Assembly (NCBI RefSeq): GCF_000230975.2
Contig: NC_021172.1
Coordinates: forward strand, 1,178,001 to 1,242,000
Direction of reading: 5' to 3'
DNA from: Hyphomicrobium denitrificans 1NES1
GTDB lineage: Bacteria > Pseudomonadota > Alphaproteobacteria > Rhizobiales > Hyphomicrobiaceae
DNA length: 64,000 nucleotides
The notes beneath the pieces are model-generated. The model searched no databases and was not told the DNA's origin. It worked only from the letters and a program-made list of their open reading frames with translations. Positions 1-64,000 of the stretch are shown here, piece after piece; the first letter of the stretch is position 1; each line of letters starts with the position of its first letter. A program made the position numbers and the translations under genes.

Positions 1-498
1 CCCGTCCGCGATGCGCGTCACAGGGCAGCCATATGGGACGCACTGCAATCCGGCGTGGTCGACGTTCTGGGCTCGGATCACGCGCCCCACACGCGGGAAG
101 AAAAAGAGCACGCCTATCCCGATACCCATTCCGGCATGACAGGCGTGCAGACGCTGGTGCCGACCATGCTCGATCATGTGAACGCAGGGCGGCTGTCGCT
201 GCAGCGCCTGGTCGATTTGACGAGTCACGGTCCGCAGCGGCTATTCGGCATCAGGAACAAGGGGCGCATCGCCGTTGGCTATGACGCCGATCTAACCATC
301 GTCGACCTGAAGCGCAGGGTGAGGATATCGAACGACTGGATCGAAAGCCGCTGTGCCTGGACACCGTACGATGGCGCCACGGTTACGGGGTGGCCGGTCG
401 GGACGTTCGTTCGCGGCCACAAAGCGATGTGGGAGGGGGAAATCATCGGGCCCGCGCGTGGCGAGCCCGTGCAGTTTCTCGAAGGCTTCGTCCGCTGA
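1..498 (+). CDS. pyrC: Dihydroorotase, C-terminal part (5' end outside window)
   Basis: The frame is open from base 1, so the N-terminus with the first metal-binding HxH motif is missing. The visible 165 residues carry the GSDHAPHTREEK segment of type I dihydroorotases (metal-binding Asp and substrate-binding His). The composite amidohydrolase ending follows, with a KGRIAVGYDADLTIVD-type strand typical of cyclic amidohydrolases. Dihydroorotase closes carbamoyl-aspartate to dihydroorotate in cytosolic pyrimidine synthesis. Other cyclic amidohydrolases (allantoinase, hydantoinase) share the C-terminal fold, but the SDHAPH sequence context favours dihydroorotase. It converges on the L,D-transpeptidase gene 26 bases downstream. 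Confidence 0.85.
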   Translation, partial: PVRDARHRAAIWDALQSGVVDVLGSDHAPHTREEKEHAYPDTHSGMTGVQTLVPTMLDHVNAGRLSLQRLVDLTSHGPQRLFGIRNKGRIAVGYDADLTIVDLKRRVRISNDWIESRCAWTPYDGATVTGWPVGTFVRGHKAMWEGEIIGPARGEPVQFLEGFVR

Positions 499-523
499 GG
501 TCGGCGCGCGAAGCTCGGTCGCC

Positions 524-1285
524 TCAGCCTTCGTCGCCGGCCTTTGCAACCCGCGCCATGCCGGCCGTGAGGCGCTTCAGAACGTGTACGGTCGTTCCGA
601 CACCCGCAAGAGACGCAAGGTGCGTGACGTTACCGTTGGTCATGCGGATGCAGCCCGACGATGTCGCGGTGCCGATCGAGCTGACGTCGTTCGTCCCATG
701 GATGCGATAAAGCGTATTGCCGAGGTAGAGAGCCATCGCTCCGAGCGGATTGCGGATGCCACCCTCCATGTGAACGGGAAGTCCGGGCTTCCTAGCGCGC
801 ATCTCTGCCGGCGGATACCAGTCGGGCCAAGCGACCTTGCGTGAAATCTTCTCGACGCCGGACCAGGCGAAGCCCTGCTTGCCGACGGCTATCGGATAGC
901 GATAGGCGGTCGTTGATGACAGAACATAGTAGAGATGGCGGCCGGCCGTATCGATGATGATCGAGCCTGTGCCGTAACTATTGGGGAACGAGACCTTAGG
1001 CGGCGCCACGGCAGCGATATGCGGTCTGCCGCCGCCGGTCAGTGTTCCCGCGGTGCTCGCAGGCGAATGATCGTCGCCATCGTCGTATCTGCCGTTCTGC
1101 GGCCTTCCCCAGTCCCAGCCCATACCGAAGAGCGGTGTCGGTGCCGGTTCGGCGCGCGGGCTGCTGCGTTTCAATTTCTTGGGTGGGACGTATCCGTAGG
1201 TCTGTTCGAAGGGATGGACGGCGTAAGCTGGTGCGGTGATGGCGCAGCTCAAAATAGCGGCTGCAAGAATACTCATACACTTCAT
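524..1285 (-). CDS. L,D-transpeptidase (YkuD domain), exported
   Basis: About 253 residues. The N-terminus is a signal peptide (MKCMSILAAAILSC, ending near APAYA). A Pro/Ser-rich linker follows, then a YkuD catalytic domain with the diagnostic HGT...SSGCIRM motif, whose Cys is the nucleophile. Such enzymes form 3-3 crosslinks in periplasmic peptidoglycan or attach proteins to it; which one applies cannot be told from sequence. A GTG five codons upstream is possible, but the ATG at 1285 has a GAGTGAGGA ribosome site about 8 bases before it and starts the signal peptide cleanly. It is a single gene, convergent with pyrC. Alphaproteobacteria usually have many such paralogues. Confidence 0.85.
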   Translation of the reverse strand: MKCMSILAAAILSCAITAPAYAVHPFEQTYGYVPPKKLKRSSPRAEPAPTPLFGMGWDWGRPQNGRYDDGDDHSPASTAGTLTGGGRPHIAAVAPPKVSFPNSYGTGSIIIDTAGRHLYYVLSSTTAYRYPIAVGKQGFAWSGVEKISRKVAWPDWYPPAEMRARKPGLPVHMEGGIRNPLGAMALYLGNTLYRIHGTNDVSSIGTATSSGCIRMTNGNVTHLASLAGVGTTVHVLKRLTAGMARVAKAGDEG

Positions 1286-1409
1286 CAAACTGATCCTCAC
1301 TCCTCATCACGCGTGTGACGGGGGCGCAATAAAGCAAAAGGCAAGGTGGCGGCACCCCTCTGCGGCGATTCGCGGTGATTCGATATTGCGGCTTTCTTGC
1401 GGAGTGCCG

Positions 1410-2024
1410 TCACTCGATGCGCTTAAACATCAGCCAGTTGCCATCGGCGGTGATGACGAGGCACCACGACATCCAGCGTTTTTTCTCATGCATCTCAGCG
1501 GCTTTGGCCGGGCTGACGAGTCGGTAGAGATCAACCTCTTCCGATGGCGTCAGCTTGTCGAGGGGGCGCTCCGCCAGATACGGCCAGACGTAGAGCAGAT
1601 TGTTCTCGATGTCGCTGCCGAAGGGCTGCGTCGCGGGCGGCATGCTCAAAAGCTCGATCAGGGTCGCCAGAATCTCGTGGCCTTTGCCGTCCGCCGATTC
1701 CAGTTTAAGTGCCGCGACCGGATCGGTGACGCCCGGTATTCCGAGGTCCGGCGTCGTGCCGCTCATGTCGAAGACTGCCTTCAACTCGTCGATGTTGCCG
1801 GAGCGGGCTGCCGCAAGTATGGCATCGCGAAGATCGGCGACGTGTTCGGGAAGCTGCGATGTTTGCGCGCTTTCCTCAGCGGCGGCCTGCAAGACGTGGA
1901 CAAGCGCGGTGGGCGTCACTACGAGTAGAAGCAGAAGGATGATCTTTCGGATCAACGGGGCATTGAAGCGCAGGCGGGACCGTCGCGCTTTTGAGGGGAG
2001 TATACTTGAGGAGGGTTCCAACAT
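1410..2024 (-). CDS. Hypothetical membrane-anchored protein
   Basis: About 204 residues, not recognised as a named family. A basic N-terminus (KARRSRLRF) precedes one strong hydrophobic segment (IILLLLLVVTPTALV) that looks like a signal anchor or uncleaved signal. The rest is soluble, acidic and helical, with an aromatic LYVWPYLAERP stretch and a C-terminal WMSWCLVITADGNWLMFKRIE-like end. The architecture suggests a periplasmic protein tethered to the inner membrane. ATG at 2024 was chosen; an in-frame GTG at 2042 is possible. It is transcribed divergently from the LysE-type exporter and its role is unknown. Confidence 0.7.
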   Translation of the reverse strand: MLEPSSSILPSKARRSRLRFNAPLIRKIILLLLLVVTPTALVHVLQAAAEESAQTSQLPEHVADLRDAILAAARSGNIDELKAVFDMSGTTPDLGIPGVTDPVAALKLESADGKGHEILATLIELLSMPPATQPFGSDIENNLLYVWPYLAERPLDKLTPSEEVDLYRLVSPAKAAEMHEKKRWMSWCLVITADGNWLMFKRIE

Positions 2025-2123
2025 AGCCACCGACCCGTTCACTTACGCCTAGTGATCAAAAATCGCGCGGCCGATTTTTGGCCCGTGCAAATTCCACTTC
2101 CGGACGCGAGCACGCCCGCCTTG

Positions 2124-2786
2124 ATGAATTATATCCCCAATCCGCTCATCATCCCTATCGGCCTCATCGTTGGGGTTCTCATTGCGGCGCCTGTCGGCCC
2201 TGTCAACGTTCTGTGCATCCAGCGTGCAATCGAGCGCGGGTTTTGGGGCGGTATTGCAGCCGGCATCGGATCGGTGATGGGCGATGGCTTGATCGCGCTT
2301 TGTGCGGGTCTTGGCGTTGGGACGGTATCAGGTGCGGTTCAAACGCATCGCGCCGTCATTCAAGCGCTGGGCGGCTTGGCCCTGATCGCCTTCGGGGCGC
2401 GACTCTATTTGAGCGCGCCGCGCCTACGAATTGCCTCTGACGGCGAAACCTCTTCAGAGAGTCTCAAAGACTTTGTCTGGGACATCCCGCAGACGTTCTT
2501 CCTCACGATTACGAATCCCGGCGCAGTGCTGGGACTTTTTGCCGTGTTCGGCGGTGTCAGTACGTTCGTCGAAGTTCATTCGACGATTGACGTTTTGCTG
2601 ATGGTTGCGGCGATCGTCAGCGGCAGCATGCTGTGGTGGGTTACGCTTTCGAACATCATCGGCCGCTATCGCCATCAGATCGATTTGCGCACGCTGACGC
2701 TCGTCAACCGGATTGCCGGACTTCTGCTCGCCGGTTTCGGAGCAGTCCTGATTGCGGAAGTGATCTGGAAGGGCGGCAATTTCTAA
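2124..2786 (+). CDS. LysE/RhtB-family amino-acid exporter
   Basis: About 220 residues, mostly hydrophobic, with five to six membrane helices. The signature near residues 15-30 (GVLIAAPVGPVNVLCIQRAIERG) contains the P-x-G-P of the LysE/RhtB superfamily. A central soluble loop of about 30 polar residues and a FFLTITNPGAVLGLFAVFGG segment (family TNP motif) follow. Members export amino acids or related small molecules from the cytosol; the substrate cannot be predicted. ATG at 2124 gives the usual family length. An in-frame GTG at 2052 would add 24 polar residues and has no better ribosome site. Confidence 0.85.
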   Translation: MNYIPNPLIIPIGLIVGVLIAAPVGPVNVLCIQRAIERGFWGGIAAGIGSVMGDGLIALCAGLGVGTVSGAVQTHRAVIQALGGLALIAFGARLYLSAPRLRIASDGETSSESLKDFVWDIPQTFFLTITNPGAVLGLFAVFGGVSTFVEVHSTIDVLLMVAAIVSGSMLWWVTLSNIIGRYRHQIDLRTLTLVNRIAGLLLAGFGAVLIAEVIWKGGNF

Positions 2787-2804
2787 TCGGTGGACGGCCG
2801 CCGA

Positions 2805-3050
2805 CTATTGATCGCGGCGCGCTAGCGTGAATTCGCCTTCGACGACGCGCTTCTCAAGACCACGCGTCAGGTGGATCACGGCGTCCTCGCCATAGATCGC
2901 GACGAGGTCGGTCAAGGCCGTGAACAGAGCAGCGTAAGCCATCTGCTGCGGCTCGACCCCCGTATCAACACCTTCATCCCACGCCGCCAAAATCAGATCG
3001 AGCGCCTTTAGCGTCGGGTTTTTGGTGTCGATGTCTTCGAAACACTGCAT
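2805..3050 (-). CDS. Small conserved-looking cytosolic protein, unknown
   Basis: 81 residues with no signal or membrane segment. The composition is acidic and helical (ALDLILAAWDEGVDTGVEPQQ, then ALFTALTDLVAIYGEDAVIHLTRGLEKRV). It has the look of a small helical-bundle regulatory or adaptor protein, but no family is recognised. Normal alphaproteobacterial codon use and the convergent position 18 bases from the LysE-type gene support a real gene. Function unassigned. Confidence 0.6.
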   Translation of the reverse strand: MQCFEDIDTKNPTLKALDLILAAWDEGVDTGVEPQQMAYAALFTALTDLVAIYGEDAVIHLTRGLEKRVVEGEFTLARRDQ

Positions 3051-3200
3051 GTAGTATCCAGCCCGTTGTCCACCCGTTGCGGGCGGCTCCCCTCACGGAG
3101 AGTGTGAACTAGCATGAGCTTCTGCGGAAGTTCTATGTGGCCACAATTCACAGTAAACCGGCCGTTGAGGCAAGGTGCGCTTGCACTGCACTCTACCGCG

Positions 3201-3620
3201 TCAGGGAAACGCCTTGAGCAATCCTTCGGAGAGGGACGAGCCTTCCGAAAGAAAGCGGGTGATTGCCGTCTGTGCGGAGGGGCTGCACGTATTATAGGTA
3301 CGACTGTAGCTTCGATAACCTTGATTGAAAGCTCGGGTGAGCTTTGCCCGCCGAAGCGCGCTCGACCCTTCGGCATCCATCAGGTCACGCATGCGGTCGC
3401 GCCAGTACTGGCCTTCGTTGGCTCCGCAAAGTTCGCGCAGATAGTGAATCGCGCCTAGAATTTCGGATAGACGCAGCAGGCGATCGTCATACGGCTTGAC
3501 GTCGGATGCGGCCATTCCGGTATTGGCCGCCAATCCGAGCGTGCCGACGGCGAGGGCAAACGCCAGGAAGGCGTTCCGGCGCTTGCTGCAAGACAGAGTT
3601 TTTCTGGCCGACCGTTTCAT
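3201..3620 (-). CDS. TIGR02301-family exported protein
   Basis: 139 residues. A basic N-terminus and hydrophobic core (NAFLAFALAVGTLGLAANTGMAA) form a signal peptide. The mature part has the RLSEILGAIHYLRELCG stretch followed by W-R-D-R-M-R-D-L-M and a late YNTCSPSA. I recognise this pattern as TIGR02301, an uncharacterised family largely restricted to alphaproteobacteria. Two conserved Cys residues could form a periplasmic disulfide. It is divergent from the SRAP gene with about 80 bases between. No function is known for the family. Confidence 0.75.
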   Translation of the reverse strand: MKRSARKTLSCSKRRNAFLAFALAVGTLGLAANTGMAASDVKPYDDRLLRLSEILGAIHYLRELCGANEGQYWRDRMRDLMDAEGSSALRRAKLTRAFNQGYRSYSRTYNTCSPSAQTAITRFLSEGSSLSEGLLKAFP

Positions 3621-3703
3621 CGTAGATCCGCTTAAATCAGATTCTGGGCCGGCGACGGCGGCATTAATATAAAAAATTCCGATACCACTCTAAAGGCTCT
3701 GCC

Positions 3704-4384
3704 ATGTGCTCCCGCTACAGTCTGATCTGCTCTCCGCAAACCCTGAGCCGGATATTCGGGCGTTACCAGGGCGACGACTTCCCGCCCCGCTACAATATCG
3801 CGCCGTCGCAGCCGGTCCTCATTGTCCGCATCGGCGTTAGAGGTGAGCGAGAATTCCGTCTGGTGCGGTGGGGGCTTATCCCGTCCTGGGCGAAAGACCC
3901 GGCGCAATATGGACTGCTGGTCAACGCCCGCTCGGAAACGGCCGCCGAGAAGCCCTCGTTCCGCGGAGCGATGCGCCATCGCAGGTGTCTTATCCCGACT
4001 ACCGGGTACTACGAATGGACGGGAGGGCGCAGTTCCCGGCAGCCCCATCTCATTAAGTTGGATGACCAGCCCGTTTTCGCGATGGCGGGACTTTGGGAGG
4101 CCTGGCTCGGGGCCGATGGTAGCGAAATTGAGACGATGGCGATCCTGACGACGACCGCGAATGCCGACGTGGCGTCCATTCACGACCGCATGCCGGTGAT
4201 CATCGAGCCCGAAGATTACGATCGCTGGCTCGATTGCAGTTCTGGCCGGGAGAACGAGGTTCTGGACCTCCTGGCTCCGCTACCCAGAGGGCGCATGGTT
4301 GTCATGGCCATCAACCCGAAGCTGAACGATCCGCGGGCTGAAGGGCCGGACCTGCATCAGCCGCCCAATCCGACGCTCCTTTGA
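3704..4384 (+). CDS. SOS response-associated peptidase-like protein (SRAP, YedK/HMCES)
   Basis: 226 residues. SRAP proteins crosslink covalently to abasic sites in single-stranded DNA through the N-terminal Cys, which is exposed once Met1 is removed. Here the start is Met-Cys-Ser-Arg-Tyr, giving the required Cys2. The other conserved pieces are present in order: NIAPSQP, LVRWGLIPSWAKDP, NARSET with PSFR, YYEW with the active-site Glu, and HDRMPVI with the catalytic His. Length and motifs match the family, so the protein looks intact. It is monocistronic. I see no obvious LexA box upstream. Confidence 0.93.
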   Translation: MCSRYSLICSPQTLSRIFGRYQGDDFPPRYNIAPSQPVLIVRIGVRGEREFRLVRWGLIPSWAKDPAQYGLLVNARSETAAEKPSFRGAMRHRRCLIPTTGYYEWTGGRSSRQPHLIKLDDQPVFAMAGLWEAWLGADGSEIETMAILTTTANADVASIHDRMPVIIEPEDYDRWLDCSSGRENEVLDLLAPLPRGRMVVMAINPKLNDPRAEGPDLHQPPNPTLL

Positions 4385-4580
4385 ATTCCAACGGAACGGG
4401 CGGTGTCGTGCCGTATCGGGTCGACTTTGGGCCGATCCGGTAACCATGGCGACTCGCGGCGCAACTCATTCGCGGCTAATCTCTTTAGGTCAAGAGCTTG
4501 TCGATTTCCGCTCGTATCAACGGCGCGGGCGAGGGTGATGTGGGTGCGTTCACAGCGCGCGCGTGATGGGAGACGACCTA

Positions 4581-6284
4581 ATGGCTTACAGGGGCGAAGA
4601 TCTCGATCTCAGGACTCCGCAGACGTGGACCGGAACACCGGCGGAACTCGTCACACCTGCCGAGATGCAGGCAGCACAGAATGGAAAGCGCGGTGTCTAT
4701 CGCTCCGGTCCGATCCTCGTCGACGAGACGGTGCTCGCTTGCTGCAATCTCGCCTATGACGTTGCCGTCGCTCATCGCGCCGGTGAAGTTCGTGTCGAGC
4801 ATCTCCTCAATGCGATGACGCGCATCGATGCGTCGATCGCGTCGCTCGAGGCTCGGGGCATCCGGGTGCCCTCCCTTCGCCGCGAGACGGCGGCTATCGT
4901 TGCGGGGGATATTCCGCCCGCAGGAGGCAACGGCTCGGTGTCGCCGCGCCGCTCGGACGAATTTGCCGATTTGCTGCGGCTTGCGGCTGCTGCCGCCAGC
5001 CGGCGGAATGCCGCCGCCGATGTCGACGATCTGCTCCAGGTTCTGCTCGATCACCGGGCCGACCTGCCCGGCTCGGATATCGTATTGCGTTATGCGGCGC
5101 GCGCGCCCTTTCGCGATGTCAGCGAACCTTTACCCCCTTTGACACGCTCAGGTGCCGATCTTCGCTATACGGGGTCGAGCAGCCTTCGCTACGTTCCGGA
5201 TCAGATGCGGTCTTATCGTGGGGAGATCGGGGGAAGCCCGACCGACGCGCTGCAGAATTCCCGCATTGAGGCACTCGAGCAAATTGTTCGGGCTCTCAGT
5301 CAGGACTTCTCGAACGAACGCCATATCATTTCGGGGCTCGTGCGGGACTTGGGCCGGGATGCCCAGGTCCATCAGGGCGATCAGGATCACAGACAGAACG
5401 TTCTGCTCGATCGTATCGGAACGCTGGAGCAAGCCATGCTGGAAGCACGCAGTGCGCCCGCCGACCAATCTCTCGTGGCAAAGCTCGAAGACATCGAAGC
5501 TGCGCTTGAGCTCCGATTGCAAGAGATGTCGCAATCATGGAGCGTGCTCTCGCAGCGGTTGCAGGATCTCGAAGGCTCCATCCGGGACCGAGCACCGGCG
5601 AGCGGCGCAACCGTCGAGGATCTGCGGAACGCCATCGACCTGAAACCTATTTCGAGCCGCCTCGACATCATCGAGGAGGCAGTCCTCGGCGACCACCGTC
5701 GCGGCGACGCTGGCAGCGAGCTTGGCGAGCGGTTTGACAGGCTGCACGGCGATGTCCAGCGGGCGCTCTCGACCACGACTGACGGCGGCCGGATCGAGAT
5801 GTTGGTTTCCGGGCTCGAACGCATCAATAGTCTTGCCGACAAGCTCGACGAGCAGCATCGCATGGTTACGCAGGTGACCGCCGATCTTACCGAGCGCGTC
5901 GGCGGCGTCGAACGCGCGCTGACGGGAGAGATCGAAACAGCGGCGGCCAAGTATCAGGCCTATGCGAACGATCTTTCCGAGCTTCATGATGCGCTGATGA
6001 AGCTCAACCAGAACCAGCACACGCTCGCCGGTTCGATGGATCAGTGGCGCACCGACGCTGCGACGGATGTCGCAAACATTCTGAATCGCATCGGCGAACT
6101 GGATCGCGACACGGCGCTGCCTATCGAGGCGCTCAATCAGATCAACGCGCACATGGATACGATGAACCGTTTCGTCGTCGAGCGTTACCGGCGACGGCAC
6201 GGCTTCTGGTATTGGCTGTTCGGAACCGACGACTGGATGGGCGCGAGCTGGCCCTCCCGTAAGGAGCCCGAAACATCGGCTTGA
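4581..6284 (+). CDS. Coiled-coil protein with Clp-N-like N-terminal region
   Basis: About 567 residues. Residues about 45-165 resemble a double Clp N-terminal repeat (LAYDVAVAHRAGEVRVEHLLNAM, then a second half ending DVDDLLQVLLDH), the helical module used for substrate or adaptor binding in ClpA/ClpB. Instead of AAA domains there is a long, charged, heptad-like region (about residues 220-530) with many LE/RL/DL repeats, and a short aromatic tail (FWYWLFGTDDWMG) that could touch a membrane. ATG at 4581 is preferred over GTG 4563 because a GGGAGA site lies 8 bases before it. A scaffold or adaptor role is only an inference. Confidence 0.75.
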   Translation: MAYRGEDLDLRTPQTWTGTPAELVTPAEMQAAQNGKRGVYRSGPILVDETVLACCNLAYDVAVAHRAGEVRVEHLLNAMTRIDASIASLEARGIRVPSLRRETAAIVAGDIPPAGGNGSVSPRRSDEFADLLRLAAAAASRRNAAADVDDLLQVLLDHRADLPGSDIVLRYAARAPFRDVSEPLPPLTRSGADLRYTGSSSLRYVPDQMRSYRGEIGGSPTDALQNSRIEALEQIVRALSQDFSNERHIISGLVRDLGRDAQVHQGDQDHRQNVLLDRIGTLEQAMLEARSAPADQSLVAKLEDIEAALELRLQEMSQSWSVLSQRLQDLEGSIRDRAPASGATVEDLRNAIDLKPISSRLDIIEEAVLGDHRRGDAGSELGERFDRLHGDVQRALSTTTDGGRIEMLVSGLERINSLADKLDEQHRMVTQVTADLTERVGGVERALTGEIETAAAKYQAYANDLSELHDALMKLNQNQHTLAGSMDQWRTDAATDVANILNRIGELDRDTALPIEALNQINAHMDTMNRFVVERYRRRHGFWYWLFGTDDWMGASWPSRKEPETSA

Positions 6285-6410
6285 TCGTTCGTTTTTGGGT
6301 CATGATGCAGCAATGCGTTAACCCGCGCAATTTCCTGCGCCGTTAACCGAGTTGGCATGCAGTGTGCGTCGCGTCGTGCTGATGGTTTCAATCCAGCACA
6401 CTTGGGCATC

Positions 6411-7523
6411 ATGAATATTCGCGCGCTTCTCGCAAACTCTCCTCGCCTTGCCGACATTCTCTCCCCGCAACGGAACAGCTTCGGCGTCCTGCGCTTCGCC
6501 ATGGCGACGCTGGTACTTGTGTCGCACAGCTATCTCTATTCTGCCGGTACGTCGGCCGCCGAACCGCTGCAACCGTGGTTAGGAAGGTCGCTCGGAGAGT
6601 GCGCGGTACGTGTGTTCTTCATTTTGAGCGGCGTGATGGTGGCGCAAAGCTTCGACCGTAGCCGAGGCATCGTCGACTTTACCGTTGCGCGTGCGCTCAG
6701 AATTTTCCCGGCGCTCATCGTCTGTGTGCTGGCCGTCGCATTCGTGGTCGGTCCCTTCGTTTCGGCTCTGCCGGCGAGCGAGTATTTCAGGAGCCCGGAA
6801 CTCTACAGCTACGCTGCTAAAACGCTGATGCTCGCAACCGGCTCGGCGCCGTTGCCGGGCGTGTTCGAGACGAACGCGTATGCGACCTACGTCAACTCGT
6901 CTTTGTGGACGCTGAAGTATGAGGTCGCCTGCTATCTTGGGCTTGGCATACTGGGCGCTGCCGGGCTGTTCGATCAAAAGCTGCGATGGTTCGCTGTGGC
7001 TGGCCTTGCGGTCGTCGTGGCGACGGTTTCGCTTTCTTTGCCTGCCAATCCCGACGATTACGGATTTACCCAAAATCTTCGCTACTTCATCGTCTACTTC
7101 TACGGCGGCGTGCTGGCTTATCTGCTGCGCAGTTATCTCGTGGTGGCCGGTGTCGCGCTGCTGCCGCTGTTTCTGATTTTCGTCGCCTCCGTCCGGACGC
7201 CATTCGCGGAAGTCGGCGCCATGCTCTTTCTCGGCTACGGCGCACTTTGGGCCGGGACGAAAATGTGGGGCCCTCTACGTGGTCTCTGTAATCGCACCGA
7301 TGCTTCGTTCGGCATCTACATCTTTGCCGGCCCCGTTCAGCAGACGCTTCTCTGGCTCTTTCCGTCGATATCGCCCGTCGTGCTGACGTTGGCAGCTTTC
7401 GCAATCGTACTGCCGATGGCGATTGCGTCGTGGAGGATCGTCGAGAAGCCGTCGCTTCGCCTGCGCCCGGTCGTCACGAACTCGCTGACAATGCGCAGGC
7501 GCTCAGTGCCGGTGTCCGGCTGA
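6411..7523 (+). CDS. Acyltransferase 3 family membrane protein (OafA/YrhL-like)
   Basis: About 370 residues with roughly ten membrane helices. The N-terminal region has the family pattern: NSFGVLRFAMATLVLVSHSYLY (catalytic-type His after the first helix), then GECAVRVFFILSGVMVAQSFDR, the usual V-x-x-F-F-x-x-S-G segment, and SLWTLKYEVACY. Such proteins O-acylate envelope or secreted glycans (LPS O-antigen, exopolysaccharide, Nod-type or peptidoglycan sugars) from the inner membrane. The substrate is not predictable. ATG at 6411 begins just before the first conserved segment. No other polysaccharide genes adjoin. Confidence 0.88.
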   Translation: MNIRALLANSPRLADILSPQRNSFGVLRFAMATLVLVSHSYLYSAGTSAAEPLQPWLGRSLGECAVRVFFILSGVMVAQSFDRSRGIVDFTVARALRIFPALIVCVLAVAFVVGPFVSALPASEYFRSPELYSYAAKTLMLATGSAPLPGVFETNAYATYVNSSLWTLKYEVACYLGLGILGAAGLFDQKLRWFAVAGLAVVVATVSLSLPANPDDYGFTQNLRYFIVYFYGGVLAYLLRSYLVVAGVALLPLFLIFVASVRTPFAEVGAMLFLGYGALWAGTKMWGPLRGLCNRTDASFGIYIFAGPVQQTLLWLFPSISPVVLTLAAFAIVLPMAIASWRIVEKPSLRLRPVVTNSLTMRRRSVPVSG

Positions 7524-7629
7524 TCCTGCTCCGTTCACCAATATCGGGATCGACACGGTCAAGCGACTTGTCTCCGCGTGTAGGTCCGTGCTTTGATTAA
7601 AAAAGTATTAACGGGCGTCGGGGGCGAGG

Positions 7630-7809
7630 ATGTTGCGCCGCTATCTGATCGTGAACGGCATCATGACGGCTCTGCTCTACGGCGCGGTGTGGGCCTTCGC
7701 TCCGTCAGTTCCGCGCCTCATTCAGTCAGCGGAATCGACATTCAAGGCGTTCGCAATGGACAGCCCGATGCTGCGGCCGGTCGTCTATCGCATCATCAAC
7801 GGTCATTGA
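7630..7809 (+). CDS. Small hydrophobic protein, 59 aa, unknown
   Basis: A short frame (starts MLRRYLIVNGIMTALLYGAV, ends VVYRIINGH) with one likely membrane helix near residues 6-25 and a positively charged N-terminus. A GGGGGCGAGG purine run lies immediately before the ATG, although tightly spaced. It fills the gap between the acyltransferase and the convergent tsaC, and ends 12 bases before tsaC's stop. Base composition is coding-like. No family is recognised; a small single-pass inner-membrane protein is the best description. Confidence 0.5.
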   Translation: MLRRYLIVNGIMTALLYGAVWAFAPSVPRLIQSAESTFKAFAMDSPMLRPVVYRIINGH

Positions 7810-7821
7810 GTTCTTCGGTTC

Positions 7822-8784
7822 TCAATCGCGCGGCGCCGCCGCCCGCGCCAGCCGGTCGTTGATTGCTTCCCCAAGGCCGTAGGATGGAACAGGTGTGACC
7901 GCGATCGTCTCGGCACCGCTTGCATCGAGCTTACGGAGCGCTGCGAACAGATTCGCCGCCGCTTCGATCAGGTCGCCTGACGGACTGAGATTGATGGTCG
8001 CCTGCGACGGGCACTCTGCAATCGATCCGAACCCGAGCACGGCTTCGTGCGGCTCCCAGGCTTTCGCGTTGAGCCTCAGTTTGCTTTTTGGCGCGTAGTG
8101 GCTTTGCAACTGGCCGGGAGATGTCAGACGCTCGCCCGCCTCGCTGATACGCACGATCTTTTCGCCAAGAATGTCTTCGATCGCTTCCGACGGTACCGTG
8201 CCGGGCCGAAGCAGGACAGGTGCCGCACCGACGAGACTGAGGACCGTCGATTCCAGGCCGCGCGGTGTTGGTCCGGCATCGAGAATGACGGCGGCGCTCT
8301 CACCCAAATCCGCGGCGACGTGCTCGGCGCATGTTGCGCTGATGTGGCCCGAGCGGTTGGCGGACGGTGCGGCGATCGGGCGTTGCGCAGCTTTGAGCAA
8401 TTGCCGTGCAACGGGGTGATCGGGAGACCTGAGGGCGACCGTCGGCAGTCCTGCTGATACAAGCTCACTGACTTCCGTCGTTTCAAGGCGCGGCACGACG
8501 AGCGTCAAAGGGCCGGGCCAGAAGGTCTCGGTCAGCCGGCGGGCCATTGGAGAAAACGAACCGATGATGACGGCCTGTTCGAGTCCCAGAACGTGGACGA
8601 TCAGCGGGTTGAACGAGGGTCGGCCCTTGGCGGCAAAGACGCGCGCCACGGCTTCGCCATTGGTTGCATCGGCGCCGAGGCCATAGACCGTTTCCGTCGG
8701 AAATGCCACGAGCGCACCGGAGCGGATCAGATGGCCCGCTTCTTCGATCCATTCGGCGTTCGCAGGCACAATCCTGCCTTGCAT
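7822..8784 (-). CDS. tsaC: Threonylcarbamoyl-AMP synthase (Sua5 type)
   Basis: 320 residues. The N-terminal YrdC-like domain has the ALVAFPTETVYGLGADA signature, KGRP-FNPLIVHV, and a later SANRSGHISATCAEHV segment. It makes threonylcarbamoyl-AMP from Thr, bicarbonate and ATP, the first step of tRNA t6A37 formation. The extra 110 C-terminal residues (SPGQLQSHYAPKSKL, VLGFG) are the Sua5 C-terminal domain, so this is the long two-domain form and not the short TsaC. The last residues (YGLGEAINDRLARAA) are typical of alphaproteobacterial Sua5. Start at ATG 8784. Divergent from the acyl-CoA dehydrogenase gene. Confidence 0.92.
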   Translation of the reverse strand: MQGRIVPANAEWIEEAGHLIRSGALVAFPTETVYGLGADATNGEAVARVFAAKGRPSFNPLIVHVLGLEQAVIIGSFSPMARRLTETFWPGPLTLVVPRLETTEVSELVSAGLPTVALRSPDHPVARQLLKAAQRPIAAPSANRSGHISATCAEHVAADLGESAAVILDAGPTPRGLESTVLSLVGAAPVLLRPGTVPSEAIEDILGEKIVRISEAGERLTSPGQLQSHYAPKSKLRLNAKAWEPHEAVLGFGSIAECPSQATINLSPSGDLIEAAANLFAALRKLDASGAETIAVTPVPSYGLGEAINDRLARAAAPRD

Positions 8785-8860
8785 TCGTCAATCACCTGGT
8801 TTGCTACGGCTTCTCATCAAGCATAGTGTTCGGTCAATGCGCAGCGGCTCCGAGACATCC

Positions 8861-10627
8861 ATGACTTATCAGGCTCCAGTAGACGACATTGTTTTTGCCC
8901 TCAAGACGGCCGCGGGTCTCGATGATCTTCTTCAACGCGGACTCTACGTGGGGCTCGACGCCGACACGATCGGAGCGGTCATTGAAGAAGCCGGAAAGTT
9001 CGGCGCCGAGGTGTTAGCACCTCTCAATGCATCGGGCGACAAGGTGGGATCGAAATTTACCGACAGCGCTGTGACGACCCCGCCGGGCTTCCGTGACGCA
9101 TACCGGCAATTCGCGGAGGGCGGCTGGAGTTCGTTGCCATGCGCCGAGACATTCGGCGGGCAAGGGTTGCCGCAGATCGTCTCGGCGGCTGTCGGAGAAA
9201 TTTGGAATGCGTCGAATGTTTCGTTCGGGCTCTGTCCGCTGCTGACGCAGGGCGCAATCCACGCCATCGAGGCGGGCAGCAGCGACGCCATCAAGGCCAA
9301 GTATCTGCCGAAGATGGTCGCGGGCACATGGACCGGCACGATGAATTTGACAGAGCCACATGCGGGTTCGGATCTCGGTCCGTTGTCGACGCGCGCCGAA
9401 CCGCAGAGTGATGGAACGTACCGTATTACGGGCACGAAGATTTTCATCACCTACGGCGAGCACGACATGGCGGAGAACATCATCCACCTCGTGCTCGCGC
9501 GCTTGCCGAATGCGCCTGCGGGCACACGCGGCATTTCTCTGTTCCTCGTGCCCAAGTTTCTCGTCCACGACGACGGATCGCTGGGCGGACGCAATGACGT
9601 CGTCTGTGCCGGAATCGAGCACAAGCTTGGAATCATGGCGAGCCCGACGTGCGTAATGAAGTTCGGCGAGAAGGGCGGTGCGACCGGCTATCTGATCGGA
9701 GAAGAAAACCGTGGTCTCGCGACCATGTTCGTGATGATGAACGCGGCGCGGCTCGGGGTTGGGCTGCAGGGCGTTGGGGTCGCGGAACGGGCGACGCAGC
9801 AGGCGATCGCGTATGCGAGAGAGCGTCGCCAGGGCAAAAGTTTTACTCATAATGGATCGGGGGCCAGTCCGATCATCGAGCACGCGGACGTCCGCCGCAT
9901 GCTGCTGACGATGAAAGCGATGACGCAGGCGGCGCGCATGATCTGCTTCGCGACAGCGCGCGAGCTCGATATTGCGCATCTGTCGAACGTTGATGCCGAG
10001 CGGAAGGCGGCGCTCGATAAAGCGGCGCTGCTGACGCCCCTCGCCAAGGCATTTTCGACCGACATCGCCAACGAGGTCGCTTCGCTCGGCATCCAGGTGC
10101 ACGGCGGCATGGGCTTCATCGAAGAGACCGGCGCCGCGCAGTACCTTCGCGATGCACGCATTCTGCCGATCTACGAAGGCACCAACGGCATCCAGGCCAT
10201 CGACCTCGTAACACGCAAGCTGCCGCTTCAGGGCGGAGCGGTTGTGGCATCTTATTTGGCTGAACTCGCCGATGTCATCGCCAGCGTCCGGGTTTCGAAC
10301 CGTCCCGAGTTTGGGAGCATGGCGCAGAGGCTGACGGAAGCTTTGACCGGACTTCAGTGCGCAACACTGTGGATGGGGTTGAATCTCAAAAGCAAACCCG
10401 AGGCGGCTCATGCGTCGGCAACGCCGTACCTTCGCTTGATGAGCCTGACGGCAGGTGGAACATATTTGGCGAAGGGTGCGCTTTCAGAGGACGCTGCGTC
10501 GCCGCGCGTTGCCGTTGCACGGTTCTTCGCGGAAAATCTTCTGACCGAAGCCGCGGGGCTTGCCGAGTCGGTGCAGAACGGCGCGGATTCGGTTCTCATC
10601 GATGCGCACGGCGCGCTTTTCGCATGA
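8861..10627 (+). CDS. Acyl-CoA dehydrogenase, long form with C-terminal extension (DmdC/FadE-like)
   Basis: About 588 residues. N-terminal MTYQAPVDDIVFALK is characteristic of the subgroup that includes 3-methylmercaptopropionyl-CoA dehydrogenases. Flavin and substrate motifs are visible: MNLTEPHAGSDLG, TGTKIFIT, and QVHGGMGFIEE. The catalytic-base region is RILPIYEGTNGIQAIDLVTRK. The last 120 residues are the acyl-CoA dehydrogenase C-terminal accessory domain. It oxidises an acyl-CoA to the 2,3-enoyl-CoA using FAD. The stop codon overlaps the enoyl-CoA hydratase start (ATGA), so the two are translationally coupled and should act in sequence. The exact acyl chain is unknown. Confidence 0.92.
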   Translation: MTYQAPVDDIVFALKTAAGLDDLLQRGLYVGLDADTIGAVIEEAGKFGAEVLAPLNASGDKVGSKFTDSAVTTPPGFRDAYRQFAEGGWSSLPCAETFGGQGLPQIVSAAVGEIWNASNVSFGLCPLLTQGAIHAIEAGSSDAIKAKYLPKMVAGTWTGTMNLTEPHAGSDLGPLSTRAEPQSDGTYRITGTKIFITYGEHDMAENIIHLVLARLPNAPAGTRGISLFLVPKFLVHDDGSLGGRNDVVCAGIEHKLGIMASPTCVMKFGEKGGATGYLIGEENRGLATMFVMMNAARLGVGLQGVGVAERATQQAIAYARERRQGKSFTHNGSGASPIIEHADVRRMLLTMKAMTQAARMICFATARELDIAHLSNVDAERKAALDKAALLTPLAKAFSTDIANEVASLGIQVHGGMGFIEETGAAQYLRDARILPIYEGTNGIQAIDLVTRKLPLQGGAVVASYLAELADVIASVRVSNRPEFGSMAQRLTEALTGLQCATLWMGLNLKSKPEAAHASATPYLRLMSLTAGGTYLAKGALSEDAASPRVAVARFFAENLLTEAAGLAESVQNGADSVLIDAHGALFA

Positions 10628-11388
10628 CGGCCGATGTAGAAATTTCAGCCGGCGATGGCGTGCAGGTTTTGCGCTTGACGCGGCCTGCAAAGAAGAACGC
10701 GTTAACCAGCGCGATGTACGGAGAATTGTGCGAGGCATTCGACAGGGGAGACAATGATCGTGAGATCGCAGCCCATGTGATCATCGGCGCCGGCGGGGCT
10801 TTTACCGCTGGGAACGACCTCGGCGATTTTCTCGCAACGGCGCAAGGAACCGGTGATCTCAGCGCCAACGTGCGTCGCTTCGTTTACACGCTGCCTATGA
10901 TCCGGAAACCATTGATTGCGGCGGTCGACGGCGTTGCGATCGGTGTCGGCACGACGATGCTCTTTCATTGCGATCTGGTTTACGCAACGCCCGCTTCAAC
11001 ATTCGCAACGCCATTTCTGAATCTCGGGCTAATTCCGGAAGCCGGGTCGAGTCTTCTGATGCCGCGCCGAATGGGTTACGCGCGCGCTTTTGAAATGCTG
11101 GCGCTGGGTGAAACGTTCTCGGCTGAGCAGGCAATGCAGGCTGGGTTTGTAAACAAGGTCGTTGCGTCCGCGAACCTTGAAGAGACGGCGCTGGATGCTG
11201 CCCGGCGGCTCGCGAGCAAGCCTCCGGAGGCGTTGGCCATGACGCGGAATTTAATGCGCGGCAGCCCCGTCGAAATTTTGCAGCATATCGACAAGGAGGT
11301 CATCGCATTCCGCGAGCGATTAGCCTCACCGGAAGCGATCGAGGCATTTACAGCTTTTTTTGAAAAGCGACCCCCCAAATTCTTATAA
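10624..11388 (+). CDS. Enoyl-CoA hydratase/isomerase family protein
   Basis: 254 residues, crotonase fold. Oxyanion-hole segments are present (GAGGAFTAGNDLGDFL, and VDGVAIGVGTTMLFHCDLVYA). The FATPFLNLGLIPEAGSSLL region with the acidic residue of the active site follows. It hydrates or isomerises the enoyl-CoA made by the dehydrogenase directly upstream, with which it overlaps by four bases. Some members of this subgroup are delta3-delta2 isomerases and not hydratases; only one of the two usual catalytic Glu residues is obvious here, so isomerase activity is a real alternative. About 85 bases separate it from the SDR gene. Confidence 0.88.
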   Translation: MTADVEISAGDGVQVLRLTRPAKKNALTSAMYGELCEAFDRGDNDREIAAHVIIGAGGAFTAGNDLGDFLATAQGTGDLSANVRRFVYTLPMIRKPLIAAVDGVAIGVGTTMLFHCDLVYATPASTFATPFLNLGLIPEAGSSLLMPRRMGYARAFEMLALGETFSAEQAMQAGFVNKVVASANLEETALDAARRLASKPPEALAMTRNLMRGSPVEILQHIDKEVIAFRERLASPEAIEAFTAFFEKRPPKFL

Positions 11389-11472
11389 ACTTGCGCAGCG
11401 TGCTCTTACGCCGGAGTTTGTGGCAAGGTAGCATGGGCTCGTCGCTTGCGCTCAAATACAGAGAGAAAAATA

Positions 11473-12354
11473 ATGGCGTCGCTCAAGGGCAAGACCCTGT
11501 TCGTTACCGGCGCCAGCCGCGGAATTGGATTGGCGATCGCAAAGCGTGCGGCGCGCGACGGCGCGAACGTCGTAATTGCGGCGAAGACCTCCGAACCCAA
11601 TCCGAAGCTCGAAGGCACGATTCATTCGGCTGCGAAGGAGGTGGAGGATGCCGGCGGCTCTGCGCTTGCCATCCTCTGCGATATTCGCCATGAGGACGCA
11701 GTGCAACGTGCCGTCGACCAGACCGTCGCGACATTCGGCGGCATCGATATCTGCGTCAACAACGCCAGCGCAATCTCTCTGACGCCGATCGAGCAGACGG
11801 ACATCAAGCGCTTCGACCTGATGTTCGCCGTCAACACGCGTGGAACGTTTCTCGTCTCGAAGGCGTGTCTGCCGCACCTTAGGAAAGCTCAGAATCCGCA
11901 CATTCTGACCCTGTCGCCGCCGCTCGACATGAAACCTCAGTGGTTCTCGGGACATGTCGCCTATTCGATTGCGAAATATGGCATGAGCCTCTGCGTGCTC
12001 GGTCTTGCCGACGAGCTGAAAAAGGACGGCATCGCCGTCAACGCGCTCTGGCCGCGCACTGCAATCGCGACAGCGGCTGTTCAGAACATTCTGGGAGGCG
12101 ACAAGCTGATGCGGATGAGCCGTTCGCCCGAGATCGTCGCCGACGCCGCGCATCTTGTTTTTCAGCAAGTGGCGAAGTCCTTCAGCGGTAACTTTCTGAT
12201 CGACGATACATTTCTTCATTCCGTCGGCGGCGTCACAGATTTCGAGAAATATCGCGTTGATCCATCGATGCTTCTGGCGCCTGACTTTTTTGTGCCTGCC
12301 GAAAGCAAGCCGCCACCGGGGGTCAAGATTGCGCGTCTTTCGGAGTTGGGCTGA
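11473..12354 (+). CDS. Short-chain dehydrogenase/reductase (HSDL2-like)
   Basis: 293 residues. The N-terminal Rossmann motif TGASRGIGLAIAKRAA binds NAD(P); CVNNASA follows. The catalytic Tyr-x-x-x-Lys is in VAYSIAKYGMSLC. The segment AAKTSEPNPKLEGTIHSAA and the C-terminal part after FLIDDTFL are typical of the hydroxysteroid-dehydrogenase-like-2 group, often found beside fatty-acid degradation genes. Start at ATG 11473, preceded by GAGAGAAA. It probably reduces or oxidises a hydroxyacyl intermediate, but the substrate is not determinable. Same strand as the two upstream beta-oxidation genes. Confidence 0.88.
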   Translation: MASLKGKTLFVTGASRGIGLAIAKRAARDGANVVIAAKTSEPNPKLEGTIHSAAKEVEDAGGSALAILCDIRHEDAVQRAVDQTVATFGGIDICVNNASAISLTPIEQTDIKRFDLMFAVNTRGTFLVSKACLPHLRKAQNPHILTLSPPLDMKPQWFSGHVAYSIAKYGMSLCVLGLADELKKDGIAVNALWPRTAIATAAVQNILGGDKLMRMSRSPEIVADAAHLVFQQVAKSFSGNFLIDDTFLHSVGGVTDFEKYRVDPSMLLAPDFFVPAESKPPPGVKIARLSELG

Positions 12355-12392
12355 TTGAGAACCAAAAATAATCGGAAAATCCGGCGCGCGCG

Positions 12393-13337
12393 ATGACGAC
12401 TCTCCTCATCACACATCCAGCGTTCCTCCAGCACGACACGGGAGAGGGACATCCCGAACGTCCAGACCGGATGCGGGCGATCGACAAGGTCTTGCAGGAC
12501 GCCCGTTTTTCCGAACTGAGGCGCCGCGAGGCTCCGCTGCGTGCAGACGATACGGACTACATTGCACTGGCGCATCGGAAAGATTACGTGCAAGCGCTCA
12601 GCCGGCTGAGTGAACAGATCACGGAGGGATACCGGCATATCGACGGCGACACGGTCGTCTCGCCGGGAACCTGGGAAGCAGCGCGGCGGGCCGTCGGCGC
12701 GGGTCTCGATGCCGTCGACCAGGTGGTTCGTGGAGATGCGTCGAACGCCTTCTGTCAGGTGCGTCCACCCGGACACCATGCCGAGACCAATCATGCAATG
12801 GGTTTCTGTCTTTTCAATAACATCGCGATCGCCGCGCATTACGCCCGCGCGAAGCACGGGCTCGAACGGGTTGCCGTCGTCGATTTTGACGTGCATCACG
12901 GCAACGGTACGCAGGAAATTTTCTGGTCCGATAAAAATCTGTTCTATGGATCGACGCACCAGATGCCGCTATTCCCCGGCACGGGTGCATTGCAGGAAAC
13001 GGGCGTCGGTAATATCTTCAATGCGCCGCTCAGGGCCGGTGACGGGCGCGAGCATTTCGAGGAAGCTTTTCGCGATCGCATTCTCGGGCCGCTTCACAAC
13101 TTTGCGCCGGACATGGTTCTGATCTCGGCGGGATTCGATGCGCACCGTCGCGATCCGCTCGGCGGGCTTGAGCTTGTCGAGGATGATTTTCGATGGGCGA
13201 CCGAGGCCGTGGCAGAGGTTGCGCGCCGCCATGCGAACGGACGAATCGTATCGATGCTTGAAGGCGGATATGATCTCAAAGGTCTCGCGCAATCGGTCGC
13301 AGCGCACGTCTCGACGTTGATGCAGGCGGGCGCCTGA
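12393..13337 (+). CDS. Histone deacetylase-family (AcuC/AphA-like) amidohydrolase
   Basis: 314 residues with the complete zinc deacetylase signature. It starts HPAFLQHDTGEGHPERPDR, then PPGHHAETNHAMGFC with the paired catalytic His residues. VDFDVHHGNGTQEIF supplies Asp and His zinc ligands, and ISAGFDAHRRDPLGG the second Asp. EGGYDLKGLAQSV ends the domain. Bacterial members remove acetyl groups from acetylated lysines (for example on acetyl-CoA synthetase) or polyamines. Position right after acyl-CoA metabolism genes fits a role in deacetylating metabolic enzymes, which is inference. It lies 46 bases before xseB, possibly cotranscribed. Confidence 0.92.
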   Translation: MTTLLITHPAFLQHDTGEGHPERPDRMRAIDKVLQDARFSELRRREAPLRADDTDYIALAHRKDYVQALSRLSEQITEGYRHIDGDTVVSPGTWEAARRAVGAGLDAVDQVVRGDASNAFCQVRPPGHHAETNHAMGFCLFNNIAIAAHYARAKHGLERVAVVDFDVHHGNGTQEIFWSDKNLFYGSTHQMPLFPGTGALQETGVGNIFNAPLRAGDGREHFEEAFRDRILGPLHNFAPDMVLISAGFDAHRRDPLGGLELVEDDFRWATEAVAEVARRHANGRIVSMLEGGYDLKGLAQSVAAHVSTLMQAGA

Positions 13338-13383
13338 GTAAAAGACGCTATTGCCAATACGATAAAGCCGCAGGGCAGGATTT

Positions 13384-13665
13384 ATGAGCGCACCAAAAGC
13401 ACCGGTGAAAACGTTGGATGATATCAAGGATATGACGTTCGAGCGGGCCCTCAAGGAACTCGAAGCCATTGTCGGCCGGCTCGAGCGCGGCGACGTCGAC
13501 CTTGAGGAAAGCATTGCGATTTACGAGCGTGGCGAGGCGCTTCGCGATCATTGCGACCGGCTGCTGAAGGCGGCGGAGGCCAAAGTCGAAAAATTGACGC
13601 TTGGGGCCGATGGGACGCCGAAGGGAACCACCCCGCTCGATAAGGACAACGGCTCACCGTTTTAA
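13384..13665 (+). CDS. xseB: Exodeoxyribonuclease VII small subunit
   Basis: 93 residues. The core [44 protein letters not shown] is the classic XseB helical hairpin, followed by a short disordered tail. XseB wraps the XseA catalytic subunit, giving an enzyme that degrades single-stranded DNA. The xseA gene is not in this window. xseB directly before dxs is a common proteobacterial arrangement, and that order is kept here. Confidence 0.95.
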
Positions 13666-13671
13666 CCGCCT

Positions 13672-13718
13672 CGCAGTGAAGCGCAGCTTGGTGCGAAGAA
13701 TTTTATAGCTTCACTGCG
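13672..13718. repeat. Inverted repeat after xseB
   Basis: CGCAGTGAAGC at 13672-13682 and its exact complement GCTTCACTGCG at 13708-13718 form an 11-bp perfect stem with a 25-base loop. It begins 7 bases after the xseB stop. There is no T-run after it, so it is not a standard intrinsic terminator. It may stabilise the xseB 3' end or be part of the dxs leader. Confidence 0.6.
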
Positions 13719-13859
13719 GCAAGCTCACGCACTATTCATCTGTTGGCTGTCCCCGGTTGGGGAGCACAGCGATACGCGCTATGAACGGCGGAGCGTCCGC
13801 CTTTCTCCACTTTGGATCGTGGTGATCCGCAGGTTCCCCGTCACACCAGGATTCTTTCC

Positions 13860-15767
13860 GTGAGCAAGACACCGTTACTCGATCGCATCGGAACGCCTCA
13901 TGAGCTTCGTCAGCTTTCGGAAGATCAGCTTCCGCAGGTGGCGGATGAATTGCGCGCGGAAATGATCGATGCAGTTTCGGTCACGGGTGGTCACTTGGGC
14001 GCGGGGCTTGGCGTCATCGAGCTGACGGTCGCGCTGCACTGGGTTTTCAATACGCCTGAAGACCGCCTGATCTGGGATGTCGGACATCAGGCGTATCCGC
14101 ACAAGATCCTGACGGGGCGGCGGGATCGTATTCGGACGCTGCGGCAACCGGGCGGCCTGTCGGGCTTCACGAAGCGCGACGAAAGTCCCTACGATCCGTT
14201 CGGAGCGGCGCATTCCTCGACGTCGATTTCGGCGGCGCTCGGGATGGCCGTGGCGCGCGACCTCAACGGCGGCAAGAACAGCGTCATTGCGGTGATCGGC
14301 GACGGCGCGATGAGCGCCGGCATGGCCTACGAAGCGCTGAACAACGCCGGCGCACGCGACGAACGGTTGATCGTCATCCTGAACGACAACGATATGTCGA
14401 TTGCACCGCCGACGGGTGCGCTCTCGGCGTATCTGGCGCGCGTCACGTCGAGCGGCACATATCTGCACCTTCGCGACTATGCCAAGCAGCTCGCGAAAAT
14501 GCTGCCGAAGCAATGGGAGCGGCGCGCTGCCCGCGTCGAGGAATATACGCGGCACATCTGGCAGGGGGGCACCTGGTTCGAGGAGCTTGGCTTCTACTAT
14601 GTCGGTCCGATCGACGGACACGATTTCAATCAGCTTCTCCCGGTTCTGAAAAACGTCCGCGACGCCGAGCAGGCCCCCATTCTCGTTCATGTCGTGACGA
14701 AGAAAGGCAAGGGCTATGCCCCGGCCGAAGCCGCCGACGACAAGTATCATGGCGTCAACAAATTCAATGTCATCACAGGTGCGCAGGTCAAGCCGAAGCC
14801 CAACGCACCGAGCTATACGAAGGTTTTTGCCGATAGCCTGATTGACGAGGCGCGGAAAGACAAGCGCATCGTGGCGATTACGGCCGCCATGCCATCCGGC
14901 ACGGGCCTCGATCATTTCGGCAAAGAGTTTCCTGACCGCACGTTCGATGTCGGCATCGCAGAGCAGCACGCGGTGACCTTTGCTGCTGGATTGGCGGCGG
15001 AAGGCTATAAGCCCTTCGCGGCGATCTATTCGACATTCCTGCAGCGCGCCTACGATCAGGTCGTACACGACGTTGCGATTCAGAAGCTACCAGTGCGATT
15101 TGCTCTCGATCGTGCCGGACTCGTCGGCGCCGATGGCGCGACGCACGCCGGCTCGTTCGACATTGCCTATCTCGGATGCCTGCCGGATTTCGTTATCATG
15201 GCGGCGTCGGACGAAGCCGAGCTCGTTCACATGGTCGCGACGCAAGTCCAGATCGACGATCGGCCGAGCGCGTTGCGCTATCCGCGCGGCGAAGGTATCG
15301 GCGTGGACATGCCTGAATTCGGCGTGCCGCTTGAGATCGGAAAGGGTCGCATCGTTCGCGAGGGGTCCAAGATCGCTCTGCTGTCTCTCGGTACGCGGCT
15401 TGCGGAATGCCTGAAGGCTGCCGATCAGCTTCAGACCTTCGGGTTATCGACGACCGTCGCCGACGCACGCTTTGCGAAGCCGCTGGACGGGCGGCTCATT
15501 CGCGACCTGGCCTTGAACCACGAGGTTCTCGTTACGGTCGAAGAAGGATCGGTTGGTGGCTTTGGCAGTCATGTTCTGCAATTCCTTTCGAATGAGGGGC
15601 TGCTCGACCGGGGCCTGCGCGTCCGCGCGAAGGTTCTGCCCGACGTTTTCATCGATCAGGGAAAGCCCGAGGCAATGTACGAAGAAGCAGGGTTGAATGC
15701 CTCCGGCATCGTGCAGACGGTCTTTGCCGCACTCGGACGAGCCGACGTTATCGGAGAGCGCGCATAA
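13860..15767 (+). CDS. dxs: 1-deoxy-D-xylulose-5-phosphate synthase
   Basis: 635 residues. It condenses pyruvate and glyceraldehyde 3-phosphate to DXP, the entry to the MEP isoprenoid pathway (hopanoids, quinones, carotenoids), and also feeds thiamine and pyridoxal. Visible landmarks are [15 protein letters not shown], the thiamine-diphosphate motif [18 protein letters not shown] with the [15 protein letters not shown] completion, the transketolase central domain [15 protein letters not shown], and [18 protein letters not shown]. The start is a GTG at 13860, which fits the family N-terminus; no ATG fits. It is full length. Confidence 0.96.
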
Positions 15768-15801
15768 ATCTCTCCGATCGCAGGAAGCGATGGGACGAGG
15801 A

Positions 15802-15821
15802 AGCCCGGCTCAAGCCGGGCT
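15802..15821. terminator. Hairpin between convergent dxs and DUF4399 gene
   Basis: AGCCCGGCT and AGCCGGGCT form a perfect 9-bp stem around a 2-base loop, between two converging stop codons. No T-run follows on either strand, so termination efficiency is uncertain. Position suggests a shared bidirectional end. Confidence 0.5.
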
Positions 15822-15832
15822 CCGCTGCGAGT

Positions 15833-16255
15833 TTACTGTACGGTAACGGTGACGACCGGAGACTCCACGGGCGGATCGGTCGGGACGTGGTTTTTATCGC
15901 CGAGCAGAAGCTGCAGCGTATGCTTGCCGGGCGTCAACTCGACGGTCGCTTCCGTCTGCCCTTTGCCATAATGGACGTGATGCTCGTCCTTGGGAATAGT
16001 GGAATTCAAATCCGGAACCGGGGTGTCGATGAGCAGATGATGATGTCCGCTGTTCGCCTTGTCGGTGCCGGCCGGGATGATCTCGATGCCCTCGGCGCCG
16101 AACTTCACGGTGACCGGGCTTGTAACGGTCGCGCCATCCGCCGGTTCGATGATGAATACCTTGGCTCCAGCCGGTGCCGGCGTCCGTTCGCCATCTGCTA
16201 ATGCAACAACAGGAAACGCTAACGCAAAGATTGCAGCGGCGATTGCGGTTCTCAT
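15833..16255 (-). CDS. DUF4399 periplasmic protein
   Basis: 140 residues with a cleavable signal peptide (MRTAIAAAIFALAFPVVALA). The mature domain has KVFIIEPADGATVTSPVTVKFG, a GHHHLLID segment, and DEHHVHYGKGQTEATVELTPGKHTLQL. I recognise this as DUF4399, a small beta-sandwich of unknown function. The clustered His residues (HHH and EHHVH) could bind metal, which is inference. GGAGGG lies 5 bases before the ATG at 16255, which fixes the start although the frame stays open much further upstream. Confidence 0.9.
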   Translation of the reverse strand: MRTAIAAAIFALAFPVVALADGERTPAPAGAKVFIIEPADGATVTSPVTVKFGAEGIEIIPAGTDKANSGHHHLLIDTPVPDLNSTIPKDEHHVHYGKGQTEATVELTPGKHTLQLLLGDKNHVPTDPPVESPVVTVTVQ

Positions 16256-16340
16256 GAATTCCCTCCAATTTGCACCACCCAATTCGCAAGAAATGGGACG
16301 TGAAGCGACTATATTCAATGATGACGAACCGGCAAACGCC

Positions 16341-17075
16341 ATGCGCCTTGATTTGGCACTCGTAGCGCGCGGATTGGCGCCGTCGCGAGCGCGCGCCCAG
16401 GACCTGATCAGGCGCGGTTTCGTGCGGGTTGCGGGAAAGTCGTACAACAAGCCCGCATTCGAGGTCGCTCCATCGCAGGTTGTCGAACTCTCTGCGGAAG
16501 CTCCGGCATACGTTTCGCGCGGAGCGGAAAAGCTTGCCGCGGCTCTCGACCGTTTCGGATTTGATCCGGCGGGTGTCGTGGTGCTCGATGTCGGGGCGTC
16601 GACGGGCGGCTTTACCGAAGTCTTGCTCGAGCGGGGCGCGGCATGCGTTTTCGCGGTCGATGTCGGCAGTTCGCAATTGCATGAAAAGTTGAAAGCTGAT
16701 CCGCGCGTGGTGTCGCTCGAGAATTGCGATGCGCGCGAGTTGTCGCGAGCACAGGTTCCGGTGCTTACCGGCGCGATTGTCATCGATGTCAGCTTCATCT
16801 CGGTGACGAAAGTTCTGGAAAATATTTTGCCGCTCGCATCGGACAGCGCGTGGCTCGTCGTGCTGGTCAAGCCGCAGTTCGAGGTTGGGCGCAAGCGGGT
16901 CGGCAGCGGCGGTATCGTTCGCGACGAAGCGGCGCGTCGCGGTGCGGTCGACGCGGTTCGGGAGCGGCTACTGAATCAACCGGGCTGGCGCATCATTGAC
17001 GAAATGGAATCTCCGATCTTGGGTGGTTCGGGCAATGTCGAATATCTGATCGGAGCGCGGCACGATGTCGGATGA
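16341..17075 (+). CDS. TlyA-family rRNA methyltransferase
   Basis: 244 residues. An N-terminal S4 RNA-binding domain (MRLDLALVARGLAPSRARA, DLIRRGFVRVAG) is followed by an FtsJ-type Rossmann methyltransferase with SAM motif VLDVGASTGGFTEVLL. The late motif LVVLVKPQFEVGRKRV carries the catalytic Lys. TlyA proteins 2'-O-methylate cytidines in 16S and/or 23S rRNA and are sometimes misnamed hemolysin A. ATG at 16341 begins the S4 domain; an in-frame ATG at 16293 would add 16 residues. It overlaps the next methyltransferase gene by 11 bases, so the pair forms an RNA-modification operon. Confidence 0.92.
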   Translation: MRLDLALVARGLAPSRARAQDLIRRGFVRVAGKSYNKPAFEVAPSQVVELSAEAPAYVSRGAEKLAAALDRFGFDPAGVVVLDVGASTGGFTEVLLERGAACVFAVDVGSSQLHEKLKADPRVVSLENCDARELSRAQVPVLTGAIVIDVSFISVTKVLENILPLASDSAWLVVLVKPQFEVGRKRVGSGGIVRDEAARRGAVDAVRERLLNQPGWRIIDEMESPILGGSGNVEYLIGARHDVG

Positions 17076-18294
17076 ACGCGAGCTTCTGATCACGCGTGTC
17101 GGGGCGCAGGGCGACGGTTTTGCGGAGAGCGAAGGCGCGCCTGTTTTCGTACCGTTCGCGCTTGCTGGCGAACGTGTGATCGCAGATGTCGATGGCGAGC
17201 GCGGGCGATTGCTCCGCGTCCTGCAGCCGAGTGCGGAACGCATCGCTCCGATCTGCCGGCATTTCGGGACGTGCGGAGGCTGCGCCGTTCAGCACATGTC
17301 GTCGGACGCCTATCGGGCGTGGAAACGCGGTCTTGTCGCTTCGGCGTTTGCGGCGCGCGGGCTTGATGTCGATGTCGACGAATTGGTCGAGCCCGGTGGA
17401 AAGCGCCGGCGCGCCGTGTTCTCTATCGAGCGTGATGATCGAGGCGTGGTAATCGGGTTTCATGAGGCCCAGTCGCATGTGCTGGTGGCGATCGATGAGT
17501 GCCCCGTTCTCGAACCGAAGATCGTTGCAGCGCTTCCGGCGCTCAACGCGCTTGTTGCGCCGTTGATTTCAAAGCGCGGTGCGCGCCTGACGGTGACGTT
17601 GACCAATTCGGGCCTCGATGTGCTGCTCGACGGCATCGAGCGTCGATTGACTCCCGATATCCGTAGCCGGCTGGCTTCTGGAGCAAGCACGCTGCAACTG
17701 GCGCGGCTCGCCGTTGGCAACGATGTCGTCGTCGAGACTTTGCCGCCGTTTCTTTCATTCGCCACGGCCGACGTCGTCCTGCCGCCAGGATGTTTCGTGC
17801 AGGCCGTTGCAGAAGCAGAAATTGAGATGGCGCGGCGCATTCTGACAGCCGTCGGCAAGGTCAAGACGGTTGCGGATTTGTTTTGCGGCATTGGCGCTTT
17901 CACGCTTCCGCTCGCCGCACGCGCGAAAGTTCTGGCATTCGACGGCAATCAGCTGGCCATCGAGGCGCTTAGGGCAGCTGCGAAAAAAGCCACCGGCTTG
18001 AAGCCGATCACCGCACGCGTGCGCGATCTCTTTCGCGAGCCGTTGTCGCCGTTGGAACTCAATGAGCATGACGCGGTGGTTTTCGATCCGCCGCGCGCCG
18101 GGGCCGAAGCTCAAGCGCAGCGGCTTGCGAGGTCGAAGGTCAAAACCGTCGTCGCCGTCTCCTGCAATCCGGCGACGCTGGCTCGCGACGCACGGCAGCT
18201 GGTTGACGGCGGGTATAAAATCGAATTCGTGACCCCGGTGGATCAGTTCGTCTACTCAGCGCACGTCGAAGTGGTTGCCGTCTTCCGGCGCTAG
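17065..18294 (+). CDS. RlmD/RumA-type 23S rRNA m5U methyltransferase
   Basis: 409 residues. An N-terminal TRAM-like beta domain (LLITRVGAQGDGFAE...VFVPFALAGERV) leads to a [4Fe-4S] site: ICRHFGTCGGCAVQHM plus a later Cys in AIDECPVLEP. The C-terminal methyltransferase has DLFCGIGAFTLPLA (SAM) and FDPPRAGAE. The nucleophilic Cys is in VSCNPATLARDA, followed by VTPVDQFVYSAHVE. It methylates a uridine in 23S rRNA; which of the RlmC/RlmD sites is used cannot be told. It starts inside tlyA and ends within an intergenic repeat. Confidence 0.9.
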   Translation: MSDERELLITRVGAQGDGFAESEGAPVFVPFALAGERVIADVDGERGRLLRVLQPSAERIAPICRHFGTCGGCAVQHMSSDAYRAWKRGLVASAFAARGLDVDVDELVEPGGKRRRAVFSIERDDRGVVIGFHEAQSHVLVAIDECPVLEPKIVAALPALNALVAPLISKRGARLTVTLTNSGLDVLLDGIERRLTPDIRSRLASGASTLQLARLAVGNDVVVETLPPFLSFATADVVLPPGCFVQAVAEAEIEMARRILTAVGKVKTVADLFCGIGAFTLPLAARAKVLAFDGNQLAIEALRAAAKKATGLKPITARVRDLFREPLSPLELNEHDAVVFDPPRAGAEAQAQRLARSKVKTVVAVSCNPATLARDARQLVDGGYKIEFVTPVDQFVYSAHVEVVAVFRR

Positions 18295-18394
18295 AGCCTT
18301 TCCGCTTTTCGCTGAATCGCGGAAAGTCTCTAGCTCTTTGTTTTGTCGTGCTTCTTATCGGAAAACCGGTTCCCACTTTTCCGGAAGCACTCTA
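18291..18394. repeat. Rhizobiales-type interspersed intergenic repeat
   Basis: A 104-base element lies exactly between the converging stops of the rlmD-like gene and aroC. It starts with CTAGAG and ends with CTCTAG, so both stop codons are part of its inverted ends. Inside are two stems: CTTTCCGC...GCGGAAAG (18298-18326), and CGGAAAA...TTTTCCG around a CCGGTTCCCAC loop. The GGAAAACCGGTTCCCAC core is one I know as a very common repeat in Rhizobiales intergenic DNA. It may act as a bidirectional terminator. Confidence 0.75.
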
Positions 18395-19480
18395 GGCGCC
18401 TGTCTGACCGCGATGGCGCAGGAAGTGGTCGACAAGCACGATCGCCATCATGGCTTCGCCGACCGGAACGGCGCGGATGCCGACGCAGGGATCGTGACGG
18501 CCTTTCGTTGTGATTTCCGTCTCATGACCATGAGTATCGATCGTCTTACGCGGTGCGAGGATCGACGATGTCGGCTTGACGGCGAAACGGCAGACGATGG
18601 GCTGTCCGGTCGAGATGCCGCCGAGGATGCCGCCGGCATTGTTCGACAGGAAAACGGGCTTGCCGTCGTTTCCGATACGAATTTCGTCGGCGTTCTGCTC
18701 ACCGGTTAGTTCTGCTGCGGCCATGCCTGCGCCGATCTCGACGCCTTTGACGGCATTGATCGACATCATAGCGCCGGCGAGATCCTGATCGAGCTTGCCA
18801 TAGAGGGGCGCGCCCCAGCCTGCCGGCACGCCTTCGGCGATCACTTCGACAACGGCGCCGATGGACGAGCCGTCTTTGCGGATCTTGTCGAGGTAATCGG
18901 CCCAGAGTTCCGCGGCCTTCTTGTCGGGCGAAAAGAACGGATTGCCTGCGATGTCGTCCCAGTTCCAATTGCCGCGGTCGATCTTGTGCGGTCCGATCTG
19001 CACGAGCGCGCCGCGAATTTTGACGTCACCAAGGACTTTGCGGGCGATGGCTCCTGCCGCGACGCGGGATGCTGTCTCGCGCGCCGAAGAACGGCCGCCG
19101 CCACGATAATCGCGGATGCCGTATTTCGCGTCGTATGTGAAATCGGCATGCCCCGGACGGTATTTGTCTTTGATATCGCCGTAGTCCTTCGAGCGCTGAT
19201 CGGTATTCTGGATTTCGAGTGCGATTGGCGTGCCGGTAGTGACCTGTTTGCCGGAAGCATTGTTGAAGACGCCTGACAGAATTTTGACCGCGTCGGCTTC
19301 CTGGCGCTGGGTCGTGAAACGCGATTGGCCCGGCCGTCTGCGGTCGAGATGGACCTGAATGTCGCTTTCGTCGAGCGGAATGCCGGGAGGGCAGCCATCG
19401 ACGATCGCGCCGATCGCGGGGCCGTGGCTTTCGCCCCACGTGGTTACGCGAAACAGATGGCCGAAGGTATTGTGAGACAT
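18392..19480 (-). CDS. aroC: Chorismate synthase
   Basis: 362 residues. It converts EPSP to chorismate with reduced FMN, the last common step of aromatic amino-acid synthesis. Start [24 protein letters not shown] is the invariant family N-terminus. [37 protein letters not shown], and late [17 protein letters not shown] with [13 protein letters not shown] complete the signatures. The frame is open 117 bases further upstream, but family alignment fixes the start at 19480. Full length, monocistronic, convergent with the rlmD-like gene. Confidence 0.97.
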
Positions 19481-19859
19481 TGCCTGATCATACGCCCGAA
19501 TGTGAGCCCGGCGCGCATCGCTTTCGATGGCTCTGCAACGATTGTGTTGCCGGGTTGCGTCACAGCTCTTCTTAGGAGCGACGAGGTGAGGCAGCAAGCC
19601 CGCATCGCCGGTAAAGCGCGTGACAAGTCTCCGCGACGCAGATTAACTCAGCCGCAGTGTGCGTTCGTCAATGGTTCCGCCACGCTTGTGAAACATGACG
19701 ATAACGTTCGTACCTTGTATCCGCATTTTACCTGCAACTCGGCCGAGCACGTGATTGCTGCCTGAACGCAGCCCGCGTCGTATCGATGAACCGCACGTTC
19801 CGGGACAAGCATGCGGAATTAAGTCCTTTTCGCAGGAAGAGGGCGGCACTCCAGTCGTG
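19481..19859. other. Intergenic region upstream of aroC
   Basis: About 380 bases without a convincing protein gene. It should contain the minus-strand aroC promoter and a plus-strand promoter for the candidate small RNA that follows. I do not see a clear -35/-10 pair for either. The reading frames crossing it have arginine-rich, shadow-like composition and no ribosome sites. Confidence 0.5.
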
Positions 19860-19971
19860 CGTTTAAAAGACCGTTCCTCCCGGATTTGAGCGTCCGCGGT
19901 CGAAGGGTCTTTCATCATGCGTCCGTCATTGGACGACGAAGAGCCGGAGAGCCGCTTCTCCGGCTCTTTTT
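19860..19971 (+). ncRNA. Candidate small RNA (suhB/MmgR-like) with intrinsic terminator
   Basis: A plus-strand segment with consecutive stems: AAAGACC (19866-19872) pairs with GGTCTTT (19906-19912), GTCC pairs with GGAC (19921-19934 region), then a terminator hairpin. The first stem's loop exposes TTCCTCCC, a stretch complementary to a Shine-Dalgarno sequence, as in alphaproteobacterial trans-acting sRNAs of the suhB (alpha-r8, MmgR) type. No protein gene on this strand could use the terminator. The sRNA family assignment comes from memory of the CCTCCC feature and is tentative; the 5' end is not determined. Confidence 0.5.
19940..19971 (+). terminator. Strong Rho-independent terminator
   Basis: AGAGCCGGAGA (19940-19950) and its perfect complement TCTCCGGCTCT (19957-19967) form an 11-bp stem with a 6-base loop, followed directly by TTTT. 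It ends the candidate small RNA. It lies only 16 bases from the 3' end of the convergent phosphatase gene. Confidence 0.9.
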
Positions 19972-19987
19972 GCATTCAGGCTTCAGC

Positions 19988-20602
19988 CTAGAGCCAGTCC
20001 ATCGCGCCATCGCGCAGGAGCAGGATTTTATCCTGAGGCGCGTCAAGGAACGGCACGAGGTCGGCATCGATTCCGAGGAGGGCACCGCGGGCAACGCGGC
20101 TGACACCGCCGTGCGTGACGGCGACCGTATCGCGTTCGAGTCGATCGAGCCACGCTGCGATGCGCTGTTGAAGATCGCAGTAGCTTTCGCCGCCGATCGG
20201 CTGCCAGCCGAAGGGATCGGAGGCTTTGCCCGCGACCCCTACGGGATCTTTCTCAGAAAGTTCGGAAGCGAGTTCGCCTTCCCAGTGGCCGTAGCTCAGC
20301 TCCCGGATGGCAGGGTCGGTACGATAGCCATCGACTTTCAGGCCGAGCGCCGCACGGATGAGCTGCATCGTCTCAATGGCACGTTCGAGCGGGCTTGAAA
20401 CAAAATCGGTCGCCGCGAGGCCGGGCATCCGCGTTTTCAGAACTTCGCCCTGGCGCCGGGCTTGTGCGCGGCCCGTGTCGTTCAAGGGAATGTCGCGCTG
20501 GCCCTGGTAGCGAGAATCCCTGTTCCAGTCGGTTTGACCGTGGCGGATGAGATAGAGCGTCAAACCGGGTTTTAAACGTGCTGTCGCGGCGCGCCCGCTC
20601 AA
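19988..20602 (-). CDS. Histidine phosphatase (phosphoglycerate mutase-like)
   Basis: 204 residues. The catalytic LYLIRHGQTDWNRDSRYQG motif holds the phospho-accepting His. SSPLERAIETMQLI, ELSYGHWEG and VTHGGVSRVARG (second catalytic His) follow in the order of the branch-1 histidine phosphatase family. Substrates range over phosphosugars, nucleotides and cobalamin precursors, so the precise reaction is unknown. Its ATG overlaps the fabI stop by four bases, so it is cotranscribed with and translationally coupled to fabI. Confidence 0.9.
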   Translation of the reverse strand: MSGRAATARLKPGLTLYLIRHGQTDWNRDSRYQGQRDIPLNDTGRAQARRQGEVLKTRMPGLAATDFVSSPLERAIETMQLIRAALGLKVDGYRTDPAIRELSYGHWEGELASELSEKDPVGVAGKASDPFGWQPIGGESYCDLQQRIAAWLDRLERDTVAVTHGGVSRVARGALLGIDADLVPFLDAPQDKILLLRDGAMDWL

Positions 20603-21450
20603 GTGTCCTCGCTCTTCACGACCGTGATGTCGGGAGCGTCCTCGTTCTTCATGCCTTGGATGTGATAACCGCTGTCGACATGGTGGACTTCGCCCGTCAC
20701 GCCGCGTGACATATCGGACAGGAGATAGAGTCCTGCGCCTCCCACGTCCTCGATAGAGACGTTGCGGCGAAGCGCCGAGTTATATTCGTTCCATCGCAGG
20801 ATGTAGCGGAAGTCGGCAATGCCGGCTGCGGCGAGCGTCTTGATCGGGCCGGCGGAAATTGCGTTGACGCGAATTCCAGTGCGTCCGAGGTCGGCCGCGA
20901 GATAGCGCACACTCGCTTCGAGAGCCGCCTTGGCGACACCCATGACATTATAGTGCGGCATCACCTTTTCGGCGCCGTAATAGGTGAGCGTCAGCAGCGA
21001 GCCGCCATCCGGCATCAGCTTCTCAGCGCGCTGGGCGAGCGCCGTGAAGGAGAAGCACGAGATCAACATGCTCTGGGTGAAGTTTTTCTCGGTCGTGTCG
21101 ACGTAGCGGCCATCGAGTTCGTTCTTGTCGGAGAAGGCGATGGCGTGCACCAGGAAGTCGAGGCGGCCCCATTCCTGCTTCAGCGTCTCGAAGACGGCAT
21201 CGATCGAGGGCGCGTCGGTGACGTCGCATGGCAGCACCAACTTCGTACCGAGGTCTGCCGCGAGAGGCTCAACCCGCTTTTTCAGCGCGTCGCCCTGATA
21301 CGTCAGTGCGATTTCGGCGCCTTGCGAGGCGCAAGCCTTGGCGATGCCCCAGGCAATCGACCGATTGTTGGCGACGCCCATAATCAAACCGCGTTTTCCG
21401 GCCATCAATTGGCCCGCGGCTGCGGACGTGTTCGCCTGTGACCCCGCCAT
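20599..21450 (-). CDS. fabI: Enoyl-ACP reductase (NADH)
   Basis: 283 residues. FabI reduces trans-2-enoyl-ACP in each cycle of type II fatty-acid synthesis. Motifs are GKRGLIMGVANNRSIAWGIAKA (cofactor loop), HAIAFSDKNELDG, and the catalytic Tyr-x6-Lys in HYNVMGVAKAALEAS. ISAGPIKTLAAAGI and HHVDSGYHIQGM complete the family pattern. ATG at 21450 has AAGGAA upstream; a further upstream open stretch is not conserved-looking. A short Ala/Ser-rich leader (AGSQANTSAAAGQLM) precedes the core, as in other Rhizobiales FabI. Target family of triclosan-type inhibitors. Confidence 0.96.
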   Translation of the reverse strand: MAGSQANTSAAAGQLMAGKRGLIMGVANNRSIAWGIAKACASQGAEIALTYQGDALKKRVEPLAADLGTKLVLPCDVTDAPSIDAVFETLKQEWGRLDFLVHAIAFSDKNELDGRYVDTTEKNFTQSMLISCFSFTALAQRAEKLMPDGGSLLTLTYYGAEKVMPHYNVMGVAKAALEASVRYLAADLGRTGIRVNAISAGPIKTLAAAGIADFRYILRWNEYNSALRRNVSIEDVGGAGLYLLSDMSRGVTGEVHHVDSGYHIQGMKNEDAPDITVVKSEDT

Positions 21451-21625
21451 GGGTTCAAATTCCTTGAATAATTTCTGATGGGTGTGGGCTGGCGCGCATC
21501 CTACACAAATGCGTTTGCCGGTCCAGATGCCGGGGAGGCTCACATGCGCGGCGATTGGCCCGGGTCTGGGAATGCCTGAAGCGCTCCCGCTACACGGGAT
21601 AAGTCATGGAAGTAGCAAATATTTT

Positions 21626-22366
21626 TCAATGGGCCGGAACCTGGACCTCCTTGCCGGAAAGCTTCGGACGGTCCGAACCGGCGATTCGACCATCGTCGAT
21701 CGTAATAATGCGGTCGGCATATTGCAGCGTCCGGTGATCGTGGGTGACGGCGAGGACGGCGCGCCGCGTGTCCTGTGCAACCTTTGCCAGCAGCTCCATG
21801 ACCGCCATGCCGTTCTTCGCGTCAAGCGCCGCCGTCGGCTCGTCGGCCAGGATGACGGACGGCGATCCGGCAAGCGCACGAGCAATCGAGACTCGCTGCT
21901 TCTCGCCGCCCGACATTTTCGACGGCATGGCGTTGATGCGATGACCGAGGCCGACGGCTTCGAGCGCTTCGGCGGCCTGATCGTAGGCATCGGGGCCGTT
22001 GAGGTCTCGGAGATCCAGCGCCAGCATCACGTTCTCGACCGCTGTCAGCGTCGGCACCAGGTTGTACGACTGGAACACGAAGCCGACGTGCTTGCGCCTC
22101 AGGTTGGCGAGTTCTTCCGTATTCATATTATGTGTTTTGAATCCTGACAGTGTCAGCTTGCCTTCCGTCGGCGACAGGATGCAGCCGAGGATCGACAGCA
22201 GCGTCGTCTTGCCGGAGCCCGACGGCCCCATCAGCAGGGTGAGTTCGCCGGTGTGGAGCTGCAGATCGATGCCCTTCAGAACCTTGACCTCGTTGGGGGC
22301 TGCGCCGAGCACCTTCACGATGCCCTCGGCTTCGAGGATGACCTTGCTGTTCATTGGCGTGGACAT
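21626..22366 (-). CDS. ABC exporter ATP-binding protein (DevA/MacB/LolD-like)
   Basis: 246 residues with every ABC motif: Walker A GPSGSGKTTLL, Q-loop FVFQSYNLVPTLTAVEN, signature MSGGEKQRVSIARA, Walker B VILADEPTAALD and switch His in AVTHDHR. It belongs to the MacB/LolD class, which drives periplasmic mechanotransmission. The ATG lies 15 bases past the permease stop with GGGAGATC upstream, so the two genes are one unit. With the permease and the fusion protein at 26431-27510 it makes a DevBCA-like tripartite exporter. Last gene of the cluster. Confidence 0.93.
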   Translation of the reverse strand: MSTPMNSKVILEAEGIVKVLGAAPNEVKVLKGIDLQLHTGELTLLMGPSGSGKTTLLSILGCILSPTEGKLTLSGFKTHNMNTEELANLRRKHVGFVFQSYNLVPTLTAVENVMLALDLRDLNGPDAYDQAAEALEAVGLGHRINAMPSKMSGGEKQRVSIARALAGSPSVILADEPTAALDAKNGMAVMELLAKVAQDTRRAVLAVTHDHRTLQYADRIITIDDGRIAGSDRPKLSGKEVQVPAH

Positions 22367-22381
22367 TGTTGATCTCCCGGC

Positions 22382-23596
22382 TTAGCGGCTGAATACGACG
22401 GCCGGGTCGATCCGGACGACTTTGATGATGGCGCTGATAGCTGCGAATATGCACATTCCGATGGTGACCGCGAACAGCCCCCCCGCAAGTCCAGGGGTCA
22501 TGATGACGGTCAGCTTGGTGTCCTGGGCCCCGCGGATCGCAAGTAATGCCAGGATCATACCGAGCACATAACCGATGAGGCCGGACAATACAGCCTGCAT
22601 CAGGATCACCTTTACGATGTAGCCTGCTCCGGCACCAAGTGCGCGTAGGGTCGCGAACTCGTTGATATGGTCCTTGGTGCTCGAATAGAGGGTCTGGGCG
22701 ACGATGACGATGCCGACGATAAGGCCGAGGAGCGCGCCCGCGATCAATGCCGCGCCGGCACCGGTCTGGAACAGCCAGTAGTTCTGGCTGCGCTTGCGGA
22801 ATTCATCCTGGGTCAGAACTTCGGTATCGGGAAGACGCTGCTCGATTTCGGCGCGCACCTTCTCGATGTCGGCACCGGACAACAACGTCACGCGCTGATA
22901 AGAGGCCTGGTCTTGCTCGGCACCCGAAAGGCGCCGCGCTTCCTCGATCGACGTGAAGACGAACGGCAGCGTCGTAAAGGATCGGATACGCTTCGTTATC
23001 GCGACAAGCTCGACGGAAGCGCCGTTGATTTCGGCGCGCTGGCCGAGGCCGTTGACGCCGAGATCCGGGAAGTAGCTCTGGTCGATTGCGACGGTATCTG
23101 GTGCTTCGAGCGCCGCGCGGCTGCCTTTGATGATGTTCCAGGGAAGCGCCTTCGGGCTGTCGCCTGCGGTGCCGATCAAAAGGATCGTGTTCCGGCCGCC
23201 TTGTGGTTTGCGCCAGCTTGCGAAGGAAACGACCATGTCTTCGGAATTCTCGACGCCCGGCGTCGAGAGGACCATATGGCGCTCGCGGCCAGAGAGGAAT
23301 GACGGGTCGTCGTAGCTTTTCGTGCCGAGCGGGATGACCCAAAGATCGGCCGGTGCGGCGTCGATGATCGCCGAAATCTTCTTTTGCGAGCCGAGATAGA
23401 TGCCCGACTGAACGGCGACGAGGACGACGGAAAAGACGATGCCGACGATCGTGACGAAGAAGCTCATCCGATCGTGGAAGAGATTGCGATAGGCGAGCTT
23501 CATCACCATCGGGATCGAACGCCGACGCGAGCGTGTGCGCTTCGAAACCGTAGGCCGTGCGCTCGCTCCGGCTGGCATGTTGACTGCAAGTTCCAT
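22382..23596 (-). CDS. ABC exporter permease, FtsX/MacB fold (DevC-like)
   Basis: 404 residues. After a basic N-terminus comes LAYRNLFHDRMSFFVTIVGIVFSVVLVAV, the first helix of FtsX/MacB permeases. A periplasmic domain of about 200 residues follows, then three C-terminal helices (AALIAGALLGLIVGIVIVAQ, the VKVILMQAVLSGLIGY region, and a last helix near the end) and the closing RIDPAVVFSR. This four-helix layout is typical of DevC, MacB and LolC/E. AGGAGGAGGACAG before ATG 23596 fixes the start. The substrate is unknown; family members move lipids, glycolipids, peptides or lipoproteins from the periplasmic face. Confidence 0.92.
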   Translation of the reverse strand: MELAVNMPAGASARPTVSKRTRSRRRSIPMVMKLAYRNLFHDRMSFFVTIVGIVFSVVLVAVQSGIYLGSQKKISAIIDAAPADLWVIPLGTKSYDDPSFLSGRERHMVLSTPGVENSEDMVVSFASWRKPQGGRNTILLIGTAGDSPKALPWNIIKGSRAALEAPDTVAIDQSYFPDLGVNGLGQRAEINGASVELVAITKRIRSFTTLPFVFTSIEEARRLSGAEQDQASYQRVTLLSGADIEKVRAEIEQRLPDTEVLTQDEFRKRSQNYWLFQTGAGAALIAGALLGLIVGIVIVAQTLYSSTKDHINEFATLRALGAGAGYIVKVILMQAVLSGLIGYVLGMILALLAIRGAQDTKLTVIMTPGLAGGLFAVTIGMCIFAAISAIIKVVRIDPAVVFSR

Positions 23597-23697
23597 GACC
23601 TGTCCTCCTCCTTGAGGGCGTTGGCCGGCTTCAATGACGGTAGCTGTTTGATCGAATGTGGCCGGGAGCGGATGCGGTTGCCGCTTCCGGGTCGTGC

Positions 23698-24312
23698 TCA
23701 TTCGTTGCAGGGAACGTCGACCAGGCCGGCGATCGCTGCGGAGTAGCGGCGGCAGATTTGCTTTGCCTCGGACGTCGCTTTCTTGACGTCGATCTTTTCG
23801 TCAGTTGGCGTCTTATCTGCGGTCGCGACCTTGTCCGGTTTGATCGTATCGGTCTTGGCCGTGTCCGTTGTCGTCGTAGCTGGCGTGGTTGTGGCTGGCG
23901 TTGTCGTCGTTGCGGTCGCCGTCGGAGCTGGGCTTTCTGCCGTTGTCGATCCGGTTGTGACGTCGCTCGTTTTTGCGATGTCGGTCGTTGTGGCGGGATC
24001 GCTGGCGAGCTTGTCTTCGAGCTTTGCAGTCTTAACGGCAGAAGTCGAAACCGGCTTCACGCTTGCAACATCGATCTTGCGCGGGCGCTTGATCTTGCGG
24101 ACCGGAGTGGCTTCGGCATGGTAGGTGCGGCGCGCGCGACGTTCTTTGGCGCAATTGCGGTCGTATCCACCGGCATAGCTTTGGTTCGAATGGGCGATGA
24201 ACGAGCCGAGTGGGAAGCCGAAGCCGACGCGGATGCCGCCGGCGTTTGCAGCGCTGGTCAACGTCGTGCCGGCCAGCAGTGCGGCGGCGAGTGCGAGAGT
24301 GGTCTTCGTCAT
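23698..24312 (-). CDS. Exported Thr/Ala/Pro-rich protein, unknown
   Basis: 204 residues. Signal peptide MTKTTLALAAALLAGTTLTSAANA, a short glycine-rich segment, then a basic stretch (RRARRTYH...RKIKRPRK). A long Thr-rich low-complexity region (TATATTTTPATTTPATTTTDTA) follows, and a small C-terminal end with two Cys (QICRRY...DVPCNE). The low-complexity part looks like a flexible linker across periplasm or peptidoglycan, between a membrane-proximal and a C-terminal segment. GGAGGCTCCA precedes the ATG. No family recognised. It sits between the hydrolase and the exporter permease and carries its own upstream palindrome. Confidence 0.75.
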   Translation of the reverse strand: MTKTTLALAAALLAGTTLTSAANAGGIRVGFGFPLGSFIAHSNQSYAGGYDRNCAKERRARRTYHAEATPVRKIKRPRKIDVASVKPVSTSAVKTAKLEDKLASDPATTTDIAKTSDVTTGSTTAESPAPTATATTTTPATTTPATTTTDTAKTDTIKPDKVATADKTPTDEKIDVKKATSEAKQICRRYSAAIAGLVDVPCNE

Positions 24313-24408
24313 TGGAGCCTCCTAAGGGCTTGAAGCCTGTTCTTGTTGATCTCGATGCCGGTCCTCACCGGCGATGGCTGCAGATTGCCCTTTTCAAGCC
24401 GTCGGCGC

Positions 24409-24424
24409 TGTTCCTGTCGGAACA
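24409..24424. promoter_or_regulatory. Palindromic operator candidate TGTTCC-N4-GGAACA (site 1)
   Basis: TGTTCC-TGTC-GGAACA, both half-sites perfect. Its near edge is 97 bases upstream of the start codon of the Thr-rich exported protein gene (minus strand). The flank on the gene side, GGAACAGCGCCG, is identical to that of the site at 26161. No CGTT element follows at EcfG spacing. Confidence 0.7.
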
Positions 24425-24476
24425 TGAGCTCAGGCGTTTCGAAGTTTTAATTTTGTTATTTATATCAATGACTTGT

Positions 24477-25331
24477 TTAAGCTGCCGAGATTTTACCGAG
24501 GGCCGTGCGCTGCCCAGGTGCTTCCACCCGAACACCGATGAGGTTGGCGACGAAGCGGTCGATGGCGTCGACGACGAGGTGGCGCTGCCGGTCGACGGTG
24601 ACGACATGGTAGCAATCATCCAGAACCTCGAGATTGACAGGACCTCCAAGGCTGTCGCGGAGATAGGTTGCGTTGCTCATCGCGGCGTAGTCGTCTTCGA
24701 GTGGATGCACGATCAGGGTCGGCTGGCGGACAAAGGCGACGAGCTTCCGGACCGCATTCACCATCTGCCTGTGTTCGAACACGGCACCGCCGGGAGTCGC
24801 AGGATTGCCGGCCTCAGCGCTGCTGCGAGAGGCTCGCGCCCTCCGGATAAAATCCCGAATCCGCTCGTCCTTGATGCCGTGCGGATCGTGGTGTGGAAAG
24901 CTGAAAAGGTTCGCGAACCACTTGAAGCGGACGAGCCGGAATAGCCGCGCGTACCAGGGGATCATCCAGCCGTTGAGCCAGAGGGTCGGCGCAAGCAGTG
25001 CCGTTGCGTCGACTTTCGTCGGTTTCTTTGCGGCAAGCAGGATCGCGAGGACAGCACCCGCCGACAGCCCGCCTGCGATGACGACATCGCAGTCCTTCTT
25101 GAGATCATCGAGGGCCAGCTCGGCACTGCGATACCAGTCGGTCCAGGAGGAGGCTTTCAGCTCGTCCTCGCTGCCGCAGTGCCCGGCAAGAGTTGGGCAG
25201 TGGACGGTGTATCCCTGTTTGGCGAGGCCGCTCGCCACGAAGCGCATTTCGACCGGCGTTCCGCACAGCCGATGCAGCAGCAGGATGCCGACTTTTCCGC
25301 CTTTGATTTTGAAGCCTGCGTCTGTCGCCAT
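24477..25331 (-). CDS. Alpha/beta hydrolase (carboxylesterase/lipase-like)
   Basis: 284 residues, no signal peptide. The nucleophile elbow is GGLSAG. The Asp region is PTLIVHPLEDDYAAM and the catalytic His is in DDCYHVVTVD, giving a full triad of the monoacylglycerol-lipase/carboxylesterase type. The N-terminal HRLCGTPVEMRFVASGLAKQGYTVHCP segment is the usual oxyanion region. GAGAGGCG lies before ATG 25331. It is likely cytosolic and cleaves or transfers an acyl ester. Its place amid the exporter genes suggests it processes the exported molecule or its precursor, which is inference. Confidence 0.9.
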   Translation of the reverse strand: MATDAGFKIKGGKVGILLLHRLCGTPVEMRFVASGLAKQGYTVHCPTLAGHCGSEDELKASSWTDWYRSAELALDDLKKDCDVVIAGGLSAGAVLAILLAAKKPTKVDATALLAPTLWLNGWMIPWYARLFRLVRFKWFANLFSFPHHDPHGIKDERIRDFIRRARASRSSAEAGNPATPGGAVFEHRQMVNAVRKLVAFVRQPTLIVHPLEDDYAAMSNATYLRDSLGGPVNLEVLDDCYHVVTVDRQRHLVVDAIDRFVANLIGVRVEAPGQRTALGKISAA

Positions 25332-25419
25332 CAGTCGCCTCTCGGGTGCAATGTTTGTTCGATGATGCAAGGGTTAATCGCTCTGTCCGCTCACGGCAGT
25401 TCCGCTCGTGACACGGGTG

Positions 25420-25842
25420 TCATGCGGCTGTCTGTAATGGAGCCGCTGTCACGACTGGCTGACGTGATGGTTCGGTCGCAGCATCGATCGCGAGCAATAA
25501 TCGCTGGGCGTTGAATCCGAAGCGCGCATTGAGGCGTTGCTCTGAGGCTGCGGCGATTGCGGCCGCGATCACCTTGAAGCCGCGCTCGAGCAGCATGTCC
25601 TTGAGGCGGCGCGCCGCGAAAACGTCGATGAGCGCGCGAAACCGGAGGGCGACGGCAAGGCGTTCATCGACGTTGGTTTCAATGTCAGACCAAAGACTGC
25701 CCTCGAGCACGCGAAGCTCGCGTTCGCTCAGACCTTTGAGCAAGGCAAGCCCTTGGCCGTTTGCGATCAGCATCTGCATCGGACGATTAAGGGCAGACGT
25801 TGCGACTTGCGGGACGTCGGTCGGATCGAGTTTGGCTACCAT
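25420..25842 (-). CDS. Hypothetical soluble helical protein
   Basis: 140 residues, no signal peptide or membrane helix. Predicted mostly helical (LLKGLSERELRVLEGSLWSDIETNVDERLAVALRFRALIDVFAARRLKDMLLERGF) with an Ala-rich C-terminus. No family is recognised. The start lies 21 bases after the stop of the cold-shock-like gene, so these two are probably cotranscribed. Part of the exporter block. Confidence 0.65.
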   Translation of the reverse strand: MVAKLDPTDVPQVATSALNRPMQMLIANGQGLALLKGLSERELRVLEGSLWSDIETNVDERLAVALRFRALIDVFAARRLKDMLLERGFKVIAAAIAAASEQRLNARFGFNAQRLLLAIDAATEPSRQPVVTAAPLQTAA

Positions 25843-25863
25843 GGTGTGTCTGCCTGCGTTCGA

Positions 25864-26082
25864 TCAGAGAGCGACGCCGCCGAACGCCATCCATGGCGAT
25901 CCGGCGAGCACGATGATTTCGCGGACTTTCAAATCTCCCAGCTCGAAATGCACTTCCTGGCCTTCGAGGTCGTCGCGGCGATTGAGGATTTCCGTTCGCT
26001 TGAAACGGTAGGCACGCCCATCTTCGGCGGCGATGATTCCGACGCCTAGATCGCTGCGGAATTTCTTGATTTCTCCGTACAT
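25864..26082 (-). CDS. Small cold-shock-domain-like protein
   Basis: 72 residues. The pattern GEIKKFRSDLGVGIIAAEDGRAYRFKR...LEGQEVHFEL follows the beta-strand order of cold-shock domains (compare GxVKWFNxxKGxGFI...GxxVxFEV). The RNA-binding aromatic residues of strands 2 and 3 are mostly missing, so nucleic-acid binding is doubtful. AAGGAGAGATACG precedes the ATG, a strong ribosome site. First gene of a sub-operon that begins 79 bases after a palindromic operator candidate. Confidence 0.65.
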   Translation of the reverse strand: MYGEIKKFRSDLGVGIIAAEDGRAYRFKRTEILNRRDDLEGQEVHFELGDLKVREIIVLAGSPWMAFGGVAL

Positions 26083-26430
26083 CGTATCTCTCCTTGTGCG
26101 AGCGTTCGAGGACGCGTCTTCGTCCGTTGCTCATTCATGCGGAGAGTTTGACGACGGCGCTGTTCCTGCCGGGACAGGACTCGTATGCATACGGATCAAT
26201 TTGTAATTTTGGTTGCACAAAAGCAGCGCGATGCGCTGCGTTTGAAAACGCGACGGGGAGGGGCGGGAATGGGGCCGCATGCCCACGTCCGCGCTCCTCC
26301 CCGTACCCAGGACCGGCGGCAGCTCCGCTAAGGAGGACGCGCGCCGCCGCTGGCCTGTTCGGTTTCCGTCAGAGGTATTCTGCAAGCATGGTCTTGCCTC
26401 TCACCCCTGACGGTATTTCATGTTCCGTCA
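26083..26430. other. Intergenic region between fusion-protein gene and cold-shock-like gene
   Basis: 348 bases without a supported gene. It contains the second palindromic operator candidate (26161-26176), which together with the long gap indicates that the cold-shock-like gene has its own promoter. A G-rich stretch around 26250-26275 and a C-rich one near 26300 could pair, but no clear terminator is seen. Confidence 0.5.
26161..26176. promoter_or_regulatory. Palindromic operator candidate (site 2)
   Basis: TGTTCC-TGCC-GGGACA, one mismatch in the second half-site. Extended by a C/G pair on each side. It lies 79 bases before the start codon of the cold-shock-like gene. The gene-side flank GGAACAGCGCCG matches site 1. 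Confidence 0.6.
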
Positions 26431-27510
26431 TCACTTGAAAAAAGCATCGGCACGCATGCCGGGTAGCAACGGGGGATTGCCTTCAAGATCGATGGTCACT
26501 GGGAGCACTTCGACATCCACCGGACGGCGCGCGCCGCGCAGTGCGAACTGCGGAGAGGTCAGCGACGGCGCAAGTTCCGCGACCGTGCCTTCGAACTCCT
26601 TGCCCGGATAGGCGTTGCTCTTGACGACGACCTTGCCGCCGACCTTGATCTTCGAAACATCGATCTCATCGACCTCGGCTTTGAGGCGCACGACCGACAT
26701 GTCTCCGAGCACGGCGAGCGTCTGGTCTGGCGACGGCGCAACCATCTCACCGGCCTTTGCCGGAAGCTGCAAAACAGTGCCGCTGACGGGCGCCAGAATG
26801 CGCGTTTTCTCAAGCAGGGCTTCGGCAACTGCTACATCCGAGCGGGCAGCCTGAAGCGCGGACTCAAGACGATTAGGCGCCGGAATGTTCGGCTTCGATT
26901 GCGCCTTCGCATAGGCGGAACGCTCGTCCTGCAGCTTGTCCTTGGCCTTGGCAAGATCGTCACGGGCGCGGGAGACACGCGCGTCGCTGCCGTTGCCTGC
27001 CCGTCGGGCCTGAAGCTCGTATTCGAGTTCGAAATGCGCATTTGTCAGAGCCCGTTCGGCGGTAAAGACATTGTCCTCGGCCGCCCGGAGATCGTCGCGA
27101 GTCTTGTCGAGGGGCTGCGCGTCACGCTCGCGTTTGCGGGAAGCAACCTCGGTCTCTGCGGCCTGGAGACGGGCGCGGGCTTCATCATCGTCGAGGCGGA
27201 TCAGAAGCTCGCCTTCCTCGACTTTGTCGTTCTGCTTGACGGCGACTTCCGCGATGCGGCCGAGCAACGCCGATCCGACGCGAACGGTGCCGGACCTGGG
27301 TTCGATGCGACCGGGTGCTGCGGCCGCCCAATCAACTCTCGGCGTAACGTCCTCGGTCTTCAATGTGTCGTCGGCTTTTGAGGCGAGCAGATCGCTGTGG
27401 GTGAGGTTGACTGCTCCAAATGCTCCGGCTCCCGCCGCGACGAGTGCGAACAGCGAAAGCTTCAAGAAAATTCTGCGTTTCGGACGGCGATAGGTTTCGT
27501 CTGCGCTCAT
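26431..27510 (-). CDS. ABC exporter membrane-fusion protein (HlyD/DevB-like)
   Basis: About 359 residues. One N-terminal helix (FLKLSLFALVAAGAGAFGAV) anchors it in the inner membrane. The barrel-sandwich half-motif GRIEPRSGTVRVGSALLGRIAEVAVKQNDKVEEGELLIRLD is followed by a long coiled-coil hairpin (about residues 105-235, rich in Ala/Glu/Arg). The second half LEKTRILAPVSGTVLQLPAKAGEMV and a beta-barrel domain follow. AGGAGG lies before ATG 27510. It bridges the permease and ATPase pair 2.8 kb downstream to an outer-membrane channel, which is not encoded here. An operator candidate sits 62 bases upstream. Confidence 0.92.
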   Translation of the reverse strand: MSADETYRRPKRRIFLKLSLFALVAAGAGAFGAVNLTHSDLLASKADDTLKTEDVTPRVDWAAAAPGRIEPRSGTVRVGSALLGRIAEVAVKQNDKVEEGELLIRLDDDEARARLQAAETEVASRKRERDAQPLDKTRDDLRAAEDNVFTAERALTNAHFELEYELQARRAGNGSDARVSRARDDLAKAKDKLQDERSAYAKAQSKPNIPAPNRLESALQAARSDVAVAEALLEKTRILAPVSGTVLQLPAKAGEMVAPSPDQTLAVLGDMSVVRLKAEVDEIDVSKIKVGGKVVVKSNAYPGKEFEGTVAELAPSLTSPQFALRGARRPVDVEVLPVTIDLEGNPPLLPGMRADAFFK

Positions 27511-27571
27511 GACTTGATCCTCCTTAGGGATTTGCATGAGAACCGACGTACAGGTCTTGTCGCGGCGCCGC

Positions 27572-27587
27572 TGTTTCGAGCGGAACA
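27572..27587. promoter_or_regulatory. Palindromic operator candidate (site 3)
   Basis: TGTTTC-GAGC-GGAACA, one mismatch, extended to CTGTTTC...GGAACAG. It lies 62 bases before the fusion-protein start codon. Confidence 0.6.
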
Positions 27588-27635
27588 GGTTATGTGTTCT
27601 GCAAAAGAAGTTCCGCAGCGGGTAGAAAATAAGAA

Positions 27636-27666
27636 GGGCTCCGGGAATTGCCCGAAGCCCTTTTTC
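27636..27666. terminator. Probable intrinsic terminator, bidirectional
   Basis: GGGCTCCGGG and CCCGAAGCCC pair as a 10-bp stem with one mismatch and a 5-base loop, with TTTTTCT after it on the plus strand and TTCTTATTTTC after it on the minus strand. On the minus strand it ends the small exported protein gene, separating it from the fusion-protein gene. Confidence 0.75.
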
Positions 27667-27696
27667 TAAGCGTTAGTGGAACGCGATCGCCGAAAG

Positions 27697-27975
27697 TTAC
27701 TGACACATCTCGCGCAGTGTCCATCCGACGATCTTGCAGCTTTCAGTCCCGTTGGCGTTAAGGAAGCACTTGCGGTTCGGGAGGCGCTGATAATCGCAGT
27801 AATAGTTGCCCGAATGACCGGAATAGCCGTGCATCGGTTTTGCGAACTGATAATCCTGAATGAAAACTTCCTTGGCACCGCCGCGTGCGTAGGCGGCGGA
27901 ACCTGAAACGGCCAATGCGCTCGCGAGTGTCGCGACTGCTGCAAGGGCGGTGAAAGCTGTGTTGAACGATGCCAT
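27697..27975 (-). CDS. Small exported Cys/Tyr-containing protein, unknown
   Basis: 92 residues. Signal peptide ending near SGSAAYA. The mature peptide of about 62 residues has Tyr/Gly-rich GYSGHSGNYYCDYQRLPNRKCF and four Cys (YYC, RKC, SCK, EMC), likely two disulfides. No family is recognised. AAAGGAGGAATTT before the ATG is a strong ribosome site, and a terminator follows the gene. It has a perfect operator candidate 81 bases upstream, linking its expression to the exporter block. Confidence 0.75.
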   Translation of the reverse strand: MASFNTAFTALAAVATLASALAVSGSAAYARGGAKEVFIQDYQFAKPMHGYSGHSGNYYCDYQRLPNRKCFLNANGTESCKIVGWTLREMCQ

Positions 27976-28055
27976 TTTGAAATTCCTCCTTTTGGGCTGA
28001 AAGCCTCGATTTCATTTCCCGGAGGTAGCTTTAAGAGCTTCGGGCCAGGGGCGGC

Positions 28056-28071
28056 TGTTCCGGCCGGAACA
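28056..28071. promoter_or_regulatory. Palindromic operator candidate (site 4)
   Basis: TGTTCC-GGCC-GGAACA, a fully palindromic 16-mer. It is 81 bases before the start of the small exported protein gene (minus strand) and about 185 bases before the glutathione peroxidase start on the other strand. Confidence 0.7.
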
Positions 28072-28255
28072 CGGCGCGACGGGTGCCCCGACTAAGGCAC
28101 ACGGAAAATTATTCGCGGTATCGCTGCCGTGAGACTGCGGTCGCTGGGGCTTTCCAAATGATACAGCTTGCAGAGGTGATCGTTGGCGGCTTTGAGTGTA
28201 TCCTGCTTCGGCGCTGGTGCCTCTGCTCGCAAAAGATCTGAGGGGCGATTTAACG

Positions 28256-28840
28256 ATGGGAAAGCTCTGGTCGATGATTGTCAGCCTCGTCGCGATGTGG
28301 ACCGCGGCCTCGAGCGTTACGCCATCCAATCCTGTGACGGGTCTTGCCTACGATTTCGAGTTTACAGGCATCGACGGCAATTCGATGCCGCTGTCCGCTT
28401 TTCGCGGCAAGGTTCTGCTGATCGTCAACACGGCGTCGTTCTGCGGCTATACGAAACAATACGCAGGACTGCAGAAGCTATGGTCGCGCTACGAGAAGGC
28501 GGGCCTCGTCGTCATCGGCGTTCCTTCGAATGATTTCGGCGAGCAGGAGCCGAAGTCGGAGGGCGAGATCAAGACATTCTGCCAGGGCGCGTTCGGTGTG
28601 ACGTTTCCGCTGACGTCGAAACAGCACGTCGTCGGCGTGGATGCGCACCCCTTCTACAAATGGGCGGCGGGAGCTATGGGCCCGGCGGGCACGCCGAACT
28701 GGAATTTTCACAAGTATCTGGTGGACCGGGATGGCCGGCTGCTGTGGTCGTTCTCGACCAAGCTCCCGCCGGAGTCGGCAGAGATCACGGGCGCGATCGA
28801 GAAAGCCCTCGCTGGGCCGGCAGGCGTCGCGCAAAATTGA
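28256..28840 (+). CDS. Glutathione peroxidase family protein, probably periplasmic
   Basis: 194 residues. An N-terminal hydrophobic stretch (SMIVSLVAMWTAASSV) looks like a signal. The peroxidatic site is VNTASFCGYTKQYAGLQ with Cys (not Sec). GVPSNDFGEQEPKSEGEIKTFC and NWNFHKYLVDRDG follow, supplying the Trp and Asn of the catalytic tetrad. The usual catalytic Gln of SNQFG is Asp here (SNDFG), a variant I associate with an alphaproteobacterial subgroup. It likely uses thioredoxin-type donors to reduce peroxides. ATG 28256 chosen, with GAGGGG 7-12 bases upstream. Confidence 0.9.
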   Translation: MGKLWSMIVSLVAMWTAASSVTPSNPVTGLAYDFEFTGIDGNSMPLSAFRGKVLLIVNTASFCGYTKQYAGLQKLWSRYEKAGLVVIGVPSNDFGEQEPKSEGEIKTFCQGAFGVTFPLTSKQHVVGVDAHPFYKWAAGAMGPAGTPNWNFHKYLVDRDGRLLWSFSTKLPPESAEITGAIEKALAGPAGVAQN

Positions 28841-28861
28841 GCGGGCTCGCTGCGCTATTTT

Positions 28862-29728
28862 TTATTTCGCCGGTCCGGTCTCGATGGGTAGCCCGTTCGT
28901 TTCCTGACCCCACTCGGCCCAACTGCCATCGTAGACGGCGGCGTTGGTCTGGCCGAGGACCGCAAGCGCCAAAGCCAGCATCGATGCCGTGACGCCCGAT
29001 CCGCAGGTCGTTACGACCGGCCGCGAGACGTCGATGCCGACATTCTTGAACAGATTGTCCAGTTCTTCCGGCGACTTGAGCGTGCCATCGGCGGTGAGAA
29101 GCTCCTGAGACGGGACGTTCTTCGAACCCGGGATATGGCCGGCGCGGAGGCCAGGCCGTGGCTCCGGATCGCGGCCCTCGAACCGCGCCGCCGGGCGTGC
29201 GTCGACGATCTGCGTGCCGGATTTTGTGAGCAGGGCCTTCATTTCATCGAGGTCGCGGATGATCTCGGTGTTCTGTAGGGGGGTATAGTGGCGCTCGGAG
29301 CGTGGTGCATGTGGACCATCTTCAAGCGGCCGGCCTTCCGCCTTCCACTTGCGCAGCCCTCCGTTCAGGACTGCGACGTCCTGATGGCCCATGGCCCTGA
29401 ACGTCCACCAGACGCGAGCAGCCGAAAAGATGCCGGCTGTATCGTAGACGACGATGCGGGCACCGTCGCCGACACCCATTTTCTTCATGCGCGAGGCGAA
29501 CTTGACGGTCGACGGCAGCATGTGGGGCAGCGGCGACTTCTCATCCGAAAGATCGTCGATGTCGAAGAACAGCGCTCCGGGGATATGCTCGGCGAGATAT
29601 TCCTTTTTTGCGTCGCGCTTGGCCGTCGGGAGATGCCAACTGCCGTCGAGGATGATCAGGTCTGGAGAGGACAAGTGGCTCGCGAGCCAATCCGTTTCGA
29701 CGATCCAATTTTTGGCAGACTTCTGCAA
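28862..29728 (-). CDS. sseA: 3-mercaptopyruvate sulfurtransferase
   Basis: About 288 residues, two rhodanese domains. N-terminal WLASHLSSPDLIILDGSWHLPTAKRDA and HIPGALFFDIDDLSD begin domain 1. Domain 2 has GHIPGSKNVP and the active-site loop VVTTCGSGVTAS, whose CGSGVT sequence marks mercaptopyruvate (not thiosulfate) specificity. No ATG fits the conserved start. The TTG at 29728 gives the normal family length. An ATG at 29911 would add 61 unrelated residues. Convergent with the peroxidase gene, 21 bases apart. Confidence 0.9.
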   Translation of the reverse strand: MQKSAKNWIVETDWLASHLSSPDLIILDGSWHLPTAKRDAKKEYLAEHIPGALFFDIDDLSDEKSPLPHMLPSTVKFASRMKKMGVGDGARIVVYDTAGIFSAARVWWTFRAMGHQDVAVLNGGLRKWKAEGRPLEDGPHAPRSERHYTPLQNTEIIRDLDEMKALLTKSGTQIVDARPAARFEGRDPEPRPGLRAGHIPGSKNVPSQELLTADGTLKSPEELDNLFKNVGIDVSRPVVTTCGSGVTASMLALALAVLGQTNAAVYDGSWAEWGQETNGLPIETGPAK

Positions 29729-30021
29729 GGAGCACCCCGTAGCTTGACTTCGATAGAAAATATTTCCGCGGCTCAAAGCAGATAGGCAAATCCCCGCCGG
29801 GTCGCAAGTTGCCGAGTGACGCGAAAGGCCGTCGACTTGGTTGTGTTGTTGAACATAATTCAGTTTAGAGGGCGATGCCGGCGGCTTACGCCAAACGAAG
29901 CGGACAGCCATTATTCGTTATTATTGATCGCAGCTTTGTCTTGTCTGAACGGAGTGTCGGGCACACGCTAATTCTGGCGCAGGGTCTCAACGGGGGACCA
30001 CCCGTGAAGGCGGGTATTGCG

Positions 30022-30171
30022 ATGTTTCTCAAGGTCATTGCCCTACTATTGGCAGCTATACTCGCATATTTCCTGGTTCAGAGTGATTTTGACTTGGACC
30101 AAGCCTATTTTTTTCTGTTGCTGCCGGCATCGGCTATTTTGAGTTACTTGGTGCTCGGCGCTACCGATTGA
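30022..30171 (+). CDS. Small two-helix membrane protein, unknown
   Basis: 49 residues from ATG 30022 (55 from an in-frame GTG at 30004). Two hydrophobic helices (FLKVIALLLAAILAYFLV and AYFFLLLPASAILSYLVLG) flank an acidic loop (QSDFDLDQ). AAGGCGGG lies 7 bases before the ATG and GGGGGA 6 bases before the GTG, so either start is usable. No family recognised. Composition strongly suggests a real small inner-membrane protein. Confidence 0.55.
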   Translation: MFLKVIALLLAAILAYFLVQSDFDLDQAYFFLLLPASAILSYLVLGATD

Positions 30172-30410
30172 CCGCCGACGCTGCGCCTGCGGTTTGCGGC
30201 CCGGCAGCCGAATTTTCTTCATTTCTGCATTGTTTTCGTGGGCGCTCTTGCGTATGACAGCGGCTTCCCCGCCGCTCGCGTGCCGGACGCCCTCTGCAAG
30301 AGGCAGGACACTTGCGCCATCGAGGGATTTCGGGATGTTTGCGGTCGCTCTATGCTGCCCGTAATCAACGGTGCGCAGATGGCGGGAAAGGTGAGATCGG
30401 AACGTCTTAA

Positions 30411-30495
30411 GCGGGCGTGGCGGAACTGGTAGACGCACTGGATTTAGGTTCCAGCGGCGCAAGTCGTGGGGGTTCAAATCCCTCCGCCCGCACCA
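30411..30495 (+). tRNA. tRNA-Leu (anticodon UAG)
   Basis: 85 bases including an encoded CCA. The acceptor stem GCGGGCG pairs with CGCCCGC. The anticodon stem CTGGA...TCCAG encloses TTTAGGT, giving UAG (Leu, CUA codons). A long variable arm, as in class II tRNAs, and a GGTTCAAATCC T-loop are present. Upstream of tig, its usual position in many alphaproteobacteria. Confidence 0.97.
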
Positions 30496-30610
30496 GCGCG
30501 GCGCCTTCCGGGCACCGCCTGAGCTTTGTAGACGAGACGGTGTCTCCCTAGATAATTGTCGATCGACGAGGTTTGGCGCGAAAGGCCGGCCTCCAATCAG
30601 GAAACGGACG

Positions 30611-31975
30611 ATGCAGGTCACTGAAACAGCGAGAGACGGACTGAAGCGCACCCTGCAGGTGGTGGTGGGGAAGGCCGAGCTGGGCGAGCGCTTCTCGGAA
30701 CGGCTCGATGAGCTCAAGGACCGCGTGCAGATCAAAGGATTTCGGCGCGGCAAGGTGCCGTTGGCGCACCTGAAGAAGCTCTACGGCAAGTCGCTGATGC
30801 AGGAAGTTCTGGAGCAGACCATCAACGATACGAGCGCGAAGGCCGTCAAAGATCGAAACGAACGCCCGGCACAGCAGCCGAAATTGGAACTCCTCGGCAT
30901 CGACGACGGTGGTATCGAGCGCGTTGTCAATGGCGAAACGGACCTCTCCTACAAGATGGACTTCGAGGTTCTTCCCCCCATCCCGCTGGCTGATCTCGGG
31001 ATACTGAGGCTCGAGCAGCTCGTTGCGGATGTCGATGACGCAGCCATCGACAAGGCATTGGCTGATCTCGCTGAGCGCAATACATCTTACGAGCCGGAAG
31101 AGGGTCGGGTTGCAGGCGAGGGCGATCTCGTGACGATGAATTTTGCCGGGCGCATCGATGGCGAGGCGTTCGAAGGCGGCTCGGCCGAGGGCGCGAGCCT
31201 GGTCATCGGCAAGAAGCAGTTCATTCCGGGCTTCGAGGAAGGCGTCGTCGGCATGAAGGCCGGTGACCAGAAGATCGTCACGGCGACGTTCCCCGAAGAC
31301 TATCCGATGAAGAATCTCGCAGGGAAAGCCGCCGAGTTCGACGTCTCGGTCACCGCCGTCGCGAAGCCGAAGAAGCCGGACATCGATGAAGATTTCGCGA
31401 AGGGCCTCGGAGCCGAGGACCTAAAGACGCTGCGCGGCTTCGTCACCGACCAGATCAAGCGCGAATACAGTCAGGCGTCGCGGGTGAAGTTGAAACGCGA
31501 GATTCTGGATGCGCTCGATAAAGCTCATACGTTCGAGCTGCCGGCGTCCCTTGTCGAATTCGAATTCAACAATATATGGACACAGCTCGAGAGCAATCTC
31601 AAAGCCGCCAACAAGACGATCGCCGATGAAGGCAAATCCGAGGAGGAGCTGCGCGCAGAATACCGAGGCATCGCCGAGCGCCGGGTTCGTCTCGGGTTGG
31701 TGATCGGCGAGATCGGCGAGAAGAACAAGTTGCAGGTTTCCCAGGACGAGTTGCGCCGCGCGCTGGTCGAGCAGGCGCGCCGCTATCCAGGCCGGGAGAA
31801 GCAGGTCTACGAATTTTACGAGAAGACGCCCGGTGCCCTCAACGAGCTGCGCGCACCGATCTTCGAGGACAAGGTGATCGACTACGTGATCGCCGAGGCA
31901 AAGCCGATCGAAAAGAAGGTGTCGAGAGACGAGCTTTTGAAGGCGGTTGAAGAAGCGACTGGGGCTGAAGCTTGA
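30611..31975 (+). CDS. tig: Trigger factor
   Basis: 454 residues. The N-terminal ribosome-binding domain contains the GFRRGKVPLAHLKKLYG signature. The FKBP-like peptidyl-prolyl isomerase domain follows (about residues 155-245: GDLVTMNFAGRIDGEAFEGGSAEGASLVIG, FIPGFEEGVVGMKAGD). A long helical chaperone domain ends the protein. It binds nascent chains at the ribosome exit tunnel. Placed before clpP and clpX, the classical proteostasis order. Confidence 0.97.
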   Translation: MQVTETARDGLKRTLQVVVGKAELGERFSERLDELKDRVQIKGFRRGKVPLAHLKKLYGKSLMQEVLEQTINDTSAKAVKDRNERPAQQPKLELLGIDDGGIERVVNGETDLSYKMDFEVLPPIPLADLGILRLEQLVADVDDAAIDKALADLAERNTSYEPEEGRVAGEGDLVTMNFAGRIDGEAFEGGSAEGASLVIGKKQFIPGFEEGVVGMKAGDQKIVTATFPEDYPMKNLAGKAAEFDVSVTAVAKPKKPDIDEDFAKGLGAEDLKTLRGFVTDQIKREYSQASRVKLKREILDALDKAHTFELPASLVEFEFNNIWTQLESNLKAANKTIADEGKSEEELRAEYRGIAERRVRLGLVIGEIGEKNKLQVSQDELRRALVEQARRYPGREKQVYEFYEKTPGALNELRAPIFEDKVIDYVIAEAKPIEKKVSRDELLKAVEEATGAEA

Positions 31976-32093
31976 GTTGCGGTTGCCCAGGGGCCGTTTT
32001 CCGGCGCTCGGGCCTTGTGCCACACAAAGCGTGCGAATCTGACCGGTTAGCTCTATCAGTGCCTACCGGCTGAAATCAGGAAAGACCAAGGCG

Positions 32094-32747
<654 letters not shown>

Positions 32748-33082
32748 GTGGTAGCGGCAAAGCAAACGCTAGTGGAAACGCGCCCTTCGTGTCGGCGCAT
32801 TGTCGCGGTAGAACAAAGGCCGTACACCGGGTCAACGTTTACGTGAATTTTTAGGGTGAATCGCGATGTTGCCACATCGTTCACCAACTGTGGCAATACC
32901 GCCGCTTGCGAGGCATGGCCGGGTGCGGTCCATTAATCCATTCTTGATCTGCCGAACGCTAGCGTGAGAGATTGAATCCCGTGATTTTACGTCGCCGCAG
33001 ATCGGCAATTGCCGGGACGTGAACAACGGGCCAAAGCAAGAACATCGGGGCGCCGACGCTCTTGCATCGAAAGTGAGAAAAC
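32748..33082. other. clpP-clpX intergenic region
   Basis: 335 bases without a protein gene. It should hold the clpX promoter and perhaps the clpP terminator. An 8-bp perfect inverted repeat (32869-32896) is the only notable structure. I see no convincing RpoH-type promoter. Confidence 0.5.
32869..32896. promoter_or_regulatory. Inverted repeat TTGCCACA-N12-TGTGGCAA upstream of clpX
   Basis: TTGCCACA at 32869-32876 and its exact complement at 32889-32896, 12 bases apart. Lacking a T-run, it is more like an operator or an mRNA structure than a terminator. It is about 187 bases before the clpX start. Confidence 0.5.
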
Positions 33083-34330
33083 ATGGCTCAAGAGAAAAAC
33101 ACTCTCTACTGCTCTTTCTGCGGCAAGAGCCAGCATGAGGTACGCAAGCTTATTGCCGGACCGACTGTGTTCATCTGCGATGAATGCGTCGAGCTGTGCA
33201 TGGACATCATCCGTGAGGAGAACAAGAACACTCTCGTCAAATCGCGTGACGGGGTGCCGACTCCGCAGGAAATCTGCAACGTCCTCGACAGCTACGTGAT
33301 CGGTCAGTTCCACGCCAAGCGCGTTCTGTCGGTCGCCGTTCACAACCACTACAAGCGACTCAATCACGCGACGAAGAACAACGACGTCGAACTCGCGAAG
33401 TCGAATATCCTACTCGTCGGTCCGACGGGCTCGGGCAAGACGCTGCTGGCGCAAACGCTTGCACGCATCCTCGACGTGCCCTTCACGATGGCTGATGCAA
33501 CTACGCTTACCGAAGCGGGCTATGTCGGCGAGGATGTCGAGAACATCATCCTGAAGCTTCTGCAGGCTGCCGACTACAACGTCGAGCGGGCGCAGCGCGG
33601 CATCGTCTATATCGATGAAGTCGACAAGATCAGCCGCAAGTCGGACAATCCGTCGATTACACGCGACGTGTCGGGCGAAGGCGTGCAGCAGGCGCTGTTG
33701 AAGATCATGGAAGGGACCGTTGCCTCGGTGCCGCCGCAGGGCGGTCGCAAACACCCGCAGCAGGAGTTCCTGCAGGTCGATACGACGAACATCCTGTTCA
33801 TCTGCGGTGGTGCGTTTGCGGGCCTCGAAAAGATCATCTCGCGGCGTGGCAAGGGATCGTCGATCGGCTTCTCGGCGAAGGTCACAGGCCCGGACGAGCG
33901 GCGCACCGGTGACATTCTGCGCGGCGTCGAGCCTGAGGATCTCCTGAAGTTCGGCCTCATTCCGGAATTCATTGGTCGTCTGCCCGTTATCGCAACGCTT
34001 GAAGATCTCGACGAGGCGGCTCTCGTCCAGATCCTGACCGAGCCGAAGAATGCGATCGTCAAGCAGTATCAGCGCCTCTTTGAAATGGAGGATGTGAAGC
34101 TGACGATTACGCTCGACGCTCTGAAAGCGATCTCGCGCAAGGCCATCGAGCGCAAAACCGGAGCGCGCGGTCTGCGGTCGATCATGGAAGGCATCCTGCT
34201 CGATACGATGTACGACTTGCCGACGCTCAAGGGTGTCGAGGAGGTCGTCATCGGCCCTGAGGTGGTCGAGGGTTCGGCGAAGCCGCTTCGGATCTATTCG
34301 GACAGAGCCGAGGAGAAAGGCTCCGCGTAG
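33083..34330 (+). CDS. clpX: ATP-dependent Clp protease ATP-binding subunit ClpX
   Basis: 415 residues. The N-terminal zinc-binding domain has Cys10, Cys13, Cys32 and Cys35 (YCSFCGKSQ...FICDEC). AAA+ motifs: Walker [11 protein letters not shown], pore-loop GYVGEDVE, Walker B YIDEVDKI, and the arginine-sensor region [12 protein letters not shown]. It unfolds tagged substrates and feeds them into ClpP. Full length, no oddities. Confidence 0.98.
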
Positions 34331-34371
34331 TTGTCGCGACAATTAAGGCTTGTCGGGGCGCATCCCCGGCA

Positions 34372-34399
34372 CTTGTTTGGGGGACCATGGTCCCCATTT
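34372..34399 (+). promoter_or_regulatory. RpoH (sigma-32)-like heat-shock promoter for lon
   Basis: CTTGTTT (34372-34378), a 13-base spacer, then CCCCATTT (34392-34399) closely match the sigma-32 consensus CTTGAAA-N13..15-CCCCAT. The spacer and -10 overlap a perfect palindrome GGGGACCATGGTCCCC (34380-34395), and a TTGTCGCGACAA palindrome lies at 34331-34342. Lon is a classical RpoH target. About 210 bases separate it from the lon start. Confidence 0.7.
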
Positions 34400-34609
34400 G
34401 TTCGGAGGGTTAGTGGCATCAAGAGCCAGCCGGGGCACTTCCTCCGCAACCGGCATTTTAGCACTTGGGTCTCACCCCGCGCTCGCGCTTCACGAGAATG
34501 CTGACCGTCGCCACAAAAAGGGACGGGATGCGTGGCTCCTAAGTGGAACGGGCGTGGATCGTGCTGGTAGCCTCGAAAAAGAGGCCGGCGTACGGCGATA
34601 GGTAGTCAA

Positions 34610-37036
34610 ATGAGCGAAGATAAAAGGACCAGGGAAAAGGCTGTCGGCAAAGAACTGTTTCCGGTTCTGCCGCTGCGGGACATTGTCGTTTTCCCGTACA
34701 TGGTCGTGCCGCTTTTCGTCGGCCGCGAAAAATCCATCGCGGCTCTGGAAGAGGTCATGCGCGCCGACAAGCAGATCCTGCTTGCCGCGCAGAAGAACGC
34801 TGGCGACGACGATCCGTCCCCCGACGCGATCTACGAAATCGGAACGCTGGCGTCCGTGCTGCAGCTTCTGAAGCTTCCCGACGGAACCGTGAAGGTTCTG
34901 GTCGAAGGAAACACGCGCGCCAAGATCATCCGCTATACGGCGAATACTAGCTACTTCGAAGCTGAAGTCGAACGCGTGGCCGAGGTCCCTGGCGCCAAGG
35001 ACGAGCTCGAAGCGCTGGCGCGCTCGGTCGTGACGCAGTTCGAAAGCTACGTGAAGCTTAACAAGAAGGTCTCGCCCGAGGTTCTGAGCAACGTCGGGCA
35101 GATCGAGGATTATGCGAAGCTCGCCGACACGATCGCGTCGCATCTTGCGGTGAAGATTTCGGATAAGCAGGACGTCCTCGAGACCGCGAGCATCTCGGAG
35201 CGACTTGAGCGCGTTTATACGCTGATGGAAAGCGAGATCTCGGTCCTGCAGGTCGAGCGCAAGATCCGTTCACGCGTGAAGCGCCAGATGGAGAAAACGC
35301 AGCGCGAGTACTATCTGAATGAGCAGATGAAGGCCATTCAGAAGGAACTCGGCGACTCGGACGAGCGCGACGATATCTCGGAGTTCGAAGAGAAGATCGA
35401 GAATACGAAGCTGTCGAAGGAAGCCAAGGACAAGGCGCTGGCTGAGCTCAAGAAGCTCAAGCAGATGTCGCCGATGTCGGCTGAAGCGACGGTCGTGCGC
35501 AACTATCTCGACTGGCTCTTGTCGATCCCGTGGGGGATCAAGGGCAAGGTCAAGAAGGACATTGCCGAAGCGCAGACGATCCTCGACCAAGAGCACTATG
35601 GCCTCGAGAAGGTCAAGGAGCGCATCCTCGAGTATCTCGCCGTGCAGGCGCGCACCAACAAACTGAAAGGGCCGATCCTGTGCCTCGTCGGGCCTCCGGG
35701 CGTCGGCAAGACGTCGCTCGGCAAATCGATCGCGAACGCCACGGGACGCGAATTCGTTCGCATGTCGCTCGGCGGCGTGCGCGACGAAGCGGAGATCCGC
35801 GGTCATCGCCGGACCTATATCGGCTCGATGCCGGGCAAGGTCATTCAGTCGATGAAGAAGGCGAAGCGGACGAACCCGCTTTTTCTCTTGGACGAGATCG
35901 ACAAGATGGGCCAGGACTTCCGCGGCGATCCGGCAGCGGCGCTGCTCGAAGTCTTGGACCCGGAGCAGAATGCGACGTTCAACGATCATTACCTCGAGGT
36001 CGACTACGATCTTTCGAACGTGATGTTCGTGACGACGGCGAACACGCTCAATATCCCGCCCGCCTTGATGGACCGCATGGAGATCATTCGCCTTGCGGGC
36101 TACACGGAGGACGAGAAGCTTGAGATCGCGAAACGCCATCTGATCCCCGAGCAGGTGACGGCGCACGGCCTGGAGCCGGACGAGTGGACGGTCGAGAACG
36201 GCGCTCTCAAGGAAGTTATTCGCCGATACACGCGCGAAGCGGGCGTCCGTTCGCTCGAACGCGAGATTGCAAAGCTCGCGCGCAAGGCGGTGAAGGAAAT
36301 CCTGACGTCGTCAAAATCGTCGATCGTCGTCACGGCGGAGAACGTCCATGATTTCCTCGGTGTGCCGAAGTATCGCTACGGCGAAGCCGAACTCGAGGAT
36401 CAGGTTGGTATCGTTACGGGTCTTGCCTGGACTGAGGTCGGCGGCGAGCTGCTGACGGTCGAAGGCGTCATGATGCCCGGGAAGGGCCGCATGACGGTGA
36501 CGGGCAACCTGCGCGATGTGATGAAGGAGTCGATCCAGGCTGCGAACGCTTACGTGCGCTCGCACTCGGTCGATTTCGGAATTCACCCGTCGCTGTTCGA
36601 GAAGCGCGACATCCACGTGCACGTGCCGGAAGGCGCGACGCCGAAGGATGGGCCTTCCGCCGGCATCGCCATGACGACGGCCATCATCTCCGTGCTCACC
36701 GGAATTCCCGTTCGGAAGGATGTGGCAATGACGGGCGAGATCACGTTGCGCGGCCGGGTGCTGCCGATCGGCGGTCTCAAGGAGAAGCTCCTTGCAGCGC
36801 TGCGCGGCGGCATCAAAACGGTCATCATCCCGGAAGAGAACGCCAAGGATCTGGCGGAGATTCCGAACGAGGTGCAGACCAAGATGGACATCATTCCGGT
36901 TTCAAAACTGGAAGAGGTTCTGAAGATTGCGCTCATCAGGATGCCGGAGTCGATCACTTGGGATGAAGTCGCGGAGGCGGAAGCTCTCGAGGCGAAAGAC
37001 GCGGATAAAACAGGATCGCGCATCACGGCGCATTGA
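34610..37036 (+). CDS. lon: ATP-dependent protease La
   Basis: 808 residues. Order: N-terminal substrate-recognition LON domain ([23 protein letters not shown]), helical linker, AAA+ module with Walker [14 protein letters not shown] and Walker [11 protein letters not shown]. The C-terminal serine protease has the Ser-Lys dyad: Ser in [11 protein letters not shown] and Lys in [12 protein letters not shown]. It degrades misfolded and regulatory proteins. Own promoter with RpoH features upstream; strong terminator downstream. Confidence 0.98.
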
Positions 37037-37070
37037 GTTCTTGCCGGATGCGATGTTGGACTTGGTTATC

Positions 37071-37102
37071 GCCCCTGTGCGGCAAACGCGCAGGGGCCTT
37101 TA
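37071..37102 (+). terminator. Intrinsic terminator of lon
   Basis: GCCCCTGTGCG and CGCGCAGGGGC form an 11-bp stem (one G-U) with loop GCAAA, followed by CTTTAATTAT. It starts 35 bases after the lon stop. Confidence 0.85.
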
Positions 37103-37161
37103 ATTATGTTAACCGCGAGCATTTTGATGCGCTTTTGTCCGGAAATACGGGCGTTTTCCGC

Positions 37162-37190
37162 TTGACGGACGTAGGGATTGGGCGCTTCTA
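37162..37190 (+). promoter_or_regulatory. Housekeeping-type promoter for hup
   Basis: cTTGACG (-35, 37162-37167), 17-base spacer, CTTCTA (-10, 37185-37190). The CTTGAC hexamer is the alphaproteobacterial sigma-70 consensus; the -10 is a moderate match. It is about 95 bases before the HU start. Confidence 0.55.
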
Positions 37191-37284
37191 CCGGGCCATG
37201 CACGGTCGATAACTCCCCCATGGCGGCCGTCCCGGGCTTTCAGCCCGATGCAAACTCAATCTCCGACACTAGAGGACTTATGAG

Positions 37285-37557
37285 ATGAGCAAGAAAGATT
37301 TAATCGATGCCGTCGCGAGAGACTGCGAGCTGACCAAAGAAAAAGCCAGCGGCGTCGTCGATGCTGTACTCGCGCATATTCGCGAGGCCATGAAGGAAGG
37401 CCATGAAGTGCGTATTCCAGATTTCGGCACGTTCAAAGTCGCTGCCCGCAAGGCGCGCGAGGGTCGTAACCCGGCGACCGGCATGACGATCCAGATCCCT
37501 GCGTCGCGCGTGCCAAAGTTCACGCCCGCGAAGGGTTTGAAAGACGCTTTGAACTAA
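37285..37557 (+). CDS. hup: DNA-binding protein HU
   Basis: 90 residues, the standard HU length. N-terminal MSKKDLIDAVARDCELTKEKASGVVDAVL, then the family core FGTFKVAARKAREGRNPATGMTIQIPASRVPKFTPAKGLKDALN with the DNA-bending RNPATG arm (the Pro at its tip is the intercalating residue). It compacts the nucleoid and supports many DNA transactions. hup after lon is the conserved order in proteobacteria. Own promoter and terminator. Confidence 0.97.
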   Translation: MSKKDLIDAVARDCELTKEKASGVVDAVLAHIREAMKEGHEVRIPDFGTFKVAARKAREGRNPATGMTIQIPASRVPKFTPAKGLKDALN

Positions 37558-37579
37558 AGCGTCCACCGTCGGAATTTTG

Positions 37580-37608
37580 AGGCGTGCCGCCATGTGGCGC
37601 GCCTTTTT
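37580..37608 (+). terminator. Intrinsic terminator of hup
   Basis: GGCGTGCC and GGCGCGCC pair as an 8-bp stem (one G-U, plus an A-T at the base) around a 7-base loop, followed by TTTTT. It begins 23 bases after the HU stop. Confidence 0.88.
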
Positions 37609-37659
37609 GTTCGTGAGCAAGCGGACGTACAGGCCCAACGGGCGAGAGCCGACGAGGCG

Positions 37660-38057
37660 TCAGCGCTGGGGTGTCGAACGTTCCGATGTCGTCTGCGCCT
37701 TCGGCGTAATCCTGAAGTTCGCCGAGACGCGGATGTTTATGCCGTCAGATTGCTGTGCGTAGGCGCGTTGAGGCTGGCTCGATACGTTGACGCTACTGAG
37801 GCTGCAGGTCTCGGCAATCGTCGCCGGCAGTTCGCGCACTCCCGTCCAGCCATGTCGTAGGCTTGTCGGCGGCCGCGCTCCGAGGCGTTCTGGGCGGCGT
37901 CCGTTCCGCCGTCTGCCGGCAGGGTGAACGTATAATTGACCGATACGGTCACTGTCTGATTGCGCTTGTTATCGACACCATACGGGTCCGTATGGGCATT
38001 GACGAAAAGCAACGCAAGCATTGCTGCCGCACCAGATCCAATTTTGCCAGTTGCCAT
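37660..38057 (-). pseudogene. Frameshifted exported-protein gene
   Basis: From ATG 38057 the frame gives an N-terminal hydrophobic signal (GSGAAAMLALLFVNA) and NQTVTVSVNYTFTLP, then RRQAYDMAGRECA. After this it turns Arg/Pro/Ser-rich and runs to a stop near 37737. In the +1 frame from about 37833 the sequence ELPATIAETCSLSSVNVSSQ continues sensibly, including a GINIRVSANFRITPK strand mirroring the N-terminal one, and ends at 37660. Restoring one G near 37833-37838 (GCGGAAC for GCGAAC) joins both halves into a protein of about 131 residues. Either a real mutation or a sequencing error; function unknown. Confidence 0.7.
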
Positions 38058-38100
38058 TGTGGATGCCTTCTTCGTCAGGTCGAGGTCAGAATAGCAAAGC

Positions 38101-38120
38101 CGGAACTTACGTATGTTCCG
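38101..38120. promoter_or_regulatory. Near-perfect palindrome upstream of the frameshifted gene
   Basis: CGGAAC-N8-GTTCCG with ACGT at the centre; 18 of 20 positions are symmetric. It is 43 bases before the start codon at 38057. It shares GGAAC/GTTCC arms with the TGTTCC-N4-GGAACA sites but in the opposite order and with different spacing, so it is not counted as one of them. Confidence 0.4.
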
Positions 38121-38274
38121 TTTGTCGGGTAATTTCGCGTTGGCGGTTAATCAGAAGGAAATGGCGCTCGCGTTAGCGCTGCAGGCTATACGTCGCGGGC
38201 TCAATCGCCGATGACATGTGCGAGACCATCTTGCGGGTCTGACTGTTGCTGCATAGAAGATCACTTGTGGTGTT

Positions 38275-38349
38275 GGGCGGTTAGCTCAGTGGTAGAGCGC
38301 CTCGTTTACACCGAGGATGTCGGGAGTTCGACCCTCTCACCGCCCACCA
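38275..38349 (+). tRNA. tRNA-Val (anticodon UAC)
   Basis: 75 bases with encoded CCA. Acceptor GGGCGGT/ACCGCCC; anticodon stem CCTCG...CGAGG around TTTACAC gives UAC (Val). GTTCGAC T-loop present. Confidence 0.97.
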
Positions 38350-38439
38350 TTTCTGCTGGTTCTTGAGACTCCGCTTCGCGGAGCTGGCCGCAAGGACGGC
38401 CCTGTTGAATCACCTGTGTTCGCCGGAGGAAGCGCCGTC

Positions 38440-38943
38440 ATGGCCGTCTCGATGTACGCCATCGCCATTCCGACCTTTCAGAAGCAGCTCGCTTCGCTGG
38501 AAGCCATTCTCGACAAGGCTGCCGAGTACGCGGCGGCGAAGAAGATCGATTTCGCGGTTCTGCTCGCGGCTCGGCTCTATCCGGATATGTTCAATCTGAC
38601 TCGGCAAGTGCAGTTGGCGACGGACTTCGCAAAGGCCGCGCCGGCGCGGTTGGCGGGACTCGACGTTCCGAGTTTCCCTGATACGGAGACGACGTTACCG
38701 GAATTGAAGGAGCGCTTGGCCAGAACCCAGGCGCTGCTTGCGAGCTACAAGCCCGAACAGCTCAACGGCTCCGAGGCGAAGCAGCTGACGTTGAAGCTCG
38801 GCGGTCAGGAGGTCACCCTCACGGGACAGGACTACCTGCTGCACGTTGCGCTTCCCAACTTCTATTTCCATTGCGCCACGGCTTATGGAATCCTGCGGCA
38901 TAACGGCCTTGAGATCGGCAAGCGCGATTTCGTCCGCAGATAG
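38440..38943 (+). CDS. DUF1993 domain protein
   Basis: 167 residues, soluble and helical. It begins MAVSMYAIAIPTFQKQLASLEAILDKAAEYAAAKKID and continues AARLYPDMFNLTRQVQLATDFAK; the C-terminus has LPNFYFHCATAYGILRHNGLEIGKRDFV. These are the hallmarks of DUF1993, a family related to DinB-like four-helix bundles; the late F-H-x-x-T-A-Y-x-I-L-R-H holds the His residues. No activity is established for the family. CGGAGGA lies before ATG 38440. It sits between tRNA-Val and tRNA-Asp. Confidence 0.9.
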   Translation: MAVSMYAIAIPTFQKQLASLEAILDKAAEYAAAKKIDFAVLLAARLYPDMFNLTRQVQLATDFAKAAPARLAGLDVPSFPDTETTLPELKERLARTQALLASYKPEQLNGSEAKQLTLKLGGQEVTLTGQDYLLHVALPNFYFHCATAYGILRHNGLEIGKRDFVRR

Positions 38944-39062
38944 ATGCCGCCTGGCTGGCGATTGTCGCCCGCTGCCGCGAACAGCGGCTTGACGCCCGCG
39001 CGGGCATCACGTATTCGGACGCTGTGACGACGGGCGCTTCGGCGCCCGTGGCTTTCTGGATT

Positions 39063-39139
39063 GCGGGAGTAGCTCAGTTGGTTAGAGCGCCGCCCTGTCA
39101 CGGCGGAGGCCGCGGGTTCAAGTCCCGTCTCTCGCGCCA
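39063..39139 (+). tRNA. tRNA-Asp (anticodon GUC)
   Basis: 77 bases with encoded CCA. Acceptor GCGGGAG pairs with CTCTCGC (one G-U). Anticodon stem CCGCC...GGCGG around CTGTCAC gives GUC (Asp). GGTTCAAGTCC T-loop present. Confidence 0.97.
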
Positions 39140-39283
39140 CACCATCAGCGGCTGAGCGAATTATGTCGCTCGCAGACGATGCTGCCGGATTTTCCTCTCA
39201 AGGTTTCAGGCACCGGCGCCGAGGTTTCCGCGATCCATAGCGTGGGTTTTCTCGCCACGTCAGTCTAGGGACCGCGCTTTATC

Positions 39284-41146
39284 TCACTCAAGTTTGGACC
39301 GGCAGACCTCAAGCGCCTTGCCCACGTCCGCAGCCGGAACCGGCTTGCTGAAATAAAATCCCTGGAGCTCGTTGCAGCCGGCAGCGGTGACCGTTTGGGC
39401 CTGATCGAGCGTCTCGATGCCCTCTGCGACTGTACTGATTTGCATTTGCTTACCGAGGCCGGCGACAGCCTGTATGATCGCCTCGCAGTCTTTTCGCTTT
39501 CCGATATCGAGATCGCGGACGAAGCTGCGATCGATTTTAATTTTGTCGAAGGGGAAGCTGCGCAGATAGCTCAGCGACGCATAGGCTGTCCCGAAGTCGT
39601 CAAGAGCGATGCGAACGCCTAGAGCACGCAGGTTGTGCAAAATTGCGCGTGTATTGATTTCGTCGCGTAGAAGCACGCCTTCAGTGATTTCCAACTCAAG
39701 CCGATGCGGCGCAAGTCCTGACAGCGTCAGCGCATTGACGACGGCTTGGTAGAGGTTGCCCCTTTCGAACTGGATCGGAGACAGATTAACCGACACTCTG
39801 ATCGTATCGGGCCAACAGGTCGCCTCTTCGCAGGCACGGCGCAATGCCCACTCGCCGATTTCCACGATCAGCCCGGTTTCTTCGGCGATCGGGACAAAGT
39901 CGACCGGCGGGATTAAGCCCCGAACCGGATGGTGCCATCGCAACAGCGCTTCGAAGGCAATGACTTCTCGGTGGCCCGTGTCGACGAGAGGTTGATAATG
40001 AAGGTCCAGTTGATGTTGATCGAGGGCGCCTCGCAAGTCGATCTGCAGCTCGTAGCGGGAATTTACGTCATCTGCGATATCGGGATCGTACAGGAATGCA
40101 TTTCCCTTGCCGTTTGCTTTCGCTTTGTAGAGTGCGAGATCGGCTGCCTTGAGAAGTTGTTCCGCCGTTTGACCATGAAGGGGTGCAAACGCAATTCCAA
40201 TACTTGCGCTGCAAGAAACTTGCTGCCCGCCGAGATTATGAGGCTTGCAGATTTCCTTGAGCAGGCGCTGGGCCATGCGTTCGGCATCGGCCTTCTTGGC
40301 AACACGGGAGGAGGCCTGCAAAACCGCAAATTCGTCTCCCCCAAGCCGGGCCACGATATCATTTTTTCGTACGGCGCGCTGAAGGCTCCTGGCAACGCTC
40401 TTCAGAAGTGCGTCGCCCACAGGATGTCCAAGGGTATCGTTGACGGACTTGAATCCATCCAAATCGATCCAGTGCAGCGTCAGTCCATGATTAGGACCTA
40501 AATTTTTCAGCGCATCATCGAGAGCTTCGTGGAATTGCAGGCGATTGGCAATTTCGGTCAGCGGATCGTGACGCGCCAGCCAATGAATTTTCTGCTCGGC
40601 CTGGCGGCGTTCAGTGATGTCTTCTTGAATATCCACCCAGCCGCCGCCTTCGAGCGGCCGATTGGTGACGAGGACGACGCGGCCGCTTTTGAGGTGCTGC
40701 GTGTGCGAAAAAGTCTCGCCGCGAGCAAGTGCGGCTATATGCTGGTTTATCCACGCCCGCTGCTTTTTGCGTTCCTTAGGGTTATCCAGTCCTGTTTCCC
40801 GTTTGACGTGATTGCGCACCAACTCGGCAAGGGACGTCCCGGGTCGGGTCAAGTGCTCGGGAAGCTCATAGATTTCTTCATACGTCTTGTTGCAAACGAT
40901 CAGGCGTTGATTGGCGTCGAACATCGACAAACCGCGCGCCATGTTATTGAGCGCAAGCTCCAGGCAGCGATTAAGCTGGCTTAGCTGTTCGCCGTTGCCT
41001 TGTTTTATGGGCTGCAAAGGAGGTTTAGACGATGCCCGGGCGCGATTAGCTTTGGATCGCTCTTTCTGAATCCGCCGATCTGTCGATTTTCCAGATCGCG
41101 AAACGTTCGGACGTTGTTTTGCGCTCTTCTTGGCGTTTGCAACCAT
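39284..41146 (-). CDS. PAS-GGDEF-EAL cyclic-di-GMP signalling protein
   Basis: 620 residues, no membrane helices. A basic N-terminus (about 45 residues) is followed by a PAS-like sensor (residues about 60-180: LALNNMARGLSMFDANQRLIVCNKTYEEIYELP, ending DITERRQAEQ). The GGDEF domain has RLGGDEFAVLQ intact. The EAL domain has EALLRWHHP, ALDDFGTAYASLSYLRSFPFDKIKID and AEGIET, all expected catalytic positions. It may both make and degrade c-di-GMP. Single gene with a long upstream region. The PAS ligand is unknown. Confidence 0.95.
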   Translation of the reverse strand: MVANAKKSAKQRPNVSRSGKSTDRRIQKERSKANRARASSKPPLQPIKQGNGEQLSQLNRCLELALNNMARGLSMFDANQRLIVCNKTYEEIYELPEHLTRPGTSLAELVRNHVKRETGLDNPKERKKQRAWINQHIAALARGETFSHTQHLKSGRVVLVTNRPLEGGGWVDIQEDITERRQAEQKIHWLARHDPLTEIANRLQFHEALDDALKNLGPNHGLTLHWIDLDGFKSVNDTLGHPVGDALLKSVARSLQRAVRKNDIVARLGGDEFAVLQASSRVAKKADAERMAQRLLKEICKPHNLGGQQVSCSASIGIAFAPLHGQTAEQLLKAADLALYKAKANGKGNAFLYDPDIADDVNSRYELQIDLRGALDQHQLDLHYQPLVDTGHREVIAFEALLRWHHPVRGLIPPVDFVPIAEETGLIVEIGEWALRRACEEATCWPDTIRVSVNLSPIQFERGNLYQAVVNALTLSGLAPHRLELEITEGVLLRDEINTRAILHNLRALGVRIALDDFGTAYASLSYLRSFPFDKIKIDRSFVRDLDIGKRKDCEAIIQAVAGLGKQMQISTVAEGIETLDQAQTVTAAGCNELQGFYFSKPVPAADVGKALEVCRSKLE

Positions 41147-41724
41147 TTTTTATTTTCCACTCGCACTAAAGTTGGTGGTCTCTGATAATGCGCAATCTGT
41201 AAGCTAGTGATTAAAAATGCAGGGTTTTTTGTAATTTCTTTTCAACTTTAAAGGGTATTTCAATTTTTATTGCGTCGCAAAATAACGAAATGGACCAATA
41301 CCAATTACAGAGATACGGAGAGAATCGAGTTTCGAAGCTCGGCGAAGCGAGACCTTCTTCAGGTCAAAATTTCAAAAGTGCTGCTTTGGCGTTTCAGGGT
41401 CGCGACAAGCGCTTTCGCCGCGGCATGGTCATTTCGCGAATCTGGGCGGTGGCTTCCGCTATCTTCCGGCTCCGATGAACATGGACCTTTAGAAGCGCAT
41501 TAGAATATTCACGCCACTATATCGCAATTCTGCCGAACATTGTGCGCCGCAGCAGATACGGCCGACGCTCCAGGTGTCGGGCGCTCGCAATCTTCGGAAG
41601 TGTTCCCGAGGGAACAATCTTTTTTCTGTAAATCTGTTGTCATGGCCGCACGAACGTCAGTGTGCTACTTTTTTTCTGGCTCCTGATCTTCGAAGTTCGA
41701 TTTCGTATCATCAGAGGCGTTGCG
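41147..41724. other. Divergent intergenic region between the GGDEF-EAL and FecR-domain genes
   Basis: 578 bases, noticeably AT-richer (long A and T runs at 41200-41270) than the surroundings. It must carry the promoters of both divergent genes and holds a perfect operator candidate at 41601-41616. Short open frames here have no ribosome sites and are not reported as genes. Confidence 0.6.
41601..41616. promoter_or_regulatory. Palindromic operator candidate (site 5)
   Basis: TGTTCC-CGAG-GGAACA, both half-sites perfect, 109 bases before the FecR-domain start codon and 13 kb away from the other four copies. A T-run follows it. Confidence 0.65.
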
Positions 41725-42738
41725 ATGGCCGGCTGCGCATTCATGAAACCTCTGCTCGTTTCCTCCTTCGTCTTGAGTGGCTTTTTGCTGCCCGTTGCAG
41801 GTGCCGCGCACGCGGCATCGGGTGACAGGATCGGTGAATCCGTCGTCATAACGAACGTCGTCATGGCCGATTTTGCCGAAAAGCAGCGGAAGCTCGCCAA
41901 GGGAGACGATGTCCGTCAAGATGAAACGATAGAAGTCAACACGAACGCTCAAGGCGAATTCAGACTGGACGACGATACGAAGCTTGCACTCGGTCCGGGA
42001 TCGCGTCTTGTCCTCGATAAGTTTGTCTACGATAGCGACAAGAAGATGGGCTCGATCGTCATCAATATGATGAAGGGCGCATTTCGCTTCATCACCGGCG
42101 TTGCAGTCAAGCCGACTTATGTGATCAATACACCCAATGCGTCGATCACGGTGCGCGGGACGGTTTTCGATGTCTATATTCTACCGGATCGTTCGGTTTG
42201 GGTCCTTCTGCATGAAGGCGCGCTTGAAGCGACCGGCAAGAGGAACGTCTGTCATGTCCTCGATCAGCCGGGGCAGTTGATTCGTATTTCCGAAGATGGG
42301 ACGGTGGCAAGGCCGGTGAATTGGTCTGAGCTTCCGGATAACCAAGCGGTTGCCTTCGACACGGCGTTTCCTTTCGTCACGAACACGCCTGCGATCGATC
42401 CCAATCCGCTTCTGACGCGCGCTGCGATCATCGAAGGTGCATTTCCGCCTTCACAGGAAAAGGCTTGTATCAATCCGCATCCGCGCTTCGGTGTGAAGAA
42501 GGCGGACACTGGGCCTCGCAAGGCGGTGCCCCCCGCAAGGAAAAGCAAGGTGGTTCAGAAGCCGACAAAGCCGAAGCGAACTGCGAGCCGTCCGAAGAAC
42601 GACGACGACGGCTGGGGTAACGGCATTCGCGGCATGGACATCGTTATCGGCGGCGGTGGCATGCGCGGGTTCCCGGGAGGATATGGCGGCCGACGACCGT
42701 CTGGCAGTCGAGGGTCACTGACCCAGCAGCCCCGGTGA
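41725..42738 (+). CDS. FecR-domain exported protein
   Basis: About 337 residues. Signal peptide (MAGCAFMKPLLVSSFVLSGFLLPVAGAAHA), then a FecR domain (EIEV-like DETIEVNTNAQGEFRLDDDTKLALGPGSRLVLDKF, IVINMMKGAFRFITG, INTPNASITVRGTVFDVYI). The C-terminal part is basic and Pro/Gly-rich (KADTGPRKAVPPARKSKVV, ending GGGGMRGFPGGYGGRR). FecR-domain proteins of this standalone type often accompany CHASE2 cyclases, as here, converging with a 4-base gap. GAGG 8 bases before ATG 41725. It may anchor to the envelope; function unknown. Confidence 0.88.
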   Translation: MAGCAFMKPLLVSSFVLSGFLLPVAGAAHAASGDRIGESVVITNVVMADFAEKQRKLAKGDDVRQDETIEVNTNAQGEFRLDDDTKLALGPGSRLVLDKFVYDSDKKMGSIVINMMKGAFRFITGVAVKPTYVINTPNASITVRGTVFDVYILPDRSVWVLLHEGALEATGKRNVCHVLDQPGQLIRISEDGTVARPVNWSELPDNQAVAFDTAFPFVTNTPAIDPNPLLTRAAIIEGAFPPSQEKACINPHPRFGVKKADTGPRKAVPPARKSKVVQKPTKPKRTASRPKNDDDGWGNGIRGMDIVIGGGGMRGFPGGYGGRRPSGSRGSLTQQPR

Positions 42739-42742
42739 TTGT

Positions 42743-45031
42743 TTACAGCACCTGGCCGTCCAGCTCGGTCGGCCTCACTGCAGCGGATGCGGCGTTGGGT
42801 CGGCCCAAGTCATCCCGGTAGTAGCCGGCAATTGTCTGAGGACAGAGTTGACGGCATTTTTCCAGCGCCTTCTTCCTCTCGATTGTGTCGTCCGCTGCGG
42901 CAAGTAGCATCGCATGGGCCTGCTTAAGCTCGGAAAATTCGGCGGACGCAGCAAACGCCTCGTCTCCGATGAGTGCAAATATCCGCTCCGGACGGTCCTT
43001 GCCGCGCGGCATCACGGTACCGAGTTCCAACAATGCAAAATTCGATACTTCGGCGGCCGTTCTCTCGCCGACGACGATGTCCGCCCCAAACATCTTTGTC
43101 GCTTCCTCAAATCGCGCGGCGACGTTCACGGTATCGCCGAGCACGGAATAATCGAAACGCTGAGGCGATCCGACGTTTCCAACGACGCATTTTCCAGTAT
43201 TGAGACCTATGCCGAGCCGTACGGGAACGAAGGCTTCGCCGCGTAGCCTGCTTTCTTCCGATAGCTTGGCGTTGAATCGCATGACGTCGTCCAGCATCGA
43301 AAGCGCGGCGCGGCAGGCGTTTCTTGCGTGCTCGGCATCCTGCAACGGAGCGTTCCAGAACGCCATCACGGCATCGCCCATGAATTTATCGATGGTGCCG
43401 CGATAATTGAGGATCGTATCGGCGAGAGGGGTGAACAGTCGATTGACGAAGCGCACCAGTTCTTCCGGCTGAAGCCCTTCCGACATTTTCGAGAAGCCGC
43501 GCACGTCAGCGAAAAGCAGGGTGACGTCGCGCTCGTCGCCGCCGAGTTTCAGCTTGTCGGGTTTTTTTGCAATTTCTGCGACGACGGACGGTGACACGTA
43601 ATGTCCGAATGCCGAGCGGATCTCGGCGCGTTCGATTTCCGACCGGATGTAGCTCGTCAGCGAGGTTCCGAGATAAAGGAGCGCGATAGACAATCCCGGA
43701 TACACGGGATCGAACAGCAGGCCGGCGCGGGAATAGGCAAGCCACGATAGTGCGACGATGCTGGCGATTGCTGCGCCACCGACGATTGCGGCAAGCAGCG
43801 CTCCGCTTCGCGCAATCATCCAGGCGACCAGCGCGCCGAAGATTACGATGAATGCGATTTCGAGGCCCGCAGCATACGCCGGGCGTATGAGATGCTCTCC
43901 CGACAGCATCTGCTCCAACGCCTGCGCCTCGATTTCGACACCCGGTATCGAAGGCGCGAGCGGCGTGGCTCTTAGATCGAGCAACCCCGTGGCCGTCGCT
44001 CCGATGAATATATGGCGCGATCTGATATCGTCAGGGTTAAAGCTGCCATCAAGAATGCTGCCGGCCGAGATCGTGCGCCTGGGATCGGCAGGGGAAAATT
44101 TGAGCCAGAGTTCGCCACGATCGGTCGACGGCAGAATTGTCTGGCCGACGCGGACGTATTCGATACCTGTTTTCCTGCCGAAGGCATTGATGCCGCTGCC
44201 ACCGGAGGATTTCACGAAGATCGTCGATTGCTGCGTGCCGACACGAAGCGCTTCGAGCGCCAAGGAAGGGTAGAGCTTACCGCCGATCGCGACGAGCAAA
44301 GGAATGCGCCGAACGATCTGATCGTCCGACGGCACCCAGTTGACGGCGCCGAGGCCACGCGCTGCTTCCGTCAGTATCGGCAGACTTTCGGTGCCTCCGG
44401 CGTAGCTATGGACAAACATCTGCGGATCGTCGCCCGCAAATGAAATACCCCCGCGATAAGAAACAATCTTGCGATCGGAATTGGCCTCGCCTGCGACGCC
44501 GAGCACGACCGGTGCGGATGCTATGGCTTTGGCGAAGCGTTCGTCATTCGAAGGCAGCCGGGCGATTTCCGATATGATCTCCTTGCTGACCGATTGGCCG
44601 TCCAAAGATCGCAAAAGCGAGTCCGGAGACAGGCGATCCGGCTCTGCCAGCACGAGGTCGAACGTGATCGATTTCGCGCCGGCTTTTTGTAGACGCGATG
44701 TCAGCTCCGCAAGGATCGTTCGCGGCCATGGCCATTGGCCGAAGCGCGCTAACGACGCTTCGTCTATTGCAACGACGCGCACCGGGAACGAGGGATCGGC
44801 GGCGCGCGGGGCGGCGCGAAGATAAGAATCAAAGACGGACAGCCGCAATCGCGAAACCGGCTGCGGGTCCGCTACGCGCAGTGCGACGCAGCCCGCGAGA
44901 AGCGCCATCGAGACCAGGACATGCAACGGAAGCCGGAAAATTTCCGAGTATCGGAATGCCTGCATGAAACGTTGCCCCGATGTTTTTTGCAGAGCGCGGA
45001 TGATCTTCGCACGTTGGAGCGCGGTGCTCAT
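42743..45031 (-). CDS. CHASE2-domain adenylate/guanylate cyclase
   Basis: 762 residues. One N-terminal helix (LPLHVLVSMALLAGCVAL), then a periplasmic CHASE2 sensor (VVAIDEASLARFGQWPWPR...KAGAKSITFDLVLAEPD...). About three more helices (IAFIVIFGALVAWMIA, AIVGGAAIASIVALSW, VYPGLSIALLYLG) lead to a cytosolic class III cyclase. Its metal-binding Asp is in LLFADVRGFSKMSEG, with DKFMGDAVMAFWNAP and LGDTVNVAARFE. It makes a cyclic nucleotide (cAMP most likely) in response to an unknown periplasmic cue. Convergent with the FecR-domain gene, a recurring pairing. Confidence 0.92.
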   Translation of the reverse strand: MSTALQRAKIIRALQKTSGQRFMQAFRYSEIFRLPLHVLVSMALLAGCVALRVADPQPVSRLRLSVFDSYLRAAPRAADPSFPVRVVAIDEASLARFGQWPWPRTILAELTSRLQKAGAKSITFDLVLAEPDRLSPDSLLRSLDGQSVSKEIISEIARLPSNDERFAKAIASAPVVLGVAGEANSDRKIVSYRGGISFAGDDPQMFVHSYAGGTESLPILTEAARGLGAVNWVPSDDQIVRRIPLLVAIGGKLYPSLALEALRVGTQQSTIFVKSSGGSGINAFGRKTGIEYVRVGQTILPSTDRGELWLKFSPADPRRTISAGSILDGSFNPDDIRSRHIFIGATATGLLDLRATPLAPSIPGVEIEAQALEQMLSGEHLIRPAYAAGLEIAFIVIFGALVAWMIARSGALLAAIVGGAAIASIVALSWLAYSRAGLLFDPVYPGLSIALLYLGTSLTSYIRSEIERAEIRSAFGHYVSPSVVAEIAKKPDKLKLGGDERDVTLLFADVRGFSKMSEGLQPEELVRFVNRLFTPLADTILNYRGTIDKFMGDAVMAFWNAPLQDAEHARNACRAALSMLDDVMRFNAKLSEESRLRGEAFVPVRLGIGLNTGKCVVGNVGSPQRFDYSVLGDTVNVAARFEEATKMFGADIVVGERTAAEVSNFALLELGTVMPRGKDRPERIFALIGDEAFAASAEFSELKQAHAMLLAAADDTIERKKALEKCRQLCPQTIAGYYRDDLGRPNAASAAVRPTELDGQVL

Positions 45032-45345
45032 AGGGGGTGCCTATTGAACCGGTTGGCGGCTCGCCAGGCGTCGGGAAATTGTCGCAAATGTGATCGGCGC
45101 CTTGCGGGAAGGTCCCACATGCGCATTTCGGTTACCCTCTTGGCATTGCCTTCCCAGGCCGAAATCCTCTGCAAGGGCCCAGTTACCTGGGAATATTCTG
45201 CTATTCGGCCTGCGCAGACCCCTTTTGCGACGGGCTGGTACAAACCCCCTAGCCTGGGCCTGCCCTTTGGAGCATTCTCCAGAAAGATTGAGATTTTTTC
45301 CTGAGTTAAGCGCCGGACCTTCCCCGGCGCCGCGGAGGTGAAAGC
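45032..45345. other. Intergenic region upstream of the RND operon
   Basis: 314 bases between divergent genes, with no supported gene. It must hold both promoters. A short TGGAG-CATT-CTCCA hairpin followed by a T-rich stretch at about 45270-45300 on the plus strand could be a small attenuator of the RND operon; this is weak. Confidence 0.4.
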
Positions 45346-46359
45346 GTGAAGGCGGCCACATTAACCAGAGCTGCTCTCCTTATCGGCAGTGTGTTCCTGG
45401 CCGGCTGCAATGCACCGCACTCTGAAGAGGCCGAGGATCGGAATGAGGCTGCGGAGGTTGCGCCCCCCGTCACGACGGCTGTGCTTGCGACTTCGAATGA
45501 GTCGGTCAAGATCGAGGGGATTGCTACCGTTCTCAATCCCGACGCCCTACTGCAACTCGACGCCGATATCCGCTCGGCGACCGTTGCCGCGAATTTCAGC
45601 CGCGGCCAGCTTGAGCGTTTCCGAACTTCGACAATGCTCTCGAAACAGATGGTTGCTACGGCGGTGCGCCAAGAGGGTATCGATGCATCGCAATTGAAAT
45701 TGCTTTCAACGCGGCTTCGGCAATCCTGGGGCGATAAGGCCCCCTTCTTGAATGCCGATGCGCGGCAAACACTGATGACCAATATCGCCAACGGGTCGCG
45801 GGCCATCCTTCGCATCGACTTTCCGGATACAACCACCGACGTTCCGCAAAACGTTCGTGTCGTTCCCCTTCGCGGCGGCCCGGAGACGAAGGTCGATACG
45901 CTTTGGGCGGCGCCGTCCGGAAACCTTGCGATGCCGGGCGTATCGTATTTCGGGTTAATCGATGCCGGTCCTGGTCTTCGCGCGGGTGATCGCGGGCGGG
46001 CCATAGCTGACAGCGCGGTGAAGCCAACGGGCGTCGTGATCCCGAGTTCTGCATTGGTCGTATACGGAAGCAAGTCATGGTGCTACGTCGAGACGGGCCC
46101 CGGAAAATACGAGCGTAAGGTCGTGTCGCTCGATGCGCCCGTCGACGACGGATATCTCGTCAAGCGTGATTTCGAGCCGGGTATGCGGGTCGTCGTCAAA
46201 GGTGCTGCGATCCTTCTTGCGCGCGAAGCCGTGCCGGGAAGCTCCGACGATGACGATGACGACGGCGGAGCGCCGCCAGCGGCTCCGGCAACCAAGGCCA
46301 AGCCATCTGCAACTCCGGTCGCGCAAAATCATACCGAAACGAACGGCCGTCCGGACTAG
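45346..46359 (+). CDS. RND efflux periplasmic partner, lipoprotein, lacking a lipoyl hairpin
   Basis: 337 residues. GTG start at 45346 with perfect GGAGGTGA upstream. Lipobox LAGC (residues about 18-21). The mature part has two unusual central segments (DALLQLDADIRSATVAANFSRGQLERFRTS, SRAILRIDFPDTT) where typical HlyD proteins have the lipoyl half-motifs and coiled coil. The beta-barrel and membrane-proximal part (SAVKPTGVVIPSSALVVYGSKSWCYV, YLVKRDFEPGMRVVVKGAAILL) is normal. The tail is acidic (DDDDDD) then Ala/Pro-rich. It ends 6 bases before the RND pump gene. Only by this context do I call it an efflux adaptor. Confidence 0.8.
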   Translation: MKAATLTRAALLIGSVFLAGCNAPHSEEAEDRNEAAEVAPPVTTAVLATSNESVKIEGIATVLNPDALLQLDADIRSATVAANFSRGQLERFRTSTMLSKQMVATAVRQEGIDASQLKLLSTRLRQSWGDKAPFLNADARQTLMTNIANGSRAILRIDFPDTTTDVPQNVRVVPLRGGPETKVDTLWAAPSGNLAMPGVSYFGLIDAGPGLRAGDRGRAIADSAVKPTGVVIPSSALVVYGSKSWCYVETGPGKYERKVVSLDAPVDDGYLVKRDFEPGMRVVVKGAAILLAREAVPGSSDDDDDDGGAPPAAPATKAKPSATPVAQNHTETNGRPD

Positions 46360-46364
46360 TTTGC

Positions 46365-49300
46365 ATGAACGCGCTTATTCGCTGGTCGATACGTTACCGC
46401 GGCTTCGTTGCGCTGCTTTCGGTCGTATGGCTCGTCGTGGGTGGCTTTCTCGCAACGCGTGCGCCGCTCGATGTCTTTCCTGAATTCGTTCCGCCGCAGG
46501 TTACGATTCAAACCGAAAGCCCCGGTCTTGCACCTGAGCTGGTTGAGCAGATCGTTACGCGTCCAATCGAGGCAGCGATCATCGGAGGGCCAGGCATAGC
46601 TACGGTTCGCTCGGAATCGATTTACGGGCTATCCGTTGTGCTCGTCACGTTCGCCGAGAACGCCGATGCCAACGCGGCAAGGCAAGGGATTGCCGAGCGG
46701 CTGACGACTCTCAACGGGAAACTTCCGGCAGGATTTGGACCTCCGAAGCTGACGCCGCTGACATCGAGCACGATGGATGTTCTGAAGCTCGGGATCGTGT
46801 CCGATCAAGTCGATCCTTACACACTACGCGATATTGCGGACTGGGCGATCAAACCGCGACTGCTGTCGGTTCCCGGTATTGCACGCGTTACGGTCTACGG
46901 CGGCGCTATTCGGCAAGTCCAAATTCAACCGAACCTTGACCGTCTCGCCGCGCTCGGCCTGACCACAACGGATGTGATGAATGCCGCGAGCAACGCGATT
47001 GCTCTTCGCGGCGGTGGCGTGATCGAAACGCCCGCGCAACGGATCACGATCGAGACCCGGCCTCCTGCGCCCGACCCGCGCACCATATCCGATGCCGTCG
47101 TCGCGATGCAGAACGACCGGCCCGTGCGTCTTGCGGACGTCGCGACGGTCACGATTGCGCCCGCACAAAAAATCGGTGATGCCACGATCATGGGCCAGCC
47201 GGGCGTGCTTATTACGGTTTCGGGGCAATTCGGCGCAAATACGCTCGAAGCAACGAAGGCGGCCGAGGCGGCGCTGGCTGAAATCGAGCCGACGCTCGAA
47301 CATCGGGGCATAAAAATGTATCCGGCCCTGCACCGGCCGGCGACGTTCGTCGTTCGTGCCCTGCAAAATCTGGAGACAGCTCTGACGCTTGGGTCGGCGC
47401 TGATCCTGGTTGTGCTCTATGCATTTCTCAGAAGCGTTCGCGCATCGCTCATTTCGTTTCTTGCCATACCGTTATCGCTGCTTGCAGCCATTGTCGTTTT
47501 GACCGAGCTCGGTCAGTCGCTCAACACAATGACGCTTGGCGGCTTTGCGCTGGCACTCGGCGTGCTCGTCGATGACGCGATTATCGATATCGAGAACATC
47601 GCGCGGCGCCTGCGGCTGGCAGATCCGAGTGCCGACCGCATGAAGGTCATTGAGGATGCTTCCGTCGAGATTCGCAGCGCCATGCTTTATGGCACGCTTG
47701 CCGTCATTTTTGCGTTCATCCCGATGTTATTCGCCGGAGGCGTGCAGGGCAAATTTATCGGACCGATGGCGCTGACATTCGTCATTGCGGTGCTCGCCTC
47801 GATGCTCGTCGCGCTAACCGTCACGCCAGCTTTATGCGCACTGCTGTTGACCAAAAGCGAGGACACTAAAGAGTCGCCGCTTCTGAAAGTTTTGCAATCG
47901 GCTCAGAACTGGGTGCTCGATAGAGTTGGGCGTGCCTGGGGTGCGACGGTCGTGTTGCTGAGCATCTGCGCGATTGCGTCGGTCGCGGTCGTGCCCTTCC
48001 TTTACAGCGAGCTCATTCCGCAATTCCGGGAAGGTCACTTCGTGTTGCAAATGTCGATGGCTTCTCCGGGGACATCCACCGACGAGGTCGTCGCCGTGGG
48101 CGAGCGCATCACAACGGCTTTGTTGAAATTGCCGTTCGTTGAAACCGTCGCGCATCAAGTCGGACGCGCCGAAGCCGGCGAAGACACCTGGAGCGTCGAC
48201 AGAAGTGAGTTTCATATTGAATTGAAGCCGGTGCATTCCGAGAGCGAAGAGGAAGCCCAGAGCATCATTCGCGATACGGTGAAGAACTTTCCGGAGATCA
48301 GAAGCGAGACGCTGACGTTTCTCGGCGACCGCATCAGCGAGAGCTTGAGCGGCGAGACGGCGCAAGTCGTCATCAACTCGGTAGGAACGGATCTGACGGC
48401 GCTTGAAACCGCGGCCGCTGAAATTCAAAAAGCCGTTGCCGATATTCCTGGCGTCACGGATCTTCGCATGCCGAGGAGCGCCACCGTCCCAACGCTTTCG
48501 GTCAAGCTCGATCCCGTCGCGCTTGCAAATTACGGGCTTTCGGCGCGCGACGCTCTCGATACCGTCCAGACCGCGTTTGCCGGGACGACCATTGGCCAAA
48601 CGTATGAGGGCACGCGCACCGTCGATGTTGTCGTCATTCTATCGCCCGACGACCGCAATCGCATCAGCGAGCTCGACAAGCTGATGATCGGCAATGCGAC
48701 GACCAAAACCCTTTTGAAGAACGTGGCGACGATCACTCTTGCGGAAGGCCGCTCCAACATCCAGCACGACGGCGGCCAACGTCGCGTCGCAGTGACGTTC
48801 AACGGCGCAAAGGGCTATTCGCTTCGCAATATCGTCGATGAGGCACGCAAGCGCGTTGGCGCGCTTGCCCTGCCTAAAGACGTGTTCGTGACGTTCGCAG
48901 GGCAGGCCGAGGCAGAGCGGGAAGGGCAGATCAGGCTCGCTGGCCTGACAGCCGCCAGCACGGTGCTGATCATCGCTGCTCTCACCATGGCGTTTCGCCG
49001 GCGCGGCCTCGCAGCGCTCGTCCTGATCAATCTGCCATTCTGTCTGATCGGTAGCATCGCGGCGATCGTTGCGAGCAATATAGGAATGACACTTGGGAGC
49101 CTCGTGGGGTTGATCACGGTTTTCGGGATCGGTGCGCGCAACTCGGTCATGATGCTGGCGCACGTCGAGCACATCGCGGACGAGGAGGGCCGGGGATGGA
49201 ATGCCGACACCATCCGCCTCGCCGCATCCCAAAGGCTGGCTCCCGTGTTCATGACCGCACTTATGGCGGCACTTGGGCTTGTTCCGCTGGCTTTGGGTCT

Positions 49301-49496
49301 CGGGCGCCCGGGCCATGAAATCGAAGCGCCAATGGCGATTACGATACTCGGCGGCCTGACGACGGCCACGCTTCTGAACCTCGGGATTTTACCTGAAGCG
49401 CTTATTCGTCTTGGCCGGTGGCTCCGGATTCGGAGCACGACGCCTTCAGCGCGTTCGGAAAAAGTGCCAACCGGCCAGGCTGCGGCCGCAGAGTAA
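46365..49496 (+). CDS. Heavy-metal-efflux type RND transporter (CusA/CzcA-like)
   Basis: 1043 residues with twelve membrane helices and two large periplasmic loops. The start MNALIRWSIRYRGFVALL and DVFPEFVPPQVTIQTESPGL are typical of the HME group. Helix 4 has ALGVLVDDAIIDIENIARRL with the proton-relay acidic residues. The second half includes GIGARNSVMMLAHVEHI. It should expel metal ions or related compounds using the proton gradient. No outer-membrane TolC-like gene or metal regulator is adjacent, so the substrate is not fixed by context. Confidence 0.93.
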   Translation: MNALIRWSIRYRGFVALLSVVWLVVGGFLATRAPLDVFPEFVPPQVTIQTESPGLAPELVEQIVTRPIEAAIIGGPGIATVRSESIYGLSVVLVTFAENADANAARQGIAERLTTLNGKLPAGFGPPKLTPLTSSTMDVLKLGIVSDQVDPYTLRDIADWAIKPRLLSVPGIARVTVYGGAIRQVQIQPNLDRLAALGLTTTDVMNAASNAIALRGGGVIETPAQRITIETRPPAPDPRTISDAVVAMQNDRPVRLADVATVTIAPAQKIGDATIMGQPGVLITVSGQFGANTLEATKAAEAALAEIEPTLEHRGIKMYPALHRPATFVVRALQNLETALTLGSALILVVLYAFLRSVRASLISFLAIPLSLLAAIVVLTELGQSLNTMTLGGFALALGVLVDDAIIDIENIARRLRLADPSADRMKVIEDASVEIRSAMLYGTLAVIFAFIPMLFAGGVQGKFIGPMALTFVIAVLASMLVALTVTPALCALLLTKSEDTKESPLLKVLQSAQNWVLDRVGRAWGATVVLLSICAIASVAVVPFLYSELIPQFREGHFVLQMSMASPGTSTDEVVAVGERITTALLKLPFVETVAHQVGRAEAGEDTWSVDRSEFHIELKPVHSESEEEAQSIIRDTVKNFPEIRSETLTFLGDRISESLSGETAQVVINSVGTDLTALETAAAEIQKAVADIPGVTDLRMPRSATVPTLSVKLDPVALANYGLSARDALDTVQTAFAGTTIGQTYEGTRTVDVVVILSPDDRNRISELDKLMIGNATTKTLLKNVATITLAEGRSNIQHDGGQRRVAVTFNGAKGYSLRNIVDEARKRVGALALPKDVFVTFAGQAEAEREGQIRLAGLTAASTVLIIAALTMAFRRRGLAALVLINLPFCLIGSIAAIVASNIGMTLGSLVGLITVFGIGARNSVMMLAHVEHIADEEGRGWNADTIRLAASQRLAPVFMTALMAALGLVPLALGLGRPGHEIEAPMAITILGGLTTATLLNLGILPEALIRLGRWLRIRSTTPSARSEKVPTGQAAAAE

Positions 49497-49528
49497 TTGG
49501 CGGTATGCCTAAAAGCGGCTGGCCCGCG

Positions 49529-50398
49529 TCACCGATGCCGGTGCCGTTTCCCATGCCTGCTGAGATTCGCCACATCCAGATTGGACCACGCGGTCTTATT
49601 GTTGTTTGACGGAGATGCATCTTTGATGGTCGGGACCGGGTTGCGGGACCGCCACATCCGATAAACTTTTTTCACCCGAAATGTAGATTGGATGGTTGCG
49701 TACCGCAGGCCGATGGTGCCGCCCGTAAAATGACGCCTCACAACATAGTATTTGTAGAAATTCAGCGGAAATTCGACAAGCAAACGTGCGAGCATCGTTA
49801 GACGATTGCGGGCCGGTTTGTGCTCGGCCGAAAGAGACATGCGCTCGTCGAGCTTGGCCCTCATGTGCTCGAAGGACCGAATGGAATAATGATAGATTGG
49901 CGCTTCGATGCGGCCGACTTGATGCTCGCCAGTTACGACGGTGTCGTGAACCCTCGAATCCCGAAATCGTACGATCTTCCGATTATATAAGCGAATATAC
50001 CAATTATCTCTGGCCCAGATGCGCGGTTTCTGCCGGCCTGGATAGATAACGTGCACGGGCATGCCGTAAGCGACGAATTCCGGCGATCCAGAGTGAAACA
50101 AAGCCTCTATGGCCGTACGCAATTTGGGCGAGATAAGTTCGTCCGCATCCAGGTTCAATACCCAATCATAGCGGCATTGTTCTTCCGCAAATCTTTTCTG
50201 TCCGCCGAAGCCAAGCCAAGGTTGTGCGATTACGCGGGCCCCTTCGGATTGCGCTACGGCAACCGTATCGTCTGAACTGCCGCTGTCGACAACGACCACT
50301 TCGTCGACCCAAGGCTTGATAGAACGAATTGCTCTTGCGATGCGATCTCCTTCGTCCTGAGCAATAATAAAGCAGGACAGCGGCAGTCTAGCATTCAC
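49529..50398 (-). CDS. Glycosyltransferase family 2 (WaaE/KdtX-like)
   Basis: 289 residues. A GT-A fold start (PLSCFIIAQDEGDRIARAIRSIKPWVDEVVVVDSGSSDDT) is followed by the DxD-type NLDADELIS metal site. WVDEVVV, YGMPVHVIYPGR and HDTVV regions are those of the LPS inner-core beta-1,4-glucosyltransferase WaaE group. It probably adds a hexose to lipopolysaccharide core or another envelope glycan. Start GTG 50398 with GGGGGA upstream; no in-frame ATG. C-terminus is basic (RHGKRHRHR). Isolated from other glycan genes; the next 800 bases downstream of its promoter side are gene-free. Confidence 0.9.
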   Translation of the reverse strand: MNARLPLSCFIIAQDEGDRIARAIRSIKPWVDEVVVVDSGSSDDTVAVAQSEGARVIAQPWLGFGGQKRFAEEQCRYDWVLNLDADELISPKLRTAIEALFHSGSPEFVAYGMPVHVIYPGRQKPRIWARDNWYIRLYNRKIVRFRDSRVHDTVVTGEHQVGRIEAPIYHYSIRSFEHMRAKLDERMSLSAEHKPARNRLTMLARLLVEFPLNFYKYYVVRRHFTGGTIGLRYATIQSTFRVKKVYRMWRSRNPVPTIKDASPSNNNKTAWSNLDVANLSRHGKRHRHR

Positions 50399-51207
50399 CG
50401 AATTTCCCCCACTTGCGAGGCTTTTCGTGCACCTCGGCTCGTGAACCTGTCAAGGACAGATAGGTTGCGAATCGCAAGACACCAGACAACGCCAATATGC
50501 TCCGACTCAATGGAGGAACATCAAGCAGACTAATAATGAATCTGTGAATTTAGAAGCAGAGGTTGATTCAACATCGACAATCAAAATTGCTCGCTCAGTA
50601 TCAAAATGAGACGCGTGGCGCTGACATGACGCACTAATGATCGAATCGCGATAATGGAACCGTTTTCGTGCAGAGGTTCGAGCCTTTCTGTTGCGGAGCA
50701 GATATCGATTTAGCCTCGCGCAGTGTGTCTTCGATGAGAATTATGCAGTGGAAACTCTGAAGACGCCTTGCCAAATATCATCTCGCTCATCGTGGAGGAC
50801 GTTCGCGATTGGTCTATCGTATTGCGATATAGTTGTCGCGATGCCGTTTGCCGATTGACCGGCAACATACGAACCTAGAGTTGGACGCAAAATGTAAGGC
50901 GGTCGCGTCTTTGCGTGACCGTGCGGGCTTATGCGCAAAGCGACTCTTGGAGTCTTCGAAGCGTGTGCAAAATGCGAATGGCTACAGCTAAAGGCTTCAA
51001 AACCGAATACCCCACTGCATGGCGGGATATTCGGGTCGGTCCGGCCGCTTGGCTGCGACAACCGTCGGCCGGACTCGGCCGGCATGCAGCTGAATTCCCT
51101 GAATAAACGCTCATCTAATATACGAAGAAGTAAGCCGCACGAGACAGCGGAAGTTCAATTTTCGCGCGTTGTTGGAAGCATTGCAGTTCGGTAACTGGGA
51201 GCTTCCT
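50399..51207. other. Long gene-poor, AT-richer stretch
   Basis: 809 bases without a supported gene. The first 350 bases have unusually low GC. Open frames here (for example 50741-51085 minus) lack ribosome sites and have implausible composition. A 9-bp inverted repeat GTCCGGCCG...CGGCCGGAC lies at 51039-51074. Could be remnant DNA, a long leader or unrecognised RNA. Confidence 0.5.
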
Positions 51208-51459
51208 ATGACATCAACCAAACAACTTGCAGCAGCTGCTTTCGCCGCTTTAGCCGTCGTCGGGTTCTCGGCGTCGGCCGAGGCCTATCACGGTCGCGGC
51301 TACGGACACTGGCATGGATATCGCCATGGCTTTTACGGTCGCGGATATTACGGCCATCGGGGTTATTGGGGCCACCGCGGCTGGGGCTATTATCCAGCCT
51401 GGGGCTACGCCTATCCGCACTGCTATTGGCGTTATGGCCGGCGCATCTGCTGGTACTAA
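51208..51459 (+). CDS. Exported Tyr/Gly/His/Trp-rich small protein
   Basis: 83 residues. Signal peptide (MTSTKQLAAAAFAALAVVGFSASAEA), mature part made of Gly-Tyr/His repeats (YHGRGYGHWHGYRHGFYGRGYYGHRGYWGHRGWGYY) and a C-terminal CYWRYGRRICWY with two Cys. Low-complexity aromatic-Gly proteins like this occur in Hyphomicrobiales envelopes; their role is unknown. GGGAG 5 bases before the ATG. Transcribed alone. Confidence 0.75.
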   Translation: MTSTKQLAAAAFAALAVVGFSASAEAYHGRGYGHWHGYRHGFYGRGYYGHRGYWGHRGWGYYPAWGYAYPHCYWRYGRRICWY

Positions 51460-51821
51460 GGTAGGATATCGGTCGTATTTGAATCAGCGACTGGGCCGGT
51501 CGGGGATGATATAAATTCTGTCCGCTCTTCCCTCGGAGCGACAGACGCACAATACAATCCCCCGTACTTGCTGCGTCCCGGGCGTCCGCTTTCCCCCGAA
51601 GCTGGCGCCCTTCCATTTTCTGCAGCCTCCTTCGGCTGAGAACATTTTCTTTGAACATGTCCCGCGCTGATGACGGCAGACGCCGCTTCGACCCATCGTC
51701 TTAAGAAAGCTTACGAAAGGGTATGATCGGCAAACTGAAATATTCATCAACCGGACAGGATCGCGCTCCTAGAAGAAGCACCTTCGCGTCCGAGTGACGC
51801 TATGCACCTAGGAGCCGACCT
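51460..51821. other. Intergenic region between the two small exported-protein genes
   Basis: 362 bases without a supported gene. Only a short TCTTAAGA palindrome is notable. It should hold the promoter of the His/Lys-rich gene, but no clear motif is seen. Confidence 0.4.
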
Positions 51822-52100
51822 ATGAAGACCACTTTGACCGTCGCATTAGCTGCCGCTGCAATGATGCTTGGTGGCGGTGTGGCGAGCGCCCACGACAAAG
51901 ATGCCAAGACGCTTCATCATCCCCATCACGTTGCCCACGTCTCGCATCATAAGCACGTTGTTTCAAAATCTTCGAAGACGCATCTCTCGCTCAAGCATAC
52001 GCATAAGCACGTCGCATCGAAGAAGACGCACAAGCACCTTGCTTCGAAGCACGTTCACAAGCACCTCACTTCGAAAAAGATCACCAAGAAGGCCGGTTGA
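51822..52100 (+). CDS. Exported His/Lys-rich repeat protein
   Basis: 92 residues. Signal peptide (MKTTLTVALAAAAMMLGGGVASA). The mature 69 residues are built of a degenerate 9-residue repeat (THKHVASKK, THKHLASKH, VHKHLTSKK) after a HHPHHVAHVSHHKH cluster. Over 25 percent of the mature protein is His, so divalent-metal or heme binding is plausible but unproven. TAGGAG lies before the ATG. A 16-bp hairpin follows directly, so it is monocistronic. No family is recognised. Confidence 0.75.
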   Translation: MKTTLTVALAAAAMMLGGGVASAHDKDAKTLHHPHHVAHVSHHKHVVSKSSKTHLSLKHTHKHVASKKTHKHLASKHVHKHLTSKKITKKAG

Positions 52101-52107
52101 TCATGAC

Positions 52108-52144
52108 AAAGAGGTGCGGAGCGGATCGCGCTTCGCGCCTCTTT
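52108..52144 (+). terminator. Long stem-loop after the His/Lys-rich gene
   Basis: A 16-bp stem (two G-U pairs, no mismatch) around a GATCG loop, 8 bases after the stop codon; arms AAAGAGGTGCGGAGCG and CGCTTCGCGCCTCTTT. The T-run is short, so it could stabilise the mRNA as well as terminate it. Confidence 0.75.
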
Positions 52145-52613
52145 GGTATGTTACAGTGCACCGAGATCGGCCTGACGCATGCCTGCGGCAGCCTGGGCGG
52201 CATTAAGAGCAAATACCCAATCCACAAATATTGCCGATGGACTGCGCGTGGGCATTCCGAATCGTCCGTTATCGCCGTCCGAATGTCGTCGTCGCGCTGA
52301 CCGGGCTATGTCTATGTCCGGATGTGCAGGCAGACGAAGATCGCAGCGCGGCGGCTCAAGCCTCATGAGGGCGTTGGTGGGAACGACGGACCGGCAGGGA
52401 ACGCTGTCGGCATTGAAGGGCGGCGGTTCCTGCGGCAGGAGGTCGCCTGCCACCGCATCGGGTAAGTCTCAGGGTCTTTTCTGCTAGACATATAGTCCCA
52501 GCCGTTTGGGGCACTCCCGAGTTGCACCGCAGTAGGACCTGGGTTAACACCGGGACGTGCGCGGCGGCATCGTGCGCCTTTGCAGGCTCCGTGCCCGAAG
52601 TGGACGAGATGCG
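52145..52613. other. Intergenic region upstream of nuoA
   Basis: 469 bases without a supported gene; open frames here are Arg-rich with no ribosome sites. It should contain the complex I operon promoter; GACATATAGT at about 52487-52496 could be a -10 element but no good -35 is found. Confidence 0.45.
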
Positions 52614-52979
52614 ATGGTCGATCTAACTGCTCATTACCTACCAATAGCGATTTTTATCGGTGTTGCGCTGCTCATCGGCGCGGCCCTCATGGTGGCGCCG
52701 TTTCTGGTTGCGTACCGCAATCCGGACCCTGAGAAAGTGTCCGCGTACGAATGCGGGTTCAACGCCTTCGACGATGCGCGCATGAAGTTCGACGTGAGGT
52801 TTTATCTCGTGTCGATCCTGTTCATCGTCTTCGATCTCGAAATCGCGTTTCTGTTTCCCTGGGCCGTGGCGTTCAAGGAAATCGGCCTGTTCGGATTCTG
52901 GTCGATGATGGCGTTTCTGGGCGTGCTGACGATCGGCTTCATCTACGAGTGGAAGAAGGGTGCGCTCGAATGGGAGTGA
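52614..52979 (+). CDS. nuoA: NADH-quinone oxidoreductase subunit A
   Basis: 121 residues, three membrane helices. The conserved [41 protein letters not shown] loop and helix are the family signature. Membrane subunit of complex I near the quinone site. First gene of the operon; ends overlapping nuoB by 10 bases. Confidence 0.97.
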
Positions 52980-53566
52980 TACGCACGAACGACGGGCACC
53001 TTGTCTTCGATCGGACATTCGACAAGGCGCGCGAAGGTATGTCTGGCGCTGCTGCTCCGGTCTCCCGTCCTGATGATGCCTTCTTTACCGGAATTTCGGA
53101 CGAGCTGGCCGACAAGGGCTTTCTCGTTACGACGGTGGACGATCTCATTAATTGGGCGCGAACCGGCTCGCTGATGTGGATGACATTTGGACTCGCGTGC
53201 TGCGCCGTCGAGATGATGCAAGCGTCGATGCCGCGCTACGACCTCGAGCGGTTCGGTTTCGCGCCGCGTGCTTCGCCGCGGCAGTCCGACGTCATGATCG
53301 TCGCTGGCACGCTCACCAACAAAATGGCCCCGGCGCTGCGCAAGGTCTACGACCAGATGCCCGAGCCGCGCTACGTCATCTCCATGGGAAGCTGCGCCAA
53401 CGGCGGCGGCTATTACCACTACTCCTACGCTGTCGTTCGCGGATGCGATCGCATCGTGCCTGTTGATGTTTATGTCCCGGGTTGCCCGCCGACCGCCGAA
53501 GCGTTGGTTTATGGCATCCTGCTGCTACAACGTAAAATCCGCCGGACGGGAACGATCGAGAGATAG
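52970..53566 (+). CDS. nuoB: NADH-quinone oxidoreductase subunit B
   Basis: 198 residues. Carries cluster N2 with the tandem Cys pair in [12 protein letters not shown] and two more in [25 protein letters not shown] and [15 protein letters not shown]2 donates electrons to the quinone. ATG at 52970 lies inside nuoA; a second Met at 53039 is a possible alternative. The 40-residue leader before the conserved part is ordinary for alphaproteobacteria. Confidence 0.97.
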
Positions 53567-53589
53567 GCACACTCGGAAAGGTCCTACCC

Positions 53590-54009
53590 GTGAACCGTCA
53601 CCTGATCCATGCCGTTGCAGGTGTCCTTTCTGCTTTCGTAGGGGCCGTTGCCGCACCGCAGCCGTCCTTCGCCGAGAATGATGGCCCGAGCCTTATCGGC
53701 ACTTGGTCGGGTCACACGAAGTCGATTGGCGACATCTATGGCCTTCGAACGCGAGACCGCACGGTTCATGTCACCGAACAGACCGATCGTCGTTTTCGCG
53801 GATATTTCGTCTATGAGGGCGGCCGTCGCGATTTCTTTGGTATCGTTTTCCCGGACAATACATCGTTCGCATGGACCTCGACGGCCGCGAAAAGCGTGAC
53901 CGAAGGTCGGATTCTCGGCGACGATCACATCGCGGCCTGTTACATCGAACCGGGAGCGGAGGCGACTGCCGGTTGTTCCGATCTCACGCGAATTGACAAA
54001 AAGCCCTAA
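53590..54009 (+). CDS. Exported protein of unknown function within the nuo operon
   Basis: 139 residues. Signal peptide (HLIHAVAGVLSAFVGAVAAPQPSFA), mature part of beta type: SLIGTWSGHTKSIG..VTEQTDRRFRGYFVYEGG...FFGIVFPDNTSFAWTSTA, with two late Cys (AACYIEP...AGCSDL). No family recognised. It follows nuoB by 23 bases and precedes nuoC by 15, so it must be cotranscribed. A periplasmic protein in complex I's operon could be an accessory factor; inference only. Confidence 0.75.
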   Translation: MNRHLIHAVAGVLSAFVGAVAAPQPSFAENDGPSLIGTWSGHTKSIGDIYGLRTRDRTVHVTEQTDRRFRGYFVYEGGRRDFFGIVFPDNTSFAWTSTAAKSVTEGRILGDDHIAACYIEPGAEATAGCSDLTRIDKKP

Positions 54010-54024
54010 GCGGATGCTGCTCTG

Positions 54025-54624
54025 ATGGATATCGCAAGTCTTGTAAGTCACGTCGGCACGCTTTTCGGAGCGGAAATTCTGGCCTCCAGCACAGCTTTCG
54101 ACGAGGCGTCGATTTCAGTCCCACGCGACCGCATTGTTGAAGTCCTCAAGATGCTGCGTGACGATTCCAAGTGCCGGTTCGAGGTTCTGATCGATATCTG
54201 CGGCGTCGACTATCCCGAGCGCGAGGCCCGGTTCGACGTCGTCTATCATCTCCTGTCGCCGCGTCTCAATCAGCGGCTGCGCGTCAAGATCGCGACAGAC
54301 GAGACGTCGCCCGTGCCGAGCGTCAACGACGTGTTCCCGGCCGCCAACTGGTATGAGCGCGAAGCCTACGACCTTTACGGCATCCGCTTCGTCGGGCATC
54401 CGGATCTCAGGCGCATCCTGACCGACTACGGCTTCCAGGGGCATCCGCTGCGCAAGGACTTCCCGCTGACCGGCTATGTCGAGGTTCGCTACGACGACAT
54501 AAAGAAGCGTGTCGTCTACGAGCCGGTCAAGCTTACGCAGGAATTTCGCGACTTCGATTTCGAAAGTCCGTGGGAAGGGCCGAACTACATCCTGCCGGGC
54601 GACGAAAAGGCACATCGTTCATGA
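54025..54624 (+). CDS. nuoC: NADH-quinone oxidoreductase subunit C
   Basis: 199 residues, matching the 30 kDa subunit. [27 protein letters not shown] and [50 protein letters not shown] are the family signature. It is separate from nuoD, the ancestral state, unlike the fused NuoCD of enterobacteria. Confidence 0.97.
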
Positions 54625-54685
54625 CGGGCGCGCAAGCGTTCGAACTGCTCGCGTTTCACATCACCCCGTAAACTTGAGCATATGA

Positions 54686-54985
54686 ATGGAATTTGAAACG
54701 AATGTAGCCATTTCGGCCGGATTGATGGTCGCTGCATTCGTACTCGATTGGCCGCGCGCGCTCGCGGGCGTGATTTTTGGTGTTCTGAGCCGGTTCCTGC
54801 CTTACGCGACAGTCGTCATTCCGCTTGGCGTCGTGATCATCGCAGTCGGCGGCGAGTTCATATATCCGCTGATCGGCCGCACTGCGGCGCCAAGCCTGCC
54901 GTCATTTGCGTTAGGGCTCTTTTCGGTCGCGGCCACGGCGTCAAACCTCTATATAACGATCCGCAATTTGAATGACAGGCTGTGA
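54686..54985 (+). CDS. Small membrane protein in the nuo operon, unknown
   Basis: 99 residues with three likely membrane helices (AISAGLMVAAFVLDW, LPYATVVIPLGVVIIAVGGEFIYPLI, LPSFALGLFSVAATASNLYI). No family recognised. Its stop overlaps the start of the thioesterase gene, so the two are translationally coupled. Second of the non-nuo genes in this operon. Confidence 0.7.
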   Translation: MEFETNVAISAGLMVAAFVLDWPRALAGVIFGVLSRFLPYATVVIPLGVVIIAVGGEFIYPLIGRTAAPSLPSFALGLFSVAATASNLYITIRNLNDRL

Positions 54986-55446
54986 GGACTGCCGCGGTGA
55001 AACCTTCGCTTCAGGCTGGCGCGCGCACCCAGTTTTCGTTTCGCGTCCCGGCGACGAAGACGGTGCCGCATCTTTATCCGGAAGCCCGCGAGTTCCAGCT
55101 CATGCCGACGGTCTTTGCGACGGGCTTCATGGTCGGGCTGATGGAATGGACGTGCCTCCACATCATCGACCCGCATCTCGATCCGGGCGAGGGCTCGCTT
55201 GGCGTGCATATCAATGTGTCGCATGTCGCCGCGACGGTTCCAGGGCAAACGGTCACGGTCGAGGCCGAGTGCACCAAAGTCGCGGGGCGTCGCATCTTTT
55301 TCCACGTTAAAGCCCACGACGGCATTGACCTGATCGGCGAGGGCGAGCATCAGCGCATGATCGTCGATTGGGAGAAGTTCGAGCAGCGCGTGAACGACAA
55401 GGCGAAGCGCGCGCGTCTTTCTCCAATTACGCGGGGAACTGGTTGA
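54982..55446 (+). CDS. FlK-like acyl-CoA thioesterase (hotdog fold)
   Basis: 154 residues. The sequence matches, as recalled, the fluoroacetyl-CoA thioesterase FlK of Streptomyces cattleya over its length: [52 protein letters not shown] and [16 protein letters not shown]. The catalytic Thr47, Glu55 and His81 align with FlK Thr42, Glu50 and His76. The position equal to FlK's Phe36 gate is Met41, so selectivity for fluoroacetyl-CoA is doubtful. GTG start overlaps the previous stop; nuoD follows after 2 bases. It may cleave a short-chain acyl-CoA as housekeeping. Confidence 0.88.
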
Positions 55447-55448
55447 AA

Positions 55449-56639
55449 ATGGCCGAAACGGAAATTCGCAACTTCAATATCAATTTCGGGCCGCAGCATC
55501 CGGCGGCGCACGGCGTGCTGCGCCTCGTGCTGGAACTCGACGGTGAAGTCGTCGAGCGTGTCGATCCGCATATCGGCCTTCTGCATCGTGGCACCGAGAA
55601 ACTCATCGAGCACAAGACGTACATGCAGGCGATCGGCTATTTCGATCGCCTCGACTACGTTGCGCCGATGAACCAGGAGCACGCCTTTTGCCTGGCGGCC
55701 GAGCGGCTTCTGGGTATCTCCGTTCCGCGCCGGGCGCAGCTTATCCGAGTGCTCTATTCCGAGATCGGCCGTCTCCTATCGCATCTCTTGAACGTCACGA
55801 CCCAGGCCATGGACGTCGGCGCATTGACGCCGCCGCTTTGGGGGTTCGAGGAACGCGAGAAGTTGATGGTGTTCTACGAGCGCGCGTCGGGAGCGCGTAT
55901 GCACGCCAAGTATTTCCGCATCGGCGGCGTGCACCAGGATTTGCCCGAAAAGCTGATCGACGACATCTATGCCTTCTGCGATCCGTTCCTGAAAGTCGTC
56001 GACGATATCGACGTGCTTTTGACGGAAAACCGCATCTTCAAGCAGCGCAACGTCGATATCGGCGTCGTCTCGTTGGATGATGCTTTCGCCTGGGGCTTTT
56101 CCGGCGTGATGGTTCGCGGCTCGGGCGCAGCGTGGGATTTGCGCAAGGCACAACCCTACGAATGCTACGCCGATCTCGATTTCGATATTCCGGTCGGCAA
56201 GAACGGCGACTGCTACGATCGCTATCTGATCCGCATGCAGGAAATGCGTGAATCGACGAAGATCATGAAGCAGTGCTGCGAGCTGCTGAAATCGGCTAGC
56301 GGCCAGGGGCCGCACGTCGTCGAGAACAAGAAGGTCGTGCCGCCGAAGCGCGGAGAGATGAAGCGCTCGATGGAAGCCCTGATCCATCACTTCAAGCTCT
56401 ACACCGAAGGCTTTCACGTGCCGGCGGGCGATGTCTACGCAGCGGTTGAAGCGCCGAAGGGCGAGTTCGGCGTCTATCTCGTGGCGGATGGCTCGAATAA
56501 GCCGTACCGCTGCAAGATCCGTGCACCGGGTTTCCCGCACCTCGCGGCTATGGACTTCATGAACCGGGGTCACATGCTGGCGGACGTCTCGGCCATTCTC
56601 GGGTCTCTCGATATCGTTTTCGGAGAGATCGACCGCTAA
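55449..56639 (+). CDS. nuoD: NADH-quinone oxidoreductase subunit D
   Basis: 396 residues, the 49 kDa subunit. [23 protein letters not shown] starts the family core; [26 protein letters not shown] [13 protein letters not shown] and FGEIDR at the end complete it. Forms the quinone-binding cavity with nuoB. ATG 55449 begins 2 bases after the thioesterase stop. Confidence 0.97.
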
Positions 56640-56704
56640 GAGCTGAGCGTCGGGAGATTGCCTCTCGTACGCCTTTCGGTCCGTACGGTTGGCTGCAAAA
56701 TATC

Positions 56705-56721
56705 TGCCTAAGCGTTAGGCA
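56705..56721. promoter_or_regulatory. Perfect 17-bp palindrome between nuoD and the next gene
   Basis: TGCCTAA-GCG-TTAGGCA, 66 bases after the nuoD stop and about 150 before the next start. It could be an operator or a small hairpin in the nuo mRNA. Confidence 0.45.
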
Positions 56722-56872
56722 ACCTCGCGCCGATCCTGGGACGCCGACATCCCGAAGGGTGGCTCCGGAAACGGGCTAGCTCAGGCTCTGAGGTGGACTA
56801 GCATCTGCCGTAAACCCCTGGCACAACACACCTCGTGTTTCTCCGGTCGCAACCGAACCCGAGGTGATGCGT

Positions 56873-57355
56873 ATGGTCTATGGTGCAAGCCCAATCGTCG
56901 ACAATCTCTTCCTGTTGGCGGTCGCAGCGCTGGGTTGGGGTTTAAGTCTTTCTACTTATCGGCTTTTTGCCCGGTCGCGCGGCTGGCCCATGGGAGCGCT
57001 GCAGGCCGACGCCCCCTTCATTCCGGTGCTTATCGGACTTGCCGGACTATTTGCCGGGCTGATCTTCGCGACGGCGAGGGGTGCCGACGACGGCGGTTGG
57101 GTGATCATCGCCTTCGGCCTCTTGTTCGCGGCGCTGTGGACGGGGTTTCTGCGCGTCGCCTCGCAGCTCTCGCTGATCCTGGCGCCCATTGCGACGTTCC
57201 TGCTTCTGCTTGGCTGGCTCGCAGCGCCACTCGGTTTTGCCGAGCGCCGGTGGGCGACGGAACGTCCGGCTGAAACGCTTCAGCGGCGTGGAATTTTGAA
57301 ACCCGATTCTTCGCTTGCCGTTCCCAACCCTCCCGCACCCGACAAGGCTCCTTGA
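56873..57355 (+). CDS. Membrane protein of unknown function in the nuo operon
   Basis: About 160 residues with four hydrophobic helices (NLFLLAVAALGWGLSLSTYRL, FIPVLIGLAGLFAGLIFA, WVIIAFGLLFAALWTGFL, LSLILAPIATFLLLLGWLAAPLGFA) and a Pro-rich soluble tail. No family recognised. ATG 56873 has GAGGTG upstream; an in-frame GTG at 56864 is possible. Flanked by nuoD and nuoE with gaps of about 230 and 250 bases, so it may have its own promoter. Confidence 0.65.
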   Translation: MVYGASPIVDNLFLLAVAALGWGLSLSTYRLFARSRGWPMGALQADAPFIPVLIGLAGLFAGLIFATARGADDGGWVIIAFGLLFAALWTGFLRVASQLSLILAPIATFLLLLGWLAAPLGFAERRWATERPAETLQRRGILKPDSSLAVPNPPAPDKAP

Positions 57356-57607
57356 TCCCCATCAAACGGTGTGACAGTGGAGAACTATTGGTCGCACCTG
57401 ATCGCTGTTTGTCACGGTCGCATCATGCTTTCGCCGCATCTGCAAATCCTTGCCTAGTCGTCATCTTCCGCGTACTGGACCGTGTTGACGCTCGAAGGGT
57501 AATGTCGATTTGCAAGAGTCGGCATTGGCGTGGCGGGGCAAGGTCGTTCGTCTGACCCGACCACGTTATATTCGGCGCCGTGCGACCGTGGTTTTCAGGA
57601 GCCGTTG

Positions 57608-58810
57608 ATGGCAGTTCGCCGAGTGCATCCGGATCAACCCGCTGACTTCACTTTTTCAGCGGAGAACCTTGCGTGGGCGCGAGAGACGATAGCCAAGTAT
57701 CCGCCGGGTAAGCAGGCGTCCGCCGTCATTCCGTTGCTATGGCGCGCACAAGAGCAATCGGGCGGATGGCTCCCAGAGCCTGCGATCCGCGCCGTTTGCG
57801 ATCTTCTCGGCATGGCCTACATCCGAGGCATGGAGATCGCGACCTTCTACACGATGTTTCAGTTGTCGCCGGTCGGGACGAAGGCGCACGTGCAGGTCTG
57901 TGGAACGACGCCGTGCATGCTGCGCGGCTCGCGCGATCTGATCGCTGTTTGCCAGCATCGCATCAACGAACACCCGCACACTCCTAACGAAGATGGCACA
58001 CTGTCGTGGGAGGAGGTCGAGTGCATTGGCGTTTGCGCGAACGCTCCGGTCGCCCAGATCGGCAAAGATACGTTCGAGGACTTGACGCCCGAGCAGTTTG
58101 AAAAAATTCTCGATGGTTTTGTCGCGGGCAAACCGCCGAAGTGGGGATCGCAAACGGGTCGTACGGCCTCGTGCCCCGCAACCGGACCGACCAGCCTGAC
58201 GGATAAATCGCTTTACGATGGTTCGACGATCGGCGCCTGGAAGAAGCGTTTCGAGGAGACATCGGGAGCGAGCGACAAGGCGGAAGAGACAACGCCGCCT
58301 TCGGCTCTGGCATCGCCGACCCATAAAGCGGCTGTCGCAGAAGGGTCCTCTCCGTCGTCTCCGAATGCAGCGCCGCCTGTTCACCCAGCTGCGCTGACTG
58401 CGATGGCGAACACCGGTCTCGTCAAGGAACTCGAAGCGCGTGGCGGCGGTAAGGCATTGTCGGCGGGTGAGCTCGACAAGATCAAAGCCGACATGCAGCG
58501 CGATCAGGCGATCGCTGCGGCGCGCGGGATCAAAGATCCGGAACTGTTGAGCGAGCCGCGCGGCGGCAAAGGTGACGATCTGTCGTTGATCTGGGGCGTT
58601 GCCGACAAGATGGTCGAAAAGCTGAATTCAATCGGCATCTGGCACTTCGATCAGATCGCCAAATGGACGCCTGAAAACATCGCTTGGTTCGAAGGCCGGC
58701 TTGATGGGTTCAAGGGGCGCGTGACACGAGATAAATGGATCGAGCAGGCACAAAAGCTCGCGTCGGGTTGGCGACCTGAGACTAAAGCCGGCGAAAGGCC
58801 GAAGGACTAG
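57608..58810 (+). CDS. nuoE: NADH-quinone oxidoreductase subunit E with long C-terminal extension
   Basis: 400 residues, more than twice the usual 170-180. Residues about 1-180 form the 24 kDa subunit with its [2Fe-2S] ligands in [11 protein letters not shown] and [11 protein letters not shown]. After about residue 180 comes a Pro/Ala-rich linker, then from about 275 on a helical, helix-hairpin-helix-like domain ([49 protein letters not shown]). Such extended NuoE is normal for Rhizobiales. AGGAG before ATG 57608. N1a electron carrier near the FMN site. Confidence 0.95.
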
Positions 58811-58815
58811 CTCGC

Positions 58816-60102
58816 ATGCTTCATGATCGCGACCGCATCTTTCGCAATCTCTATGGCTTTCATCACGCCGGACTCAAAGGCGCGATAAGCCGGGGTGCTT
58901 GGGACGGCACGAAGTTCTTTATCGACAAGGGTCACGACTACATCATCGACGAGGTGAAGAAGTCGGGGCTCAGGGGACGCGGCGGCGCCGGATTTCCGAC
59001 CGGTCTCAAGTGGTCGTTCATGCCGAAGGCAGACCAGCGTCCGAGCTACCTCGTCATCAATGCAGATGAATCAGAGCCGGGCTCCTGCAAGGATCGCGAA
59101 ATCCTGCGCCACGATCCGCATCTCTTAATCGAGGGTGCGTTGCTTGCGTCCTTCGCGATGCGGGCGCGCACGAGCTACATCTATGTGCGCGGCGAATACA
59201 TTCGCGAGCGTGAGGCGCTGCAGCGGGCGATCGATGAAGCTTACGAAGCGAAGCTCATCGGCAAGAACAATGTTCACGGCTGGGATTTCGACCTCGTCGT
59301 GCATCACGGCGCGGGCGCCTATATTTGCGGCGAAGAGACAGCGATGCTTGAGAGCATCGAAGGCAAGAAGGGGCAGCCGAGGCTGAAGCCACCGTTCCCT
59401 GCCAACGTCGGTCTCTATGGCGCGCCGACGACGATCAACAACGTCGAGAGTATTGCCGTTACGGGCGAAATTCTTCGTCGCGGCTCGAGCTGGTTTGCTG
59501 CGTTGGGCCTGCCGAACAACACCGGCACCAAGCTGTTTCAGATTTCCGGCCACGTCGAGCGTCCGTGCACCGTCGAAGAAGAGATGGGCATTCCGCTCAA
59601 GGAGCTGATCGACAAGCATTGCGGCGGCATTCGCGGCGGCTGGGATAATCTGCTGGCGGTCATTCCGGGCGGGTCATCGGTTCGTTGCATCACGGCCGAG
59701 CAGGCCATGAACGTGACGATGGATTTCGACGCGCTGGGCAAGCTCGGTTCGGGCCTCGGTACCGCGGCCGTGATCGTCATGGACAAGTCGACGGACATCA
59801 TCGGAGCTATACGGCGCATCTCTTATTTCTATAAGCACGAGAGCTGCGGTCAGTGCACGCCCTGCCGCGAAGGCACGGGCTGGATGTGGCGGGTTCTCGA
59901 ACGCATGGAACGCGGGCAAGCGGAAAAACGCGAAATCGATCTTCTCTTTGACGTGACGAAGCAGATTGAAGGCCACACGATTTGTGCGCTAGGCGATGCG
60001 GCAGCGTGGCCGGTGCAGGGATTGATCAAGAATTTCCGTCCTGTCATTGAAGAGCGCATCGACCAGTATCAGGCGAAGCATGCGCGTATGGCGGCGGAGT
60101 AG
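58816..60102 (+). CDS. nuoF: NADH-quinone oxidoreductase subunit F
   Basis: 428 residues. NADH/FMN-binding subunit: [15 protein letters not shown] (NADH), [47 protein letters not shown] (FMN), and the N3 [4Fe-4S] cluster in [15 protein letters not shown]. Starts 5 bases after nuoE. Confidence 0.98.
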
Positions 60103-60120
60103 GGCGGCGGACAACGAGCA

Positions 60121-62214
60121 ATGCCAAAGCAACTCATCATTGACGGCGCGGCGATCGAGGTCGAGGACGGCACGACGCTGATGCACGCCTGCGAGATGGC
60201 CGGCGCGGTCATCCCGCGGTTCTGTTATCACGAACGCCTGTCGATCGCCGGCAATTGCCGTATGTGCCTCGTCGAGGTGCAGGGCTCGCCGAAGCCCATT
60301 GCTTCCTGCGCGATGCTCGTCAACGATCTGCCGCCGAATAAGGACGGCTCTCCAAAGATCATCAGCACGACGTCGCCGCTGGTCAAGAAAGCCCGCGAAG
60401 GCGTGATGGAATTCCTGCTCATCAACCATCCGCTCGACTGTCCGATCTGCGATCAGGGCGGCGAGTGCGATCTGCAGGACCAGGCGATGGCATTCGGCAT
60501 GGGCGGCTCTCGCTTCCATGAGAACAAGCGTGCGGTTGAAGAGAAGCATATCGGGCCGCTGATCAAGACGATCATGACGCGCTGCATCCACTGCACGCGT
60601 TGCGTTCGCTACATGACGGAAGTTGCTGGCGTCGAAGAACTCGGTCTCATCGGCCGCGGTGAGGACGCAGAAATCACGACGTATCTCGAACGCGGGATCA
60701 TGTCGGAGATGAGCGCCAATGCCGTCGATCTCTGCCCGGTTGGCGCGCTGACGCACCGGCCTTGGGCCTTCGCGGCGCGCCCGTGGGAAATGGAATCGAC
60801 CGAGACGATCGACGCGATGGATGCGCTCGGCTCTGCAATTCGTGTCGATACGCGGGGCGGTGCCGTCATGCGCATCCTGCCGCGCAACAACGATGCCGTA
60901 AATGAAGAATGGATTTCGGACAAAACGCGTCACGTTGCGGACGGTTTAAAGATTCAGCGGCTCGATCAACCTTACATTCGCAAGGGTGGGCGGCTTGAGC
61001 CCGCGAGCTGGGATGAGGCGCTGGGCCTCGTTGCGGATAGACTCAAAGCGGCATCGCCGGACAAGATAGGTGCGATCGCGGGCGATCTGGCGGGTGCGGA
61101 AGAAATGTTCGCGCTCAAGGATCTGCTCGGGCGCCTTGGAGCGACGTCGCTCGATTGCCGGCAGGCGGGCGACAAGCTCGATCCAAAGCTTGGCCGCGCC
61201 AGCTACGTTTTCAATTCGTCGATCGAAGGCATCGAGCAGGCGGACGCGATTCTGATTGTCGGGTCTAATCCGCGGCTCGAAGCGCCGGTGCTCAACGCGC
61301 GCATTCGCAAGCGCTGGCGATCGACGCCGACGAAGATTGCGCTCATCGGTGCGAAGGTCGATCTCTCTTATCCCTATGAATATCTTGGCGCGGGATCCGA
61401 GACGCTGGCCGAAGTCGCGAGCGGCAAGCATGCCTTCGCGGAAGTTTTGAAATCGGCCCAGCGGCCGATGGTGATCGTCGGGCAGGGTGCCTTTGCACGG
61501 CCGGACGGGCTTGCGGTTCTTTCGCTGGTAGCGCGCATTGCCATTGCGACGTCGGCAGGCAAAGACGCGGCGTGGAACGGCTTCAACGTGCTTCACACGG
61601 CGGCAGGGCGCGTTGCCGGTCTCGATCTCGGTTTCGTGCCCAGCAAGGGCGGCAAGGACGTTGCCGGAATTCTAAGCGGCGGAATGGACTTCATCTATCT
61701 GCTCGGAGCCGACGAATGCGATCTTTCCAAGCTCGGGTCGGCGTTCGTCGTCTATCAGGGTAGCCACGGCGATCGTGGGGCCGAGCGCGCTGACGTCATT
61801 CTCCCGGCTGCCGCCTATACTGAAAAGAGCGCAACTTACGTCAATACGGAAGGCCGCGTGCAGCAGACGGTCAAAGCGGCGTTCTCGCCGGGCAGCGCCA
61901 AGGAGGACTGGACGATCGTTCGCGCGCTTTCGGCGCGTGTCGGCGCGACGCTCCCGTACGATACATTGAAAGACCTGCGAGCGGCGATGTACAGAGCAGC
62001 GCCGCAGCTTGCCGAGATCGACTCGGTTGAAGTTCGCGCCGTCTCGGGCCTCGAAACGCTCGCAAAGCTTTCGGGGCAGGCGACGGCAACGCCGTTCGCA
62101 TCGGCGATCGAGGACTTCTATCTAACGAACGCGGTCGCGCGGGCTTCGGCTGTCATGGCCGGAATGAGTGCGCTTCGAAGCGCCCGCGACCAGGGGCTCA
62201 GCGCGGCGGAATAG
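60121..62214 (+). CDS. nuoG: NADH-quinone oxidoreductase subunit G
   Basis: 697 residues. N-terminal [2Fe-2S] cluster N1b (CYHERLSIAGNCRMCLVEV), then HPLDCPICDQGGECDLQ and the two [4Fe-4S] sites around RCIHCTRCVRYMTEVAG. The large C-terminal half is a molybdopterin-oxidoreductase-like fold without molybdenum ligands. Full length for the alphaproteobacterial type. Confidence 0.97.
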   Translation: MPKQLIIDGAAIEVEDGTTLMHACEMAGAVIPRFCYHERLSIAGNCRMCLVEVQGSPKPIASCAMLVNDLPPNKDGSPKIISTTSPLVKKAREGVMEFLLINHPLDCPICDQGGECDLQDQAMAFGMGGSRFHENKRAVEEKHIGPLIKTIMTRCIHCTRCVRYMTEVAGVEELGLIGRGEDAEITTYLERGIMSEMSANAVDLCPVGALTHRPWAFAARPWEMESTETIDAMDALGSAIRVDTRGGAVMRILPRNNDAVNEEWISDKTRHVADGLKIQRLDQPYIRKGGRLEPASWDEALGLVADRLKAASPDKIGAIAGDLAGAEEMFALKDLLGRLGATSLDCRQAGDKLDPKLGRASYVFNSSIEGIEQADAILIVGSNPRLEAPVLNARIRKRWRSTPTKIALIGAKVDLSYPYEYLGAGSETLAEVASGKHAFAEVLKSAQRPMVIVGQGAFARPDGLAVLSLVARIAIATSAGKDAAWNGFNVLHTAAGRVAGLDLGFVPSKGGKDVAGILSGGMDFIYLLGADECDLSKLGSAFVVYQGSHGDRGAERADVILPAAAYTEKSATYVNTEGRVQQTVKAAFSPGSAKEDWTIVRALSARVGATLPYDTLKDLRAAMYRAAPQLAEIDSVEVRAVSGLETLAKLSGQATATPFASAIEDFYLTNAVARASAVMAGMSALRSARDQGLSAAE

Positions 62215-62220
62215 GAAACG

Positions 62221-63291
62221 ATGCTCGAGACTCTGCAAACATTCATGACCGACTACGGCTGGAACCTGCTGATCATTATCAGCTGGTCGCTCCTGATGCT
62301 TGTCGGGCTCTTGGTCATTATTGCGTTTCTTCTGCTGTTCGACCGCAAGGTATGGGCCGCCGTGCAGATGCGCCGGGGACCGAACGTCGTCGGACCGTTC
62401 GGCTTGTTTCAGTCGTTTGCCGACCTTCTGAAGTTCGTGTTCAAGGAGCCGTTGATTCCTGCGGGCGCCGATAAGGCCGTTTTCCTTCTTGCTCCGCTCG
62501 CGACGGCAATGTTTGCGCTGTCGGCCTGGGCCGTCATTCCGATCGATCAAAATATATGGGGCAAGTGGGTTATCTCCGACATGAACGTCGGAATTCTCTA
62601 CCTGCTCGCAATCTCCTCGCTCGGCGTTTACGGCATCATCATGGGCGGCTGGGCGTCGAACTCGAAATACCCCTTCATGGGCAGTCTCCGGTCCGCGGCG
62701 CAGATGGTGTCGTATGAAGTCTCGATCGGCTTCGTCATCATTTGCGTGCTGCTGTGCGTCGGCTCGCTCAATATGACCGACATCGTCAATGCGCAGAGGG
62801 CGGGACTCGGGACGCGGGCGGGCATGACGAACTCGCTGCTCGACTGGTACTGGCTGCCGCTTTTCCCGATGTTCGTCGTGTTCTTCATCTCGGCTCTTGC
62901 CGAAACCAACCGGACGCCGTTCGATCTCGTCGAAGCGGAATCGGAACTCGTCGCCGGATTCATGGTGGAATACTCGTCGACGCCTTATCTGCTCTACATG
63001 CTCGGTGAGTATGTGGCGATCGTCACGATGTGCGCGCTGACGACGATTCTGTTCCTCGGCGGCTGGCTGCCGCCGGTCGACGTCTGGCCGCTGAACGCGG
63101 TTCCGGGCGTTTTCTGGTTCCTGATCAAGGTTGTTTTCGTCTTCTTCATGTTTGCGATGATGAAGGCGCTCCTGCCGCGCTACCGCTACGATCAGCTGAT
63201 GCGGCTCGGCTGGAAGGTGTTTCTGCCGCTGTCGCTGTTTATGGTCGTCGTGACGGCCGCAGTGCTCAGATTCGGAGGTTTTCTGTCATGA
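62221..63291 (+). CDS. nuoH: NADH-quinone oxidoreductase subunit H
   Basis: 356 residues, eight membrane helices. Signatures: [28 protein letters not shown] and [32 protein letters not shown], which help form the quinone-entry site. Its stop overlaps nuoI by four bases. Confidence 0.98.
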
Positions 63292-63776
63292 GCGTCGCAC
63301 GCGCTACAAAGTCGCTGTTGCTGACGGAAATCGTCGCTGCGTTCGTGTTGACGGTCCGGTACTTCTTCGCGCCGAAAAAGACGCTGAACTATCCTTACGA
63401 AAAAGGCCCGCTATCGCCGCGCTTCCGTGGAGAGCACGCGCTCCGGCGCTATCCGAACGGCGAAGAGCGTTGCATCGCCTGCAAGCTCTGCGAGGCTATC
63501 TGTCCGGCGCAGGCCATCACGATCGAAGCAGGCCCGCGCCGTAACGATGGAACACGCCGAACGACGCGCTACGACATCGACATGACGAAATGCATCTATT
63601 GCGGACTCTGCCAGGAAGCGTGCCCCGTGGACGCCATCGTCGAAGGGCCCAATTTCGAATTCGCGACGGAAACGCGTGAAGAGCTTTTCTACGACAAGGA
63701 ACGGTTGCTCTCGAACGGCGACCGCTGGGAACGCGAGATCGCGAAGAATATAGCGCTCGACGCAAAATATAGATAA
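63288..63776 (+). CDS. nuoI: NADH-quinone oxidoreductase subunit I
   Basis: 162 residues. Two ferredoxin-type [4Fe-4S] motifs: [16 protein letters not shown] and [37 protein letters not shown]. They carry clusters N6a and N6b. N-terminal amphipathic helix ([16 protein letters not shown]) docks to the membrane arm. ATG overlaps nuoH's stop. Confidence 0.98.
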
Positions 63777-63815
63777 TTCGCTCGCTCCGAAGGGATAACA
63801 GGAAGAACGACAACG

Positions 63816-64000
63816 ATGGCGGAGGCAGGTTTCTTCTATCTCTTTGCGGTGTTGGCAGTCGCGTCCGGCGCGATGGTCATCCTCGCCAGGAATCCCGTGC
63901 ACGCGGTGCTGTTTCTCGTGCTGGCGTTCTTCAATGCCGCCGGACTTTTCGTGCTGCTCGGTGCTGAATTCCTCGCGATGCTGCTGGTCATCGTGTACGT
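63816..64000 (+). CDS. nuoJ: NADH-quinone oxidoreductase subunit J, N-terminal part (cut by window end)
   Basis: 61 residues visible before the window ends. [62 protein letters not shown] contains the conserved NPVHAVL and [15 protein letters not shown] helices of NuoJ. GGAAGAACGACAAC precedes ATG 63816. Confidence 0.95.

Follow-up and report, generated by a model that had tools for sequence, protein, structure and literature searches.

A TGTTCC-N4-GGAACA palindrome in Hyphomicrobium denitrificans is a predicted Clr box before an ABC exporter block and a FecR gene

The palindrome TGTTCC-N4-GGAACA precedes genes of an ABC exporter block and a FecR-domain gene in a 64,000-nucleotide stretch of the Hyphomicrobium denitrificans 1NES1 genome (hereafter the window), and our comparative analysis across the genus and family points to this palindrome as a site for the CRP-family regulator Clr. 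We assign a probability of roughly 0.88 to the reading in which the palindrome is a Clr site and Clr bound to cAMP likely switches on the exporter block together with the FecR gene. That Clr binds and activates, and with which ligand, is predicted here from sequence comparison.

Results

A pattern scan of the window recovered all five TGTTCC-N4-GGAACA sites that a prior sequence-only reading of this DNA had reported, each in its reported place and with the same mismatches, and the distances from site to start codon were borne out at 61-108 bases by the starts used here (62-109 in that reading). The weak match that it had placed at 25398-25413 is likewise present (AGTTCCGCTCGTGACA) and fits the published Clr core, and for a 64-kb stretch its estimate of ~0.004 exact matches holds under equal-frequency arithmetic. 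Its description of the regulon as undescribed finds no support in kind; the palindrome corresponds to the Clr box already published, and the excerpts of PMC5498481 and PMC10127613 give the binding consensus of Sinorhizobium meliloti Clr as HGTYHCNNNNGRWACA, with the core GTNNCNNNNGNNAC. All five named sites match this consensus on at least one strand, and the site before the hydrolase gene matches the core. S. meliloti Clr is a CRP-family activator that is itself activated by a cyclic nucleotide; among the papers listed in an open-licence library, none was seen that describes this Hyphomicrobium regulon.

The exporter block lies on the minus strand. Predicted Clr box 1 (TGTTCCGGCCGGAACA, 28056..28071) is an exact palindrome that precedes the gene for a 92-aa small protein (27697..27975), which is predicted to be exported on the basis of its hydrophobic N-terminus and has no Pfam or NCBIfam match; the predicted -10 position, TTAAAG (28029..28034), lies 21 nt past the box, giving a predicted transcription start near 28022. 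With one mismatch to the palindrome, predicted box 2 (27572..27587) precedes the gene for the HlyD/DevB-type membrane fusion protein of an ABC exporter (26431..27510; Pfam HlyD_D23 and HlyD_3, NCBIfam DevB below cut-off), the predicted -10 hexamer being TACGTC (27545..27550) and the predicted start near 27538. Predicted box 3 (26161..26176), also with one mismatch, is followed by the predicted hexamer CATGAA (26134..26139; genus consensus GCATNNT), a predicted start near 26127 and the gene for a 72-aa protein (25864..26082) without a family match, for which we retain the earlier label of cold-shock-like. Beyond the next gene, which encodes a 140-aa protein (25420..25842) that also lacks a family match, the weak predicted box 4 (TGTCACGAGCGGAACT, 25398..25413) precedes an alpha/beta hydrolase gene (24477..25331; Pfam Hydrolase_4 and Abhydrolase_6), with TAACCC (25371..25376) as predicted hexamer and a predicted start near 25364. 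Predicted box 5 (TGTTCCGACAGGAACA, 24409..24424), again exact, is paired with the predicted hexamer CAATCT (24382..24387; genus consensus GCATTCT) and a predicted start near 24375, and precedes genes for a Thr-rich protein with a hydrophobic N-terminus and no family match (23698..24312), a DevC-like exporter permease (22382..23701; MacB_PCD and FtsX, devC model below cut-off) and a DevA/LolD-like exporter ATPase (21626..22366; model scores below cut-off). For the 140-aa protein, permease and ATPase genes, the 180 upstream bases contain no site at two or fewer mismatches. An HlyD/DevB-type fusion protein, an FtsX/MacB-type permease and a DevA/LolD-like ATPase are the parts of DevBCA/MacAB-type exporters, from which this block differs in that its Dev model scores fall under the NCBI cut-offs (228.1 bits against 295.8 for DevA, 85.2 against 129 for DevB and 141.6 against 290.35 for DevC) and in that separate predicted promoters that carry Clr boxes would serve its genes.

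Four exact sites occur in the 3.81-Mb source genome, three of them in the window, compared to none for the reversed control pattern. At up to two mismatches the window holds five matches against a shuffle mean of 1.74, a modest excess that 2 of 100 shuffles reach, and genome-wide totals were 15 versus 14 for the control at up to one mismatch and 27 strand-matches versus 20 for the relaxed published consensus and its control. By our own gene calls, all four exact and five of the 11 one-mismatch places are intergenic, the remaining six lying inside genes. One intergenic place, at 2028498, has no clear gene downstream. Given that the one-mismatch and relaxed-consensus counts in this genome are close to control, we rejected a single-genome scan as proof; loose matches within one genome prove little and the case therefore rests on comparative evidence.

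We examined a genus set of 22 genomes, taking counts over the orthologues found of each gene. The four exporter-block genes keep the published consensus in 78 of 79 upstream sites, with a varying central N4 that takes 11-14 different forms per gene. A consensus site precedes the small exported protein gene in 22/22 genomes (12 different centres), the HlyD-type gene in 21 of 22 orthologues (the one in G021 has no site), the cold-shock-like gene in 17/17 and the Thr-rich gene in 18/18, where it is exact in 16. The half-sites are nearly fixed across the genus while the upstream flanks and centre vary. Upstream of the hydrolase gene, a core match is present in all six genomes in which this gene was found beside the exporter, the source genome included.

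The position of the sites relative to a -10-like element is conserved as well. At all four exporter-block promoters, [T/C]A stands exactly 21 nt past the site in 95-100% of orthologues. For the box 1 promoter, the first two -10 bases are T in 22/22 and A in 95% of orthologues; the source genome reads TT, and its TTAAAG, like its TGTCAT before the FecR gene, fits poorly. On this conserved element, the centre of the site would lie at -41.5, which is the class II position for CRP-family proteins. Of the repressor or activator that had been proposed from the sequence alone, this predicted geometry favours the activator. At other predicted targets, seven of 49 oriented sites have [T/C]ANNNT starting at the 21-nt offset versus 0-3 at each other one, and the predicted class II geometry, which is clear for the exporter block, is therefore only partial outside it. 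Class II CRP-dependent promoters of the E. coli CAP type share the 16-bp palindrome, the predicted centre near -41.5 and the adjoining -10 region; they differ in half-site, which is of the TGTGA type for CAP and TGTTCC here, and the distances given here are predicted ones.

On the plus strand, the exact predicted box 6 (TGTTCCCGAGGGAACA, 41601..41616) precedes the gene for a FecR-domain protein with a likely signal peptide, from which its start was placed (41725..42738; Pfam FecR), and TGTCAT (41638..41643) is the candidate, weak -10 position. Convergent to this gene, on the minus strand, is a CHASE2 adenylate cyclase gene (42743..45031; Pfam CHASE2 and Guanylate_cyc). The core is kept upstream of 13 of the 15 FecR orthologues in the genus, source included, with the full consensus in 10 and no core in two, and TA is found 21-22 nt past the site in 10 of 15 as counted from aligned rows, the source genome not being among them. 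FecR and the CHASE2 cyclase are present or absent jointly in 22/22 genomes. The arrangement of a Clr-boxed FecR gene next to a CHASE2 cyclase, found in the window and the genus, recurs in part in rhizobial loci: 12 of 14 Rhizobiaceae-type loci have a CHASE2 cyclase after clr and a consensus site ~3.3 kb past the clr start, and a FecR homologue was detected between them in five of those 12. A Campylobacterota cluster described in the excerpt of PMC9239204 also pairs a FecR-domain gene with a neighbouring CHASE2 adenylate cyclase; it differs in containing a phosphodiesterase and a TPR protein, and a Clr box goes unmentioned in that excerpt.

A Clr orthologue is encoded at genome position 2906548-2907264, next to a gene for an adenylate cyclase. 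It shares 42% identity with S. meliloti Clr, whose structure 7PZA is its best PDB match (E 2.7e-50; next best 2.6e-29). The regulator gene is distant from the sites, clr lying ~1.7 Mb away in the source genome. The Clr base contacts Q184, S194, R195, K197 and N199, as given in the excerpt of PMC10127613, are conserved in 22/22 genus orthologues, as are G85, E86, R95 and S96 of the pocket for the cyclic nucleotide phosphate and sugar; a further published base contact, L152, aligns with Ile in the Clr of the source genome. At the nucleobase contacts T140/T141, associated with the dual cAMP/cGMP response, all 22 genus orthologues have Ala-Asp, and Thr-Thr is kept in 14/14 Rhizobiaceae-type loci (L209-L222). 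This pocket change appears from the alignments to be new and clade-specific, and because of it the ligand of Hyphomicrobium Clr is less certain. The clr gene is adjacent to a cyclase gene on the same strand in 22/22 genus genomes, and the only two PF00211 cyclases found in the source genome are this one and the CHASE2 protein. Autoregulation of clr in the source genome was considered and rejected, there being no consensus match near the gene. Among the Hyphomicrobium-like clr loci (L232-L243), some of them incomplete, 10 of 12 have no consensus site; L239 has one ~4.7 kb from clr and L243 has one just past the matched part of clr.

The sites also track the regulator across the family. Of 90 family genomes, clr was found in 78 and not found in 12, and perfect sites averaged 4.05 per genome with clr versus 0.58 without (Mann-Whitney p 4e-6, shared ancestry ignored), compared to 0.58 and 0.67, respectively, for the reversed control; in total, 323 perfect sites were counted versus 53 for the control. 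Seven genomes have clr yet zero perfect sites (G024, G026, G033, G052, G056, G090 and G091), and sites occur without a detected Clr in G066 (3), G081 (2), G041 (1) and G068 (1). Of 61 family genomes, six have the exporter within ~5 kb of clr, and a site near the exporter was seen in only 13 of the 20 family exporter loci examined. The proposal that the exporter block shares one regulator with the FecR gene is well supported, both by the conservation of the sites and by this association of site number with clr presence.

These data also bear on other explanations of the palindrome. It is very unlikely that a CRP/FNR-family regulator other than Clr reads it: the source genome does have eight HTH_Crp_2 matches above cut-off, but among the seven proteins L016-L022 the SRPKVN recognition helix of Clr is found only in L021, and site number follows clr. 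L018, the only one besides L021 that was compared to PDB sequences, was rejected as the regulator given that its pocket lacks the Arg and that its best matches are 3i54 and 3d0s, which we take to be M. tuberculosis Rv3676, with Clr merely eighth. A perfect palindrome by itself suits many repressors, and the sites could in principle be operators of an unrelated TetR/GntR-type regulator that resemble the Clr box by coincidence; such a coincidence is highly improbable given that the sites fit a published consensus of 16 bp, keep a fixed 21-nt spacing to a -10-like element and are tied to clr.

GGAAC is in addition the -35 element of ECF/EcfG promoters, and FecR domains occur in ECF systems, such that the GGAACA halves might be read as ECF sigma-factor -35 elements. 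ECF promoters have a GTT-type -10, however, whereas here [T/C]ANNNT is found at 21 nt and the left half is conserved as well as the right, for which reasons we rejected this explanation and regard its chances as slim in the extreme. The least credible option is that the palindrome spread by chance or as a mobile repeat, which would suit the lack of clear enrichment of loose matches in the source genome alone but not the near-fixed half-sites amid varying sequence in the genus, nor the excess of perfect sites over control in the 90 genomes.

Discussion

Under the Clr reading, signals from the envelope or membrane would prompt the two cyclases to make cAMP, and Clr-cAMP would bind the palindrome, centred near -41.5, and act in class II fashion to recruit RNA polymerase. 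Expression would then rise for the DevBCA/MacAB-type exporter, for the small exported proteins that accompany it and for FecR, which may in turn feed back on the adjoining CHASE2 sensor. We hold more tentatively, and at less than even odds, the fuller picture that in Hyphomicrobium and close relatives a re-tuned Clr, with Ala-Asp in place of Thr-Thr, responds to a single cyclic nucleotide to drive envelope export, with the exporter parts behind their own class II promoters and FecR-CHASE2 as the feedback sensor.

The predicted regulon shares with that of S. meliloti (Clr, CyaD1, SMc02177 FecR and SMc02178) the consensus, an orthologous regulator in which five DNA contacts are conserved, a Clr-boxed FecR gene in the vicinity of a CHASE2 adenylate cyclase and many small-protein targets. 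Unlike in S. meliloti, clr in Hyphomicrobium sits not beside the FecR/CHASE2 pair but beside another cyclase gene, the ABC exporter block is a main predicted target, the nucleobase contacts are Ala-Asp rather than Thr-Thr, and two class III cyclases were found in the genome versus 28. What appears to be new is the exporter block as a predicted Clr target, the sixth putative site before the hydrolase gene and the further predicted targets.

Studies of Clr have used a plant symbiont, in which it is known to control infection. Among the goals for later work stated in PMC10127613 is how specific cluster G regulators are in the nucleotides they recognize, a question that the natural exchange of Thr-Thr for Ala-Asp opens to direct testing. 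The source genome, in which one Clr and two class III cyclases were found, would be a much simpler experimental system than S. meliloti, which has 28 cyclases. That a genus outside the symbionts has the Clr box, a conserved exporter target and a cyclase gene next to clr suggests that the role of Clr in envelope export is the older one and that symbiosis would be one use of it. If cAMP does switch on the exporter and FecR genes together, the cAMP signalling system studied in plant symbionts would extend to their non-symbiotic relatives.

Results

All five palindromes (TGTTCC-N4-GGAACA) reported by the sequence-only reading lie where it had placed them, at 24409, 26161, 27572 and 28056 in the exporter block and at 41601 before the FecR gene. 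Each matches, on at least one strand, the binding consensus HGTYHCNNNNGRWACA (core GTNNCNNNNGNNAC) given for Clr, a cyclic-nucleotide-activated CRP-family activator of Sinorhizobium meliloti for which crystal structures on DNA have been published (PMC5498481, PMC10127613). Judged by its bases, the window palindrome is the published Clr box. The weaker match before the hydrolase gene (25398-25413), which had been singled out as well, fits the Clr core, and a core match lies upstream of this gene in all six genomes in which it was found beside the exporter. The proposal that such sites exceed chance held for exact sites, of which the 3.81-Mb single-contig genome has four, three inside the window (1178001-1242000), but not for loose matches, which were not clearly enriched in this genome alone, and we therefore tested conservation across genomes.

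The expected recurrence of the motif in relatives was borne out, with 102 perfect sites versus 17 for the reversed pattern among 22 genus genomes, all of which carry both clr and the exporter HlyD gene. When the exporter region was fetched from the other 21 genomes and set beside this one, a consensus site was found before the small exported protein gene in 22/22 orthologues and upstream of the HlyD (21/22), cold-shock-like (17/17) and Thr-rich (18/18) genes, the last two genes not being found in the fetched stretch of the remaining five and four genomes, respectively. Across these four promoters, half-site columns are 59-100% conserved (mostly 100%), the site centre 33-94% and the ten bases upstream mostly 32-73%; each promoter shows 11 to 14 versions of the central tetramer among its orthologues. 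For the 140-aa, permease and ATPase genes, the upstream 180 bases hold no site at up to two mismatches. All 22 genus genomes also encode a second relative of HlyD (42-47% identity), here at G000:C1:3098680-3099624.

At each of the four exporter promoters, 95-100% of orthologues read [T/C]A at bases 22-23, numbered from the site end, and 71-100% have T at base 27. Taking this conserved hexamer as the -10 element would place the palindrome centre at -41.5, where CRP sits at class II promoters; most Clr-activated S. meliloti promoters have distances between -42 and -76 (PMC10127613). In this genome the hexamer at the expected place is poor for the sites before the small exported protein (28056) and FecR genes.

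FecR has an orthologue with at least 63% identity in 15/22 genus genomes, and a sixteenth has a weaker FecR alone (37%). Matches to the CHASE2 cyclase (window 42743-45031) are found in the same 16 genomes and absent from the same six, two of which are less than 85% complete. The Clr core upstream of FecR is kept in 13/15 orthologues and the full consensus in 10/15; for five weaker FecR relatives the nearest upstream match is no closer than three mismatches. Of the 14 Rhizobiaceae-type loci retrieved through their Clr (L209-L222), 12 have a CHASE2 cyclase after clr. The same 12 carry a consensus site some 3.3 kb beyond the clr start, and in five of these a FecR homologue sharing 23-28% identity with the window FecR was detected between the cyclase and that site. 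In the window, genes read from sequence as trigger factor, ClpP, ClpX and Lon stand in a row (30611-37036) between the exporter block and FecR.

A profile search for HTH_Crp_2 returned eight matches above cut-off in this genome. The Clr orthologue (L021) has S. meliloti Clr as by far its best match among solved proteins, and contigs titled Hyphomicrobium encode Clr proteins up to 85% identical to it (L233). All 22 genus orthologues retain the published base contacts Q184, S194, R195, K197 and N199 as well as an identical phosphate pocket; a further published contact, residue L152, aligns with Ile in L021. The T140/T141 pair, which in S. meliloti Clr touches the nucleobase of the ligand (PMC10127613), is Thr-Thr in all 14 Rhizobiaceae-type loci, whereas it is replaced by Ala-Asp in 22/22 genus orthologues, and a dual response to cAMP and cGMP, as in S. 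meliloti Clr, is therefore not to be assumed here. Five alphaproteobacterial loci (L223-L227), of which four are from Gemmobacter, Cypionkella or Pseudorhodobacter, carry an exact palindrome upstream of clr itself, 120-168 bases from the matched part of the gene, which suggests that clr is autoregulated there.

A membrane-type cyclase gene starts 38 bases after clr on the same strand, and this adjacency and orientation recur in 22/22 genus genomes (with only part of the cyclase gene covered by locus L120). It and the CHASE2 cyclase are the two PF00211 cyclases found in this genome. Both have the Lys typical of adenylate cyclases, and at its partner position the clr-adjacent enzyme has Asp and the CHASE2 enzyme Ser.

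Across 90 family genomes, with clr scored as present at E below 1e-50 (next weaker best match, 7e-23), the perfect-site count follows clr presence, with exceptions: genomes with clr (n=78) average 4.05 perfect sites and those without (n=12) 0.58, versus 0.58 and 0.67 for the reversed control. The exporter HlyD (cut-off E 1e-95) occurs in 61 of the 90, and in six of these (G023, G027, G040, G043, G044 and G067) its distance to clr is at most about 5 kb. Among 20 exporter loci fetched from the 41 HlyD-bearing genomes outside the genus, sites accompany the exporter or companion genes in 13, in differing gene order, and seven have no site. One family genome has two perfect palindromes with six bases between them (G028:C8:16855-16892). 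Perfect sites are unusually many in G049 (13) and G080 (11), which possibly have larger regulons.

We also read 60 further site neighbourhoods (52 of the sites listed for G001-G016 and eight in this genome), naming targets from their sequences without a family search; in five the site falls inside a predicted gene. Genes that recur downstream of these sites include a short-chain dehydrogenase (5 genomes), an MFS transporter (4), a lytic transglycosylase (4) and ribA-like (8), DUF3307-like (7) and DUF2147-like (4) genes. Further predicted Clr targets of this genome that are also represented elsewhere in the genus are the ribA-like (G000:C1:1812443, L202), DUF2147-like (G000:C1:2177996, L204) and DUF3307-like (G000:C1:1768122, L205) genes and one for a 67-aa small protein (G000:C1:2726385, L206).

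Discussion

We infer binding and activation, as well as the ligand, the signal and the exporter cargo. The best reading is that Clr bound to a cyclic nucleotide, in Hyphomicrobium most likely cAMP, would activate its target genes.
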